Shown piece after piece: positions 1 through 64,000 of a DNA stretch of 64,000 bases (position 1 is the first letter of the stretch; each line of letters opens with the position of its first letter). The stretch comes from Sphingobacterium thalpophilum (GTDB lineage Bacteria > Bacteroidota > Bacteroidia > Sphingobacteriales > Sphingobacteriaceae), in NCBI RefSeq assembly GCF_901482695.1, contig NZ_LR590484.1, forward strand, positions 2,790,001 through 2,854,000. The letters run 5' to 3'. The notes under the pieces are model-generated. The model was not told the origin of the DNA, made no database searches, and was given only the letters and a program-made list of their open reading frames with translations. The translations under genes were made by a program, and so were the position numbers.

Positions 1-8483: not shown

Positions 8484-9671
8484 ATGAAATCAGTTTATTT
8501 GAATAAGGGGAAGGATAAAGCTGCTTGGCAATTGCATCCTTGGATATTTTCTGGCGCTATTAAATCATTATCTGATAAGATTGACGACGGCGAAGTCGTA
8601 GGGGTTTATAATGTCGAACGCGAGTTTATTGCCTATGGACTCTTTCATAACAGTTCGCGCGTGGCGATCCGGCTTCTGGAATGGAACCCGCAGGTGGTCA
8701 TCGATGCTGACTGGTGGCGCACGCGCATCCGGAAAGCTGTTGGGGCGAGGCAGCATCTATTGACCGATGGTGAGACGAATACTGTACGTCTTGTTTTCGC
8801 CGAAGCCGATTTTCTTCCCGGTCTTATTGTCGATAAATATGCAGATTTTATATCCATTCAAGTCCATTCTGTAGGCGTAGAGCGAGTCAAAGAAATTATA
8901 ATAGCGGAATTAAATGCGTTGTTGAAGCCCAAGGGCATTTATGAAAGAAGTGACTTAAAATCCCGGGAGCATGAAGGGTTGCCGGATACGAATGGACTTT
9001 TGTCAGGCGAGCTGCCGCCCGAATTTGTTGATGTAATCGAAAACGGTATCCATTATAAAGTAAATATCATCGATGGACAGAAGTCAGGATTTTACTGTGA
9101 CCAGAGGGAAAACCGATTGCTGGCCGCACAATATGCCGTGGGCAAGCGGGTGCTGGATTGCTTTTGCTATTCAGGTGGCTTCACGTTGAATAGCCTGAAG
9201 GCTGGTGCATCGCAGGTGATATCGGTGGATAGTTCCGCGTTGGCTATTGAGACGCTGGAAAAAAACGTAACTGAAAATGGATTTGGAGCCGGCCGGCATG
9301 AAGCGATATTGTCGGATGTGAATAAGCAGTTACGCAAGTTTATTGATGCGGGAGAAAAATTTGATGTCATTGTACTTGATCCGCCCAAATATGCACCATC
9401 CCGCTCTGCCTTGGAGCGTGCCTCGCGTGCGTATAAAGATTTGAATCGCCGGGGCCTCATGCTATTGCAGAGCGGAGGCTTATTAGCGACATTTTCCTGT
9501 TCAGGCGCTATGGACATGGATACTTTCAAACAAGTGCTTGCCTGGGCAGCATTGGATGCTGGCAAAGAAATCCAGTTTATCCGACAATTTCACCAGCCGG
9601 AAGACCATCCCGTCAGGGCATCTTTTCCTGAAGGCGAATACCTGAAAGGATTATTGGTGCGTGTATTATAA
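8484..9671 (+). CDS. rlmI: RlmI-like class I SAM-dependent rRNA (cytosine-C5) methyltransferase
   Basis: A 395-residue protein with an N-terminal PUA RNA-binding domain (about 1-75), a central EEHEE-type segment, and a C-terminal Rossmann methyltransferase. The SAM-binding motif is LDCFCYSGGFTLNS near residue 225 and the catalytic DPPKYAPSR motif lies near 297. E. coli RlmI makes m5C1962 in 23S rRNA. Length and domain order agree with RlmI/RlmK-family enzymes, but the exact target base is inferred from the family only. It stands alone between the MACPF gene and an exporter gene. Confidence 0.85.
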   Translation: MKSVYLNKGKDKAAWQLHPWIFSGAIKSLSDKIDDGEVVGVYNVEREFIAYGLFHNSSRVAIRLLEWNPQVVIDADWWRTRIRKAVGARQHLLTDGETNTVRLVFAEADFLPGLIVDKYADFISIQVHSVGVERVKEIIIAELNALLKPKGIYERSDLKSREHEGLPDTNGLLSGELPPEFVDVIENGIHYKVNIIDGQKSGFYCDQRENRLLAAQYAVGKRVLDCFCYSGGFTLNSLKAGASQVISVDSSALAIETLEKNVTENGFGAGRHEAILSDVNKQLRKFIDAGEKFDVIVLDPPKYAPSRSALERASRAYKDLNRRGLMLLQSGGLLATFSCSGAMDMDTFKQVLAWAALDAGKEIQFIRQFHQPEDHPVRASFPEGEYLKGLLVRVL

Positions 9672-9731
9672 ATTAAATGCAGATATATAGGTTGATTGAA
9701 ATAAATCGACTTTTTCAATGCGAGTGAGATC

Positions 9732-10931
9732 ATGATCAAAGAAAAAACAACTAGGCCTATTTTTTCGATTTTGTTTGCCGTAAGTATGGTTCACCTGCTG
9801 AATGATTTGATCCAGGGGGTGATTCCGGCAACGTATCCGCTTCTGAAGGAGGAACATCATCTGAGTTTTTCACAAGTGGGTATGATTACTCTGGTGTATC
9901 AGATTGCGGCTTCCATTTTTCAGCCTGTTGTAGGTTCCTTTACCGATCGGCGTCCCGTGCCTTACTCTCAGATTATCGGTATGTCGTTTTCCCTGGTTGG
10001 GATGTTGCTGTTTTCTCAGGCGCACAGCTATGCCTGGATTTTAGTTGCTGTTTTCTTAGTCGGTATAGGATCTTCGATCTTTCATCCGGAATCCTCCAGG
10101 GTAGCGTATATGGCTTCCGGCGGAAGGCGGAGTATGGCACAGTCGATTTTCCAGATTGGCGGGAATGCCGGTACAGCATTAGCACCGATTATTGTGGCCT
10201 TTCTGGTACTGCCCCGAGGGCAACAAGCTATCGCCTGGATGTGCTTATTTACGATCGTCGGCCAATTTATTTCGTATTATATCGGGACTTGGTACAAGCG
10301 CCGTCTTGAACATGTGTCCCGGTCTGTCAGGAAGATTATCCGTGTACCGGATCTTCCCAATTCACGTATCGTGACGACGGTGATTATCCTGTTGTTATTG
10401 ATCGTGTCCAAATATTTTTATATTGCCAGTATCACCAACTATTTTCAGTTTTATACGATAAAAAAATTCGGGATCAATGAAGTTGAGGCACAGGTATACC
10501 TGTTTTATTTTCTGATTGCTGTCGCTTTGGGCACTTTATTAGGAGGAGCTTTCGGAGACCGCTTTGGTAGGAAATATGTTATATGGTTCTCCGTGCTGGG
10601 GGTGGCACCCTTCGCCTTAGCGCTTCCTTATGTGGGGCTTACCATGACCGGGATCTTAATTGTTATTATCGGTCTGATATTGTCATCTGCCTTTCCGGCA
10701 ATTATCGTGTATGCTCAGGAGCTGTTACCTAAAAAACTAGGCATGGTCTCGGGTTTGTTTTATGGTTTTGCTTTTGGGATGGGGGGAATAGGATCGGCTG
10801 TGCTCGGATGGCAGGCAGATCATACTTCCATCGAGTTTATCTATCACTTGTGCTCCTACCTACCTTTGATCGGCGTGGTTGCATATTATTTGCCAGACTT
10901 GCAAAAGACACCTTATAAAGAGGTGTCGTAA
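9732..10931 (+). CDS. MFS transporter, fosmidomycin-resistance (Fsr)-like
   Basis: A 399-residue major facilitator with about 12 hydrophobic segments. The start (VHLLNDLIQGVIPATYPLL) and the loop VVGSFTDRRP match the Fsr branch of drug:proton antiporters. The conserved GDRFGRKY motif sits between the halves. It follows the RlmI-like gene by about 60 bases and ends at a bidirectional terminator. Substrate unknown; Fsr exports fosmidomycin in E. coli. Confidence 0.8.
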   Translation: MIKEKTTRPIFSILFAVSMVHLLNDLIQGVIPATYPLLKEEHHLSFSQVGMITLVYQIAASIFQPVVGSFTDRRPVPYSQIIGMSFSLVGMLLFSQAHSYAWILVAVFLVGIGSSIFHPESSRVAYMASGGRRSMAQSIFQIGGNAGTALAPIIVAFLVLPRGQQAIAWMCLFTIVGQFISYYIGTWYKRRLEHVSRSVRKIIRVPDLPNSRIVTTVIILLLLIVSKYFYIASITNYFQFYTIKKFGINEVEAQVYLFYFLIAVALGTLLGGAFGDRFGRKYVIWFSVLGVAPFALALPYVGLTMTGILIVIIGLILSSAFPAIIVYAQELLPKKLGMVSGLFYGFAFGMGGIGSAVLGWQADHTSIEFIYHLCSYLPLIGVVAYYLPDLQKTPYKEVS

Positions 10932-10942
10932 GATAAAAAGAG

Positions 10943-10980
10943 AAGGGCGGATGTTATATGCAGCTTATCCGCCCTTTTTT
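10943..10980. terminator. Bidirectional terminator
   Basis: AAGGGCGGAT (10943-10952) pairs with ATCCGCCCTT (10967-10976) and a T-run follows. It separates the convergent MFS and SGNH hydrolase genes and can serve both. Confidence 0.85.
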
Positions 10981-11741
10981 TATTTGATGCAGTCCATCCA
11001 GGCGTTAGCCATGAGCTGTGCACCAGCAAGTGTTGGATGAACTCCATCAGCAGCCCAATAAGCTCCGGGCGCCGTTTTCTGGGCGTTATCGTATATTTTT
11101 TGATAGGGTATAAGTATCGCATTAAATTCTTGAGCTATATCACGTGCAGCTTCTTGATAATCCAGAAATTTGGGATACCAGGCTTCTGTGATGTGTCCCA
11201 CTCCTCTGACAGCAAAAGGTTCACCGATAATTAACTTCACATCGGGAAGCTGCCGTAAGGTTTCCTGCAACAGTTGCTGATATTGCGCTTTGTATTCTTC
11301 AACGGTAGTTTTAGCACCGCGGTCTATTGTCCGCCAAAAGTCGTTAACACCAATCAAAATGCTCAGTACTGCGGGTTTGAGTGCCACCGTGTCCTCGGCC
11401 CAGCGTTTTTGAAGATCGGGGACGCGGTTGCCGCTGATACCGGTATTGTAAATTTTCAGTTCCTTTGCAGCATACTTATTGAGGAGCTGGCTGGCTGCGA
11501 GCAACGCATAGCCCCGGCCCAGGGCTACCGGATCGTTGGCATTGCGGTTATTTCTGTCACGGCCGACATCGGTAATCGAGTCGCCCTGAAAGAGGATAAC
11601 GTCTCCCTTGCTTAAACTTATTTTGGAAGGTCTGGCGGCTTCTTCGTGGGCAAAAGCTTCGTTGCCCAATATATTGGCGCTGGTTAGAAGGCCAGCACCA
11701 ATAATGCTTTTTTTGATAAATGATCTGCGGTCTGTGTTCAT
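10980..11741 (-). CDS. Exported SGNH/GDSL-family hydrolase
   Basis: A 253-residue protein with a twin-arginine-type signal (RRSFIKKSIIGAGLLTS), implying folded export. The SGNH blocks are present: GDSIT with Ser55, NTGISGNRVPDL, IGVNDFW, and the C-terminal DGVHPT carrying Asp and His of the triad. The family includes acetyl-xylan esterases, lipases and rhamnogalacturonan acetylesterases, so the likely role is ester (often O-acetyl) removal from a carbohydrate. The substrate is not shown by the neighbours. Complete gene. Confidence 0.88.
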   Translation of the reverse strand: MNTDRRSFIKKSIIGAGLLTSANILGNEAFAHEEAARPSKISLSKGDVILFQGDSITDVGRDRNNRNANDPVALGRGYALLAASQLLNKYAAKELKIYNTGISGNRVPDLQKRWAEDTVALKPAVLSILIGVNDFWRTIDRGAKTTVEEYKAQYQQLLQETLRQLPDVKLIIGEPFAVRGVGHITEAWYPKFLDYQEAARDIAQEFNAILIPYQKIYDNAQKTAPGAYWAADGVHPTLAGAQLMANAWMDCIK

Positions 11742-11774
11742 TATTAGGTTTTGTTATACCTAAAGTTACGTACT

Positions 11775-12962
11775 TTAAGTACACTTTTCCAAACCTTTCA
11801 TAATGATGTTACAGGCTTTTTCTATTTCGGATTCCGTAATCGTCAACGGGGGCGCGATGCGGAGCGCGGTCTCGCAATGAAGGTACCAGTCGATCATGAC
11901 ACCATGATCAGCGCAGTATTTGCTGACCTGGTACACTTGCTCGAAAGAATCCAGCTGTAGACACATCATCAGCCCTAGTCCCCTGATCTCTCTGACCGAA
12001 GGGTGGTGAAGCTGCTGTCGGAATAGGCTCGCCTTATACTCAACCTGTTCAATTAACTTTTCTTCTTTAATTACCGCGAGCGAAGCTCTTGCAGCTGCAC
12101 AACTTACGGGATGGCCACCAAAGGTCGTAATATGGCCAAGTATGGGATTGTCTTTAATGACATCCATTAGTTCTTTTGGGGCGACAAAAGCACCCAGTGG
12201 CATGCCACCGCCAATGCCTTTTGCCAGCATGAGAATGTCAGGCACAATACCAAAATGTTCAAAAGCGAATAGTTTCCCTGTACGTCCGAAGCCGGTCTGG
12301 ATTTCATCAAAAATCAGCAAGGTGCCGGTTTCGTCACAACGTTTTCTTACCGCCTGCATGTAAGTGACATCCGGAACTCTAATGCCAGCCTCGCCCTGTA
12401 TAGCTTCCAAAATTACTGCGGCAGTGCTTGCCGTAATCTTGTCGAGGTCCTCCATATCATTGAAGCTGATAAAGTCTATCTCCGGCAGAAGCGGAGCGTA
12501 TGCCCGGCGATAGTCCTCATTCCCAATGAGGCTCAATGCACCTTGCGTACTTCCATGATAGGCCTTTTTCGCGGCGAGGATTTGCCTTCTTCCAGTATAT
12601 TTTTTAGCGATTTTCATGGCTCCCTCCACTGCTTCCGTACCGCTGTTGGTAAAGTATACAGACTGGAAGTGGGCGGGTAGCTCCGCTAATAACTCTGTGG
12701 CAAACTGCACCTGTGGCGCCTGCACGAACTCACCGTAGACAGTGACATGTAAATACTGGTCCAGCTGCTCTTTTATTGCATCGAGCACCCGGGGATGACG
12801 ATGTCCTATATTGCTTACATTGAACCCTGAGACCAGGTCCATATACTCTTCTCCATTAGGGCCGTATAGGTATACACCTTCGGCTTTAACCACCTCGACC
12901 AGTCTAGGGGAGCTCGAGGTCTGCGCGGTGTTCATTAAAAACAATTCTCTATTACTTAGCAT
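11775..12962 (-). CDS. Class III PLP-dependent aminotransferase
   Basis: A 395-residue fold type I aminotransferase of the acetylornithine/GABA/ornithine group. Visible motifs are FTNSGTEAVEGAMKIA (PLP phosphate binding), IFDEIQTGFGRTGK (PLP-ring Asp), and the Schiff-base lysine Lys248 in LAKGIGGGMPLG. No arginine or GABA genes lie alongside, so the amino donor and acceptor are not decided; acetylornithine-type is only one option. The reported ATG adds nine residues before a second ATG (MNTAQ); either could be the start. Confidence 0.8.
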   Translation of the reverse strand: MLSNRELFLMNTAQTSSSPRLVEVVKAEGVYLYGPNGEEYMDLVSGFNVSNIGHRHPRVLDAIKEQLDQYLHVTVYGEFVQAPQVQFATELLAELPAHFQSVYFTNSGTEAVEGAMKIAKKYTGRRQILAAKKAYHGSTQGALSLIGNEDYRRAYAPLLPEIDFISFNDMEDLDKITASTAAVILEAIQGEAGIRVPDVTYMQAVRKRCDETGTLLIFDEIQTGFGRTGKLFAFEHFGIVPDILMLAKGIGGGMPLGAFVAPKELMDVIKDNPILGHITTFGGHPVSCAAARASLAVIKEEKLIEQVEYKASLFRQQLHHPSVREIRGLGLMMCLQLDSFEQVYQVSKYCADHGVMIDWYLHCETALRIAPPLTITESEIEKACNIIMKGLEKCT

Positions 12963-12984
12963 GATGGTACAAATGTCCGAAAAT

Positions 12985-13011
12985 AAAAAAAGAAGTCCTG
13001 AAGACTTCTCC
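12985..13011 (-). terminator. Terminator of the ECF sigma operon
   Basis: On the minus strand AGAAGTCTTCAGGACTTCT is followed by a T-run. It lies 15-40 bases past the stop of the last gene of the operon. Confidence 0.75.
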
Positions 13012-13024
13012 TTTATTTTTGCGA

Positions 13025-13441
13025 TTATTTTTTTCGCTGTAATGATTTGTACAGATGTTCCCGAAATTCCTGTTCCACTTCGAAGAATTGGGATGCACGT
13101 GCATTTCCGATGACTTTGGCAAATTTTGACCGGTATTCTTTTTTTACCTCTACCTCTTTGGCATCGTATTGCAGTACATCTCTGGAGCCACCCCGAAAAC
13201 TATTTTTAGGAGCACCGTTTAACTTTGCTTTCCTTAAATCCCACAGCGTCTGGCTATATTCATTGTACAAAGGAAAGAATTGCTGCGCTTCCCTCGGCGT
13301 CAGATTGAGTTCTTTAGTAATGTAAGCGATCTTCTCATTTTCAATAGCCTGAAATCGATTTCTGTCTTGTGAAAAGCCCAAAGCGATAGAGAATATACTA
13401 AAGAACAATGTTATCCATATGTTTTTTTTATCGAACATCAT
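13025..13441 (-). CDS. Small exported protein of an ECF sigma operon (Spy/CnrX-like helical)
   Basis: A 138-residue protein with an N-terminal signal (WITLFFSIFSIALGFSQ) followed by a charged, helical region. The segment LTPREAQQFFPLYNEY recalls the LTxxQ-type motifs of Spy/CpxP and CnrX periplasmic sensors, a resemblance seen by eye only. Its ATG overlaps the TAA of the preceding gene by one base (TAATG), a sign of translational coupling. As the third gene after a sigma factor and a membrane protein, it may be the periplasmic arm of an envelope-stress or metal-sensing system; this is inference. Confidence 0.7.
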   Translation of the reverse strand: MMFDKKNIWITLFFSIFSIALGFSQDRNRFQAIENEKIAYITKELNLTPREAQQFFPLYNEYSQTLWDLRKAKLNGAPKNSFRGGSRDVLQYDAKEVEVKKEYRSKFAKVIGNARASQFFEVEQEFREHLYKSLQRKK

Positions 13442-14493
13442 TATAAGCTATAATTTAGATAATCTTCTATGTCTTGTTTAGATACATTCGTTCCAAATCC
13501 TTTTGTCGGAAGATTGGTTTCGTCAGTGTATTGAGACATATATATCATATCGTCTCCCGATGCTGAAGCCGCAAGGTAATTAATAATTTCCTGTTTAGGG
13601 ATTTCCGATAGATGCTGGCTCAACTGCTGTTCAGCCGTATTATCTGCAGAAATCGTGTTTTGCGACTGATATTGATATCCCCAATACCCACCTAGTCCGA
13701 GTGTCATTGTCAGTGAGGCCGCAACAGCATAACGTGCGTACCATTTTTTAGGCCGTCCGAGCCGGCGGATCGGTGTTTCCGGCAGTACGACATTATCGTT
13801 ATGTCGGATCGTGTCAACGATCGTGTCCGAAAGTCGCTCAAAATAATGTGGCGGTACCTCAAAACCATCGTTTGAAACCTTCTGCTTCAATTGGTCTACA
13901 GCAATACGGGCAAATATATTGTCTTCAAGTGTTTGTTCATAGTCCCCCGGGACCGTATATCCGTCGGTAGAAATACTATTTTTTAATTTCTCCGTTGCTA
14001 TACGTGCAAATATGCTACTTTCAAGGGCCTGCATATAATCCGCCGGGATCGTAAATCCATCTGTTGGAACCGTATTCTTTAATTCCTCCGCCGTGATACG
14101 GGCAAAGATGTCGTATTCAAGTGCATGTTCGTAATTTACAGGGACCTTAAAGCCGTCGGATTGAATCTTTTCTTTTAGTTTTTCCTCTGCAATGCGATGA
14201 AAGATGCTGTCGGTCAATACAGCTTCGTAATGCTCAGGGATATCGAAGTCATTTATGGCCGCTATGGATTCCATAGCAATTCCGCCCATAATACGATCAG
14301 GAAGGCTGTCAAAATATCCTTCGGGCACCTCAAATACATCTTCGTCACTGCATTTACCCAAGCTGACATGCGCTATTATTTTCGATTCTAAATCCTCGAA
14401 ATAGTTTTCAGGCACGCCAAAAGGATTTTTACGCAATGATTCTGGAAGATTAGTAGGTTCCAGCCCATCATGATATGTACTATTTTCCTTCAT
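13441..14493 (-). CDS. Anti-sigma-like single-pass membrane protein with tandem ~35-aa repeats
   Basis: A 350-residue protein. The N-terminal cytoplasmic part consists of about six or seven copies of a unit like F-x-VP-x-x-Y-x-x-x-L-x-x-x-I-F-x-RI-A-x-x-x-LK (for example GFKVPVNYEHALEYDIFARI and GFTIPADYMQALESSIFARI). One hydrophobic segment follows (AVAASLTMTLGLGGYWGY, about 265-283), then a hydrophilic tail, presumably periplasmic. It is directly downstream of an ECF sigma gene, where an anti-sigma factor is expected. No zinc anti-sigma HxxxCxxC motif is visible. The anti-sigma function is inferred from position and topology. Confidence 0.7.
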   Translation of the reverse strand: MKENSTYHDGLEPTNLPESLRKNPFGVPENYFEDLESKIIAHVSLGKCSDEDVFEVPEGYFDSLPDRIMGGIAMESIAAINDFDIPEHYEAVLTDSIFHRIAEEKLKEKIQSDGFKVPVNYEHALEYDIFARITAEELKNTVPTDGFTIPADYMQALESSIFARIATEKLKNSISTDGYTVPGDYEQTLEDNIFARIAVDQLKQKVSNDGFEVPPHYFERLSDTIVDTIRHNDNVVLPETPIRRLGRPKKWYARYAVAASLTMTLGLGGYWGYQYQSQNTISADNTAEQQLSQHLSEIPKQEIINYLAASASGDDMIYMSQYTDETNLPTKGFGTNVSKQDIEDYLNYSL

Positions 14494-14526
14494 AGTATCT
14501 GTTAGAGCCCGATTTCGCTAAAAGGT

Positions 14527-15072
14527 TTAATCGTGGTTGTTAAAAAAAGACTCTATTTTTTTGACAGCTAAGTGATAAGATGCCTTCAATGCGCCGACAC
14601 TTGTGCCAAGAACCTCAGAAATTTCCTCATACTTCATATCTTCAAAATATTTCATGTTAAAAACCAATTTCTGCTTTTCGGGTAATGTTAATAGAGCCTG
14701 CTGCAATTTCATTTGGGCTTTGTCGCCGCTAAAGTAATTGCCATCAGCAAGTGTTTCTGCTAAATAAGCAGAGGTGTCGTCATCCAACGACACGTTCTGC
14801 TTTTGCTTTTTCTTATTTAAGAATGTAATACATTCGTTGGTTGCAATCCGATATAGCCAGGTGTACAATTGCGAATCTTCGCGGAAATTACCGAGGTTTT
14901 TCCATACTTTCACAAAGATATCCTGTACGACATCGTCAGCATCATCATGATCGATTACCATTCTTCGCACATGCCAATAAATCTTTTGCTGATATTTTTT
15001 CAACAAAGAACGGAAAGCTTCTTCTCGCGTACTCTCTTCTGCGAATTTTGCTATAATTAAAGCGTCATCCAT
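14527..15072 (-). CDS. ECF-type RNA polymerase sigma factor
   Basis: A 181-residue sigma-70 family protein with region 2 (DDADDVVQDIFVKVWKNL and LYTWLYRIATNECI) and region 4 (LTLPEKQKLVFNMKYFEDM, then the helix-turn-helix YEEISEVLGTSVGALKASYH). It is the first gene of a three-gene operon with the repeat-containing membrane protein and a small exported protein, so it is probably held inactive by the former. The length is standard for ECF factors. Confidence 0.93.
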   Translation of the reverse strand: MDDALIIAKFAEESTREEAFRSLLKKYQQKIYWHVRRMVIDHDDADDVVQDIFVKVWKNLGNFREDSQLYTWLYRIATNECITFLNKKKQKQNVSLDDDTSAYLAETLADGNYFSGDKAQMKLQQALLTLPEKQKLVFNMKYFEDMKYEEISEVLGTSVGALKASYHLAVKKIESFFNNHD

Positions 15073-15093
15073 ATATTGACCTGCGTGGTGTTG

Positions 15094-16047
15094 TTATTTT
15101 CTATTGATTACTTTTTGAGCAGCAGCGACGATTGCATCTGCATTCAGTCCGTATTTTTCCATTAATTGTGCAGGTGTACCAGACTCGCCGAAGCTATCGT
15201 TGACAGCTACGTATTCCTGCGGGCTAGGTAATGCTTTTGCCAGCACCTGCGCTACACTGTCACCCAATCCTCCCAGGCGGTTGTGCTCCTCTGCAGTCAC
15301 CACACATTTTGTTTTAGCAACAGATTTTAAGATGGCCTCTTCGTCCAGTGGTTTAATGGTGTGAATATTGATAATTTCGGCGTTGATGCCTAGTTCTGCT
15401 AATTTTTCACCCGCTTGAATTGCTTCCCAGACTAAGTGTCCAGTAGCAATGATCGTCACATCAGATCCTTCGTTCAACAAAACTGCTTTTCCGATTACAA
15501 ATTCTTGGTCGGCAGGAGTAAAGTTAGGTACTACTGGACGGCCGAAACGCAAATAAACAGGGCCATCGTATTTCGCAGCGGCTATGGTAGCTGCTTTTGT
15601 CTGGTTGAAATCGCAAGGGTTGATCACCGTCATCCCCGGTAGCATTTTCATTAAGCCGATATCTTCCAGAATTTGGTGGGTAGCCCCGTCTTCTCCCAAA
15701 GTTAACCCTGCGTGTGAAGCAGCAATCTTCACATTTTTGCCTGAATAAGCAATGGATTGACGGATCTGGTCGTAAACACGGCCTGTAGAGAAGTTCGCAA
15801 ACGTCCCTGTAAACGGAATCTTGCCGCCAATAGTCAGGCCGGCAGCGATGCCCATCATGTTCGCTTCAGCAATTCCAATCTGGAAAAAGCGTTCTGGAAA
15901 TTCTTTTATAAAATCGTTCATTTTTAATGAACCGATCAAATCTGCACATAATGCAACTACATTCTCATCCTGTTTTCCAGCTTCCAGTAAGCCGGCGCCG
16001 AATCCCGAACGTGTATCTTTTGACTCTGTGTAAGTATATTTTTTCAT
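15094..16047 (-). CDS. Transketolase, C-terminal subunit
   Basis: A 317-residue protein with the pyrimidine-binding and C-terminal domains of transketolase (ESKDTRSGFGAGL, GIAEANMMGIAAGL, EDGATHQILEDIGLM, TAEEHNRLGGLGDSVAQVL). With the adjacent upstream gene it makes a two-part transketolase that moves two-carbon units between sugar phosphates in the pentose phosphate pathway, using thiamine diphosphate. Split transketolases are widespread in Bacteroidota and archaea, so this is not a broken gene. Confidence 0.92.
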   Translation of the reverse strand: MKKYTYTESKDTRSGFGAGLLEAGKQDENVVALCADLIGSLKMNDFIKEFPERFFQIGIAEANMMGIAAGLTIGGKIPFTGTFANFSTGRVYDQIRQSIAYSGKNVKIAASHAGLTLGEDGATHQILEDIGLMKMLPGMTVINPCDFNQTKAATIAAAKYDGPVYLRFGRPVVPNFTPADQEFVIGKAVLLNEGSDVTIIATGHLVWEAIQAGEKLAELGINAEIINIHTIKPLDEEAILKSVAKTKCVVTAEEHNRLGGLGDSVAQVLAKALPSPQEYVAVNDSFGESGTPAQLMEKYGLNADAIVAAAQKVINRK

Positions 16048-16136
16048 TTAATTATTTTTTTCTTTTGTCGGCTGATGAACTCGGTGTAAATAGTACTGAC
16101 CTACAGTACAGCATTATCTACAGCTCGGTTTCATTC

Positions 16137-16985
16137 TTAGTAATCTCCCAAAGTTTCAGTCAGTTGATTTAAAGCCGATGCCAACTGTTCGTCATTTGGT
16201 GCCACACCGTGCCATTTATGAGAACCCATCATGAAATCAACACCTTTTCCCATTTCTGTGTGCAATAAGATAACTACCGGTTTGCCTTTTCCGGTACGTG
16301 ACTTCGCTTCTGCCAGGCCAGCTACGACAGACGCCATATCATTTCCTTTCGCCACTTCCATCACCTCCCAGCCAAAAGCTTCCCATTTTGCGCGTAAATC
16401 ACCCAATGATAATACCTGATCCGTCGATCCATCGATCTGAGCATTGTTATAGTCAACAGCTGCAATTAGGTTGTCGACCTTGTTGTGCGGTGCATACATC
16501 GCTGCTTCCCAGACTTGTCCTTCCTGCAGCTCGCCATCGCCCATCAATACATAAACTAGATTATTGTCTTTATTCAATTTTTTTGCCTGTGCTGCACCAA
16601 TCGCAACAGACAATCCCTGACCCAACGATCCTGAAGCCACACGGATACCCGGAAGACCTTCATGGGTAGTAGGGTGGCCCTGAAGTCTCGAATTGATTTT
16701 TCTGAAGGTCGCCAATTCACTCACTTCAAAATAACCCGCACGCGCCAATGTACTGTAAAATACCGGCGAAATGTGGCCGTTTGACAAGAAGAATAAATCT
16801 TCCCCTTTCCCATCCATGTCAAAGGAGGAATTGCGTTTCATTGCATTGAAATAAAGCGCCACGAAGTAATCTGTACAACCTAATGAACCACCAGGGTGGC
16901 CTGATTGACAAGCGTGTACCATACGTACGATATCACGTCTTACCTGTGATGCAATTTGTTCTAGTTTGTTAATATCTGCACTCAT
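16137..16985 (-). CDS. Transketolase, N-terminal subunit
   Basis: A 282-residue protein carrying the thiamine-diphosphate-binding domain: SGHPGGSLGCTDYF, GSLGQGLSVAIGAA and the diphosphate/metal motif GDGELQEGQVWEAAMYA. The ATG at 16985 (MSADINKLEQ) matches the family better than the in-frame ATG at 17003. It lies 89 bases before its C-terminal partner in the same direction, and the two together equal a full-length transketolase. Confidence 0.92.
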   Translation of the reverse strand: MSADINKLEQIASQVRRDIVRMVHACQSGHPGGSLGCTDYFVALYFNAMKRNSSFDMDGKGEDLFFLSNGHISPVFYSTLARAGYFEVSELATFRKINSRLQGHPTTHEGLPGIRVASGSLGQGLSVAIGAAQAKKLNKDNNLVYVLMGDGELQEGQVWEAAMYAPHNKVDNLIAAVDYNNAQIDGSTDQVLSLGDLRAKWEAFGWEVMEVAKGNDMASVVAGLAEAKSRTGKGKPVVILLHTEMGKGVDFMMGSHKWHGVAPNDEQLASALNQLTETLGDY

Positions 16986-17003
16986 TTTTTTTGTTGGTTT
17001 CAC

Positions 17004-17382
17004 AATTGGTCGTAAAGTTAACTATTTTTAAGCTAGATGCTTGTTAAAAAGTGAATTTCTTTGCTGATCTCCAGAGTGGAAAACAAAAGACCTTTTGTCG
17101 ACGGTAACCATGTATGCATGGATGTGCCTGCCCGCCCATCCCGGGGCTATTGGGCCAATACTACTCATGAAAGGTGGGGCTAGGAAAATTTGAACTTTAT
17201 ATGGGGATTCGTCGTCAATTTGCGGTTGCACGACAGTTTTCTGAAGTAGGTGTATATGGTGGATATCATGAGGTCTATTGCTGTGCGAAAGCCGTCCAAG
17301 CGGTAGGCGATCACAGACCAAAAAAAGGATTCAGCAAATTTTACTGAATCCTTTTTTTTGTTATAGTTATGCTGACGAAAAT
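17004..17382. other. Intergenic stretch without a recognisable gene
   Basis: About 320 bases separate the transketolase genes from nfu. A minus-strand frame of 97 codons (17028-17321) is open but its product resembles nothing I recognise, and its composition looks like chance. The only clear element is the terminator at its right end. It could hold a decayed gene. Confidence 0.4.
17318..17360. terminator. Terminator (bidirectional) beside nfu
   Basis: GGATTCAG and CTGAATCC form an 8-bp stem flanked by A7 and T8 runs, so termination in either direction is possible. It lies just past the nfu stop on the minus strand. Confidence 0.8.
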
Positions 17383-17937
17383 TTACATGGCTTCTGCCAC
17401 CACTTCGGTCACTTCGGGAACCATGCGTTTCAATAAGCCTTCTATACCTGCTTTAAGCGTGATGGTAGACGAAGGGCAGCCGCTGCACGAACCTTTTAAT
17501 TCAACAGTCACCACACCTTCATGGAAAGACTTGTAGTGGATAGCACCACCATCTTGCTCAACAGCGGGCCGTACGTAATCATGTAGAACCTGTTGGATCT
17601 TGACTTCGGTGTCTGTTCCTTCAAAGTTTACCTCGGTGTCATGGTGGACAGCCTTTACGGCTAGTTCAGATTCAACTGCGCCTTTTACAAAGTCTTTTAA
17701 CAGGGCCTCGATATCTTCCCACTCCGCATCATCCGTTTTGGTGACCGTTACAAAATTGCTAGCAAAAAATACGCCGTTCACAAAATTGAACTTGAACAGT
17801 TCCTGAGCAAAAGGGGAATCCTGTGCCGCTTCTTTATTTGGAAAATCCACACTCCCGTTGATCAGTAATTTATTGACCAGAAATTTCATGGTCGAAGGGT
17901 TGGGAGTAGATTCTGTATATACGTTGATCGTAGCCAT
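17383..17937 (-). CDS. Nfu-type iron-sulfur cluster scaffold/carrier protein
   Basis: A 184-residue protein from the ATG at 17937. The N-terminal Nfu_N domain begins with YTESTPNPSTMKFLVN; the C-terminal NifU-like domain carries the cluster-ligating CxxC in GSCSGCPSSTITLK. Such proteins receive Fe-S clusters and deliver them to apo-enzymes. The ORF remains open nine codons further up, but MATINVYTEST is the family's start. Single gene with its own terminator. Confidence 0.93.
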   Translation of the reverse strand: MATINVYTESTPNPSTMKFLVNKLLINGSVDFPNKEAAQDSPFAQELFKFNFVNGVFFASNFVTVTKTDDAEWEDIEALLKDFVKGAVESELAVKAVHHDTEVNFEGTDTEVKIQQVLHDYVRPAVEQDGGAIHYKSFHEGVVTVELKGSCSGCPSSTITLKAGIEGLLKRMVPEVTEVVAEAM

Positions 17938-18010
17938 TTGAATTTCAATTTTTATTCCAAACAAAGATAGTTCAAAAGAAGTTCTCTTAAGGTCATTTAT
18001 AAGTCAAAGC

Positions 18011-19360
18011 TTATAAAGACACGCCGGTATAATTTGATGGACTGATAGCCTTTAGCTCGGCTTTCACCTCATCCGATACGTTGAGATTGTCTACAAATGT
18101 GGCAATAGTCTCACGTGTCACATGTGTGTTGGTGCGTGTAAGATCTTTCAATGCCTCATATGGTTTGGGGTAGCCTTCTCTCCGCAATATCGTTTGCAAT
18201 GCTTCAGCAACCACAGCCCAGTTGTTGTCCAGATCATTGGCTAGAGCTGCCTCGTTGAGGATGAGCTTGCGTAAACCTCTCAATGTCGATTTTATAGCGA
18301 TTAACGTATGGGCAAACGGCACACCGATATTGCGTAAGACAGTTGAGTCCGTCAGATCTCGTTGTAAGCGGGAAACCGGCAGTTTTGCGGCTAGATGTTC
18401 GAAGATTGCATTGGCAATGCCGAGATTTCCTTCGGCATTCTCAAAATCAATCGGGTTCACTTTGTGAGGCATGGCCGAAGAACCAATTTGTCCGGCGGTA
18501 ATTTTCTGCTTGAAATATTCCATCGAAATATAGGTCCATATATCCCGGCATAGATCGATAATAATGGTATTGATCCGTTTCAGTGCATCACAGCTGGCGG
18601 CAAAGTTATCATAATGTTCGATCTGGGTGGTTGTCTGCGAGCGGTCCAGTCCCAGGACCATATTGACGAAATTGTTGCCAAAGCTTACCCAATCGGTATG
18701 TGGATAGGCTACATGATGTGCATTAAAATTACCTGTTGCCCCGCCAAATTTGGCTGAATAGGGTACTGCATGCAAAAGCTGCAGCTGACGTTCGATGCGT
18801 TCGATAAATACGTACAATTCCTTACCCAGTCGTGTGGGCGATGCTGGCTGGCCATGCGTACGGGCAAGCATCGGGATATCTGACCAAGATGTTGCCAGTG
18901 ACTTTAGTTCCTGAAGCAGTTCGTCGATAGCAGGCATGTAGCTTTCCTTAATGGCTTCTTTCCAGGAAAGGGGAATCGCTGTATTGTTGATATCTTGAGA
19001 GGTGAGCCCGAAATGAATAAATTCAAGATAATCCTGTAGGCCCAGTTTCTCAAATTGATCTTTTAGAAAATACTCAACCGCCTTAACATCATGATTGGTT
19101 ACTTTTTCAGTGTTTTTGATCCATATAGCGTCTTCCTCCGAAAAATTGCGGTAGATATCTCTTAGCTTCTCGTTCAATGTTTTGTCAAAATGCTGTAGCT
19201 GCGGAATTCCGGATTCGCTCAGTGCGATAAAATACTCGACTTCGACACGAACCCGATATTTTATCAGGGCAAACTCAGAAAAAAAAGCGGCAAGCTCATT
19301 GGTATTATTGTAATAGCGTCCGTCAATAGGCGTAACTGCTGTTAGAGATGATAAAGCCAT
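18011..19360 (-). CDS. purB: Adenylosuccinate lyase
   Basis: A 449-residue member of the fumarase/aspartase superfamily with the signature SSAMPHKVNPIDFENAEG near residue 293-310. It cleaves SAICAR and adenylosuccinate, releasing fumarate, in purine biosynthesis. N-terminal TAVTPIDGRYYNNT is characteristic of the long PurB form (as in E. coli). Complete; transcribed alone on the minus strand. Confidence 0.95.
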   Translation of the reverse strand: MALSSLTAVTPIDGRYYNNTNELAAFFSEFALIKYRVRVEVEYFIALSESGIPQLQHFDKTLNEKLRDIYRNFSEEDAIWIKNTEKVTNHDVKAVEYFLKDQFEKLGLQDYLEFIHFGLTSQDINNTAIPLSWKEAIKESYMPAIDELLQELKSLATSWSDIPMLARTHGQPASPTRLGKELYVFIERIERQLQLLHAVPYSAKFGGATGNFNAHHVAYPHTDWVSFGNNFVNMVLGLDRSQTTTQIEHYDNFAASCDALKRINTIIIDLCRDIWTYISMEYFKQKITAGQIGSSAMPHKVNPIDFENAEGNLGIANAIFEHLAAKLPVSRLQRDLTDSTVLRNIGVPFAHTLIAIKSTLRGLRKLILNEAALANDLDNNWAVVAEALQTILRREGYPKPYEALKDLTRTNTHVTRETIATFVDNLNVSDEVKAELKAISPSNYTGVSL

Positions 19361-19429
19361 AGATTGAATGATTTTTTGGCAAAGGTAAAAAAATGCTTGG
19401 AGCTTAGCAATTTAATTGGGTAGATATAA

Positions 19430-19456
19430 AAAATGCCCCCTGTGTCAGGAGGCATC
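19430..19456 (-). terminator. Terminator after the first heptad lipoprotein gene
   Basis: On the minus strand ATGCCTCC...GGGGGCAT forms an imperfect hairpin followed by T6. It starts about 30 bases past the lipoprotein stop. Confidence 0.65.
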
Positions 19457-19486
19457 TCTATGCTGATAAAATTCTGTTTCGAAGAA

Positions 19487-19711
19487 TTAGTGAGCAGCTT
19501 TAGTAGAATCAACAGCAGTTTTAGCTGAATCAACAGCAGTTTTAGCTGAGTCTAATGCTGTATTAGCTGAATCCAATGCAGTGTTAGCTGAATCTAAAGC
19601 TGTGTTTGCAGAATCAGTAGCAACGTCAGATTTTTTACCAGTTTCACCACATGATGCGAAAGCTACTGTTAGAGCTAATCCTAAGAAACCTAATTTGAAT
19701 GCGTTTTTCAT
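19487..19711 (-). CDS. Small heptad-repeat lipoprotein, paralog 1
   Basis: A 74-residue lipoprotein: signal MKNAFKLGFLGLALTVAFAS then lipobox Cys21. The mature part is about six tandem 7-residue units of the type ALDSANT/AVDSAKT, ending in KAAH. A strict 7-residue period with Ala/Leu/Val at fixed places predicts a coiled coil, like Braun's lipoprotein Lpp in layout, although there is no Lpp-like C-terminal lysine pair and no homology is claimed. A paralog lies 150 bases upstream with the same signal peptide and promoter layout but its own terminator. Confidence 0.85.
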   Translation of the reverse strand: MKNAFKLGFLGLALTVAFASCGETGKKSDVATDSANTALDSANTALDSANTALDSAKTAVDSAKTAVDSTKAAH

Positions 19712-19755
19712 CTTATTAAAATTAAAATAATTTACAAATCTTGTTATTTAAGGGT

Positions 19756-19783
19756 TTATACCAATAAATTGAAAAGGTAACCC
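19756..19783 (-). promoter_or_regulatory. Putative ECF-like promoter of heptad lipoprotein 1
   Basis: Read on the minus strand: GGGTTACCTTTT (from 19783), then GTATAA at 19761-19756, with 14 bases between GTTACC and GTATAA. The paralog's upstream region has the same two boxes at the same spacing. The predicted start is about 38 bases before the ATG. Confidence 0.6.
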
Positions 19784-19799
19784 AGCTTTTTATTTTTTT

Positions 19800-19840
19800 T
19801 AAAAAAAGAGAGGTTTCTCTTTCGAAAAACCTCTTCAAAT
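19800..19840 (-). terminator. Terminator after the second heptad lipoprotein gene
   Basis: On the minus strand GAGGTTTTTCGAAAGAGAAACCTC forms a hairpin followed by a T7 run. Confidence 0.65.
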
Positions 19841-19858
19841 AACTCATTCGGTTCCGAA

Positions 19859-20080
19859 TTATTTTGTAGCAGCTGAATCAACTTTGTTTGCAGCAGAGTC
19901 AACTTTGTTAGCAGCTGAATCAAGAGTAGTTTTAGCTGAATCTAAAGTGTTTGCAGCTGAATCCAATGTGTTAGCAACTGAATCATTAGCACCTTCAGCT
20001 TTTTTCTCTGTATTGTTACAAGATGCGAAAGCTACAGTTAAAGCTAAACCTAAGAAACCGAATTTTAATGCGTTTTTCAT
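19859..20080 (-). CDS. Small heptad-repeat lipoprotein, paralog 2
   Basis: A 73-residue lipoprotein nearly identical to its neighbour in the signal peptide (MKNALKFGFLGLALTVAFAS, lipobox Cys21). The mature region repeats a 7-residue unit (DSAANTL, DSAKTTL, DSAANKV), again predicting a helical coiled coil. It ends in AATK; a C-terminal Lys is also the peptidoglycan-linked residue of Lpp, but linkage here is only a guess. Own promoter and terminator, so the two genes are a tandem duplication rather than an operon. Confidence 0.85.
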   Translation of the reverse strand: MKNALKFGFLGLALTVAFASCNNTEKKAEGANDSVANTLDSAANTLDSAKTTLDSAANKVDSAANKVDSAATK

Positions 20081-20128
20081 TTTCTAATTTTCTAATTTAA
20101 ATTGAAATAATTTTCTTTTTTCATTTCT

Positions 20129-20156
20129 TAATACACGTTACCCAAAAAGGTAACCC
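20129..20156 (-). promoter_or_regulatory. Putative ECF-like promoter of heptad lipoprotein 2
   Basis: On the minus strand GGGTTACCTTTT (from 20156) and GTATTA (20134-20129), again 14 bases apart, as in the paralog. Here a second, inverted GGGTAAC copy lies between the boxes. The predicted start is about 42 bases before the ATG. Confidence 0.6.
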
Positions 20157-20375
20157 AAAAAAAGCTATTTTTTTTAAAATAGATTCAAACGTCTGTTTGT
20201 CAGTGTTTTGTATTTTGTCTTCTTGTTTTTGAGCTGGGGTGTTGGCGCTCTTGTGAAGCTCGGCTTCTGAAGATCAGCAATAAATAATGACGGGTTCCGT
20301 CGAGTTGCAGCAAACAATTTTGGAATATTTTTCTTATTTTAAAAGAAACACCTTTGTTAAAAATATATTGCAACT

Positions 20376-21725
20376 ATGTTTGATAAAGTCAAGAATATCA
20401 TGGATCTGGCCAAGTCTATCGACTTTGGCAAGTTAGAAGAAATATCGAAGAAGGTCGATTTGGGGGCGGTGATGGATGCCGTCTCAAAAATGGATGACAA
20501 GCAGCTGCAGGGGCTGATAAAGATGCTCGGTGCAGGCAAGGAAAAGAAAGAGCTGCCTGCAATAAATGGAGATTTTTATGATATGGACAGCAAACTGACC
20601 GGTGCTGATCGCGAGCTACAGCTGAAAGTACGCGAATTCATGGAACAGGAAGTCAAGCCTATTGTAAACAAATATTGGTTACGGGACGAATTCCCTTTCG
20701 AGATCGTTCCTAAACTGGCGGCGCTCAATATATGTGGATATACCTATGATGGCTACGGCTGTGCTGGCGGCAGTTCGTTAATGGAAGGTATTATTGCCTC
20801 TGAAATTGCGCGTGTGGATGCATCGGTAGCTACTTTCTTTGGTGTGCAGAGTGGTCTGGCAATGGGCTCCATTTATATCTGTGGTTCGGATGAACAGAAA
20901 CAGGAGTGGCTGCCAAGGATGCAAAAGATGGAAGTGATAGGCGCCTTTGGTCTGACCGAACCCGAAGTCGGATCGGGCGCTGCGGGCGGACTGACGACGA
21001 CCTGTAAGAAAACTGCTGACGGCTGGTTGCTGAATGGCCAAAAGAAATGGATCGGCAATTCCACCTTTTCCGATATGACGATTATTTGGGCCAGGGACCT
21101 CGACGATGGAGAGGTGAAAGGCTTCATTGTCCGTAAAGATAATCCCGGCTTTTCTGTCGAAAAAATTAAGGATAAAATGGCCTTACGTATTGTTCAAAAT
21201 GGGCTTATTACGCTGGATAATTGTGTTGTTCCCGAAACCGACCGCTTGCAGAATGCGAATTCCTTCAAAGATACGGGTAAGGTTCTTCAGATGACAAGGG
21301 CGGGAGTCGCCTGGATGGCTGTAGGCTGTGCCAGGGGCGCCTATGAAAATGCATTGGACTATACCCGAAAGAGAAAGCAATTTGGTAAACCCATCGCATC
21401 TTTCCAGTTGATCCAGAACCATTTGGTGGAGATGCTCTCCAATCTGACAGCGATGCAGACGCTGGTGTTTAGGCTATCCGAACTGCAGGATGCGGGACAG
21501 TTGCGTGATGAACATGCTTCTCTGGCTAAAGTGTTCTGTTCGTTACGTACCCGAGACATTGTGTCCAAGGCCAGGGAAGTTATGGGCGGCAATGGTATTT
21601 TACTGGAATATAACGTCGCTAGATTTCTAGCCGATGCGGAGGCAATCTATTCTTATGAAGGTACAAAGGAGATCAACTCGCTGATTGTCGGAAGGAGCAT
21701 CACGGGATTCAGCGCCTTTGTCTGA
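20376..21725 (+). CDS. Acyl-CoA dehydrogenase, glutaryl-CoA dehydrogenase-like, with N-terminal extension
   Basis: A 449-residue FAD enzyme. After an unusual helical N-terminal stretch of about 60 residues (KVDLGAVMDAVSKMDDKQLQ), the normal acyl-CoA dehydrogenase fold begins. It has the FAD/substrate signature GAFGLTEPEVGSGAAG, GQKKWIGNSTFSD, and the arginine-rich YTRKRKQFGKPIASFQLIQ. Glu428 in YEGTKEIN occupies the place of the catalytic base of glutaryl-CoA dehydrogenases. It would oxidise a short or dicarboxylic acyl-CoA, feeding electrons to ETF. Single gene; substrate not shown by context. Confidence 0.88.
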   Translation: MFDKVKNIMDLAKSIDFGKLEEISKKVDLGAVMDAVSKMDDKQLQGLIKMLGAGKEKKELPAINGDFYDMDSKLTGADRELQLKVREFMEQEVKPIVNKYWLRDEFPFEIVPKLAALNICGYTYDGYGCAGGSSLMEGIIASEIARVDASVATFFGVQSGLAMGSIYICGSDEQKQEWLPRMQKMEVIGAFGLTEPEVGSGAAGGLTTTCKKTADGWLLNGQKKWIGNSTFSDMTIIWARDLDDGEVKGFIVRKDNPGFSVEKIKDKMALRIVQNGLITLDNCVVPETDRLQNANSFKDTGKVLQMTRAGVAWMAVGCARGAYENALDYTRKRKQFGKPIASFQLIQNHLVEMLSNLTAMQTLVFRLSELQDAGQLRDEHASLAKVFCSLRTRDIVSKAREVMGGNGILLEYNVARFLADAEAIYSYEGTKEINSLIVGRSITGFSAFV

Positions 21726-21782
21726 CACAGATGAAAGACTGCTGAAAAGAAGTTGTATGCGGTCCGCGGATTAAAACAAATC

Positions 21783-21816
21783 AGGCGCTGATCCGGATCG
21801 GCGCCTTGTTTGTTTT
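21783..21816. terminator. Terminator after the acyl-CoA dehydrogenase
   Basis: AGGCGCTGATC-CG-GATCGGCGCCT is an almost perfect hairpin followed by a T-rich stretch. It lies about 60 bases after the stop and also just past the convergent META-domain gene. Confidence 0.7.
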
Positions 21817-21836
21817 TATATGCGCTGAGCGAAGAG

Positions 21837-22622
21837 CTATTTACGATGCAGTCTCATCACAGCGATGTCGCCCATAATAAAGGTCAATGTATTGCCGCTG
21901 ACACTATACGTATTTACCTTTTCCAGGGTGGAGAAAAATGTCGCTTCACCATTGCCTTCACAAGCCATTTTCGTCGACATTATCGGCCCAAAGCTGATCT
22001 TATTGCCCGCTGTTTTAAAGGTTGCATTATAATTGTTGCAGCTGCTGTTGCCATTCACTTTTCCTTCTTTGGCGCTGAAGTTCATCGTTGGTTTACGATG
22101 CGGATAAAGTCCTTCGAAAGCTATGCGAGCACCGGAGATATAATCGAGCTCCCAGCTGCCGCTGATGTCCTGTTGGTCTGCAGTGAGCAATCTGAACTTG
22201 GCCAGCGGGGCCATCTTTGCTTTGTTTAGGTTGAGAATATTACCATCCACTGTATAGTTGTCGGTGCTGAGCAAAGCCGCAGAAAGAGCACGCTCGATGG
22301 ACATATCGGGGCAAGCCATCATCGTGGACATACCTTTTGAAAATTTGATCTTTCCATTTTTTTCCAGCGTCAGTTCACCGCCGATTCCATTGCAGCCGCC
22401 GTTCGCACTGTAGCGTGTTTCATCCAGCTGTAGGTACGGTATTCTGCCATTGATCTCTGCAGCAACAGCTTTTCCATTCACTTCAATTAACTGCCATTTT
22501 TTTCCGACGATGTCCATGCCGGCTTTGTCAGACTGCGGTTTATCAGCACTTCTGTTTATCACCGAACAACTTGCCAGCCCCAGGATCGACATGGTCAGCA
22601 TCATAATTTTTATCAATCTCAT
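21837..22622 (-). CDS. Lipoprotein with two META (HslJ-like) domains
   Basis: The start is placed at the ATG 22622 (MRLIKIMMLTMSILGLASC), which gives a lipoprotein signal with Cys19. The frame is open 53 codons further up but that would run through the yidC terminator. The mature protein has two META/HslJ-like domains: the first with GGCNGIGGEL and STMMACPDMSIE, the second with GNSSCNNYNATF and STKMACEG. HslJ in E. coli is heat-inducible and linked to novobiocin resistance; the domain's biochemical role is unknown. Confidence 0.85.
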   Translation of the reverse strand: MRLIKIMMLTMSILGLASCSVINRSADKPQSDKAGMDIVGKKWQLIEVNGKAVAAEINGRIPYLQLDETRYSANGGCNGIGGELTLEKNGKIKFSKGMSTMMACPDMSIERALSAALLSTDNYTVDGNILNLNKAKMAPLAKFRLLTADQQDISGSWELDYISGARIAFEGLYPHRKPTMNFSAKEGKVNGNSSCNNYNATFKTAGNKISFGPIMSTKMACEGNGEATFFSTLEKVNTYSVSGNTLTFIMGDIAVMRLHRK

Positions 22623-22693
22623 GTGTAGTGTTTTTATTATTAACACCATAGTCAACGTTTGGTTTGGCAAACCGCTACACAAGTCCATAAACA

Positions 22694-22724
22694 AAGAAAG
22701 GCTTCCATTGAGGAAGCCTTCTCT
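22694..22724 (-). terminator. yidC terminator
   Basis: On the minus strand GAAGGCTTCC-TCAA-TGGAAGCCTTTC, followed by TTTG, starts 20 bases past the yidC stop. Confidence 0.75.
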
Positions 22725-22743
22725 ATCAGTAAGATAAATATTG

Positions 22744-24561
22744 CTATTTATTTTTGTTTTGTTGCGCTTGTTGTTGCGCACGCATCATTTCTTCCAATTT
22801 GGCCTGAAAAGACGATTTTTTCTCCACTTTTGGATTTTTCTTATTTTCCTCCAGCTTCGCGAGGATTTTGTCGTCATCTACCATTGAACGGATTACCAGC
22901 TGCGTCAGGAATGTGAACAATGCACTTAGAAAATAGTAATAATTCAAACCTGCAGGGAAACTGTTCAGGACAAAGAAGAAAATCAGTGGCATGATATAGC
23001 CCATGTATTTCATCTGTCCCGTGGCTCCTGATGTCGCATTGTTGTACCACGTGGTCAGCAAGGTTGTCAAGGTCATTAGGATACACATCAATGAGATATG
23101 GTTAAAGGACCCAAATATTGCCGGGAAGGTAAATAAGGTGTCGTATGTTGACATATCCTTCATGAATAAGAAGCTCTGTCCTCTCAGCTCAAATAAGTTT
23201 GGAAAGAAGTAGAAAAATGCAATGGTAAATGGCATTTGTAAAAGAAGCGGAAGACAGCCACCCAAAGGGTTCACGCCCACCTGCTTATACAATTTCATCT
23301 GTTCCTGCTGCATCAACATCTGGTTGTCTTCACCGACCTTTGCCTTGATCTCATCGAGCTGTGGTTTCAAGACCCGCATTTTGGCCATCGATACATACGA
23401 CTTGTATGTCATTGGTGATAGGATCAGTTTCAGCATTAATGTTAGCAGCAGAATAACAATACCATAACTCATGTGGAAGCCGTCCAGAAAATTGAATACC
23501 GGTACAGTGATCCACTGGTTGATCCACCGCATGGGACCCCAGCCCATGTTGATGATAGACTGATAGTCATTACCCTCCGCCTTCAGTACATTGTACTGAT
23601 TTGGGCCGAAGAAGAAATTTAATGTGTAATTATTATCCTTATGGTTGTCAAAACTCAATTCTGCATTCGTATTATACAGTTTGATAACATCTCCCTCAGT
23701 GGCGTGCTTCACGTCGACTTTGGCGTTGACAAAGCCGTCTTTGGCGCTGAGAATATTGGAAAAATAATGCTGTTTGAAAGCGATCCACTGTACTTTCTTT
23801 TCCAGTGCTTCGTCGTCATCTTTCGATTCGGACAGGTGGTCTACCTTATCCTCCTCTTTGTAGTAGAGTGTTGATTTCTGTCTTTCAGATTCTATGTTCT
23901 GCTCTTTTTGACGGAGCGCTGTATTCCAGTTGAGGGTTAATGTTTTCTGGCTTTGCGGGATCAGGTTCTGAATACCTTTTGTATTGACATCAAGTGCTAC
24001 ATTATAGCCTTTGCCCGCGATGGAGTATACGTATTCAATATACTGATCTGCGTTGTAGTTCAACCTGAATTTAACCGATTGTTTGCCTTCGCCCGTCACT
24101 TGAATATCTGTAGCCTCTGTATGGAAGTATAAATCGTTTGTTGAAATATTCTGTCCCGCTGCGTTGAACAGGAACCCAAACTTATTGTCCTCGCCATCAA
24201 AAAGCATCAATGGTTTTCCATTGAAATTCTTTTCACCTTTTAATTCGACTGATTTTACTTTACCGCCTTTTGTACTGATTTTGGCAATGATCGATTCATT
24301 CTCGAGGGTGATAATTTTTTCAGTTCCAAATTTTGAAGCACCAAAAGGTTTCTTCAATTCAGCAGAATCTGCAGTCGCTGCTGTTTGTGCTGCTTTTGCG
24401 ATAGAGTCATTCTTTACAGGCAATCCCTTTGCTGCCTGCGCTTTTGCGTCTTGTCGCGCCTGTTCTTGTTTGATTTCCGATTCTGAGGGCTTCATCAGGT
24501 AAAACGAACCAGTGATGATAGCAAACATCAGGACCAAACCAATTAGGGTATTTCTATCCAT
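22744..24561 (-). CDS. yidC: Membrane protein insertase YidC
   Basis: A 605-residue Oxa1/YidC-family insertase that places proteins in the inner membrane, alone or with SecYEG. One N-terminal transmembrane segment (LIGLVLMFAIITGSFYLM) is followed by a large periplasmic domain and the conserved five-helix core (SYGIVILLLTLMLKLILSP, PLGGCLPLLLQMPFTIAFFY). The C-terminal tail is basic and Gln/Asn-rich (QQAQQNKNK), common in Bacteroidota. It lies 38 bases downstream of pyrG in the same direction, a pairing common in this phylum. Confidence 0.97.
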   Translation of the reverse strand: MDRNTLIGLVLMFAIITGSFYLMKPSESEIKQEQARQDAKAQAAKGLPVKNDSIAKAAQTAATADSAELKKPFGASKFGTEKIITLENESIIAKISTKGGKVKSVELKGEKNFNGKPLMLFDGEDNKFGFLFNAAGQNISTNDLYFHTEATDIQVTGEGKQSVKFRLNYNADQYIEYVYSIAGKGYNVALDVNTKGIQNLIPQSQKTLTLNWNTALRQKEQNIESERQKSTLYYKEEDKVDHLSESKDDDEALEKKVQWIAFKQHYFSNILSAKDGFVNAKVDVKHATEGDVIKLYNTNAELSFDNHKDNNYTLNFFFGPNQYNVLKAEGNDYQSIINMGWGPMRWINQWITVPVFNFLDGFHMSYGIVILLLTLMLKLILSPMTYKSYVSMAKMRVLKPQLDEIKAKVGEDNQMLMQQEQMKLYKQVGVNPLGGCLPLLLQMPFTIAFFYFFPNLFELRGQSFLFMKDMSTYDTLFTFPAIFGSFNHISLMCILMTLTTLLTTWYNNATSGATGQMKYMGYIMPLIFFFVLNSFPAGLNYYYFLSALFTFLTQLVIRSMVDDDKILAKLEENKKNPKVEKKSSFQAKLEEMMRAQQQAQQNKNK

Positions 24562-24599
24562 TTTTAATAATTAAACTTAATTAATTGTATCCTTCTACA

Positions 24600-26210
24600 C
24601 TACTTTGATTTCTTGTTCGCCAAAGCAGCGGCTACAAAGCTAACAAAAAGTGGGTGAGGATTTGCAACAGTTGACTTTAATTCTGGATGAAATTGTCCCG
24701 CAACGAAAAAAGGATGATTTTTAAGTTCGACAATTTCAACTAAACCGGTTTCCGGATTAAAGCCAGAAGCGATCATTCCGGCAGCTTCATATTGTTTTAA
24801 ATAGGCATTGTTAAACTCATAACGGTGACGATGTCTTTCTGAGATCTTTGTTTTTCCATAGATCGCGAATGCTTTTGTCCCTTTTTTGATTTCACAGTCA
24901 TAGGCTCCTAAGCGCATTGTTCCACCCATATCGGTGATGTTTTTCTGCTCCTCCATTAGGTTGATGACCGGATTGCTGGTATTCGCATCCATTTCAAAGC
25001 TGTTGGCATCTTTCAGTCCCAGTACGTTTCTTCCGAACTCGATAACTGAGCATTGCATACCCAGACAGATACCGAAAAATGGAATATGATTTTCGCGCAC
25101 ATACTGAATGGCGTTTAATTTACCTTCCAGTCCGCGTTCACCAAATCCTGGCGCAACCAGCACTCCGTCCATACCTTTCAGTTTCTCGGCAACATTTTCC
25201 TTTGTAACACTTTCAGCGGCGATATAGCTGACCTTCACCTTGCATTCATTGCTCGCTCCTGCATGAATAAACCCTTCGGTAATGGACTTGTATGCGTCAG
25301 GAAGCTCAACATATTTTCCCACAAGGGCAATATTGACCTCGTTTGTTGGATTTTTGAGCTTGCCCAAAAATGCTTTCCAATTTTCCAGATCAGGTTCGTT
25401 TTTGCTCGAAAGTTTCAGCTTGGTTAACGCAGTTTTATCCAGATTTTCTTTTAGCATCAACAACGGTACATCATATATGGTGGATGCATCGATGGATTCT
25501 ACAACAGCATTGATATTGACATTACAGAATTGCGCTAATTTTTTGCGTATTTCCTGCGATAATTTATGTTCTGTACGACATACCAGAATATCTGGCTGTA
25601 CGCCATATTCCAGCAGAGTTTTGACTGAGTGCTGGGTTGGCTTTGTTTTGAGCTCGCCTGCAGCAGCGAGGTAGGGGACCAGTGTCAGGTGGATCACTAA
25701 GGAGTTATTCGCCCCAAGTTCCCAGCGCAGCTGTCTGACGGCTTCCACAAAAGGAAGCGATTCGATGTCACCGACTGTGCCGCCCAGCTCAGTAATGATA
25801 ATGTCATAGTTGCCAGATTCACCCAGCAATTGCATGCGGCGTTTGATCTCGTCGGTGATATGGGGAATGACTTGAACTGTTTTTCCTAAATATGCGCCTT
25901 CACGTTCCTGCTGGATCACATGCTGGTAAATACGGCCTGTTGTTACATTGTTCGCCTGGGAAGTAGGAACATTCAGGAAGCGTTCATAGTGACCTAAGTC
26001 AAGGTCGGTTTCAGCTCCATCCTCGGTGACATAGCATTCACCGTGCTCATAAGGATTTAAGGTTCCGGGATCAATGTTAATGTAAGGGTCGAATTTTTGA
26101 ATGGTCACTTTGTAGCCACGTGCCTGGAGAAGTTTAGCAAGGGAGGCTGCAATAATACCTTTCCCTAACGACGAAGTAACGCCGCCCGTAACAAAAATAT
26201 ATTTAGTCAT
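24600..26210 (-). CDS. pyrG: CTP synthase
   Basis: A 536-residue enzyme that aminates UTP to CTP using glutamine. The N-terminal synthetase domain starts [17 protein letters not shown] and contains [20 protein letters not shown]. The C-terminal class I glutamine amidotransferase has the nucleophile Cys382 in [13 protein letters not shown] and the His/Glu of [10 protein letters not shown]. Complete, with yidC directly downstream. Confidence 0.97.
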
Positions 26211-26329
26211 AACAATTAAAGGATTTCAATTTTATGTGGTCAAATGACCAAAATAGTTGCTCTATGTACGGGATACAAAGGTAGCAATTTTTATTCAAAA
26301 TTATAATTGCAGATCGGCCGAATAATAAA

Positions 26330-27415
26330 TTAAAAATAAATATTCCCCTGACTGTCGATGCTTGCTTTTAGGCTGGGCTTCGATTTCGACTTTATTTCAA
26401 CATGATAGAAGTTGTTCGCGTTGGAAAAAGTAATATCATAGGCCTTGCTGTCCGCGGAGAGACCTGGATATAATGTATTGAGGTCTGCCAACGATCTGGC
26501 ATAGCACTTATTTTCGCGTTTGTAGATCTCTTGCAAATAAAAAATATTCCAAGCTATTTTTTCAATCGTTAGGAATGAGCGATCCAAAAAGTGCTGATCG
26601 GCATGTTCCACAAATTTAATATGTCCCCAACGTTCGGGGTAGTGCATATTGATCAAACCGATAGGAGACCATACCCAGTTCTGTTCGGACAGCAGTTTTC
26701 CGTTAGTATCTTTTCTTTTCGTGTATCCCTTTTCCGTGCTGTCGTAATGCCATTGTACCCGGGAGAAGTTTATTTTCCACACTTCATTGGTCTTGATATG
26801 TTGTCCTTCACCAAAATACTTAAGGCTTTTGACCGGGATCTTTATTTCGACTGACCAGAATTTATCCCGGTCGGATGGATTATTGATCGTGCCTTCATGG
26901 TATACGGCGCTTGTGAGGCCTTTGGTGTCCCAGTTTAGATTGGCCTTGCCGCCAAAACGATATGGTTTCGTCATTAACAGGTCCATTACAGTATTTAGCG
27001 CATTGACTTCGATTTCGACATAGTCTGGAGATCGAAGGTTGGGTTTGAGGAACACTTCAAAGTCATTGTCATGATAGATGATCGTATCCGGTTGCCGAAG
27101 GTAGCCGTTGATATGCGGTTCGTCTAATTTCGCATAGATATATAAGTTTTCCTCATCCCACAGCATTTTGACTTGTGTGTTCAGAGTCGGAGCAGGTCTG
27201 CTTGGTCCTTCGATATCGCAGAACGGGGAAGTCCAGGGGGTCAGTATCCAAGACTTCTCATCGGCTTTTCCGTCAATGGAAATCTGTTCCTGGGTTTTCT
27301 GCACATAGTATATTGCCGGCTGAATCTGTAAACGGTGGAATTCTTCGAGATTCCGTTGCGCGAAAATGCTGATGGACTGTAAGGTAAGGGCAACTACTAG
27401 CAGGATATTTCTCAT
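26330..27415 (-). CDS. Exported CBM9-like carbohydrate-binding protein
   Basis: From the ATG 27415 the protein has 361 residues and begins with a signal peptide (MRNILLVVALTLQSISIFAQ). The core resembles the CBM9-like sugar-binding domains common in Bacteroidota: IDGKADEKSW, LWDEENLYIYAKLDEP, DNDFEVFLKP, VEIEVNALNTVMDLLM and PERWGHIKF. These often occur on secreted glycoside-active proteins but here there is no catalytic domain. The C-terminal 90 residues are not recognised. The frame is open 17 codons further up. Confidence 0.8.
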   Translation of the reverse strand: MRNILLVVALTLQSISIFAQRNLEEFHRLQIQPAIYYVQKTQEQISIDGKADEKSWILTPWTSPFCDIEGPSRPAPTLNTQVKMLWDEENLYIYAKLDEPHINGYLRQPDTIIYHDNDFEVFLKPNLRSPDYVEIEVNALNTVMDLLMTKPYRFGGKANLNWDTKGLTSAVYHEGTINNPSDRDKFWSVEIKIPVKSLKYFGEGQHIKTNEVWKINFSRVQWHYDSTEKGYTKRKDTNGKLLSEQNWVWSPIGLINMHYPERWGHIKFVEHADQHFLDRSFLTIEKIAWNIFYLQEIYKRENKCYARSLADLNTLYPGLSADSKAYDITFSNANNFYHVEIKSKSKPSLKASIDSQGNIYF

Positions 27416-27636
27416 CACATTGTTTTTTTCTTGCATCTCATATACATATCGGTTTTCACTCAGCATGCCGCCTCAATGTCGACCTTTGCGCATGTTATTT
27501 TATTGAGGCTAAAAGTAAATAAAATGTTTTAGCAAAGCAATTGGATGTGCTGTAATTGCTCGGCAAGGATGTATTGTCTTAATTTTATTACAGTTTGGGT
27601 ATGCCGAAGCAAGTTGGAGGGAGAGGACAGAAAATA

Positions 27637-27671
27637 AAAAAAGGCTTTGAAAGTTTTCAAAGCCTTTTTTT
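27637..27671. terminator. rplS terminator
   Basis: AAAGGCTTTGAAA-GTT-TTCAAAGCCTTT with A and T runs on either side. On the minus strand it lies just past rplS. Confidence 0.85.
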
Positions 27672-27689
27672 ATAGTGTTGTACTCGATA

Positions 27690-28037
27690 TTAAACTCGTT
27701 TTGTTTTAATACGAGCAGCTTTACCAGTAAGGCCACGCAAATAGAATAATTTAGCGCGACGAACTTTACCGTAGCTGTTTACTTCAATTTTGGCAATGTT
27801 TGGCGAGTTTACAGGGAAAATACGTTCAACACCTACACCGTTAGAGATTTTACGAACGGTAAAAGTAGCGTTAGCACCTTCGCTGTTTAATTGGATTACT
27901 ACACCTTGGTACACCTGAACACGCTCTTTATTTCCTTCGCGAATTTTATAATGAACGCTGATGGTATCTCCGGCTTTGAAAGCGGGAATTTCATTTTTTA
28001 CTACCGCTTGTTCTTCTACAAATTTTACTAAATCCAT
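27690..28037 (-). CDS. rplS: 50S ribosomal protein L19
   Basis: A 115-residue ribosomal protein at the 30S-50S interface. Typical L19 sequence: [47 protein letters not shown] and [20 protein letters not shown]. Complete and single. Confidence 0.98.
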
Positions 28038-28215
28038 GATTTCGAGTAATTATTAACGATTTATATCCTGTAAAAATCGGAATGCAATATTACGACTTAT
28101 TTTTTGAATATGGAAATAGTTTTTGAAAAAACTATCCGTTGTTATTCAAATCGGATGCAAAGATATGAAAATGAAATCGATTCTCTAGAGTTATTTTGAA
28201 TATTCTCAAACTGAG

Positions 28216-28308
28216 TTAACTAGTCTTTTGACGGGTCTTCTTTTGGCTTTCGACCAGCATCTTTTTTACCGTTTCCCATAATTGCTGTTTTCCTTGTGCC
28301 AGCAACAT
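28216..28308 (-). CDS. Possible 30-residue basic small protein or gene remnant
   Basis: A short minus-strand frame from ATG 28308 to TAA 28216, containing QQLWETVKKMLVES and a lysine-rich tail. The look is of an amphipathic helix plus basic tail rather than random sequence, but no family is recognised. The rest of 28038-28490 (between rplS and tRNA-Pro copy 1) shows no gene. It could be the end of a lost gene. Confidence 0.25.
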   Translation of the reverse strand: MLLAQGKQQLWETVKKMLVESQKKTRQKTS

Positions 28309-28490
28309 GTTTTGTTCAGAAATGGAGTAAATAACAACTGATTTTTAGCGATGTTTATACAACAGGATTAACCCCTGATAAAATATCCCGCAATCAATCA
28401 GTGCTTTAGTTTTAAAATTGCATAAAGCTCTTGACAAATTAAAAAAATGATTCGATATTTGTGCCACACAAAACAAAGGTGATACCTTTT

Positions 28491-28564
28491 CGGGGTGTAG
28501 CGTAGCCCGGTATCGCGCCACATTTGGGATGTGGAGGTCGTAGGTTCGAATCCTGCCACCCCGA
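28491..28564 (+). tRNA. tRNA-Pro(TGG), copy 1
   Basis: A 74-base cloverleaf: acceptor stem CGGGGTG/CACCCCG, anticodon stem CCACA/TGTGG with loop TTTGGGA (anticodon TGG at 28525-28527), T-loop GGTTCGAATCC, discriminator A, no encoded CCA. A near-consensus -7 box (GATATTTG) lies at 28454-28461. Two identical tRNA copies are at 47042 and 49387. This one marks the left edge of the lipid-synthase region. Confidence 0.97.
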
Positions 28565-28571
28565 CATAAAA

Positions 28572-28599
28572 AGCTCTAACGAAAGTTAGGGCTTTTTTT
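28572..28599 (+). terminator. Terminator after tRNA-Pro copy 1
   Basis: AGCTCTAAC-GAAA-GTTAGGGCT (one G-T pair) followed by T7. The same hairpin follows copy 2 and occurs as an orphan at 49099-49126. Confidence 0.85.
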
Positions 28600-28748
28600 G
28601 TTTCGGGTCAGGAAAAGGGCCTACGACCTTTTATGGTCTATGAGGTTCGAATCAATCTTCTACTTCTTACTGAAAATGCATTAACCAAAGCTATGTCTTA
28701 GTCACTGTTTGTCTTCAATAAGGTATCCATGCGTATACCTCGCTTAGC

Positions 28749-29339
28749 CTATCGGCCTGAAGAGAGTCTTTCCTCGCTTTGTGTCTCAGTTGGAGCTTGC
28801 TCAGCCGGTATTTCGTCCATGGTCAAGGTGGGTTTATACAGATGTTTCCTTAGTCTGCGTATGGGTAAATAGGTGAATATTACCGAAAGCAGCCCTGCAA
28901 GCAGGGCATCGAGAGCTGCCATGGCCGTTGCATTCAATTTGTAGTGAGCTGTTAGGCTGTATTGTGCGAAAAGGAGGCAGGATAGTACCAAAAGTCCGGT
29001 AACCAGGCCATGGGCAATGCACAGCCTGGTAATAAAAGCATGGCGTTTCAGTTTATCGTCCACCGCCAGCGCAATGGATTTCTGTTCGATGGCCACAATG
29101 ACGCGCTTGATGATGTCCATTGTCAGGACAACAGGCAGAAATATCGCCATGGGCAGCGTTAATCGGGCAAGGCTTTGGTGACCGGCGAAAAAATGGGTGT
29201 ATCCAAGCTCCTGAAAACTGGCATAAGCGATCAGGAAGTTAAAACAGACGTTGGGAATAATATAGTATATTACACGCTTTCTCAAAAAGTGGCGGAGTGT
29301 CGTTTTCTTTATTTTTTTTGGTGGTGATGCTGTTATCAT
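28749..29339 (-). CDS. Four-helix membrane protein ending the lipid-synthase operon
   Basis: A 196-residue protein with a basic N-terminus and four hydrophobic stretches: YYIIPNVCFNFLIAYASF, LPMAIFLPVVLTMDIIK, LVTGLLVLSCLLFAQY and ALDALLAGLLSVIFTYLP. The last gene of the operon, 7 bases after a PapA-like acyltransferase. No transporter family is recognised. It could help place or move the finished lipid in the membrane, or anchor the assembly line, but no function can be read from the sequence. Confidence 0.75.
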   Translation of the reverse strand: MITASPPKKIKKTTLRHFLRKRVIYYIIPNVCFNFLIAYASFQELGYTHFFAGHQSLARLTLPMAIFLPVVLTMDIIKRVIVAIEQKSIALAVDDKLKRHAFITRLCIAHGLVTGLLVLSCLLFAQYSLTAHYKLNATAMAALDALLAGLLSVIFTYLPIRRLRKHLYKPTLTMDEIPAEQAPTETQSEERLSSGR

Positions 29340-29346
29340 TCGTATG

Positions 29347-30594
29347 TTATAGCGATGTCAATAATGCAATTGCCTGTTCTTTAATTCTGTTCGCTTCATC
29401 CTTCGGCAGAAAATCTTCGTGCGACATCAACGAGAAGTCCATTTGATCCCGGTAGGTCGTTGTTACCAAGGTATTCGCATTTAGCCAAGGGAACGCTACT
29501 GTAGGACTAAATACGCTTTCTACACTGAAATTTTTGAAATGGACCGGGATCTGTATCCGTCCCATATTCGATAAGGTGATATCATGCCCACCCCGGCTGG
29601 TCTGCAGCATTGCAATCATACGGTCCACAAGCGGATGTAGCTGTTCGCCTAGCCACAAAAGTTCACGGGCATTTATCTTTTCCATTTTTTGCAGCAGCAT
29701 TGCTTTAAGATACACAGCATTTTTCAGTAGATTATATTCACCTTTTTTTAGAGAGAGCTCGACGGTAGGAGCGAAAGCGAACATGTGATCCTGCCTGATT
29801 TCCGGAATAAAATGTCGGATATCTACCGGACTGATAACCTTATTTTTTGCCTTTTTCCCCTGTATATTCTGAAAGGCTTGCATGAACGCCGCGCATAAGG
29901 CGGCATGCACCGTTATCCCCAGCGTTCTACAGCGTTCTGTTATATTAGCTGTAATTTGCGGTGATAGCTTCCAGTGAAGCGCATAGTTTCGGCCAACATT
30001 TTTCCGCTTGCTTTTGCGTTGCAGGAAAAAGAGCAGTCGTGCCATGACTAAGTAGAATTTTGCCTTGCGGGATTTTTTAGTCAGGTTAAATCCTTCCGGG
30101 AGGAATTCGTCGACTGATCCGAAAAGGGAGTACGGTGGCAGATGCGCCGTTGGGTCGTCTAGTAGCGACAGGAGTTCGCGCATCAGGGTGACAATGCTTG
30201 TGCCATCACATATGCAATGGGGCAGTACCCACAGGAGTTCGGAGCAATGCTGCCCTTTGATCCATAGCAGCTCGGCAAGGGGTCGCGTCGTATCCTTAAA
30301 AGAGTGATACCATGCTCGCTCCGATGCCAATAGCCAGTCCGTCTCCGTTTGGCGTTCGATTACACGAAGCGGAATAGGGGGCATGTTCTCGTGGACGACG
30401 AAAGTAGGCTTAGCTGCGGCGGTGTCGATAGATGACCGCAGTAGGGGGTGTTTTTGTTGGATTTTATCCAGTGCGTGCTGAATATCTTTGGCAGCTAGGA
30501 TACCTCTAATTTTTGCAGCAAATACACAGTTTAAAGGTGTCTCCGCATCCACATACATGATCCGTTCCACCATCATTAATGTTCTCCTGATCAT
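29347..30594 (-). CDS. PapA-like condensation-fold acyltransferase 2
   Basis: A 415-residue protein of the condensation/PapA/wax-ester-synthase-type acyltransferase superfamily. The active-site block at residues 125-131 is PHCICDG: the first His of HHxxxDG is Pro, but the second His (the catalytic one) and DG remain. The C-terminal QMDFS block stands where NRPS C domains have DFGWG. Such enzymes move an acyl group from a carrier protein or CoA to a hydroxyl or amine. It overlaps the preceding paralog by four bases (ATGA). With it, two acylations of the lipid product are possible. Confidence 0.8.
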   Translation of the reverse strand: MIRRTLMMVERIMYVDAETPLNCVFAAKIRGILAAKDIQHALDKIQQKHPLLRSSIDTAAAKPTFVVHENMPPIPLRVIERQTETDWLLASERAWYHSFKDTTRPLAELLWIKGQHCSELLWVLPHCICDGTSIVTLMRELLSLLDDPTAHLPPYSLFGSVDEFLPEGFNLTKKSRKAKFYLVMARLLFFLQRKSKRKNVGRNYALHWKLSPQITANITERCRTLGITVHAALCAAFMQAFQNIQGKKAKNKVISPVDIRHFIPEIRQDHMFAFAPTVELSLKKGEYNLLKNAVYLKAMLLQKMEKINARELLWLGEQLHPLVDRMIAMLQTSRGGHDITLSNMGRIQIPVHFKNFSVESVFSPTVAFPWLNANTLVTTTYRDQMDFSLMSHEDFLPKDEANRIKEQAIALLTSL

Positions 30595-31859
30595 GATGCT
30601 GTCTGATAATCTATTTGTTGTGTTATGGAATCAATGATGGCATCACGGATGGCCATTGCTTCCGCTTTTGGAAGATAGCCTTCACTTCCCACAAACGAAA
30701 AATCCATTTGCTCCTTAAATGTGGAGGTGACCAAGGTTGTTGTATTACCCAGAGGGCCGATGACGGAAGGGCTGAAAATAGCTTCAAGGCTGAAGGATTG
30801 GTATTGATCCGGAATATGAAGACGTCCCAGGTTCGAAAACATGCAGTCGTTGGACGAGCGGCCCCGTTTAAGTAGCCTGGTAAAGTTGTGCAGCGCGTCG
30901 TGGGCAGACTCCATGACCATCATTGTGAGGTAGGGATTCAGCTTGGCTGTTTTACGGTTCACTGCTGCCTGCATGATCTGCAGGTTGTCGACCGGAGTTC
31001 GCTTGCGGTCTGACGAAAGCACAATCATCAGCCCGAAAGCAAAGATATGGTCATCTTTAACCTGCGGAGCAAAACGGCGGATATCTACCGGACAGGAAAC
31101 CTTGTTGAAAGCTGCGGCCCCACGTATTTTGTGGAATGCATCCAGTATGGTAGAAGCCAAAAAAGTATTGACCGTAACCCCCAGGCACTTGCAATAGGAG
31201 GCCAACCTCCGGCTGATGGACTTGTTGAATTTCCAGTGGATCAAATAGTCCGCCTGTCGGTCGGCTGCTTTTTTGCGGACGGGGATGTATTTTATGGCGA
31301 AGGCGGCCAAACGGCCGATTAATTTGGCCTTAAGCTGTACCGATTTATTCTTTAAAATATCTGCGGGTACGACATCCTGGATGCCGCCGATAGGCTGTTC
31401 GTGCCCGATGAATGCTGCTGGATTGTCCAGCACTTTTAAGAACGCGTACAACAAAGCCATTGCAGAGCCACCGTCACAGAGGCAATGGTGAACTACAAAA
31501 AGCATATCGGAAATCTCTTCTCCCCGGATCCATACAAAGCGAACCAGAGGTGCCTGATGATCAAAAGGGGAATGCCATTCTCGTATGGATTCCTCCTGCC
31601 AATGCTCTTCGCTGGCTCGCCGTACTGATCGTACCGGAATAGGCACGGTCAATTCAGATACTTTGAACCAAGGAGCATTTCTCTCGTCATAGGCTATCAG
31701 GGCCCGTAACCAGGGATGTTTTTCCTGTAGTCTGTCCAGCGCATGTTGGATATCCTCTTCCTTAAAAATGCCCCGTAGACGAAAAGGAATGACTGCATTG
31801 AAGGGTTCGGTTCCATCGCCCCATAACATACGTTCGCCAAATAATAGTCTTCTTTTCAT
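30591..31859 (-). CDS. PapA-like condensation-fold acyltransferase 1
   Basis: A 422-residue protein with the complete HHxxxDG motif (HHCLCDG, residues 124-130) of condensation-domain acyltransferases. The C-terminal part shares the QMDFS block and overall layout with the next gene, so the two are paralogs. In mycobacteria, PapA proteins with this fold esterify polyketide chains onto sugars or diols. Position right after a double glycosyltransferase, with a gap of only two bases, suggests it acylates the glycosylated product or off-loads the chain from the ACP. The acyl donor is unknown. Confidence 0.82.
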   Translation of the reverse strand: MKRRLLFGERMLWGDGTEPFNAVIPFRLRGIFKEEDIQHALDRLQEKHPWLRALIAYDERNAPWFKVSELTVPIPVRSVRRASEEHWQEESIREWHSPFDHQAPLVRFVWIRGEEISDMLFVVHHCLCDGGSAMALLYAFLKVLDNPAAFIGHEQPIGGIQDVVPADILKNKSVQLKAKLIGRLAAFAIKYIPVRKKAADRQADYLIHWKFNKSISRRLASYCKCLGVTVNTFLASTILDAFHKIRGAAAFNKVSCPVDIRRFAPQVKDDHIFAFGLMIVLSSDRKRTPVDNLQIMQAAVNRKTAKLNPYLTMMVMESAHDALHNFTRLLKRGRSSNDCMFSNLGRLHIPDQYQSFSLEAIFSPSVIGPLGNTTTLVTSTFKEQMDFSFVGSEGYLPKAEAMAIRDAIIDSITQQIDYQTAS

Positions 31860-31861
31860 TT

Positions 31862-34267
31862 CTATAATTGCACCAGTGCGGTACGTTCTTGTTCGACAAA
31901 ATCTTCCAGTAAGGCTACTGCCCGGTCGTTGCCACCCGCAGTCAGGAAAGTTGCTTGCACCGCTTTGGCCGCGATCCTATATTTCGGGTTTTCAAGTAGC
32001 TCAAACACGGTGTCCCGTAAGGCTTCGATGCGTAGGCGCTTATATCGGATACTGAGCCCGCAACCCGACTGCTCAATCAGTCTGGCTGTATGGAAATGAT
32101 CATAAGCGATAGGAGTGATCAGCATAGGTAGTCCGTTCGTAAAAGTATCGTTCACAGTGTTAAATCCACCGTGACAGATAACCATATCCATATGCGGCAT
32201 CAAGGCTGATTGAGGCACAAAACTGCTGACAATAAAGTTGGATGGCCATTCTTCAAATATTTCCGGTGCGGTGGCCGCAACAATTGTGACAGGCTGATCC
32301 GCAAAGGCCTCGATAAGCTTTCCGAAAAATGCCTTTCGGATATCGACCAGCAGCGTGCCTAAGGAGACGAATATCCGGGGCGTTGTACTGGCTTCAAGCC
32401 GTTCCCAGTCGAAAGCTGCATTGTTGGGCCGTCCTTTTACCGGGCCGACAAACTTCATATGTGCAGGCGCGGTTTCGAACCCTGCAAAAGCCTGTGATGT
32501 GAACACCAGGTTTAACCGGTGGGAATGGATAAAGATACCTTCATCAGAGATACCCACAGCCTTTTGCAGCTCTTTGATCAGATTTTGCTGCCACTCAAAT
32601 ACCTTTGGTGCATTTTTCTCCGTGTCGCCCATCACATCCGGGGGGACCGGAGTTGTTGTGACACAGGGTATCTGATGTTTGTGCGCAAACAGCGCTCCAC
32701 CAAAGGTGATGCAATCGTTGATAATCACATCGGGCTGCCATTCACACATTAACCTCTCTAGTCCGGGCATCATCATCTTGGCAATCGGAACATAGGTCTC
32801 TTCGAGCGCCAGTTTCATCACTTCAGGACCGGAGCAGGAGGGGCCATCATCCTGGCGCTTTAGGATATACTGCAGTTCTTCCTCAAAGGGTGCCAGTTCC
32901 GCCTTAGGATAGATGTAACGACCACCTGCGGGGATGTGCTGATCCGCCAGTGGCGTAATACCGAACCATCGGACTTCATGTCCACGTGCAATGAGGCTGG
33001 CACCTACGCTCAAGGTCGGACTGATGTGTCCGAAAAAGGGAGGGACGACAAACAGGAACTTTGCTGGTTTGTCTGCGGCCGCCGGTATGGGAGCAATAGC
33101 ACGCTCGAGGAGGTCTGCAGCTGTTGCTGTGCCTCCAGCATCTGTAAAAGACTGGCGTACCCTGCCTGCAGCCTCGCGGTAGGCGGGATTATTCAGTATG
33201 TTGTAGGTGCTGTCTCTGAGATGATGGGCTTTAAATCGGTTAAAATTGAGTCGCTCACCAGCTCCGGTACGTACCACTCGTCCGGCGACATGCGACTGAT
33301 CATAAGCAATGGGGATCACGACGAGCGGTAGGCCTTGAGAAAGCGTTTCGGACACCGTATTATGGCCGCCATGACATATAACAGCATCCAGATGTGGCAA
33401 CAGCTCCAGCTGCGGAACCTGCTGACAGACCATAAAGTTTTGCGGCCAGGTGTCGAAAAGCTGTGGGTCTGAGACAACAACGACGGTGAGGTCCTCGTTT
33501 CTGAAAGCTTCGATCACCTTTTGAAAGAATGCGCGCTTATGATCGTGGTCAAAGGTGGTTCCTATGCTGACGAGAATTTTCTTCGCCCTGCCAGCATGGA
33601 AGGTATCCCAATCAAAGGCATGTCCAGAGTGGCGTTGGCTGAGCACAGGGCCCGTAAAGTGGTAGTTTGCTGGCAGGTCCATTTCCCCGAAGAAGTAACG
33701 GGAGGTGAGGACAAGTGTGAGCAAATCGGAACAATCCAATGGCCGATTTTCCGTCACCCCCAGTTCCCGCTGCAGAGCCATAATCTGCTGTACTTCCCAT
33801 TCATGTACTTTTGGCAGTTCGCTGACGATTTTAACCGCCGCGGGCGCCGTCACTGTAGTAGCATGAGGTAGTCCAAGCTGCGTCGCCGCGATTGATGCTG
33901 CAAAAAGCTGGTGGTCACCGATAACCAAATCGGGATTATACGATTCCAACAGAGCAAGGATGCCCTTGTAGCAATGCCGGTTTAAAGGAACCAGTACTTC
34001 CTCATATAAAAACTTGATGCTATCAATGCCATAAACGACTTTCTTTGAGATAATATCAAGATATTTTTTACTTTGTTTTTTTTCGTCGTCAGTCTGGTCG
34101 TATTGTATCAACAACAGTTGTCCGCCATCCGGAAGTTTTGCGGACAGGGCTTGGTCGAGACTGATCCAGGCAACCTGATGTCCTCGTGCCAGCAAGGCAG
34201 CGCCAATGCTTAGCGTTGGATTGACGTGACCTGTTAATGGTGGGACAACAAATACAAATTTAGCCAT
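31862..34267 (-). CDS. Tandem fusion of two GT1 (MGT-type) glycosyltransferases
   Basis: An 801-residue protein that is two complete GT-B glycosyltransferases head to tail. Copy A begins KFVFVVPPLTGHVNPTLSIG; copy B begins near residue 399 with KFLFVVPPFFGHISPTLSVG. Each has its own C-terminal nucleotide-sugar block: CHGGHNTVSETLSQGLP in A and CHGGFNTVNDTFTNGLP in B. The MGT/UGT family transfers sugars from UDP- or TDP-sugars to macrolides, polyenes, carotenoids or lipids. Two differing active sites in one chain suggest addition of two sugars. Overlaps the hydrolase gene by eight bases. Confidence 0.88.
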   Translation of the reverse strand: MAKFVFVVPPLTGHVNPTLSIGAALLARGHQVAWISLDQALSAKLPDGGQLLLIQYDQTDDEKKQSKKYLDIISKKVVYGIDSIKFLYEEVLVPLNRHCYKGILALLESYNPDLVIGDHQLFAASIAATQLGLPHATTVTAPAAVKIVSELPKVHEWEVQQIMALQRELGVTENRPLDCSDLLTLVLTSRYFFGEMDLPANYHFTGPVLSQRHSGHAFDWDTFHAGRAKKILVSIGTTFDHDHKRAFFQKVIEAFRNEDLTVVVVSDPQLFDTWPQNFMVCQQVPQLELLPHLDAVICHGGHNTVSETLSQGLPLVVIPIAYDQSHVAGRVVRTGAGERLNFNRFKAHHLRDSTYNILNNPAYREAAGRVRQSFTDAGGTATAADLLERAIAPIPAAADKPAKFLFVVPPFFGHISPTLSVGASLIARGHEVRWFGITPLADQHIPAGGRYIYPKAELAPFEEELQYILKRQDDGPSCSGPEVMKLALEETYVPIAKMMMPGLERLMCEWQPDVIINDCITFGGALFAHKHQIPCVTTTPVPPDVMGDTEKNAPKVFEWQQNLIKELQKAVGISDEGIFIHSHRLNLVFTSQAFAGFETAPAHMKFVGPVKGRPNNAAFDWERLEASTTPRIFVSLGTLLVDIRKAFFGKLIEAFADQPVTIVAATAPEIFEEWPSNFIVSSFVPQSALMPHMDMVICHGGFNTVNDTFTNGLPMLITPIAYDHFHTARLIEQSGCGLSIRYKRLRIEALRDTVFELLENPKYRIAAKAVQATFLTAGGNDRAVALLEDFVEQERTALVQL

Positions 34268-35042
34268 GGTGTTGCAATAAAGTGTTAGATAAAAATTGAA
34301 TGATAGCCTCCGCGAGCTTTACCGGCTCCTGTATCGGGATGTTGTGATCACCGGGAACCAGCTGAAGCTGCGCCGTGCTTATTTTGGAAGATAGCCATTC
34401 GCCCGCCTGCCTACAGTTGGAGTTAGTCCCATAGAGCAGCAGGGTGGATGCGGGAAGCCTGTCGGTATCCATATCACGCAGAAAATACTGCTCCCTGACC
34501 ATATCGGATTTGATGCTGGTCTGGTGAAACAAGAACTCATAAAGGCGGTGGTTTTTTTCAAACTGACGTTTACCCATCTTCAGTTTTGTCGTATCGGTAA
34601 AATTGGCGATATAATGCGCCAAAAACTCTTTGCTATATTCATCTATGATATGGCGCGCCTTCTCATCCTGTGGATCTGGAGCTTCCATCACAACTAAACC
34701 TTCAATCCGCTCTGGAATCCGCAAAGCCGTTTTCAGCGCGATCAGACCACCAAAACTATAACCCGCGAGATAGACTTTCTGGAGATGAAGAGTATCCAGT
34801 AATCCGTTCAGATCGCAAGCCATGCTATCGAGATCATAACCATCGCGTGTGCGCTCGCTCAGACCATGACTTTTGAGGTCATAAAGTACCACGTGAAAAT
34901 GCTGTGCCAGGATCGGAGCGATATGAAAATAATAAATGGACAGGTTGCTGAACATACCGTGGATCAGTACCACAGTATGTTCGGCACCCCGGTTCAGTTC
35001 CTGCACATGAACGTTCCTATTGTTGACCGTGATTATTGGCAT
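34260..35042 (-). CDS. Alpha/beta-hydrolase (thioesterase-like) of the lipid-synthase operon
   Basis: A 260-residue alpha/beta-hydrolase: oxyanion region LIHGMFSN, nucleophile elbow GYSFGG with Ser96, and C-terminal catalytic His in GDHNIPIQEP. In this setting, between the ACP and glycosyltransferase genes, it may release the finished chain from an ACP or edit stalled chains. A true thioesterase assignment cannot be made by sequence alone. Overlaps the ACP gene by ten bases. Confidence 0.82.
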   Translation of the reverse strand: MPIITVNNRNVHVQELNRGAEHTVVLIHGMFSNLSIYYFHIAPILAQHFHVVLYDLKSHGLSERTRDGYDLDSMACDLNGLLDTLHLQKVYLAGYSFGGLIALKTALRIPERIEGLVVMEAPDPQDEKARHIIDEYSKEFLAHYIANFTDTTKLKMGKRQFEKNHRLYEFLFHQTSIKSDMVREQYFLRDMDTDRLPASTLLLYGTNSNCRQAGEWLSSKISTAQLQLVPGDHNIPIQEPVKLAEAIIQFLSNTLLQHHG

Positions 35043-35332
35043 TCGTAGATATAATTGATGATCATACGAAGGTCCAGATTGATCAGCTGATCCAGATCCA
35101 TGGAGGACAACCAGCCCGTGAAATCGATCTGATCGCCAAAATGAGCTTTTATTTTCTCTGAAAAGGAAACGATCTCAATGCTGTCCATTTCCAGGTCTTT
35201 TGTGAACGAGCTTTCCGGTGTGATGTCCATTTCTTCGACGAATTCCTCTCCGATTACCTCTGTGATAAAGCCTTTCAATAAGGTAAAGAGTTCGTCGTGG
35301 TTCATTTTTAATGCGGTATTTAAAGTGTCCAT
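35033..35332 (-). CDS. Free-standing acyl carrier protein
   Basis: A 99-residue ACP with the phosphopantetheine-attachment serine in DLEMDSIEIVSF. The ATG at 35332 lies inside the end of the upstream megasynthase gene (13-base overlap); the ATG at 35305 (MNHDELFTLL) would give 90 residues and fits ACP starts better. Its DSIE differs from the DSIK of the two built-in ACPs, so it may serve a separate step such as supplying a starter or a second acyl chain to the PapA-like enzymes. The adjacent PPTase domain can activate it. Confidence 0.85.
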   Translation of the reverse strand: MDTLNTALKMNHDELFTLLKGFITEVIGEEFVEEMDITPESSFTKDLEMDSIEIVSFSEKIKAHFGDQIDFTGWLSSMDLDQLINLDLRMIINYIYECQ

Positions 35333-38300
35333 CCGATAATATAATTTTGATGTTTGATTGTTTTGATTTCTATTTGATTAATCCAGAGGTGATCTCCCTC
35401 GATGCGCTCTACCTGATAACGTTTTGGGTTCCCTTGGAGGCCTGTGCCCATATATTTTCCATAAGCTTCTTTCGCGGTCCAGAAGCGCGTCGTCCATTCG
35501 GCCTGATCCTTATCCTTTAGCAATGCCTGTTCAGCATCTGTAAAAACCAGCGGATAAAATCCAGCGCTGCGCTCTTCAATAAGCTCCATGTCGATGCCGA
35601 CAGGTTTGCCCTGTTGTGCAATCGCCACCGCGTCTCTGCCCTTATGGGCCAAGGAGACATGGATATCTTCTGTCATGTCCCCATGGAGATAAGGTCTGCC
35701 GACTTCGTTGGAGCGAATCTCAAACACGATGGGATAACAGGGGCTATCTTTATGCTGTGTCAACAGATGTCGCACAGCATCTTTGACCGCCACGCGGCCC
35801 ACCATCCAGCTTTTTCTGCGGTTGGGCAACAGCCGTTGGTAATACTGCTTTTCGGTTTGGTTGAAATAGCGTTTAAGAATGAAGTCCCACGATGCTACCC
35901 GGGTGTAGGCCTGGTGAAAATAAAATATGCCCGGGGCGATTTCCTCGGAAAGCCTATTGTGTAAGGGCGACATGGATACGTTCCACAGAGCAACGTCGAT
36001 TTCCAGTCGTCGGTTTTGCCAGCCCCGGATGGCGCACCACACTTTTCCCTCGCGAAGCAGGGTGATGTCCGCAACTGCAAATTCATCATTGAGCTCGGTT
36101 AGTACACAGGTACAATCGAATAGGCCATCCTGATCGTGCATAGCGTCAAAAAACTCTATTTCTTTGATCTTAACAGGAAAAGCGATGCGGTCTTTGGCCA
36201 ATGTAAGCTGCAGCCACAAGCCAAACAGCTGACCGGCGTTGTCCAATAAAGACCCTTTCCCGCCGTTGCCTTTGATTTTGCCGGAGATGCCTCTTTCGCC
36301 TACCGCCCTGATTTCCAGAATGCCTTGATAGGCTGGCCCGTGAAACATATGTTTCTCATAGATTTCTTCCGGAGTCCGGGTAATGGAAAGAAGCTTTCCA
36401 ATGGACAAGTCCACGGTAGGCGGTACAGGCCATGTATCTGCCAGCAGTACTTCGGCATTCGCAAAATTTTCGATTTCTACAAAGGCATGATGAGCCGAAC
36501 GCCATTCTCCGTTGGCCGTCTTCTCAAAAGGCTGCGCTACATTCATCCACTGAAAGACGCTGACCTGCATGATTTTGTGAATTGTGGTCTGCGGTCGTTC
36601 TGCCTGAGCAATTTCGGCCAGCAGCTCAAAAATCATCGTCATGGGAATGACCGGTTCCATATCGGCAACTTCTGTCCAGCCTGCTGGCTGCCGCAGGAGA
36701 CTATGGTCGATCAGGTAAGGATGGCTGTCCAGACTGACCTTCAAAGCTGTTGAAAAATGTGTGCTGGAATGGAGAACCGCCGATAAGCTAGATGGGGGAT
36801 CCGGTGCTAGCACAGTGGACTGCATCCGGTTTTGGAAGGCGGTCAGCACTTCCTCCTGCATGCGCATCATTTCAGCCATATTATCCTGAAATGCCCGTAC
36901 CAGCGGATGTCCTATATTTGTTTTGCTGACCGCCGGCTGCTGCTGGGCGAGATTAAAATACTGTCCCAGGCTTTTGACAGCATCAAAATTACGTACGATG
37001 GGGGATCCCAGCTGCAGTCTGATCCCGTTTGTGGCAGGCTTCTTGACTGCCTGCTGCAGGGATAGGAAATCGAGTGGGACTGTTTTTCCCTCGACAAAAA
37101 GTGCCGCAACGACACGTTGTAGCTGTGCTAGAGCGGAGCGGCTTGTTACACTGGATGCCAGCGTGCTGAATGTTTTACCTTTTAGTGTGTCGTCGATAAA
37201 ACCGGTCAAGCCACCTGTACCCACCTGTATAAAAAAGCGAGCGCCCTCTTCATAGAGCTTTTCTGTTAATTCACGGAAACGGACGGGTTGGACAAGGTGT
37301 TCGGCACTCAGCTGCCGGATCGCTTGCTGGTTTGCCGGATAAGGCTGCAATGTCGTTGCCGACCACAAAGGAATCTTTGTTTGCTGAAAGGTCACCTTTT
37401 CCATGCCGGCCAGAATAAGCTCAAGTCTGTCTGCCACAAAGGGCGAATGGAAACCGGATTGGAACGGTAAAATCTGATGGAAAATCTGTCTGGCTTTCAA
37501 TATTGGAACGAGCTCTTCAAGGGCCGCAATGCTGCCGCATAATATCACTTGATGCGGGCAATTGTCGTTCGATACGTATACATCGGGAATTTCCGCGATC
37601 AAGGGTTGCACTTCTGCCAGACCGGCCCCGATGGCAATAAATTTAGAATCCCTGAGTTCAAAGGTCTTCGGGTCGAGCACATCGATGAGCTGCATGACAG
37701 AACTCGCTTCTGCGAGTTCTGAAGAATATCCGGCAAGCCATTCTCCTAGGCTATGTCCCGCATTCATATCGGGATAGATCCCAAGCTTCTTAAGTGATTT
37801 GTCGAGGATGCTACACCTGTTAAATATATCCAATGCGTCACTCAAAAGGCCGTTTCCCTCTATTTCTATCGGGGCTGCCAGACTAAAATAGCGTTTCACG
37901 GACTCGACCTCTCCCTTGGCCAGGCCATCCAGCCCGGGGAATACAAAGGCGATTTTACCGCCCTGTTGCAACAGCGGGTCGCAGGTGTACCAGATATCCT
38001 GTTTATTTCGCCACGGTTTATTCTTGGAAACGATTTTGATTGCTTTGTCGATCCTGTCTGCTGTGGGGTCGAATACAGCGAGGCGATAGCTACCTTCGCC
38101 CGGATCGGTCTCCTTATTATGCAGTGCGCTGAGCAGCTCGGCGTGGGTGGGGCGAGCAAGTACCAGTACGGGGTCTTTTTTGATGCTATCGTAAGCTTCC
38201 AGTACCACATGTGCGTTGATGCCGCCAAAACCAAAGGCATTTACGCCAGCGACTTTTGGCAACCCTGACCGTGACCAAGGCTTAGCTTCCTGTATAGGGG

Positions 38301-39573
38301 CAAAGCGTGTTTGTTCCATCTCAACTATAGGATCTTCGCAGTAGAGAGTTGGAGGTAAGGTGTCGTGGTATAGGGCGAGGCAGGTTTTTATTAAACCGGC
38401 GATTCCCGCTGCGGGCATGGCGTGACCGATATTGGATTTGACCGATCCGATACCGGCACTGAGGACGGAATCTTCGTTTCCGAAAAACTCTGCAAGGGTC
38501 TGCAGTTCCGTCTTATCACCCAGAGGTGTTCCTGTGCCATGTGCTTCCAGATAGCCGATTTGTTTTACATCCAGCTGTGCATTTTGCCAGGCTTGCTGCA
38601 GAGCCTTCAGCTGGCCCTTGACCGACGGTGTCATCACACTGCTACCATGGCCATCACTGCTGACACCTACACCCTTGATCACCGCATAGATCTTATCTTG
38701 GTCGCGCAGCGCATCCTCCAGCCGTTTCAAGACGACGAAACCGCATCCTTCACCGATAAGCAGGCCGTCGGCATCCTTGCTGAAGGGTTTGATCTGCTCG
38801 TTGCGAGACAAGGCACCCAGTTGTGCAAAAATGCTCCAAAAAGCGGCATTCTGACCCGTGTGTACAGCACCGGCAACGATCATGTCGCTGCGGCCACGCA
38901 GCAGCTCCTGTACAGCATGGTCCACAGCAATCAGGGCGCTGGCGCATGCTGCATCAACGGTGAATGCCACACCGCCCAGATTAAAGCGGTTTGCTACCAG
39001 GGAGGCTACAAGATTGGGAATCAGACCCATGGCTGTGTCTGCAGCAAAGCGTCCTTTTCGCTTCTGAAAGGCCTGTTTCACCTTTTCAATTTCGGAAGCG
39101 GGTACATCCGGCAGCAGTTCCTGTAAGAGTGCCGCCATTTGTTCACCGGTTCGCACGATTTCGATGGCGCGTGTCGCGCCCGGACCGGTATAGTTACCTT
39201 TGCCGATGATAATACCCGTTTTTTCAAGCGAACGTTGCTTTTGGAACACCCCCGCATCTGCCAGCGCTTTCTGTACCAGATCTAGTGTCAACAGATGGTC
39301 TGGTTCGGTGCCTTCAACGGCGAGTGGCAGTATTCCATAAGCGGTGGGATCAAATGCATAGTCTGGAATAAATCCGCCCCGTTTACAATAAAAACGGTCC
39401 ACGCTGCTTCCCCCACTGTCGCTAAAATGGATGGGATCGATCCGGTCCGCTGGTGCAGGTTGAGTGGAATCGACCTTATTGATGATATTTTGCCAAAAAG
39501 TGCTGGCATCATGTGCACCGGGAAAAACACAAGATAGGCCGATGACGGCAACATCTGTTGTATTCATAATCAT
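35320..39573 (-). CDS. Megasynthase subunit KS-AT-DH-PPTase
   Basis: A 1417-residue iterative-type synthase. The ketosynthase (about 1-435) has Cys210 in VDAACASAL and both histidines (EAHGTGTPLGD, SNIGHAMPAAG), so it looks active. The acyltransferase (about 510-810) has Ser608 in NAGHSLGEW and GFHSPFV. A PKS-type dehydratase (about 920-1170) has His957 in LIDHSLL and Asp1111 in DNAGQ (the DxxxQ motif). The C-terminus (about 1200-1417) is an Sfp-like phosphopantetheinyl transferase with GIDMELIEER (Asp1328) and WTAKEAYGKYMGTGL. It supplies the DH and carrier activation missing from the upstream protein. No ACP is visible within it. An ATG two codons later is an equal start. Confidence 0.9.
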   Translation of the reverse strand: MIMNTTDVAVIGLSCVFPGAHDASTFWQNIINKVDSTQPAPADRIDPIHFSDSGGSSVDRFYCKRGGFIPDYAFDPTAYGILPLAVEGTEPDHLLTLDLVQKALADAGVFQKQRSLEKTGIIIGKGNYTGPGATRAIEIVRTGEQMAALLQELLPDVPASEIEKVKQAFQKRKGRFAADTAMGLIPNLVASLVANRFNLGGVAFTVDAACASALIAVDHAVQELLRGRSDMIVAGAVHTGQNAAFWSIFAQLGALSRNEQIKPFSKDADGLLIGEGCGFVVLKRLEDALRDQDKIYAVIKGVGVSSDGHGSSVMTPSVKGQLKALQQAWQNAQLDVKQIGYLEAHGTGTPLGDKTELQTLAEFFGNEDSVLSAGIGSVKSNIGHAMPAAGIAGLIKTCLALYHDTLPPTLYCEDPIVEMEQTRFAPIQEAKPWSRSGLPKVAGVNAFGFGGINAHVVLEAYDSIKKDPVLVLARPTHAELLSALHNKETDPGEGSYRLAVFDPTADRIDKAIKIVSKNKPWRNKQDIWYTCDPLLQQGGKIAFVFPGLDGLAKGEVESVKRYFSLAAPIEIEGNGLLSDALDIFNRCSILDKSLKKLGIYPDMNAGHSLGEWLAGYSSELAEASSVMQLIDVLDPKTFELRDSKFIAIGAGLAEVQPLIAEIPDVYVSNDNCPHQVILCGSIAALEELVPILKARQIFHQILPFQSGFHSPFVADRLELILAGMEKVTFQQTKIPLWSATTLQPYPANQQAIRQLSAEHLVQPVRFRELTEKLYEEGARFFIQVGTGGLTGFIDDTLKGKTFSTLASSVTSRSALAQLQRVVAALFVEGKTVPLDFLSLQQAVKKPATNGIRLQLGSPIVRNFDAVKSLGQYFNLAQQQPAVSKTNIGHPLVRAFQDNMAEMMRMQEEVLTAFQNRMQSTVLAPDPPSSLSAVLHSSTHFSTALKVSLDSHPYLIDHSLLRQPAGWTEVADMEPVIPMTMIFELLAEIAQAERPQTTIHKIMQVSVFQWMNVAQPFEKTANGEWRSAHHAFVEIENFANAEVLLADTWPVPPTVDLSIGKLLSITRTPEEIYEKHMFHGPAYQGILEIRAVGERGISGKIKGNGGKGSLLDNAGQLFGLWLQLTLAKDRIAFPVKIKEIEFFDAMHDQDGLFDCTCVLTELNDEFAVADITLLREGKVWCAIRGWQNRRLEIDVALWNVSMSPLHNRLSEEIAPGIFYFHQAYTRVASWDFILKRYFNQTEKQYYQRLLPNRRKSWMVGRVAVKDAVRHLLTQHKDSPCYPIVFEIRSNEVGRPYLHGDMTEDIHVSLAHKGRDAVAIAQQGKPVGIDMELIEERSAGFYPLVFTDAEQALLKDKDQAEWTTRFWTAKEAYGKYMGTGLQGNPKRYQVERIEGDHLWINQIEIKTIKHQNYIIGWTL

Positions 39574-39580
39574 GGATATG

Positions 39581-42500
39581 TTACCAATTATTGCCTGACA
39601 TGATTAATACCTGGCTTTCCGTACCGTACTTGATCTCGTTCAGGAAAATTTCCTTTCCTTCTTCCAATGGAATAAGCGATATACCGCGGCGCTCATATTC
39701 TGTTTCCAGCGTCTGCGATACCATACCGGCCCCTTTCCATGGTCCCCAGTTGATCGAGATAACCTTGCCCTTCAGCCGTTTGTTGAGGGTATTGGCATAG
39801 TCGTCGAGCACACTATTGGCTGCAGCATAGTCGGTCTGGCCTTTATTGCCATACACGGAGGCAATGCTGGAAAATAGGACGACAAACTGGCAATCCGGAT
39901 GCAGTTGTTCGGCAAGCACACGCAGTGGTCTTACTTTAGTGTCAAAGACGCGCCCAAAAGAGCTGATCGTTTTTTGTCTAAAGAGTTTATCCTCCAGCAG
40001 GCCGGCACCATGAATGACTCCGTCCAGCTTGCCATATTCCTTATAGATCTGCTGGAGCAAGGCACTTAGCCCTATCTCATCGCACAGGTCCAGCGATTCG
40101 TAAACGACGGTGCTGCCCAGGCTTTCCATTTCCCGGATGGTACGAAGGATCTGGTTGTTCTTAAAGATACGCAAGGTCTCTTTTTCAATCTCTGCTGGGG
40201 TATTTAGCTGCCCAGATTTGATCAGCTGGCTTCTGATCTGATCCTTGGATGTCATCCTCTCCAGTTCAAGAGATGTGCTTGTAGCCAGTCTTGGATCTGG
40301 CGACCGCCCCACGAGAATATAAGTACAAGGGTAGGAGGCCGACATATGCTTTACCAATTCGGCCGTAATCCCTTGTCCACCGCCCAGGACCAGAACTACC
40401 GACTGTTGGTTCAGCTGAATCTGTACTTCCGTTATATCTGCGGATAAGGGGGATGGAATGGTGTCTATGGTATGGCGCTGATCATTTTTGTAAATTACTT
40501 CTACCCGTTTGTCGACGGTCAAAATCTCATTGATAGCGATCTCAGCGATTCCATCAGCTTCCTGAGGAGTTTGTAAGCTGATCAGCCTGCAGTTGGTCTG
40601 CTCAAACTCGCGGGCCAGACTTTTAAATAGTCCGGGGTAACCTTGATAATAGCGTAATGCCTGAGTATCCGCCGATCTCTGGACATGGGCCGGAATATCC
40701 GAAATCAGATACACCCATTTCGTGCGGTCCATGTTCATCTTTTTGATCAGGCCCACATGGTCGATAATGCTACGCTTGACCTTAGCTGAATAGATATCTG
40801 TCATGATTAAGCCATCAAATACCGTCAGGTCTTTTTCGGTATCGAGGACTTCAGCGATGGCCCCATGTTTTTCGAGCATGGTTTTGATTGCCTGTGTTTG
40901 CTGCCCATGGTCAGGAGCAATCGCAAAACGTTTTCCCTGGAGGATATCGGGGGGCTGAGGTTTGCCAGTGGCAGCAGGAGTCAGACCGAAACGTAAGCGG
41001 GACAACGGGCTTTTGGGCGTGGTTTCAGTACCGATATCCGCAATCCAGGTAGCCAGACCGTTTAGTGTTTTAATGGCGGCTAAGGTTTCCATCAGATCCT
41101 CTTTCTGCTCGGGTTCCTTGCCAAATCCCACTTTTGTTTTCAGTGCAGCAATGATTTCCATGCGCTTAATGGAGTCGATGCTGAGATCAGCTTCCAGATC
41201 GAGATCCAGCCCAAGCATTTCTTTGGGATAGCCCGTTTTTTCGCTGACAATATCCAAAATAGCAGACTGTAGTTCGGCCAGTGTGTAACTCTGGGGCTGT
41301 TGGGCTGATGATGTCACTTCGGTTGACAAGGCCTCCTCGGCGATTACCGCAGTACCACTGTGCTCGGTTAGCCAGACAACCAGTCCATTCAATGTTTTGA
41401 TAGCCGCCAGCTGCTCCATGATCGTGTCCTCTTGGCTATGATCTATCGTTAGCGCACCCAGCTGACTGCGTAATGTGCTGATGATCTCAACCCGCTTGAT
41501 GGAGTCTATACTCAGATCTGCCTCGAGGTCCATATCCATGCCAAGCATTTCGGGCGGGTATCCGGTTTTGTCGCTGACAATCTGCAACAACAGGCTCTTG
41601 ACGTCTTTTACCGGTGTTTGGGCAACTACGGTTGCTGCTGGCTGGGCGGTAAACAGTGTCTGGGTGGGGAGCGGCGAGGGCTGTCCGGCACCGGGGAGGG
41701 CAGCTGGAGCTGCATAGGCAGGCATAGGGTTCACTGGCGGCTGCTGGCCGAGAAAGGACAGCATGACATCACGTTGAGCCTGAATGAGCATTTTCATGCT
41801 ATTTAAATATTCGTGTAGCATGCGCTCAGCAGTAGGATGCGCCTCTGGCGCTACGTTGTGGTTAGGGCTTGGTAAGTTCATATGGATCGGTTTCACTAGG
41901 GGCATGGCGCCATTGGCCGGCAGCGGACCGTTGATCGGCAGCGCTGCTTGTCCGTTGACGCGCCATAGGGCAGGACTTTTTTTATACAGATGCGGCTGGT
42001 CAAGCTGAATCACCTGTGTTTGCCGCCCGTCAAATAATTTATGGATATGGAAATTGCGGCCGGTGCCCAAGTATTGAGCAAGCATGCACAGTAAATGGGT
42101 AAGTTTATTCCGGTTGTTGTCTTCGACATAAAGTGTAAGCTGATCCTGTGTCAGGCAGGACTTGGTTAAGCCTGTGAGTACTTTGCCGGGGCCGACTTCG
42201 ATAAATAATCTGGCGCCGTCGGCGTACATGGCCTGAAGCTGTTCGACAAAGCGGACTGGCTGGACGAGGTGCTCGGTCAAGCGTGTTTTTATGGCAGCTG
42301 CCGTCGTCGGATATATACTGGCAGTGGTGTTGGACCAAACGGGAATCTGCATTTCGCCGAAGGGCACATTTTGAAGGACCTGTTTATAGAGGTCTTTCGA
42401 TTTCGCGACCAGGGGGCTATGGAAAGCGCAGGCGACTTCCAGTTTTTTTGCAGATACACGTTCCTGTTTGAGTACGATCATCAATCGGTCTATCGCTGCA

Positions 42501-45500
42501 GTGCTACCTGCGACGACACATTGTGTTGGGGAATTAAAGTTGACCGGATAGCATTCCTCCACCTGGCTGAGAACCGATTTTAGCTTTTCGGTATCCGCAT
42601 GGACAGCGACCATGCTGCCGGGATCTCCATCTTGTACTGCGTCTAAGATTGCCTGTGCACGGCGGTTGCTTAACTCAACCAATAAATCCTCGTCAAATAC
42701 GCCGGCGAAACATAGTGCGGGCAACTCCCCATAGCTGTGTCCCGCCAGCATGTCGGGAACGATACCTAGAGACTGAAGAAATTTTGCTAGGGCGAGGTCG
42801 ACAATACCGAGCAGGGGTTGTGCGATTCGTGTATCTTTAATGGATTCCTTTTGTTTTTTTAAAGTATCCCCGTCGAAAACCATCGCTGGAAAAACAAGTT
42901 TTTCCAGTTCCGGATGTTGGTCCATTAGCTTGCGCATGGCAGGGAAAATGACGAACAGGTCGCGGGCCATGTTGAGGCGCTGGCTGCCCTGACCTGGAAA
43001 TAAGAAGGCGGTTTTACCCGGCAGGGGCTTTACGATAAAGGTATCTTTACTTTCGATTCCGGACAGTACCAGTTCGATCTTCATGCTCAGATCTTCTGTG
43101 GTGTCGGCAACAATGCTCAGTTGCACAGGTTCCTCGGTGGCGGTTGCCAAGCTATAGGCAATATCTTTTAAGGGCAGACTGTCGTTGATCTCGAGCAGTG
43201 TTTTTACCTGTTTCAGTTGCTTTTTCGCATGTTCGTAGCTTGCTCCGCGGAAAACAAACAGTTCCGAAGGCCAGGATTTCATTGTGATATCGCTGGTCGG
43301 TCGCGGATGACTGGCAATGACAGCATGAAAATTCGTGCCCCCAAAGCCGAAGGCGCTTACGGCAGCATAACGTTTTTGTTCTGTCCACAATCCTGTTTCG
43401 GCGTGAAAGGCAAAAGGACTGGTCTGTGCGTTGTAATACGCGTTCGGTTGCTGCAGGTGGAGTGTCGGCGGTTTTATCCCGTGAAATACGGCCAGTGATG
43501 CCTTGATCAGTCCGGCCAGACCTGCTGCGCATTTGGTGTGTCCGATCTGTGTTTTTACAGATCCGAGCAGTGTCTGGGCGGGCAGGGCGCCGGCGCGGCT
43601 AAATAAATTGGTGAGGGCACTGAGCTCGGTTTTGTCGCCGACGACAGTGCCCGTGCCATGTGCTTCCACCAGGCCAACAGTAGCAGCACTGATACCGGCT
43701 TGGCTATATGCTCGTTCCAGGGCCCTTACCTGGCCTATTTTGCGGGGTGCGGTTAGCCCCAGCGCCTTGCCATCGCTCGACCCGCCGACACCTTTGATGA
43801 CCGCATAGATGCGGTCGTCATCGCGTACCGCGTCGGCATACCGTTTCAGTACCAATATGGCTATCCCTTCGCCCAGTGCGATGCCGTCAGCTTCGCTGTC
43901 GAACGTGGCACAGCGCCCTTTGCGCGAGAGCGCGTGAGTGCTCGAAAACATCAGATAATCATTGATACCATTGTGTAAGTCAGCGCCACCGGCGAGGACC
44001 ATGTCCGATTTGCCGAGCACCAGTTCCTGACAGGCAAGGTCAATTGCCGCGAGAGATGAAGCACAAGCTGCATCTACGGTGAAGTTGCGGCCGCCGAGGT
44101 CCAGCCTGTTGGTGATGCGGCCTGCAATGACATTCGCCAAGATGCCCGGGAAAGAATCTTCTGTTGTATGGGGCAATGCCGCTTTGACTTCGTCATGCAG
44201 TTCCCCAAAGACCTGTTTATAGTATCCCCTGAAGCTATAACTGTTAGCCAGATCGTTACCGCCTTCAGCGCCGATGATGACCGAAATATTTTCTCTGTCG
44301 ATCTGTTTTTCACCATATCCGGCATCTTCCATCGCCCGTTTGGCAACGAGGAGGGTCAACAGCTGGGTGGGCTCTATTGCGGCCAGTGACTGAGGCGGTA
44401 TCCCGAATGCGAGTGGATCGAAATCTATGTTGGGGATAAATCCGCCCCATTTAGAATGCGAAACATCGGGGCCATCGACGTCGGGCTGGTAATAAATATC
44501 TTTGTTCCAGCGCTCGTCGGGTACTTCGGTAACGCTATCCTTTCCGAGGACAATATTGCGCCAGTATTCTTCCAGATTTTTGGCTCCGGGGAAGATACAG
44601 TCCATACCGATGATGGCTACATCTAGTGCCTGGTCCGGCGACTCAGGCTGTTCGGGCAAAAGTGCATCTTGGATATACTGTTTATTTCCGGTGGCGACTT
44701 GCTGATGGAGGCAGTCGATGGAGGTGACTTTATCGTGCATTGTGGCTACCTGTCCGATCATATACATACCCAATTGGAGCTGTTCATTTCTCGGAATGGA
44801 GATGAGTTTATCGCCTTGCCGATCAACCCCTTTCGCCGCAATTCGAAGACGGCCGACATTTAATTTTTCGAGCTCTTCCCAAATCAGCTTCTTGTCGATC
44901 CCCGCTGCAAACAATCTAGCTTTCTCCTCACTGAAATATCGGGCGAAGGCCGTATTGAGGCAGCGTGTTTCATGTCCCGGCGCGGTTTCCAGTAGGACAG
45001 TGTCTTTGGCGTGCATCGCCTGTAACTGAAATTCCTCCTGAATGGCGCCCGTGTTTACCGCTTCTTGTGTGTAGAGGTATGCGGTTCCCATCAATACCCC
45101 CACTTTGACGCCTCTGGCAGTTAGGGGGGCTGTCATGACCGAGACGAAAGCGGCGGATAAGGCGTCATGTATGCCGCCTGCAAAAAATACGCTTATGTTT
45201 TCAGGATGATCTTCTTTGAGGATTCGTTCGATCTGTTTTTCCCAGAGCACCGTACTGGACAGCGGCCCCACATGGCCGCCGCATTCGCGGCCTTCGAATA
45301 TGAAGTTTTTGGCTCCTTCTTTGAGAAATATATCCAGTAATGCGGGGGAAGGGACGTGAAGGAATGTGGTGATGCCCGCTTTCTCGAATATTTTCGCCTG
45401 TGCAGGTCTGCCTCCGGCAATCAATACTACAGGAGGTTTCGCTTCGAGGATATATGTACGCTGTTCGTCGCGCAGTTCCTGCGGTGCAAAGCCCAAAATA

Positions 45501-46558
45501 CCTACGCCCCAGGTGTTGTCGCCGGCAAGCTCCTTGGTTTGCCTGATCAGATCTTTTGCCTGCTGGCCACGCAGCAGCGAGAGGGCAACAAAAGGCAGTG
45601 CACCCGCTGATGCCACGGCCTGAGCAAAGGCAGGGACATCGCTGACGCGAGTCATGGGCCCCTGTGCAATAGGGTAGCGCAGTCGGAGCTTTTGTGCCAG
45701 CCCATTGTTCTCGTCGATAGGTGCCAGCTCTTTGGCCTGTTTCAGATGGCCATACATGGCTTCTCTGAATCCAAACATAAGTTTTTTCAGGCTGTTGAAA
45801 TCCTGATAAAGGTCGTTTGCCAAAGCGATGTCCTGTCCCATAGGGATATAGCTGCAGGCAGGGTCAAGATTTTTGAAATGCTGCCTGAGCTCTTCCACAT
45901 CCGGCTGTTCCGGCAGGGCAGGCGAATTTGGACGTACCAGTACGCGGTAGCCTGCGATAATCCTGGTTTCCGTGCCATTTAATTTGCTGCAGAGATCCTT
46001 AAAGTCTCCCGGAACACTGCTTTCTGGAAAGAGGGCCAGCTGGCTGTCCAGAACAACTCCTGTGGCTCCCAAAGCTTTTGCTGCAGCTGCAGTATGGAGG
46101 CCGACACCACCCTGTATCCAGACCGGAATGTTCCGGATGACCCGGATGATGCGCTGGAAAAGTATAAATGTTGATTCGTAAGCGGTCAGACCGCCCGCTT
46201 CGTTCCCTTTTATAATAATTCCTGCAGCTCCCAGCTGTTCGGCCTGTATGGCTTCATCCACGCTGCCTACCTGGTAAATGATGGACTTGGCAATTTCTGG
46301 ACGATATTTTGCATCAAAAGGAAGGATGACAAGTTTTACGTTCTCGGGAATCTGTAGCGACAGTAGCTGAGCATTTGGAAAACAAATTCCATAAGGGTAT
46401 AAAGCAGTCCGATCGAGCAGTTTCAGTGCTTCCCCGGCATTGGCTAAGTCGTGTCCCAAACTTAGTACGGGAAATGCACCCGCCTGATGCAGTTTGGGCA
46501 TTAGGTTGACGTCAGGCTTTTCAAAAGGTGTTAATCCAATAATGGTTAAATTTTTCAT
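39581..46558 (-). CDS. Megasynthase subunit with tandem ER-like flavin domains, KS, AT, 2 ACP and KR
   Basis: A 2325-residue synthase counted from the ATG at 46558; the ATG at 46594 adds 12 residues that look non-coding. Two nitronate-monooxygenase/PfaD-like flavin domains lie at about 1-225 (GGVGLHTAAAAKALGATG) and 285-600 (PIAQGPMTRVSDVPAFAQ, FEGRECGGHVGP). The KS (about 650-1080) has Cys832 in VDAACASSL; the AT (about 1160-1480) has Ser1275 in AGHSYGE and the malonyl-type AFHS. Two ACPs carry Ser1686 and Ser1796 in LSIDSIKR, close to PUFA-synthase ACPs. The KR (about 1870-2325) has GGGQGITAELV and Tyr2244 in DYAAANS. First gene of the operon. Confidence 0.92.
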   Translation of the reverse strand: MKNLTIIGLTPFEKPDVNLMPKLHQAGAFPVLSLGHDLANAGEALKLLDRTALYPYGICFPNAQLLSLQIPENVKLVILPFDAKYRPEIAKSIIYQVGSVDEAIQAEQLGAAGIIIKGNEAGGLTAYESTFILFQRIIRVIRNIPVWIQGGVGLHTAAAAKALGATGVVLDSQLALFPESSVPGDFKDLCSKLNGTETRIIAGYRVLVRPNSPALPEQPDVEELRQHFKNLDPACSYIPMGQDIALANDLYQDFNSLKKLMFGFREAMYGHLKQAKELAPIDENNGLAQKLRLRYPIAQGPMTRVSDVPAFAQAVASAGALPFVALSLLRGQQAKDLIRQTKELAGDNTWGVGILGFAPQELRDEQRTYILEAKPPVVLIAGGRPAQAKIFEKAGITTFLHVPSPALLDIFLKEGAKNFIFEGRECGGHVGPLSSTVLWEKQIERILKEDHPENISVFFAGGIHDALSAAFVSVMTAPLTARGVKVGVLMGTAYLYTQEAVNTGAIQEEFQLQAMHAKDTVLLETAPGHETRCLNTAFARYFSEEKARLFAAGIDKKLIWEELEKLNVGRLRIAAKGVDRQGDKLISIPRNEQLQLGMYMIGQVATMHDKVTSIDCLHQQVATGNKQYIQDALLPEQPESPDQALDVAIIGMDCIFPGAKNLEEYWRNIVLGKDSVTEVPDERWNKDIYYQPDVDGPDVSHSKWGGFIPNIDFDPLAFGIPPQSLAAIEPTQLLTLLVAKRAMEDAGYGEKQIDRENISVIIGAEGGNDLANSYSFRGYYKQVFGELHDEVKAALPHTTEDSFPGILANVIAGRITNRLDLGGRNFTVDAACASSLAAIDLACQELVLGKSDMVLAGGADLHNGINDYLMFSSTHALSRKGRCATFDSEADGIALGEGIAILVLKRYADAVRDDDRIYAVIKGVGGSSDGKALGLTAPRKIGQVRALERAYSQAGISAATVGLVEAHGTGTVVGDKTELSALTNLFSRAGALPAQTLLGSVKTQIGHTKCAAGLAGLIKASLAVFHGIKPPTLHLQQPNAYYNAQTSPFAFHAETGLWTEQKRYAAVSAFGFGGTNFHAVIASHPRPTSDITMKSWPSELFVFRGASYEHAKKQLKQVKTLLEINDSLPLKDIAYSLATATEEPVQLSIVADTTEDLSMKIELVLSGIESKDTFIVKPLPGKTAFLFPGQGSQRLNMARDLFVIFPAMRKLMDQHPELEKLVFPAMVFDGDTLKKQKESIKDTRIAQPLLGIVDLALAKFLQSLGIVPDMLAGHSYGELPALCFAGVFDEDLLVELSNRRAQAILDAVQDGDPGSMVAVHADTEKLKSVLSQVEECYPVNFNSPTQCVVAGSTAAIDRLMIVLKQERVSAKKLEVACAFHSPLVAKSKDLYKQVLQNVPFGEMQIPVWSNTTASIYPTTAAAIKTRLTEHLVQPVRFVEQLQAMYADGARLFIEVGPGKVLTGLTKSCLTQDQLTLYVEDNNRNKLTHLLCMLAQYLGTGRNFHIHKLFDGRQTQVIQLDQPHLYKKSPALWRVNGQAALPINGPLPANGAMPLVKPIHMNLPSPNHNVAPEAHPTAERMLHEYLNSMKMLIQAQRDVMLSFLGQQPPVNPMPAYAAPAALPGAGQPSPLPTQTLFTAQPAATVVAQTPVKDVKSLLLQIVSDKTGYPPEMLGMDMDLEADLSIDSIKRVEIISTLRSQLGALTIDHSQEDTIMEQLAAIKTLNGLVVWLTEHSGTAVIAEEALSTEVTSSAQQPQSYTLAELQSAILDIVSEKTGYPKEMLGLDLDLEADLSIDSIKRMEIIAALKTKVGFGKEPEQKEDLMETLAAIKTLNGLATWIADIGTETTPKSPLSRLRFGLTPAATGKPQPPDILQGKRFAIAPDHGQQTQAIKTMLEKHGAIAEVLDTEKDLTVFDGLIMTDIYSAKVKRSIIDHVGLIKKMNMDRTKWVYLISDIPAHVQRSADTQALRYYQGYPGLFKSLAREFEQTNCRLISLQTPQEADGIAEIAINEILTVDKRVEVIYKNDQRHTIDTIPSPLSADITEVQIQLNQQSVVLVLGGGQGITAELVKHMSASYPCTYILVGRSPDPRLATSTSLELERMTSKDQIRSQLIKSGQLNTPAEIEKETLRIFKNNQILRTIREMESLGSTVVYESLDLCDEIGLSALLQQIYKEYGKLDGVIHGAGLLEDKLFRQKTISSFGRVFDTKVRPLRVLAEQLHPDCQFVVLFSSIASVYGNKGQTDYAAANSVLDDYANTLNKRLKGKVISINWGPWKGAGMVSQTLETEYERRGISLIPLEEGKEIFLNEIKYGTESQVLIMSGNNW

Positions 46559-46594
46559 GCATTGATGATATTGTAATAATAGCAGGGCACTCAT

Positions 46595-47004
46595 AACACG
46601 TTCAGTACTGATCTTGTGCTGATGGGGGATGTTATGGTGGAATAAAAGTAATTAATTTCTGTTATATTTTTAACAATAAAGGTAATTTGATAATGATTTT
46701 TTAATAAAAAAGTAGTAATCGCTTGATTATTATTAACCAACAGGCTACAAATTTATTTAAATTTGGTTTTATGACCATATTTCGATAGTTTATTTGGATG
46801 AAAATTATATTCGATGATATGATGAATAACTAAATGGATAATTTTATCACAAATTTGGTTTAAATGCATCTATGAGATCAATGTTTTCTGTCTGTTTCTA
46901 TGTGCTGTTTATGCTAACGCGCGGGAGGCAGCTTGCATTTCGGTCCGCATATAAAATGGGCGCAGATTTTTGCGTTTGGACTTGCATGCAAACAGTAATT
47001 GCCG
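46595..47004. other. AT-rich upstream region of the lipid-synthase operon
   Basis: About 410 bases between the megasynthase gene and tRNA-Pro copy 2, very rich in A and T, with no credible gene. The operon promoter should be here. The only -7-like box found on the minus strand is CAAATTTA on the plus strand at 46748-46755 (minus TAAATTTG), about 190 bases upstream of the start, with no convincing -33 partner. Confidence 0.4.
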
Positions 47005-47012
47005 TATATTTG
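47005..47012 (+). promoter_or_regulatory. -7 box of tRNA-Pro copy 2
   Basis: TATATTTG matches the Bacteroidota TAnnTTTG consensus exactly and stands 30 bases before the tRNA. The corresponding box of copy 3 is TACTTTTG at 49349-49356. Confidence 0.6.
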
Positions 47013-47041
47013 TGCCACACAAAGCAAAGGTGATACCTTTT

Positions 47042-47115
47042 CGGGGTGTAGCGTAGCCCGGTATCGCGCCACATTTGGGATGTGGAGGTCGTAGGTTCGA
47101 ATCCTGCCACCCCGA
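47042..47115 (+). tRNA. tRNA-Pro(TGG), copy 2
   Basis: Identical over all 74 bases to the copy at 28491, including anticodon TGG, and preceded by almost the same 33-base leader. Followed by the same type of terminator. Together with copy 1 it brackets the lipid-synthase operon. Confidence 0.97.
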
Positions 47116-47211
47116 CCGAGAAGCTCTAACGAAAGTTAGGGCTTTTTTTGTTTCGGGTCAGGAGAGAACCTACGACCTTTTATGGTCCATGAGGTTCGAA
47201 CCGAAGGAGGC
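47102..47211 (+). repeat. 110-bp perfect direct repeat, left copy (tRNA 3' end plus downstream flank)
   Basis: Identical to 49079-49188. It starts with the last 14-15 bases of tRNA-Pro, includes the terminator hairpin, and ends at GAAGGAGGC. A similar but diverged version follows copy 1 (about 28551-28655). Confidence 0.9.
47122..47149 (+). terminator. Terminator after tRNA-Pro copy 2
   Basis: AGCTCTAAC-GAAA-GTTAGGGCT then T7, as after copy 1. Confidence 0.85.
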
Positions 47212-47248
47212 TCAGGGCAGTAGTTTGGGCGACGCGGGGCTGAGCCAA

Positions 47249-47263
47249 TCCTGCCACCCCGAC
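47249..47263 (+). other. att-like core: 15-bp tRNA-Pro 3' end fragment
   Basis: TCCTGCCACCCCGAC, the 3' end of the tRNA, occurs here without the rest of the tRNA. Together with 49079-49093 it bounds a 1.8-kb segment holding a decayed integrase, as expected for attL and attR of an old integrated element. Confidence 0.55.
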
Positions 47264-47502
47264 AGAGATTTTTTCTTTTTTTCTTACCCCAATTTGTTCA
47301 AGTAAAACCAAAGAAAATGTGACCTATTCAGTTACCCATTTTCTATACGTAATTTTGAGTCGCCGAAATAGATTCAAATATCTAAAAATCAGCTTTTTGT
47401 GGTTGTTTGACACACGTTTTCTATTTGTTAGTGACCTGTTACATCTCAAACCCAGGCAGATAGCGCCAAAACACGGATATGCAACCATTTAATTAAGTTG
47501 AT

Positions 47503-48045
47503 ATGAAAACACAGAATTGCACATTCGGGGTTATCTTTTACCTCAAGAAACAGAAAACGACAGCAGAGGGGAAAGCACCTATCTATGCAAGGGTAACGGC
47601 GGACGGCAAATGTACGGAAATATCCGTCAAACGTTCGGTAGCCGTCTCGGGATGGGATGCTAAAAAGGGTTTGGCAAAGGGAAGCTGTGAGGAAACGGCG
47701 GGACTTAACCGATTTCTTGCCCGTTTCAAGGCAAAAATCATTGCGCCTACCAAGAATTGGTATTGTCGGGAAGTACGGTAGACGGAGCGGTCATCCGTGA
47801 ACGGGTACCGGGGGCTGCACAGCCAGGGCGGACACTCGGCAGTCTGATTAAATACGATCTTTACATTTCATATCGCACGGCACACGTTCGCCACCCCGGT
47901 GACATTGAGCAACGGCATACCCATCGAATCCGTCAGCAAGATGCTCGGACATACGAGCATCCGCAACACGCAGATTTATGTCAAAGTGGTCGGACGCAAA
48001 TTGAGCGAGGACATGCAGAACCTACGGGAGCGCATGGCATGGTGA
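47503..48045 (+). pseudogene. Decayed tyrosine recombinase (integrase) with internal deletion
   Basis: The first part (47503 to about 47760) encodes the N-terminal arm-binding region typical of Bacteroidota integrases (MKTQNCTFGVIFYLKKQKTT, APIYARVTADGK). The sequence then shifts frame, and the catalytic C-terminus appears in another frame around 47875-48045: HIARHTFAT (HxxR), MLGHTSIRNTQIY with the nucleophile Tyr, ending at TGA 48043. The middle of the enzyme is missing; about 180 codons remain of an expected 400. It is a fossil of an element that used the tRNA-Pro site. Confidence 0.8.
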
Positions 48046-48231
48046 AGCTGAAAAGACCGCAAATTTCCCGAAAACCGTCAAATTTAGTGTAATTTATTAG
48101 GGTAGTCCAATTGGGGCTCTTTTTGAAGATTACAGTTTTGTATTTCATAAGGAAGGCATACCTAACCTAATCAATATATTAACAGACTACTATTTTAGGA
48201 AGATATTTCGGTATATTCTTTTGTTTTTAGA

Positions 48232-48768
48232 TTATGGTTGCAAATCCTGCTTGTATATAACGGTAATTGTACTTGCTTGGATAGTATCTCGGTTGAAATT
48301 TAAAAGGGCAACACCATACTCCATTTTTTCGCCATCTTCAAACTCCAAAATCCTGTCCACGTCCTTTGGTAAAAGGAGCTGGTTAATGTTGATAGTTCCT
48401 TGTGTAGCATACACCGTGTCACGTCCTTCCTGTTCTCCTGTTTTAATCTCCCATGAAAGCGGACTATTTACAGCGTTGTTGCTGTCATGAAATTTCCCTT
48501 CACAAGTCATCAACGCAAATGAAGTACTGCTTTCAATATCATAGTGTAACCGTTGGAGCTTATTCCCCAACATGATATATAGACCATCTTTATTAACAAA
48601 GAAAGTATCTGGAAAAATCTTGTAAATATCACCTGCTTTCGGACAAGTATGTTCTACATACGGCTCCGGTTCTGGTTGAGGTTTAGGGAACAATGGCTCT
48701 TCGTCGTTACACGATGCAACAGCTAAAAATAACACGCTAAGAAACGGGATAGTTATTTTTTTTGTCAT
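48232..48768 (-). CDS. Lipoprotein of unknown function
   Basis: A 178-residue protein with a lipoprotein signal (MTKKITIPFLSVLFLAVASC, Cys20), a proline-rich spacer (PKPQPEPEP) and a compact C-terminal part with two cysteines (EHTCPKAGD, LMTCEGKFHD). No family is recognised. It sits as passenger inside the decayed element between two tRNA-end repeats, in opposite direction to the integrase remnant. The following 300 bases to 49079 show nothing recognisable. Confidence 0.65.
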   Translation of the reverse strand: MTKKITIPFLSVLFLAVASCNDEEPLFPKPQPEPEPYVEHTCPKAGDIYKIFPDTFFVNKDGLYIMLGNKLQRLHYDIESSTSFALMTCEGKFHDSNNAVNSPLSWEIKTGEQEGRDTVYATQGTININQLLLPKDVDRILEFEDGEKMEYGVALLNFNRDTIQASTITVIYKQDLQP

Positions 48769-49078
48769 TATTTTAATATTACTATAATAAGTTTACAACA
48801 TTCTTAACAAAGGAACGAAAATAATATTCGCCTTGCTACAGACGACTGGTAAAATTTCAGATATAATACTTCGATATTTTGCGTGAAATTATAAAAAAGG
48901 GTAATAGCATCCGTATAACTACTGCTAAGATTAAGAAAAGTTTGCACAAGAAGTAATCCATTTTCCAACGCTCATTTGTGGCTTGCGAAACCCCATCGTT
49001 CTTGCGCGTGGCTGTTCTCGTGGGGTATTTAGGGGGGCAACTAATTGATAGATAAATGTTTGTGGAAGTATGGAATCT

Positions 49079-49188
49079 TCCTGCCACCCCGACCGAGAAG
49101 CTCTAACGAAAGTTAGGGCTTTTTTTGTTTCGGGTCAGGAGAGAACCTACGACCTTTTATGGTCCATGAGGTTCGAACCGAAGGAGGC
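49079..49188 (+). repeat. 110-bp perfect direct repeat, right copy, with orphan terminator
   Basis: Identical to 47102-47211. Here only the last 14-15 bases of the tRNA are present, so this is a tRNA 3' end plus flank cut from its tRNA, as left behind on the far side of an integrated element. The terminator hairpin at 49099-49126 has no gene before it. Confidence 0.85.
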
Positions 49189-49342
49189 CAGGAAACCGTA
49201 TAGCTTAACCGTTTTGAACGGTAGAGCGGTTCGGCGTACAGAAATGATTTGCTTTGCTGTAATTCCTGATCTTGAAAATTATCTTTCAATATATCAGTTT
49301 GTTAAGTCTATTGTTTTAAATATTTTTGAAAACAACATATTT

Positions 49343-50971
49343 TTAGTGTACTTTTGTGCCACACAAAACAAAGGTGATATCTTTTTCGGGGTGTAGCGTA
49401 GCCCGGTATCGCGCCACATTTGGGATGTGGAGGTCGTAGGTTCGAATCCTGCCACCCCGACTTGATAGGATTTGAGGATTATCCTCGATGGGTTGCTCTA
49501 CTTCGAGCAACCCTTTTTTATTGAGTGTCTGATAGTTATGATGAAATACAGGATTGAGTTCGGGTGTTCTAAACGTACCATTTTCAAAGGTGAGACCCTG
49601 TTTGAACACCCTATGTAAAATAGCGTGCTGTTGATTGATTGTAGCATATTCAAAAATTCGTGGTATGCGCATTAGTTTGGGGATTAACTCGATTTGCTCC
49701 TGCGCCTTTACACGGATGTCAACCGAAAGGTCGGCAACATCAGATTTTAGCCGTGCTATCTCAATCGAGAATTTTTTGTATCCCCTCTTGTATGTCTCTC
49801 CTGTTATGATGTCGTTCAAAATCTTGTCTTCAAGCGCTTCAAGTCTCTTTTCGGCTATTGCCAAGAGTTCTCTTTTGGCTTCCAGTTCCTTTTTACGGAT
49901 TACTACAGCTTTCTCCAACTCTTCCTTTACATACCCGATTAATTCTTTCACCTGTTCTCCTGTAAAACATAAATGTTCGAGCAACTCTGCATATTTTTTG
50001 TGCAACACAACACCCGAAATATTGAGCGAACTGTTTTTTACACAACGGTAATACAGGTAATAGTGTTTCTTTCCCTTACTAAGTCCTGCGGTCATATGAC
50101 CGCCACAGCAAGCGCATTTCAGCACACCCCTTAAAGGAAATTCTTTCCTTAAATGGGGTTTTTCCACGCGCTTATCGGATAACATTTCCTGCGCCCGCCA
50201 GTATTGTTCCTCGGTAATAATCGCTTCGTGTATGCCTTTTACAAGCCGTTCAGGTTCTTTTTCCGTAGCAGATACCTTGACAAATCCTGCATAAAGAGCG
50301 TTATTTAAAATCCTTGCCATCGTATCATTGCCCGTACGGGTAAATCCCATTTCCAGAACGGACTTGTGTATCATATAGTGTGGCACTCCCGATAGGTAAT
50401 CCCTAAATATTTTCCTTACGATATACGCTTCCGATTCATTGACAACAAGCAACCCCCTTTTCGTTCCAGCTTCTCGGACATTGGTATAGCCGTATGGTGC
50501 GAGTCCAACATAACGCCCCGATTCCTGCGCCTGTCGGATACCAAGCCTTGCCCTGCGTCGAATGGTAAATAGTTCTTGATTGGCAATAAGGTATTTGAAC
50601 GCCCGCATCATGAATACGTTTGGGTCAGAAGTATCAATATCGAGTGACTCGTTTGTAGCAACGACCTTTAGGCCGTGCTTCTTTTCCAGTTGCTCAATCT
50701 TCATTAATGCTTCGGGCAGGTTACGGCTAAACCTGTCGTGGTCAAGGACAATAAGGTATTTTACCTTGCCCCTTTGCTTTTTGATGAACGTTTCCAATGC
50801 CCTGTAATCGGCACGGTCAAAAGTATAGCTACTCTCTCCATCGTCCACGTAGACCGAACCAAGCTCTACTTTATTGTATGCACAGTATTCCCGTATCGCT
50901 TTTTCTTGGTATTCGAGCGAGTAATGGGATTGGTCTTTAGTACTTTTTCTGACATAACCTATTGCTTCCAT
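49343..50971 (-). CDS. Large serine recombinase (element integrase)
   Basis: A 542-residue site-specific recombinase. The N-terminal resolvase domain begins IGYVRKSTKDQSHYSLEYQE, with the catalytic Ser just after the arginine-lysine, and holds LDHDRFSRNLPEAL. It is followed by the recombinase domain and a zinc-ribbon (CACCGGHMTAG, then YYRC), then a long coiled-coil region. The last 40 or so codons read antisense through tRNA-Pro copy 3 (RIRTYDLHIPNVARYRATLH), so the C-terminus is taken from the target site and probably is not the native one. It would integrate and excise the element carrying the mob genes. Confidence 0.88.
   Translation of the reverse strand: MEAIGYVRKSTKDQSHYSLEYQEKAIREYCAYNKVELGSVYVDDGESSYTFDRADYRALETFIKKQRGKVKYLIVLDHDRFSRNLPEALMKIEQLEKKHGLKVVATNESLDIDTSDPNVFMMRAFKYLIANQELFTIRRRARLGIRQAQESGRYVGLAPYGYTNVREAGTKRGLLVVNESEAYIVRKIFRDYLSGVPHYMIHKSVLEMGFTRTGNDTMARILNNALYAGFVKVSATEKEPERLVKGIHEAIITEEQYWRAQEMLSDKRVEKPHLRKEFPLRGVLKCACCGGHMTAGLSKGKKHYYLYYRCVKNSSLNISGVVLHKKYAELLEHLCFTGEQVKELIGYVKEELEKAVVIRKKELEAKRELLAIAEKRLEALEDKILNDIITGETYKRGYKKFSIEIARLKSDVADLSVDIRVKAQEQIELIPKLMRIPRIFEYATINQQHAILHRVFKQGLTFENGTFRTPELNPVFHHNYQTLNKKGLLEVEQPIEDNPQILSSRGGRIRTYDLHIPNVARYRATLHPEKDITFVLCGTKVH
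49387..49460 (+). tRNA. tRNA-Pro(TGG), copy 3
   Basis: Identical to copies 1 and 2 over 74 bases; the leader differs at a few bases, and the -7 box TACTTTTG lies at 49349-49356. Its usual downstream flank is replaced by the serine recombinase gene in antisense. It forms the left end of the mobilisable element. Confidence 0.97.
49490..49520 (+). terminator. Terminator for tRNA-Pro copy 3, inside the recombinase gene
   Basis: GGGTTGCTC (49490-49498) pairs with GAGCAACCC (49505-49513) and T7 follows, 30 bases after the tRNA. It lies within the antisense coding sequence of the recombinase. Confidence 0.75.
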
Positions 50972-51039
50972 ATTCAGTCTCTTTAGTGATTTTTTTAATT
51001 GTTAACTCTGTAATTATTGACGGGAAATGCCCTCGGCAT

Positions 51040-51222
51040 TCAGTCGTCTTTCTGATGCATGTTTTTGTTCTCATGTACCGTCTCCTTAATGATTATTTCA
51101 ACAATTATCTCTGCCATAAATTTAAGAAAATTATCCTGATTTTCAGTACTTTGTGATGAGTTTTTTAACTCTTTTGCAGAGGTTTTTTCAACCGTTTTAC
51201 TTTTTGTTTTGTCATGCTTCAT
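51040..51222 (-). CDS. Small lysine-rich hypothetical protein of the mobile element
   Basis: From ATG 51222, 60 residues, hydrophilic at the start (KHDKTKSKTVEKTSAKEL) and ending in a helical stretch (FLKFMAEIIVEIIIKETV). It lies just upstream of the recombinase gene in the same direction, so it could be co-transcribed. The frame stays open 54 codons further up but the earlier part looks non-coding. No function recognised. The sequence from 51223 to 51485 shows no gene. Confidence 0.45.
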   Translation of the reverse strand: MKHDKTKSKTVEKTSAKELKNSSQSTENQDNFLKFMAEIIVEIIIKETVHENKNMHQKDD

Positions 51223-51485
51223 CCTGCAATAATGAAGCATAAAAAAGCAGGTCTTTGACAACCTGTTGACAAGCCCCCAAACATTATTTTTCGGGGCAGT
51301 TCCTTTGGTGCTTTTTGGGCGTGTCCCGACGTTGACGGGTCGGGCTATCCGTTGCAAGTCCTCGCTACGCTGTGGGCTTTCCACTTCTATCCCTCACGCT
51401 ACCGATTAAGTGTCCGTGAAACCGCAAAAAATCTTTAGCCACTACCCAAGCAGTTGTCAATCCCCGAATAGACTTCCTATCAACT

Positions 51486-51668
51486 TTGACAAAAAAATCG
51501 GACATGAAAAAGAAAGGAAAAAAACGGCTACGGCAACAAGAGCCATACGCAACAAAGCACGATGCCAAAGAGGTTAAGAACGTGCGCAAGAAAGTACGGC
51601 AGTACATACGGAGTACCCTCGCATTATCCGAAGATATGGACGAGAGTTTACAACGGTTTCTAAAGTAG
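51486..51668 (+). CDS. Small basic hypothetical protein upstream of the mob genes
   Basis: Sixty residues, strongly basic (KKKGKKRLRQQ) with a helical, more balanced C-terminal half (IRSTLALSEDMDESLQRFL). It is divergent from the recombinase side and reads towards the mob genes, with the hairpin-rich region between. The composition would suit a nucleic-acid-binding accessory protein, but this is a guess. Confidence 0.4.
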   Translation: MTKKSDMKKKGKKRLRQQEPYATKHDAKEVKNVRKKVRQYIRSTLALSEDMDESLQRFLK

Positions 51669-51739
51669 CGACCATCAGCTAAAATCATTGTTTCACCAAA
51701 GTTTAGGAAAAGAGTTGAGCACCTTTTTATGGGGAGCTT

Positions 51740-51830
51740 TTGACCCACGTGGGTGGGTAGCAAAGATGTATTTTCGTATGCGGTAACCCGCATACGAAAA
51801 ACACTTTGCCCGCCTTGAGGCGGGAGACTT
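51740..51830. other. Candidate oriT: three inverted repeats upstream of mobA
   Basis: Three hairpins lie within 90 bases: ACCCACGTGGGT (51743-51754), a 13-bp perfect stem TTTTCGTATGCGG/CCGCATACGAAAA with a 4-base loop (51771-51800), and CCCGCC-TTGA-GGCGGG (51809-51824). Transfer origins of mobilisable elements commonly are such repeats just upstream of the relaxosome genes. None is followed by a T-run, so they are not terminators. Confidence 0.5.
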
Positions 51831-51873
51831 TGCTCGAAACTCGCAAAGTCCTAAGCGTTCTGAAAAGCCATTT

Positions 51874-52281
51874 ATGCCAAGAAAAAAAACACCGGAAAGA
51901 GACGGCATTTTAACACATTCCATCGTGATACGTGTCACAGAGGAAACCTTTAAAAAACTCGAAAAAATCCAAAGGGAAAGTGACTGCAAATCCATCGGGC
52001 AGGTCGTCCGAAATATCCTTGCAGACAGGCATATCAAATACATCATCAAGGATATGTCCATGAACGGCACTATGGAGGAACTCGCCATGATACGAAAGGA
52101 AATCAAGGCAATCGGTATCAACATCAACCAACAGACCCACCGTTTCCACTTGAGTCAGAGCGATGCCGAACGCTCGTTTCACTATCGAAAGACTGCGGAG
52201 ATATACCGCTCCATAGACCCCAAAATCGACGACCTGTTGCAAATCGTCTCAAAACTCGCTGAAAAATGGTTGCAAGGATAA
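51874..52281 (+). CDS. mobA: Mobilisation accessory protein MobA-like (relaxosome)
   Basis: A 135-residue protein of the Bacteroidota MobA/MobC-type accessory family. It has a ribbon-helix-helix-like N-terminus (SIVIRVTEETFKKLEKIQRE), a conserved middle (SIGQVVRNILADRHI) and IGININQQTHRFH, the last typical of relaxosome accessory proteins. It probably binds oriT and helps the relaxase nick. Its end overlaps the relaxase start by 16 bases. Confidence 0.82.
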   Translation: MPRKKTPERDGILTHSIVIRVTEETFKKLEKIQRESDCKSIGQVVRNILADRHIKYIIKDMSMNGTMEELAMIRKEIKAIGININQQTHRFHLSQSDAERSFHYRKTAEIYRSIDPKIDDLLQIVSKLAEKWLQG

Positions 52282-53507
52282 AGATTGGAAAGAGCATTAG
52301 GGGTATACTTCACTACAACGAGCAAAAAGTATCGGAGAGAGACGCACGGATTATCATGGCGAGCGGGTTTGCCATCGAATTGGACAGCCTCGATTTTAAC
52401 GGCAAACTGCGGAGGTTTCAGCATCTTACCGAACTTCGCCCGAGCGTGGCGACCAATGCACTCCATATATCGCTGAATTTCGATGTAAGCGAAAAATTGG
52501 AGGACGGGAAAATGCAACGTATCGCCAACCGATACATGGAGTTGCTCGGTTTCGGAAATCAGCCTTTTTTGGTCTATCGGCACGAGGACGTCTCGCACCA
52601 ACATATACATATCGCCACGGTCAGCATCCAAGCGGACGGCACACCTATCAATCTGCACAACATCGGTAGGAAACGTTCGGAAGAAGCTCGCCAGACCGTC
52701 GAAAAGGAGTTTGGCTTGCTCGTGGCCAAGAGCAAGAAAAAGAAAGCATATCCCTCGATAAAAGCCATTGATGTCGAAAAGGTCAGCTACGGAAAGACCC
52801 CGACAAAACGTGCCATCAGCAATGTGGTAAGTAGCGTATTGGAAAACTATCGGTTTACCTCGCTCCCCGAATATAACGCTGTTCTAAGGCAGTTTAACGT
52901 GGTGGCAGACCGAGGTGCAGAAGACAGCGAAATGTACCGTAAAAATGGCTTGATATACTCCCTGTTGGACGAGAACGGCAACAAGGTAGGTGTACCCCTC
53001 AAAGCAAGCTCTTTTTACCACAAACCCACGTTGGCGAACATCGAGAAGAAGTACGAACGGAACAAGGACAAAAGGGAGCAATTCAAAAAGGACATCAAGA
53101 ACAGGCTGGACGATATTCTACTACGGTACGAGACCGTCACAAAGGACACGCTAAAACAGGAACTCGCCAAAAGCGGGATATTCCTTTTGTTCAGAGAGAA
53201 CCAACAGGGCATTATCTATGGAGCGACCTACGTGGACAATGTAAACCATACGGTATTCAACGGTAGCGCATTGGGCAAAAGTTATAGTGCTTCGGCTATC
53301 AGCAAACGGCTCGGCAATTCGGACATTCCAAAAAACCACCTTGCCACACCGTCTTTTACGACCCCATACGATGGGCTGTCACTTGATAACCGTTCAGCAG
53401 ATCCCGCACCAAGTCTGGGTTATGTGCAAGAAATGCTTGATACCAAAGATTACACACCCTCACAGACCTTGCGGAGAAGAAAGAAAAAGAACCAAAATAG
53501 GCTTTAA
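52266..53507 (+). CDS. mobB: Relaxase (MobB-like mobilisation nuclease)
   Basis: A 413-residue relaxase/mobilisation nuclease. The three-histidine metal site is at residues 111-115 (SHQHIHIATV), and the nicking Tyr region is probably ILHYNEQK near the N-terminus. It cuts one strand at oriT and stays covalently attached while the strand is transferred. The second half is basic and helical without a helicase domain. Translationally coupled to mobA. Confidence 0.9.
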   Translation: MVARIKIGKSIRGILHYNEQKVSERDARIIMASGFAIELDSLDFNGKLRRFQHLTELRPSVATNALHISLNFDVSEKLEDGKMQRIANRYMELLGFGNQPFLVYRHEDVSHQHIHIATVSIQADGTPINLHNIGRKRSEEARQTVEKEFGLLVAKSKKKKAYPSIKAIDVEKVSYGKTPTKRAISNVVSSVLENYRFTSLPEYNAVLRQFNVVADRGAEDSEMYRKNGLIYSLLDENGNKVGVPLKASSFYHKPTLANIEKKYERNKDKREQFKKDIKNRLDDILLRYETVTKDTLKQELAKSGIFLLFRENQQGIIYGATYVDNVNHTVFNGSALGKSYSASAISKRLGNSDIPKNHLATPSFTTPYDGLSLDNRSADPAPSLGYVQEMLDTKDYTPSQTLRRRKKKNQNRL

Positions 53508-53536
53508 AAAGCCTACATCTCAAAATTTAACAAGCT

Positions 53537-55549
53537 ATGAACACAGGAGAAGATATACAGGGTTTACGCAAAATTGCCGACTTCACAAGGCTATTAAGCA
53601 TTGCGATACTTGCCATACACTTTTACATTGCCTGTTACCTTGCGTTTCAGTCGTGGGGATGGACAGCCAATATCACCGACCGTATTGTCGAGAATATTTC
53701 CAAGACAGGGCTTTTCAGCAGTTACCTCAAACCCAAGATTGGCGCATTGATTTTATTGGCGGTCTTCCTGTTGAGCATCAAGGGCAAAAAGGACGAGAAA
53801 ATCAAAAAGAGCCACATCGCCATCTACATACTTAGCGGTCTCTTCCTCTATTTCGTCAGTACGTTTTTGCTTTATATCGATATGACCATAGAGACCCAAA
53901 CCGTCCTTTATATCGGGATTACGAGCATAGGTTATCTCCTTATGCTCATTGGCGGTACGTGGCTGTCAAGGCTTCTAAAGGACTTGATGAACGGTGGAGT
54001 TTTCAACGATGACAACGAAACGTTCCCACAGGAAGAAAGGTTGCTTGACAACGAGTATTCCATTAATCTCCCTGCGAAGTACAGGCTAAAAAAAGAAATA
54101 CGTGACTCATGGATTAATTTTATCAACCCACTGAAAGGGCTTTTAGTGGTCGGAAAGCCAGGAACAGGTAAGAGCGCATTTATTTTCCGCCATCTGATTG
54201 ACCAACACATCAAGAAAGGTTTTACCGTATTCCTATACGATTTGAAATTCGATGACCTTTCCAAGATTGCTTATAACAAGCTGTTACAGTACCGTCATCA
54301 GCTTAAAAAACCGCCTAAATTCTATGTTATCAATTTTGACGATTTAAGCAGGACACACCGTTGCAATCCCTTAGACCCAAATACGATGGATGACATTACG
54401 GATGCAACCGAATCGAGCCGTACCATTCTGTTAGGACTTAACAAACAATGGTTGAAGAAACAGGGCGATTTTTTCGTGGAATCGCCAATTAACTTCCTTA
54501 CAGCCCTCATTTGGTATTTGAGGAAATATCAAGAGGGCAAGTATTGCACCTTGCCCCATGTTATCGAGCTTATGCAGGTAGATTACAATATGCTGTTTCC
54601 TATCCTCGATATGGAGGAAGAAATCAAGGTACTCGTTAATCCGTTTATTTCGGCATTTCGCAACAAGGCGATGGAGCAATTGGAGGGACAGATTGCAAGT
54701 GCCAAGATAGGGCTTGCCCGCCTTTCATCGCCACAGCTCTATTGGGTATTGAGTGGCAACGATTTTACCCTCGACATCAACAACCCCGAAGACCCCAAAA
54801 TCGTATGTATGGGAAACAATCCGCAGAAGTTGCAGACCTACGGGGCGGTACTCTCCTTATATGTCAATAGGTTGCTGAAAATCATCAATCAAAAGAACAG
54901 GTTGAAATCAAGTCTAATCTTCGACGAATTTTCGTCCATCCTAATTAATAACATTTCTAACCACCTCGCCATTGCCCGAGGGTATAAGGTCTCGACCGTC
55001 TTGGGGTTGCAAGATTTAAGTCAGAATGTCAAGGACTACTCCAAAGAAGAAGCCGACGCAATCTTTGGTGTTGTCGGTAATATCATCAGCGGGCAGGTCA
55101 CAGGAGACACGGCGAAGCATCTCAGCGAACAGTTTGGAAAGATATTACAGGAAAAGGTAAGCCAAAATATAAACAGTAGTGAAACATCGTTTACCAAGTC
55201 TACCCAATTGGAGTATGCCATACCCGCATCCAAAATATCACGCCTTTCATCGGGCGAGTTTGTCGGTGTCGTAGCCGACAATCCCGATTGTAGGATTGAC
55301 CTCAAAATGTTCCATGCCGAGATACAGAACGATTTTAAAGCCATAGCAGAAGAAGAATCCAAGTACAGAGAAATCCCTATAATAAACCCCATCACTCCCG
55401 AAGATGTACGGTACAATTATGAGCGGATAAAAGAAGAAGTGCGGGAAATCGTCAGAACAGAGTTAAAGAAATTAGAAAGCTATAAACCCGACAATACCCC
55501 AAAACCCGATGAACCAAAAGGGAATGAATCGCCACCAATTTCTACTTAA
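53537..55549 (+). CDS. mobC: Type IV coupling protein (MobC/TraG-like)
   Basis: A 670-residue protein with about four N-terminal membrane segments (for example IGALILLAVFLLSI and VLYIGITSIGYLLMLIGG) and a cytoplasmic ATPase domain. Walker A is GKPGTGKS at residues 206-213, and Walker B is in SSLIFDEFSSIL. Such proteins bring the relaxase-DNA complex to a conjugation channel. No channel (Tra/T4SS) genes follow, so the element appears to depend on a helper. The tail is proline-rich. Confidence 0.88.
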   Translation: MNTGEDIQGLRKIADFTRLLSIAILAIHFYIACYLAFQSWGWTANITDRIVENISKTGLFSSYLKPKIGALILLAVFLLSIKGKKDEKIKKSHIAIYILSGLFLYFVSTFLLYIDMTIETQTVLYIGITSIGYLLMLIGGTWLSRLLKDLMNGGVFNDDNETFPQEERLLDNEYSINLPAKYRLKKEIRDSWINFINPLKGLLVVGKPGTGKSAFIFRHLIDQHIKKGFTVFLYDLKFDDLSKIAYNKLLQYRHQLKKPPKFYVINFDDLSRTHRCNPLDPNTMDDITDATESSRTILLGLNKQWLKKQGDFFVESPINFLTALIWYLRKYQEGKYCTLPHVIELMQVDYNMLFPILDMEEEIKVLVNPFISAFRNKAMEQLEGQIASAKIGLARLSSPQLYWVLSGNDFTLDINNPEDPKIVCMGNNPQKLQTYGAVLSLYVNRLLKIINQKNRLKSSLIFDEFSSILINNISNHLAIARGYKVSTVLGLQDLSQNVKDYSKEEADAIFGVVGNIISGQVTGDTAKHLSEQFGKILQEKVSQNINSSETSFTKSTQLEYAIPASKISRLSSGEFVGVVADNPDCRIDLKMFHAEIQNDFKAIAEEESKYREIPIINPITPEDVRYNYERIKEEVREIVRTELKKLESYKPDNTPKPDEPKGNESPPIST

Positions 55550-55586
55550 CAACGTGTTTGGTATGATTAAGTCATTATTATATATC

Positions 55587-55650
55587 TGTGTTTTGTCCAC
55601 TAAAGAGCGAGAAAAGGAGGATATTTTTACAAACAAAACTGCAAAATTTG
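55587..55650 (+). promoter_or_regulatory. Shared operator and -7 box, promoter of the alcohol dehydrogenase gene
   Basis: TGTGTTTTGTCCACTAAA at 55587-55604 and the following GCGAGAAAAGGAGGA match boxes upstream of two other cargo genes. A -7-like AAAATTTG lies at 55643-55650, 56 bases from the box start. It predicts activator-dependent transcription. Confidence 0.6.
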
Positions 55651-55682
55651 ATATATTAAAGTTACTTAAAATTTAATTGGTT

Positions 55683-56708
55683 ATGAAAGCAGTACGTTTA
55701 TTTGGACATAAAGATGTCCGTGTAGTAGAAAATATGGAAATTCCTAAACCTAAAGGTGATGAAGTATTATTAAAAATCGGCGGAGCTGGTGTTTGTCATT
55801 CGGACTTACATATTATAGATGATAATTTACTCCCTATTTCCGATTTTACTTTAGGACATGAGAATGCAGGTTGGATTGAGGAAGTTGGTCCAGACGTTAA
55901 AGGCTATAAAAAAGGTGACGCGGTATTGGTATATGGTCCTTGGGGATGTGGACATTGTAAACCCTGTCAACATTCCCAAGAAAATTATTGTGACCATCAA
56001 TCCGAAAACCCGTTAGGTGGCGGATTGGGATTAAATGGTGGTATGGCAGAATATATGTTGGTACCGTCTTCACGTTTATTAGTACCAATTCATGATTTAG
56101 ACCCCGTTATTGCGGCTCCGTTGACGGATGCAGCTTTGACGCCCTATTCTGCCATTAAGCGCTCATTGAATAAATTGATGCCTGACGAATTTGTGGTGGT
56201 TATCGGAGTAGGCGGTTTAGGGCATACAGCCTTGCAGATTTTAAAAGCAATAAGTAGTACAACTATCATTGCCTGCGATATTACAGCGGAAAAATTGAAT
56301 TTTGCGAAAGAGTTGGGAGCGACTTATACGGTTAACTCTACCGACCCTGATGCTACCGAACAAATCCAAAAAATTACAGGAATAAAAAAAGCAAAAGTAG
56401 TGCTTGATTTTGTAGGGATCAATTCTACCATTGCTTTGGGAACTAAGATAGTAAGCTTAGATGGAGACCTCACACTTGTCGGTTTAGGAGGAGGCAGATA
56501 TGATTACACCATGATGGAATTACCTTTTGGTGTATCAATGACTAATCCCTATTGGGGTTCGAGAACAGAACTCATGGAAGTTGTGGGGCTTGCAAGACAG
56601 AAAAAAATCCATATTGAGGTGGAGCGTTTTCAGTTGGACGAAGCCAATGAGGTGTACGATAAATTAAGGCAAGGGAAAATTAGAGGAAGAGCGGTATTGG
56701 TGCCTTAA
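55683..56708 (+). CDS. Zinc-dependent alcohol dehydrogenase
   Basis: A 341-residue medium-chain dehydrogenase from ATG 55683 (the frame also offers a TTG two codons earlier). The catalytic zinc site is in GVCHSDLH and GHENAGWIEEVG; the structural zinc site is CGHCKPCQHSQENYC. The NAD(P) motif is VVIGVGGLGHTALQ. It oxidises alcohols or reduces aldehydes. It has its own operator-type promoter and a terminator, and shares the operator with the AraC gene and the exporter operon, so a role in clearing a toxic alcohol or aldehyde is plausible. Confidence 0.9.
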   Translation: MKAVRLFGHKDVRVVENMEIPKPKGDEVLLKIGGAGVCHSDLHIIDDNLLPISDFTLGHENAGWIEEVGPDVKGYKKGDAVLVYGPWGCGHCKPCQHSQENYCDHQSENPLGGGLGLNGGMAEYMLVPSSRLLVPIHDLDPVIAAPLTDAALTPYSAIKRSLNKLMPDEFVVVIGVGGLGHTALQILKAISSTTIIACDITAEKLNFAKELGATYTVNSTDPDATEQIQKITGIKKAKVVLDFVGINSTIALGTKIVSLDGDLTLVGLGGGRYDYTMMELPFGVSMTNPYWGSRTELMEVVGLARQKKIHIEVERFQLDEANEVYDKLRQGKIRGRAVLVP

Positions 56709-56730
56709 TTCTGAAAACTGACATGATGTG

Positions 56731-56760
56731 GAAAATCCCCTTTTATGGGGATTTTCTATT
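56731..56760 (+). terminator. Terminator after the alcohol dehydrogenase gene
   Basis: GAAAATCCCC-TTTTAT-GGGGATTTTC, a 10-bp perfect stem followed by a T-rich stretch. Confidence 0.8.
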
Positions 56761-56822
56761 TATCCAAAACTTTGAAAAAGGTATTAATAAGCCAATTATA
56801 GTATGGACAATATAATAAAACA

Positions 56823-56885
56823 TGTGTTTTATCCACCAAATAACGAGAAAACAGAATACTTTGTCTGAAAATTACGGTAAATTTG
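56823..56885 (+). promoter_or_regulatory. Shared operator and -7 box, promoter of the araC-type gene
   Basis: TGTGTTTTATCCACCAAA at 56823-56840, then ACGAGAAAACAGAA, then an exact TAnnTTTG box, TAAATTTG, at 56878-56885, 55 bases from the box start. It falls inside the longest open frame of the regulator gene, arguing for the later start at 56909 and for autoregulation. Confidence 0.65.
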
Positions 56886-56908
56886 TGAATACATTATTCA
56901 ATAAGTTG

Positions 56909-57790
56909 ATGAAACGTGCTATACCTATTTGGCAGTTAAAAGATAATATATCAGGGGTTCGGATTGACAAAATCGATAGCTCCTATATTTCAGTATTGTT
57001 AGAGAGCATAAGCGAACTGCACCGTAATGACTATTTTATATGCATCATGCTAACGACAGGAAAGGCAGAACTTCTTGTTGATTTTAAAAAAATAGAGGTA
57101 AAAAAAGAAAAACTCCTATTTCTTGTTCCGGGACAAATCCGTAGAGCCATACATTTTGACACCAATAGTAAGGGATGGATACTGTTTTTGGATAATAAAA
57201 TTGTAGATGACCATGCACGCCTCATGATTGAAGACTCCTTATTTAAAGAACCTCTTTTATCACTTTCCCAATCCGAACTTGAATGGTATCTTCAATATTT
57301 CACCCTATTATTCAACACCTATAATGATTACACTTTTGCAAGCTTTCATAAGTCTGCGGTATATTCTTTAGCTATGCCCTGTATTTATAAAATAGCAGCG
57401 GCATTTCAGGCAACAGCTGAATCATTGTCAAAGCAATATTCTCAGCGGAAGATAGAACTTACAAAAAAATATAAACGATTGGTAAGAAACCACTATCGTG
57501 ATTTAAAGAAACCGAGTGATTATGCTGGCTTAATGCATTATTCTACAACATATCTTAATGATACAATAAAATCAGTGACAGGCTTCAAGGCCACTTATTT
57601 TATACAACAGGAAATGCTTAGGGAAAGCCAAAGGTTATTGTGTTATACAGACCTTAGCATAAAAGAAATTTCAACCGAATTAGGATATGATGATCCCAAA
57701 TATTTTAATCGAATCTTCACTAAACTGACCAATGTATCCCCTGGTCGATTTCGCAAAGATTTTAAATCACATAATACCGTAAAGACATAA
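56909..57790 (+). CDS. AraC-family transcriptional regulator
   Basis: A 293-residue regulator from ATG 56909 (MKRAIPIWQL). The first ATG in frame, 56822, would place the promoter boxes inside the gene. The N-terminal part is a cupin-like sensing domain (AELLVDFKKIEVKKEKLLFL, VPGQIRRAIHFD). The C-terminal double helix-turn-helix has the AraC pattern HYSTTYLNDTIKSVTGF and STELGYDDPKYFNRIFTKLT, then SPGRFRK. It probably activates its own promoter, the dehydrogenase and the exporter operon. Confidence 0.9.
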   Translation: MKRAIPIWQLKDNISGVRIDKIDSSYISVLLESISELHRNDYFICIMLTTGKAELLVDFKKIEVKKEKLLFLVPGQIRRAIHFDTNSKGWILFLDNKIVDDHARLMIEDSLFKEPLLSLSQSELEWYLQYFTLLFNTYNDYTFASFHKSAVYSLAMPCIYKIAAAFQATAESLSKQYSQRKIELTKKYKRLVRNHYRDLKKPSDYAGLMHYSTTYLNDTIKSVTGFKATYFIQQEMLRESQRLLCYTDLSIKEISTELGYDDPKYFNRIFTKLTNVSPGRFRKDFKSHNTVKT

Positions 57791-57827
57791 CCACCAATAA
57801 TGTAATCGTGGACTTATTACAAATAGC

Positions 57828-58400
57828 ATGATAAATCAACTTAAAAATGTACTGAAAACATTTGCTTCTTTTGACGAACAGGAACTTGGCAAAATAGCGA
57901 ATTATTTTACACAAAAAACAGTTAAAAAGAACACCATTTTGTTGAAAGAGGGTATTATCTGCAATGAATTTTATTTTGTTTCCACAGGGTGTATCAGGAT
58001 ATTTTTCATGGATATGAATGGACAAGAAAAAACGCGGTATGTTATGCTTGATAGTGACATGAATTTAGGAACAGCATTAACAAGTTTTATTTCCCAACAA
58101 CCGTCCATTGAATTTATAGAAGCACTTGACGACACGGAGCTATTAGTAATCAATCACGCTGATTTTTATCGTCTTAACAGTGAATTGGCTAATTGGAGAA
58201 TATTCTATCAACGGATTTTGGAAACGGCTTATTCATTTCAAAGCAGGAGGATTGAACATTTAGTAACCCTTACCGCTAAACAACGGTACGATAATGTCCT
58301 GAAAGGAAACCCCATGTTGATACAGCGTCTTTCAAACAGAGTGTTAGCTTCCTACCTTGATATTCGAGAAGAAACATTAAGTCGTCTTAAATCCAAATAG
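57828..58400 (+). CDS. Crp/Fnr-family transcriptional regulator
   Basis: A 190-residue protein with a cyclic-nucleotide-binding-type domain (FVSTGCIRIFFMDMNGQEK) and a C-terminal helix-turn-helix whose recognition part is SNRVLASYLDIREETLSRLK. No cysteines are placed for an Fnr iron-sulfur cluster. It lies 37 bases after the AraC gene. A perfect TTTGAC-N4-GTCAAA palindrome just past its stop is the likely binding site and would control the flavoprotein gene that follows. Confidence 0.85.
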   Translation: MINQLKNVLKTFASFDEQELGKIANYFTQKTVKKNTILLKEGIICNEFYFVSTGCIRIFFMDMNGQEKTRYVMLDSDMNLGTALTSFISQQPSIEFIEALDDTELLVINHADFYRLNSELANWRIFYQRILETAYSFQSRRIEHLVTLTAKQRYDNVLKGNPMLIQRLSNRVLASYLDIREETLSRLKSK

Positions 58401-58405
58401 GCGAT

Positions 58406-58450
58406 TTTGACCTAAGTCAAAGTATAATCGTATTTATTAAACCATCTTTG
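58406..58450 (+). promoter_or_regulatory. Fnr-like palindrome and -7-like box before the flavoprotein gene
   Basis: TTTGACCTAAGTCAAA at 58406-58421 is a perfect inverted repeat (TTGAC-N4-GTCAA core) like Crp/Fnr family sites. CATCTTTG at 58443-58450 approximates a -7 box; the palindrome centre would sit near -43, close to a class II activator position. The regulator gene is immediately upstream. Confidence 0.55.
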
Positions 58451-58470
58451 CATAATTAGATTCTGTAAAT

Positions 58471-59196
58471 ATGGGAATAATTGGAAACATACTGAAAATT
58501 GTACTTCAAGAGGCAATAATCGAAAAAAAAACAAAACTTTCGGATACCGTATATCGGATACGGCTAAAAAGTGACAGTGTAAAAAGTGCCGATTTTGTGG
58601 CAGGATATTTCTTACGGTTAGGCTTCGGCATCGACAATAACGAACTTTCTTTAAAAGACAAAGTGAGAAGTTACAGCGTTTGGGATATTGATAAATCCAA
58701 TGGATACATCGACCTTGCCATCGCAACACACAGTAACGGGATCGGCGCCAAATGGGTACAGGAATGCCATGTTGGAGAAAGAGTTTTCTTTAAATGGAAA
58801 AAGGGTAATTTTCTTGTTGACGACTCCGCAGATAGCTATTTAATGATCGGCGATTTATCTGCATTATCACATTTATATATGGTTAGGCGGAATCTTCCCA
58901 AAAACAAAAGAATAGAAAGCATTTTCTATTGTCAGGATATAAATGAGCGGTTCGAAGATATTGACGGAACAACGCCATTTGATTTTTATGAAATGACTCC
59001 AAATCCTTATGACGAAATCATTACGCTCATTAAAAAAATAATTCCTAAAATGGAGGGTGAAAAAATAGTTTACATTGGCGGGGATAGTAGGATATGTGTG
59101 GCATTATCCCAATTTTTCCGCAAAGAACTACATTGGAATAACAAACAAATAAAAACGAAACCATTTTGGAATCCAGTGAAAAGAGGACTTGAATAG
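58471..59196 (+). CDS. Siderophore-interacting-protein-like FAD reductase
   Basis: A 241-residue flavoprotein of the ViuB/SIP family. The FAD-binding barrel has the motif RSYSVWD (family RxYT), and the NAD(P) domain has GDLSALSHL, YIGGDSRICVAL and the C-terminal KPFWNPVKRGLE. These enzymes reduce ferric siderophores to free iron. No siderophore receptor is nearby, so another electron acceptor is possible. Probably under control of the neighbouring Crp/Fnr regulator. The next 340 bases hold only the exporter promoter. Confidence 0.85.
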   Translation: MGIIGNILKIVLQEAIIEKKTKLSDTVYRIRLKSDSVKSADFVAGYFLRLGFGIDNNELSLKDKVRSYSVWDIDKSNGYIDLAIATHSNGIGAKWVQECHVGERVFFKWKKGNFLVDDSADSYLMIGDLSALSHLYMVRRNLPKNKRIESIFYCQDINERFEDIDGTTPFDFYEMTPNPYDEIITLIKKIIPKMEGEKIVYIGGDSRICVALSQFFRKELHWNNKQIKTKPFWNPVKRGLE

Positions 59197-59404
59197 TCTG
59201 TAACAATCACTTATCAGCGCCTAAATTAATCTTCCTTACCTAAATCAGCTCTTGCAACGCTATAATATATTGAAATAAGGTATAAAGTCTATTCTTTTTT
59301 GGTGATAATCTCACAACTACCTATCTGAATACGAGATTTGGTGGCTGGGTTCTCCATTCTTTGAAAGAATCGCAAGTATCATAGATAAGCAAATTGAATA
59401 AAAA

Positions 59405-59468
59405 TGTGTTTTGTCCACTAAATCAGGCGAAAAGTAGGACTTTTTGAATAAACTGACAGGTATCTTTG
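59405..59468 (+). promoter_or_regulatory. Shared operator and -7 box, promoter of the DUF2652-exporter operon
   Basis: TGTGTTTTGTCCACTAAA at 59405-59422 equals the 18-base box before the dehydrogenase gene, followed by GGCGAAAAGTAGGA. An exact TAnnTTTG box, TATCTTTG, is at 59461-59468, 56 bases from the box start. Confidence 0.65.
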
Positions 59469-59535
59469 TACAAGATTTCATTTTTATGGTAAGAAAATAA
59501 AGAAGCCTATCCGGCGATTTAAACAGAGTATTGAT

Positions 59536-60168
59536 ATGACAAAGGACCTAAAGAAGAACGAAGAGCATCTGGGGATGATTTTCATTCCCGATATAAGCGG
59601 TTTTACAAAATATGTTCATGGGATTGATGTTAAGCTAAGAAAGGAGATTATCTCTGAACTACTTTCTACGATATTAAACACCAATATTTTAAACTTAAAA
59701 GTTTCTGAAATTGAGGGTGATGCAATTCTATTTTATAGGTATGGTGCGCTACCTACTTTTAAAGATTTAATGAATCAATACGAAATTATGCTCATTACGT
59801 TCAAAAGGAAACTACGTGAACTGACCCAAGGTCGCCCCTCTCTCATCCCCGAACTTTCTTTGAAACTATTGGTTGACTACGGCACTATTACGGAATATAA
59901 ACAGTTTGGGTTTAGCAAGCTTGGGATGGCCATTGTGGTTGCGCATAAGTTGCTTAGGAACAACATTCCAAGTCAAAATTATATTCTTGTTACCAAAGAA
60001 TTTCTACATCAGTTCCAAAACCAAAAAGCCAATGAAATAATCCTGCCCGAATGGGTAACCCAAAGAACCACCGAAGTTGACGGCTCGCTATTCACTTACT
60101 TTTTATATGACACGGAAATATTGAAAGGAAATGTGTTACAGGAACGAAAAAAAGAAAATCCCGATTAA
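59536..60168 (+). CDS. DUF2652-like protein (nucleotide-cyclase-fold)
   Basis: A 210-residue protein that starts like class III nucleotidyl-cyclase domains (MIFIPDISGFTKYVHG) and has SEIEGDAILFYRYG, where cyclases have their second metal/substrate region. This pattern matches the DUF2652 family of unknown function in Bacteroidota. Whether it makes a cyclic nucleotide is not known; the second half diverges from active cyclases. First gene of a likely operon with TolC, HlyD and MFS genes, 21 bases ahead of the TolC-like gene. Confidence 0.75.
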   Translation: MTKDLKKNEEHLGMIFIPDISGFTKYVHGIDVKLRKEIISELLSTILNTNILNLKVSEIEGDAILFYRYGALPTFKDLMNQYEIMLITFKRKLRELTQGRPSLIPELSLKLLVDYGTITEYKQFGFSKLGMAIVVAHKLLRNNIPSQNYILVTKEFLHQFQNQKANEIILPEWVTQRTTEVDGSLFTYFLYDTEILKGNVLQERKKENPD

Positions 60169-60189
60169 TAATAGATAGACAATATATAA

Positions 60190-61536
60190 ATGAAAATGAT
60201 ACGTCAAAAAAGAAAGACAAGACTTATACTTCTTTGGTTTTGTTCGTTAGGTGCCATGCACGCACTCAAAGCCCAGACTTCGGATAGCACAATCGTTAAA
60301 CTTTCAATAAATGAGGCAATCCGGCAATCCAAAGAATCCAATAAACTAATAGAAGTATTTCGGAACGAAACGTCAGCAACACAGGCCGAATTACAGGATG
60401 CAAAACTGGGGGTATTACCTCGTATTCTTACAAATGCATCCTATCAGCGATATAGCGATGTAACACTATTTGAGGATGTATTAGGAGAATCGCACAGTAT
60501 TCCCAAACCGCCGAATGCGAATGCGGGTGCTTTGGGTGTGGAAGCCGCTTTTAACCTGTATTCCGGCGGTAGACAGAAAGCGGCTGTTGCAGGTGCTAAA
60601 CATAAGGATGAATTAGCAACCATTAATCTGAATGAACAGGAAGCCAATATTGGACTACAGGTAGCGGTACAGTACTTAGATATGGTGAAATACTATTATC
60701 ATGAAAAGCTTATAAAGGACCAAGAAAGACGAGCGCAGACCCGCTTAAAGAACATCAATGCTTTTTATAAAAATGGCAAGGTAACAAAGAGTGATGTATT
60801 GAGAGCAGATGTTGCCCTTTCCAATATTCAGTTGAATCTCACCGCAAACAGAAATGATTGTCAGATTAGTTCCCATAAACTCTTAACATTTTTAAATAAG
60901 GATTATCGAACCAAGATTATTCTTGAAGATACAGCTTCTTTGCATCTCCCTGCAATTGGTGAGGTTGAACAACTATTGGGCGACTATTCGGAAACATTCT
61001 CCATCCTTAAAGTAAAGAAGAATATAGAACTTCAAGAGAACCGCACCAAGTTGACAAAATCCTACAATCTTCCCTCAATCAATTTGTTTGGTGGTTATGG
61101 ATTTAATTATCCAAACACACTCGTTTTCCCACCACAACCACAAACCTTTGCTGTTGGACTTGTGGGAATAAAGGCGACTTACGATATATCGTCTTTATAC
61201 CAAAATAAAAACAAAGTAAAGGCTTCATATATACGTGAGAATGAATTAAAACAACAGAAAGAGTGGATTGAGGACAACGTACAGCAAGAAGCTAAAGCCC
61301 TAATTACAAAATATGCTGAAGCCTTAAACAGGATGTCCGTCATTAAAAAATCAATAGAACAGGCAGAAGCAAACTACAATATCCAAAATGCAAAATATTC
61401 AAATCAACTTAGCTTGTTAACGGACTTATTGGAGGCAGACAATCTTTATTATGAAGCCAAATTTAACTATATACAAGCAAATATAGGTGCCCTCTCCCTT
61501 TACTATCGATTACTTTTTTTAACAGGAAAACTATAA
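60190..61536 (+). CDS. TolC-family outer membrane efflux protein
   Basis: A 448-residue protein with a signal peptide (LILLWFCSLGAMHALKAQ) and two TolC-type repeats rich in long helices (KLSINEAIRQSKESNKL, ADVALSNIQLNLTANRND, AEANYNIQNAKYSNQLSLL). It would form the outer-membrane duct of a tripartite exporter with the next two gene products. An internal ATG (MIRQKRKTR) could also be the start. Confidence 0.9.
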   Translation: MKMIRQKRKTRLILLWFCSLGAMHALKAQTSDSTIVKLSINEAIRQSKESNKLIEVFRNETSATQAELQDAKLGVLPRILTNASYQRYSDVTLFEDVLGESHSIPKPPNANAGALGVEAAFNLYSGGRQKAAVAGAKHKDELATINLNEQEANIGLQVAVQYLDMVKYYYHEKLIKDQERRAQTRLKNINAFYKNGKVTKSDVLRADVALSNIQLNLTANRNDCQISSHKLLTFLNKDYRTKIILEDTASLHLPAIGEVEQLLGDYSETFSILKVKKNIELQENRTKLTKSYNLPSINLFGGYGFNYPNTLVFPPQPQTFAVGLVGIKATYDISSLYQNKNKVKASYIRENELKQQKEWIEDNVQQEAKALITKYAEALNRMSVIKKSIEQAEANYNIQNAKYSNQLSLLTDLLEADNLYYEAKFNYIQANIGALSLYYRLLFLTGKL

Positions 61537-61550
61537 AACAAAACAAATAA

Positions 61551-62606
61551 ATGAAACCAAAAAATAAGAATTCCAAAAGTGCTGTCATTATAGGAAAAGT
61601 TACCGCTTGGATTGCCGTAATTTTTGCCGTGGTTGCAATTTTCTATTTTGTACGATACCTGCTACATTCAAGCGATTATGAAGAAACAAACGATGCACAG
61701 ATTGAATCGTTCATCAATCCTGTTTCTGCGAGGGCAGGTGGATTTATAAAACAGGTTCTTTTTGATGAACATCAAAAGATTAAACAAGGAGACACACTTG
61801 TTATCTTGGACGACAGAGAATATCTCCAAAAAGTAAAAGAGGCAGAAGCCATGCTGGAAGACACCAAAGCACAGCAGGAAATATTAGCAGCCAGCATCCA
61901 TTCAGCAGAGACCGCGACACTAATCAATCAGGATCAAATCAATGCTGCAAAAGCTACATTATGGCAACAGGAACAAGATGTAAAAAGATTTAAAAATCTT
62001 TTAAAAGATGAAGCGGTAACATTAGCCGATTACGAACAAATGCAGACCCGATACGATGTTTCCAAAAACAACTACAATGCCACAGTAAATGGTCTAAAAA
62101 CCGGAAATGCTAAAGTCCGTGAATTACAAGCAAAGTATAACTCACTTTTTGCGGCACGGAAACGAGCAGAAGCTATGTTGGACTTAGCAAGACTTAATTT
62201 AAGCTACACGGTTATCACGTCTCCCTATAATGGTTATACCGGAAGAAAAAACATCTTGGAGGGGCAACAGGTGCAAGCTGGGCAACCACTGGTTTCCGTA
62301 GTTAATACAAACGATAAATGGATTACTGCCAATTTTAAGGAAACACAGGTAAATGGAATGTATGTTGGTCAACCGGTAGAAATAGCGGTTGATGCTATAA
62401 CTGACAAAATATTCCACGGTAAAATCGAGGCTATATCGGCTTCTACAGGGTCTAAATTTTCATTGTTGCCCGCTGACAATTCAACAGGGAATTTCGTAAA
62501 AATAGTTCAGCGCATTCCTATAAAAATAGCTTTTACAGATGACGATACAGATGAGCTTAAAGCAGGTATGAATGTTAGAGTTAAAGCGAAAAATGCACAA
62601 AAATAA
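61551..62606 (+). CDS. HlyD/EmrA-family membrane fusion protein
   Basis: A 351-residue periplasmic adaptor with one N-terminal membrane segment (WIAVIFAVVAIFYFVRYLL). The lipoyl halves are visible (ARAGGFIKQVLFDEHQKIKQGD and GQQVQAGQPLVSV), flanking a long helical hairpin, and the barrel NDKWITANFKETQV follows. It links the MFS pump in the inner membrane to the TolC-like duct. Fourteen bases after the TolC gene and five before the MFS gene. Confidence 0.92.
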   Translation: MKPKNKNSKSAVIIGKVTAWIAVIFAVVAIFYFVRYLLHSSDYEETNDAQIESFINPVSARAGGFIKQVLFDEHQKIKQGDTLVILDDREYLQKVKEAEAMLEDTKAQQEILAASIHSAETATLINQDQINAAKATLWQQEQDVKRFKNLLKDEAVTLADYEQMQTRYDVSKNNYNATVNGLKTGNAKVRELQAKYNSLFAARKRAEAMLDLARLNLSYTVITSPYNGYTGRKNILEGQQVQAGQPLVSVVNTNDKWITANFKETQVNGMYVGQPVEIAVDAITDKIFHGKIEAISASTGSKFSLLPADNSTGNFVKIVQRIPIKIAFTDDDTDELKAGMNVRVKAKNAQK

Positions 62607-62611
62607 CTGTA

Positions 62612-64000
62612 ATGAGGAAAGCGATATATTTTAACAAGTGGATAAGCCCACATGTAGGTCTGACAAGGATTGGGTTAGTTCTGATTTTATTTGCCGCCAT
62701 GGCTCAATTTGCATCGTTTGGACTTATACAGGCACATGTAATGTCTTTTTATGGTGCCGAATCAGAAGATATTTCTTTCGCTTTTCAGATTACTTTTGCA
62801 GGTATCATCAGTACCCTGCCCGTACAGTTCCGCACACAACGGTATTTTAATATACGCACTTATCTTTTGATAGCGTTTATTGCAGGGATACTACTTAATT
62901 TGGGTTGCCTATTTACACATGACTTAATCATATTTTCGGTTTTACGGTTCTTTATCGGGGTAGCGACATGCATTGTAGCGGGCAGTATATTAATAATTCT
63001 TTTTTCTACCCTGCCAGAAGAAAAAAGAATGCTTGTTGGTGTTTCTATTTTTTTCTCTTTGGTGCTTACGTGCGGATTGATTGTAGGACTTGGAGCATCT
63101 TGGGTGGTGCTACGGACAGATTGGGTAGTTTTTTATTATATCCTTATTGGATTACAAATCATAGCCATCGTAATTTGTCTTGCTATCTTTAAGCCACATA
63201 CAAACATTAGACCTTATCCTTTGTATCAACTTGATTGGATTAGTTACATACTGTTTATATTTGGAGCGGTAGCAACAGCATTTGTATTCATATACGGACC
63301 AAAAAGATATTGGATGTCTGACCCTGTTATAGTGTACACATCCGTATTTGCATTATTTAATATTGGTCTCTTCCTATATAGAAAAGCTACCCTCAAACGC
63401 CCGCTGATTGACCTTACTGTTTTTAAATTCGGTAAATTTCTTTTTGCACTTTTCTTGATGTTAGTTTTTTGGGGACTAAAGGATAGTATAAACCTCGTTT
63501 ATGGTTATTCGGCTGGGGTTCTCGGTTGGAGTTCAGCTGATGTAGTAAATGCAGGAATGTATAACATTGTAGGGGTTGTCATTGCGACATTTATAGCCCT
63601 TAAGTTAATTCTTGCGAAAAAACAGAATCTTCCAAAACTTCTATTAGCAGGTTTTTTTGTACTATGTGTTTATCACCTATGGCTATACTTTCGGCTAACG
63701 CCAGACCTGTCATATTACGAACTTTGTTTTCCCATATTTCTACAAGGTTTGGCTTGCGGTTTTTTATTTGTTCCCATTACCATATTTTGTGCTGCAAGTG
63801 TACCCAAAAGTACCGGAATGACAGCTATAATTGTTTGTGCCTACGCTCGTTTTCTTGCTACACTTAATTCAATAACTGGACTCTATACGTTGCAGTTACA
63901 TTACAACCAAAAATACAAATATGGTTTTCTTAGTAAACTTACCTCAGATAGCGAAGTGCTTATGCAGAGACAAAATTTATATAAAAGTTTTCTTGCATCG
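62612..64000 (+). CDS. MFS drug:proton transporter, EmrB-like (3' end outside window)
   Basis: The frame from ATG 62612 is open to the end of the window (463 codons), so the gene is incomplete. It is strongly hydrophobic with about 12-14 membrane segments (for example IGLVLILFAAMAQFASFGLI and FLIFVPITIF-type stretches such as FLFVPITIFCAASVP). The place directly after an EmrA-type adaptor and a TolC-like protein marks it as the inner-membrane pump of an EmrAB-TolC-like exporter. The usual motif A of drug pumps is degenerate. Substrate unknown. Confidence 0.85.
   Translation, partial: MRKAIYFNKWISPHVGLTRIGLVLILFAAMAQFASFGLIQAHVMSFYGAESEDISFAFQITFAGIISTLPVQFRTQRYFNIRTYLLIAFIAGILLNLGCLFTHDLIIFSVLRFFIGVATCIVAGSILIILFSTLPEEKRMLVGVSIFFSLVLTCGLIVGLGASWVVLRTDWVVFYYILIGLQIIAIVICLAIFKPHTNIRPYPLYQLDWISYILFIFGAVATAFVFIYGPKRYWMSDPVIVYTSVFALFNIGLFLYRKATLKRPLIDLTVFKFGKFLFALFLMLVFWGLKDSINLVYGYSAGVLGWSSADVVNAGMYNIVGVVIATFIALKLILAKKQNLPKLLLAGFFVLCVYHLWLYFRLTPDLSYYELCFPIFLQGLACGFLFVPITIFCAASVPKSTGMTAIIVCAYARFLATLNSITGLYTLQLHYNQKYKYGFLSKLTSDSEVLMQRQNLYKSFLAS

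Follow-up and report, generated by a model that had tools for sequence, protein, structure and literature searches.

A 2011 catalogue sorted bacterial secondary-lipid synthases into types, and for the majority of these a product is still missing. The PUFA synthases (PfaABCD, Types A/B) employ a KS-CLF pair, a FabA-type DH/isomerase, a PfaD-type ER and four to six ACPs. In the heterocyst glycolipid (hgl) pathway, Type F, a secondary-lipid synthase acts first and glycosylation follows; this type has its own CLF and a PPTase with the P1b motif (F/S)NxSH, whilst PapA genes are not described for it in the sections of the catalogue drawn on here (PMC3098273). The Type P phenolic-lipid synthases (ArsA-ArsD) of Azotobacter and Beijerinckia indica share the order NMO-NMO-KS-AT-ACP-ACP-KR, and the ArsA family supplies C23-C25 fatty acids for alkylresorcinols (ArsA-type alkyl chain C22-C26; PMC4824345). 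Type N was assigned, in the same sections of the catalogue, to the Bacteroidota Chitinophaga pinensis and Chryseobacterium gleum, and combines a PfaA-like synthase with a linked PPTase of the P1b' class (Shulse & Allen 2011, PMC3098273). Fused pfaDA and pfaBC-PPTase genes occur in Aquimarina sp. TRL1, Flavobacterium sp. N502540 and Renibacterium; the clusters of the first two feed PKS-NRPS lines, and a GT/PapA cassette is not described for them (PMC13291983).

A synthase gene fusion comparable to these is found in Sphingobacterium thalpophilum, within the chromosomal window analysed here (64,000 nucleotides of contig NZ_LR590484.1), where eight co-directional genes occupy positions 28749-46594 of the minus strand (Table 1). 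Each has an open reading frame at the coordinates listed. The first two encode synthases, with the domain series flavin-ER/KS/AT/ACP-ACP/KR and KS/AT/DH/PPTase; an ACP and a hydrolase follow, then a double GT1, a pair of PapA-like acyltransferases and, last, a membrane protein of four helices. The successive junctions measure +7, -13, -10, -8, +2, -4 and +7 bases, so that neighbouring genes overlap by as many as 13 bases or stand at most 7 apart, which confirms the tightly packed, one-direction operon proposed in an earlier note on this DNA. The domains named there (KS, AT, ACP, KR, DH, ER-like, PPTase, two GT1, two PapA and four helices) were recovered too, and they support its combination of a secondary-lipid-type synthase with glycosylation and PapA-like acylation genes in a Bacteroidota host; three details were revised: the start of gene 1 is most likely 46558 rather than 46594, judging by a conserved ATG; the tandem ACPs with the DSIK motif number two; and the KR motif GGGQGI reads GGAQGI in most homologues.

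Table 1. Features of the S. thalpophilum operon and its boundaries (window coordinates)
Feature	Position	Strand	Evidence or remark
Gene 1: NMO/FabK-like ER x2 - KS - AT - ACP - ACP - KR	39581..46594	-	Pfam/NCBIfam; likely true start 46558
First flavin-ER-like half, gene 1	45740..46558	-	Less conserved, 71/270 columns invariant
Second flavin ER half, FabK-like, gene 1	44639..45706	-	TIGR03151 5e-42; PDB FabK 9pl0 6e-17; 190/356 columns invariant
KS1, gene 1	43313..44623	-	Cys/His/His motifs in nearly all homologues
AT1, gene 1	42140..43015	-	GHSYGE motif
Tandem ACPs, gene 1	41075..41602	-	LSIDSIKR in each
KR region, gene 1	39605..40642	-	PF08659 2.8e-32; KR region of TIGR02813
Gene 2: KS - AT - DH - PPTase	35320..39573	-	Pfam/NCBIfam; DH from alignment and model
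Double-hotdog PKS-type DH, gene 2	35974..36741	-	His of PYLIDH, Asp of LLDNAGQ; AlphaFold model vs 3kg7
PPTase domain, gene 2	35323..35961	-	PF01648 1.6e-14; motifs VGRP (P1a), VSLAH (P1b')
Gene 3: free ACP	35033..35332	-	LEMDSIEIV motif
Gene 4: alpha/beta hydrolase, probable thioesterase	34260..35042	-	GYSFG motif
Gene 5 half A: GT1	33074..34267	-	TIGR01426; donor motif HGGHNTVSE..DQ
Gene 5 half B: GT1	31862..33064	-	Donor motif HGGFNTVND..DH; 38% identity to half A
Gene 6: PapA/condensation-type acyltransferase	30591..31859	-	HHCLCDG motif
Gene 7: PapA-type acyltransferase	29347..30594	-	PHCICDG motif; PDB 8s6l dimycocerosyl transferase 1e-22
Gene 8: four-helix membrane protein	28749..29339	-	Predicted model; no family or fold match
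Conserved non-coding block 5' of gene 1, probable promoter region, includes TACTTTTA	46631..46717	-	Alignment of 8 Sphingobacterium loci
111-nt direct repeat with tRNA-Pro(tgg) 28491-28565; downstream boundary	28455..28565	+	
Second repeat copy with tRNA-Pro(tgg) 47042-47117; upstream boundary	47006..47117	+	

The complete eight-gene order is retained in 77 of the 80 loci retrieved, at protein identities of 27-96%, a degree of conservation far beyond chance. Genera carrying the operon include Sphingobacterium, Chryseobacterium, Flavobacterium, Pedobacter and Mucilaginibacter; it was detected in 89/148 Chryseobacterium genomes, approximately 60% of the species sampled in that genus, and in 39/301 Sphingobacteriaceae genomes, its occurrence being scattered in the other four genera. 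The layout is therefore common in Bacteroidota genera rather than singular. In a Chryseobacterium-like genus (59 genomes), all 34 strong carriers by the PfaA model show the two-gene pattern of the operon, so that the operon is probably the catalogued Type N of C. gleum, a type for which the catalogue's text lists neither a domain order nor accessory genes (PMC3098273). Genome papers record antiSMASH calls of hglE-KS/T1PKS without a known match for such regions. In line with the earlier view that the combination is not known as characterised, no published product was found in a literature search that reached few subscription papers and is weak evidence of absence, and the surfactant literature on the carrier S. 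detergens gave no usable information. A 'terpene' label at the C. herbae locus is not general. The extra TPR gene of sister loci was rejected as an operon component, as it encodes an unrelated protein, lies convergent to the operon and is absent from the window, and so were several Bacteroidota PKSs (L142-L146) as relatives, since their architectures differ and their identity of 25-38% is restricted to KS-AT. Recent horizontal gain was also considered on the basis of GC content, which is ~0.51 in the operon and ~0.42 in the flanks. However, operon GC3 (0.51-0.56) is close to that of the host genes for YidC (0.505) and acyl-CoA dehydrogenase (0.533) and follows the host in a sister species, so that codon positions 1-2 account for most of the GC excess, which gives no evidence of recent gain.

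Gene 1 exceeds the cut-off of the PfaA model TIGR02813 (1032.8 bits against 1010.1), with matches in the KS and KR regions, and this is what favours a true PUFA synthase, in which cis double bonds would stay in the chain before its esterification to sugars. Several features distance the operon from such enzymes. Pfam detects no CLF domain in either synthase and no FabA-type DH/isomerase, the sole DH being PKS-type; the tandem ACPs number two, as in 79/80 homologues, rather than four to six; and the N-terminal 640 residues of gene 1, searched with NCBIfam models, gave the FabK-type TIGR03151 as the only model reported and no match to PfaD, contrary to the PfaD-type flavin ER invoked earlier. 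Moreover, Chryseobacterium homologues fall under the PfaA cut-off in a genome search. A PUFA product is accordingly highly improbable, and the former description of the chain as PUFA-like and partly unsaturated is not upheld, the relatives of Type P also speaking against it. Lacking a CLF, a FabA-type DH/isomerase and a PfaD-model match, the synthase classes by sequence as a secondary-lipid type and is not, strictly speaking, PUFA-like. The DH of gene 2 escapes Pfam, although its catalytic His and Asp are invariant in 28 aligned sequences and its AlphaFold model matches PKS dehydratases (PDB 3kg7, E 3e-12). Gene 2 contains a single KS, with the active-site Cys present and the AT directly after it, and in almost all 80 homologues the KS, AT, ACP and PPTase domains retain their catalytic motifs. 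The comparison of Pfa classes that the earlier note had suggested gives a concordant placement: under the definitions in the part of the catalogue used (PMC3098273), the gene 2 PPTase reads VGRP at P1a, x(G/D)xP, and VSLAH at P1b', hShxH (S[LI]AH across homologues), which fits the Types M-T half of the secondary-lipid synthases and, together with the missing CLF, differs from Type F.

By sequence and domain order, the synthase has its relatives among the Type P phenolic-lipid synthases, that of Beijerinckia indica sharing 40% identity with gene 1 over 1726 aa and an identical Pfam order. Its separate DH-PPTase protein is 28% identical to gene 2, but the Type P system has no counterpart to the KS-AT half of gene 2 and so parallels the machinery only in part. 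Tailoring also differs, the S. thalpophilum operon having a hydrolase, GT and PapA, and the type III PKS genes that adjoin Type P synthases are found neither in the operon nor in its flanks in the window. Further afield, two Streptomyces plasmids (NBC_01243 and NBC_00984) carry an operon, probably Type M-like, in which a synthase (45%), KS/AT/DH/PPTase synthase (37%), ACP, hydrolase (30%) and GT1 (35%) follow in the same order, at identities of 23-45% overall. It differs in having one GT1 rather than two, a methyltransferase thereafter, and no adjoining PapA or gene 8 homologue. As these five functions are shared with their order kept, the synthase-ACP-hydrolase-GT set looks like a cross-phylum glycolipid module, to which the two PapA genes and the membrane protein are an addition specific to the Bacteroidota version. 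The core and cassette are separable, as two loci (L149 and L150) possess the synthase-synthase-ACP core without the hydrolase/GT/PapA cassette; the core there adjoins genes for a lipid desaturase and for an MFS transporter, which fits a lipid product.

Amongst the remaining genes, the free ACP of gene 3 is the best-conserved product of the operon. Gene 5, an MGT-family GT1, scores 374.7 bits in two stretches against the TIGR01426 cut-off of 260; its halves retain differing donor motifs across homologues, and half B is a gene of its own in some relatives. The HxxxDG active-site motif of the PapA-like proteins is retained in 79/79, placing them in the same acyltransferase family as PapA5 and the phthiocerol dimycocerosyl transferase matched by gene 7, but genes 6 and 7 score far below the PapA5 equivalog cut-off (24.9 and 30.7 bits against 396). 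The predicted model of gene 8 comprises four long helices, a fold search with it gave no significant match, and PADLOC reported no hit for the gene or for others close by in the window. That GT1 score in a macrolide subfamily, the antiSMASH label and one paper ascribing putative antifungal action to such an S. thalpophilum cluster would suit a bioactive polyketide that is secreted as an antibiotic or antifungal, with GT1 protecting the producer or decorating a soluble product and PapA adding short acyl groups. Members of this 'macrolide GT' subfamily of GT1 use many acceptors. One KR/DH/ER set serves all cycles, giving fatty-acid-like reduction, related synthases yield alkyl chains, no resistance or export gene is conserved beside the operon, and its frequency among Chryseobacterium species is high for a niche antibiotic; a secreted polyketide is thus unlikely.

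Rather, the operon is probably a self-contained pathway to a long-chain lipid of the envelope that is both acylated and diglycosylated, for which operon content suggests the following course. The gene 2 PPTase would prime the tandem ACPs in gene 1 and probably also the free ACP of gene 3, after which genes 1 and 2 would together form a type I fatty-acid/secondary-lipid synthase that works iteratively. Its paired KS and AT domains, its single KR and PKS-type DH and its FabK-like flavin ER may produce a long, mostly or fully reduced chain, like that of ArsA (Type P), perhaps retaining a hydroxyl where a cycle ends at the KR. The finished chain would pass to the free ACP, be released by the gene 4 hydrolase, or both. 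The two GT1 domains, whose donor motifs differ and are strictly kept, would then add two sugars, possibly of two kinds, and the PapA-type enzymes would esterify free hydroxyls on the chain or sugars, while gene 8 would hold the final reactions at the inner membrane or aid product handover. The earlier note's inference of two sugars and one or two acyl groups is accordingly plausible. Points against an envelope glycolipid are the acceptor breadth of the GT1 subfamily, the low PapA equivalog scores, the lack of a conserved exporter and the missing gene 2 KS-AT half in Type P. A special case, differing in role, is an inducible structural lipid of differentiated or stressed cells (resting, desiccation), akin to heterocyst glycolipids or the alkylresorcinols of Azotobacter cysts. 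Relatives of known role, Types F and P, make barrier lipids (PMC3098273, in the sections used; PMC4824345), and the conserved block 5' of gene 1 suggests a single regulated promoter, but no linked regulator is conserved and C. gleum is not known for differentiated cell types, as far as those sections of PMC3098273 extend, making this role fairly unlikely. In the flanks of homologous loci, no regulator, exporter or carotenoid gene is a neighbour common across genera.

The more general proposal of an acylated envelope glycolipid is extended here, tentatively, to a new and widespread Bacteroidota class whose members may have a very long alkyl chain, either saturated or hydroxylated, bearing two sugars of different kinds and one or two acyl groups, and be made by an operon whose synthase-ACP-hydrolase-GT core is common to Actinomycetota and moves between Bacteroidota orders. 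The carriers include soil Bacteroidota and genera met clinically, the hglE-KS/T1PKS region has repeatedly been reported as an orphan, and patchy presence within genera provides natural pairs of carriers and non-carriers. With its conserved cassette, the operon offers a testable answer to what Type N may make, namely an acylated diglycosyl alkyl lipid.

All eight genes of the operon proposed in the earlier note were recovered on the minus strand, with junctions ranging from a 13-base overlap to a 7-base gap. Pfam and NCBIfam give gene 1 the domain order NMO-NMO-KS-AT-ACP-ACP-KR, gene 2 KS-AT-PPTase, and genes 3-7 an ACP, an alpha/beta hydrolase, two MGT-family GT1 halves (gene 5) and two condensation/PapA-type acyltransferases; they assign no family to gene 8, whose predicted model of four long helices found no match in a fold search. 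Pfam missed the DH of gene 2, in which the His of PYLIDH (PYLxDH) and the Asp of LLDNAGQ are invariant across an alignment of 28 homologues, and the predicted model of this region (pLDDT 74) most closely resembles polyketide DH domains (3kg7, E 3e-12). The likeliest start of gene 1 is 46558, with the conserved sequence ATGAAAAATTTAACC, because in eight aligned upstream regions the ATG at 46594 is out of frame or lost; the start listed there probably lies 12 codons upstream of the true one. The same alignment contains a conserved non-coding block (see table).

The earlier description of the operon as PUFA-synthase-like is not supported in the strict sense: gene 1 exceeds the PfaA model cut-off, but Pfam and NCBIfam searches found neither a CLF nor a FabA-type DH/isomerase in the operon. 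The proposed PfaD-type flavin ER is not supported, the sole ER match in gene 1 being FabK-type. The gene 2 PPTase carries P1a and P1b' motifs, a likeness to Types M-T of the Shulse & Allen classification (PMC3098273), and contains no exact copy of the P0 motif (closest string, VRHLLT). Among 59 genomes of a Chryseobacterium-like genus, all 34 strong PfaA-model carriers have the operon's two-gene pattern, so that Type N of C. gleum is very probably this cluster, an argument made from genomes of the genus rather than from the named strain. The operon belongs to a synthase type that is already catalogued but uncharacterised, and does not represent a novel sort of machine.

Searching a species-level collection of genomes once, with a gene 2 alignment, gave 223 relatives, and the 80 loci among the matches listed belong to Sphingobacterium, Chryseobacterium, Flavobacterium, Pedobacter and Mucilaginibacter. 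All eight genes occur in unchanged order in 77 of these 80; two others are incomplete owing to contig ends (L058, L087) and one has no match for gene 8 (L109). With the DH-PPTase region as query, prevalence is 4/395 genomes phylum-wide, 39/301 in the family and 89/148 in apparent Chryseobacterium, a genus assigned from its abundance and the level of match. Catalytic motifs are retained in nearly all homologues, and conservation is highest in the ACP (gene 3) and lowest in the PapA pair and gene 8. The operon is real, intact and widespread.

Plasmid records yielded two informative relatives, in Beijerinckia and Streptomyces. On pBIND02 of the Type P host Beijerinckia indica, genes for a synthase whose domain order is the same (40% over 1726 aa) and for a DH-PPTase protein (28%) flank two type III PKS-like genes; ArsA, the Azotobacter member, makes C23-C25 fatty acids that are passed to type III PKSs (PMC4824345, PMC6274091). 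Two Streptomyces linear megaplasmids carry a synthase, KS-AT-DH-PPTase, ACP, hydrolase and GT1 in the order of the operon, although with a single GT1 followed by a methyltransferase. Because of this matching order, synthase-synthase-ACP-hydrolase-GT appears to be a module common to two phyla, to which the Bacteroidota version adds a second GT half, two PapA genes and gene 8. Two loci of the same family (L149 and L150, 54-55%) retain synthase-synthase-ACP alone, without GT or PapA genes, and core and tailoring cassette are therefore separable, as expected for an alkyl or acyl product finished in different ways. At both, the core adjoins a fatty-acid/sphingolipid-type desaturase and an MFS transporter, with a cyclopropane synthase also beside it in L150; here the same synthase seems to lead to another end product.

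Within the cassette, homologues keep HGGHNTVSE..DQ in GT half A and HGGFNTVND..DH in half B. In plant UGTs the choice of sugar is affected by the residue that ends the donor motif, and by analogy the differing motif ends suggest that the halves may use different sugars; they are separate genes in several relatives. The PapA pair shows a systematic difference, gene 6 having HHxxxDG and gene 7 PHxxxDG. PH also occurs in a phthiocerol dimycocerosyl transferase of known structure that gene 7 resembles. Some relatives have a third PapA copy.

In a tree of genes 1 and 2, the operon groups with other Sphingobacterium, with Flavobacterium araucananum as sister to this group; Sphingobacterium sp. B16 falls outside that Sphingobacterium group, and Flavobacterium seoulense is nested within Chryseobacterium. 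Constraining either Sphingobacterium or Sphingobacteriaceae to a single clade is rejected (p about 0.02), a modest but consistent sign of transfer from one order to another. In the window, operon GC3 is in line with the host and so gives no sign of recent arrival.

The operon adjoins rplS and is bracketed by two near-identical 111-nt repeats, each holding a tRNA-Pro(tgg), while a third copy adjoins recombinase and conjugation genes. Since sister carriers hold the operon at this site, with tRNA-Pro copies either side, and non-carriers hold other genes there, the site is a hot spot for insertions within the genus, its cargo varying by strain. The last 40 or so codons of a serine recombinase overlap a tRNA-Pro on its antisense strand, and a MobA-type relaxase and TraG/YWFCY coupling protein follow; this stretch, adjacent to the operon, looks like an integrated conjugative or mobilisable element. 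A gene for a large TPR-repeat protein, absent from the window, separates the operon from the distal tRNA-Pro in six other Sphingobacterium loci. In one genome (G019; L023, L049) operon and rplS are on different contigs, the operon again near a tRNA-Pro, which suggests a second site or rearrangement.

Coordinates of features in the window and in related loci
Feature	Sequence	Position
Conserved non-coding block upstream of gene 1	window	46631-46717
tRNA-Pro(tgg), three copies in a row, flanks shared	window	28491-28565, 47042-47117, 49387-49461
Serine recombinase	window	49343-50971
End of relaxase and coupling protein stretch	window	56708
TPR-repeat protein gene (examples)	L043	1185-3725
	L044	3201-5765
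Five-function core and methyltransferase, Streptomyces linear megaplasmids	L156	5195-20169
	L157	15971-30942
Core without GT/PapA genes, and its neighbours	L149	12904-15518
	L150	2944-6830
antiSMASH region 2.2, Chryseobacterium herbae	contig 2	495,527-554,653
Operon locus within region 2.2	L068, contig 2	512,542-536,777

In the proposed pathway, the synthases would iteratively build a long reduced chain, the ACP and hydrolase would move or release it, and it would be glycosylated twice and then acylated, these last steps taking place at the membrane. The parts, motifs, conservation and modularity behind this reading are observed; we infer the saturation of the chain from the ER and the Type P kinship, and likewise the order of steps, sugars, acyl donors and location. 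Region 2.2 of Chryseobacterium herbae, which encloses a copy of the operon, and one region of S. thalpophilum NMS02 are both given in antiSMASH reports as hglE-KS/T1PKS, with no known cluster resembling them (PMC10459008, PMC11446778). Clusters with fused pfaDA and pfaBC-PPTase were described in 2026 from two hybrid pathways of Flavobacteriales, together with a comparison to Renibacterium (PMC13291983). The literature searched names no product for the operon, in agreement with the earlier view of it as uncharacterised. It is of interest as an orphan pathway that has a conserved glycosylation-acylation cassette and allows a clear prediction.
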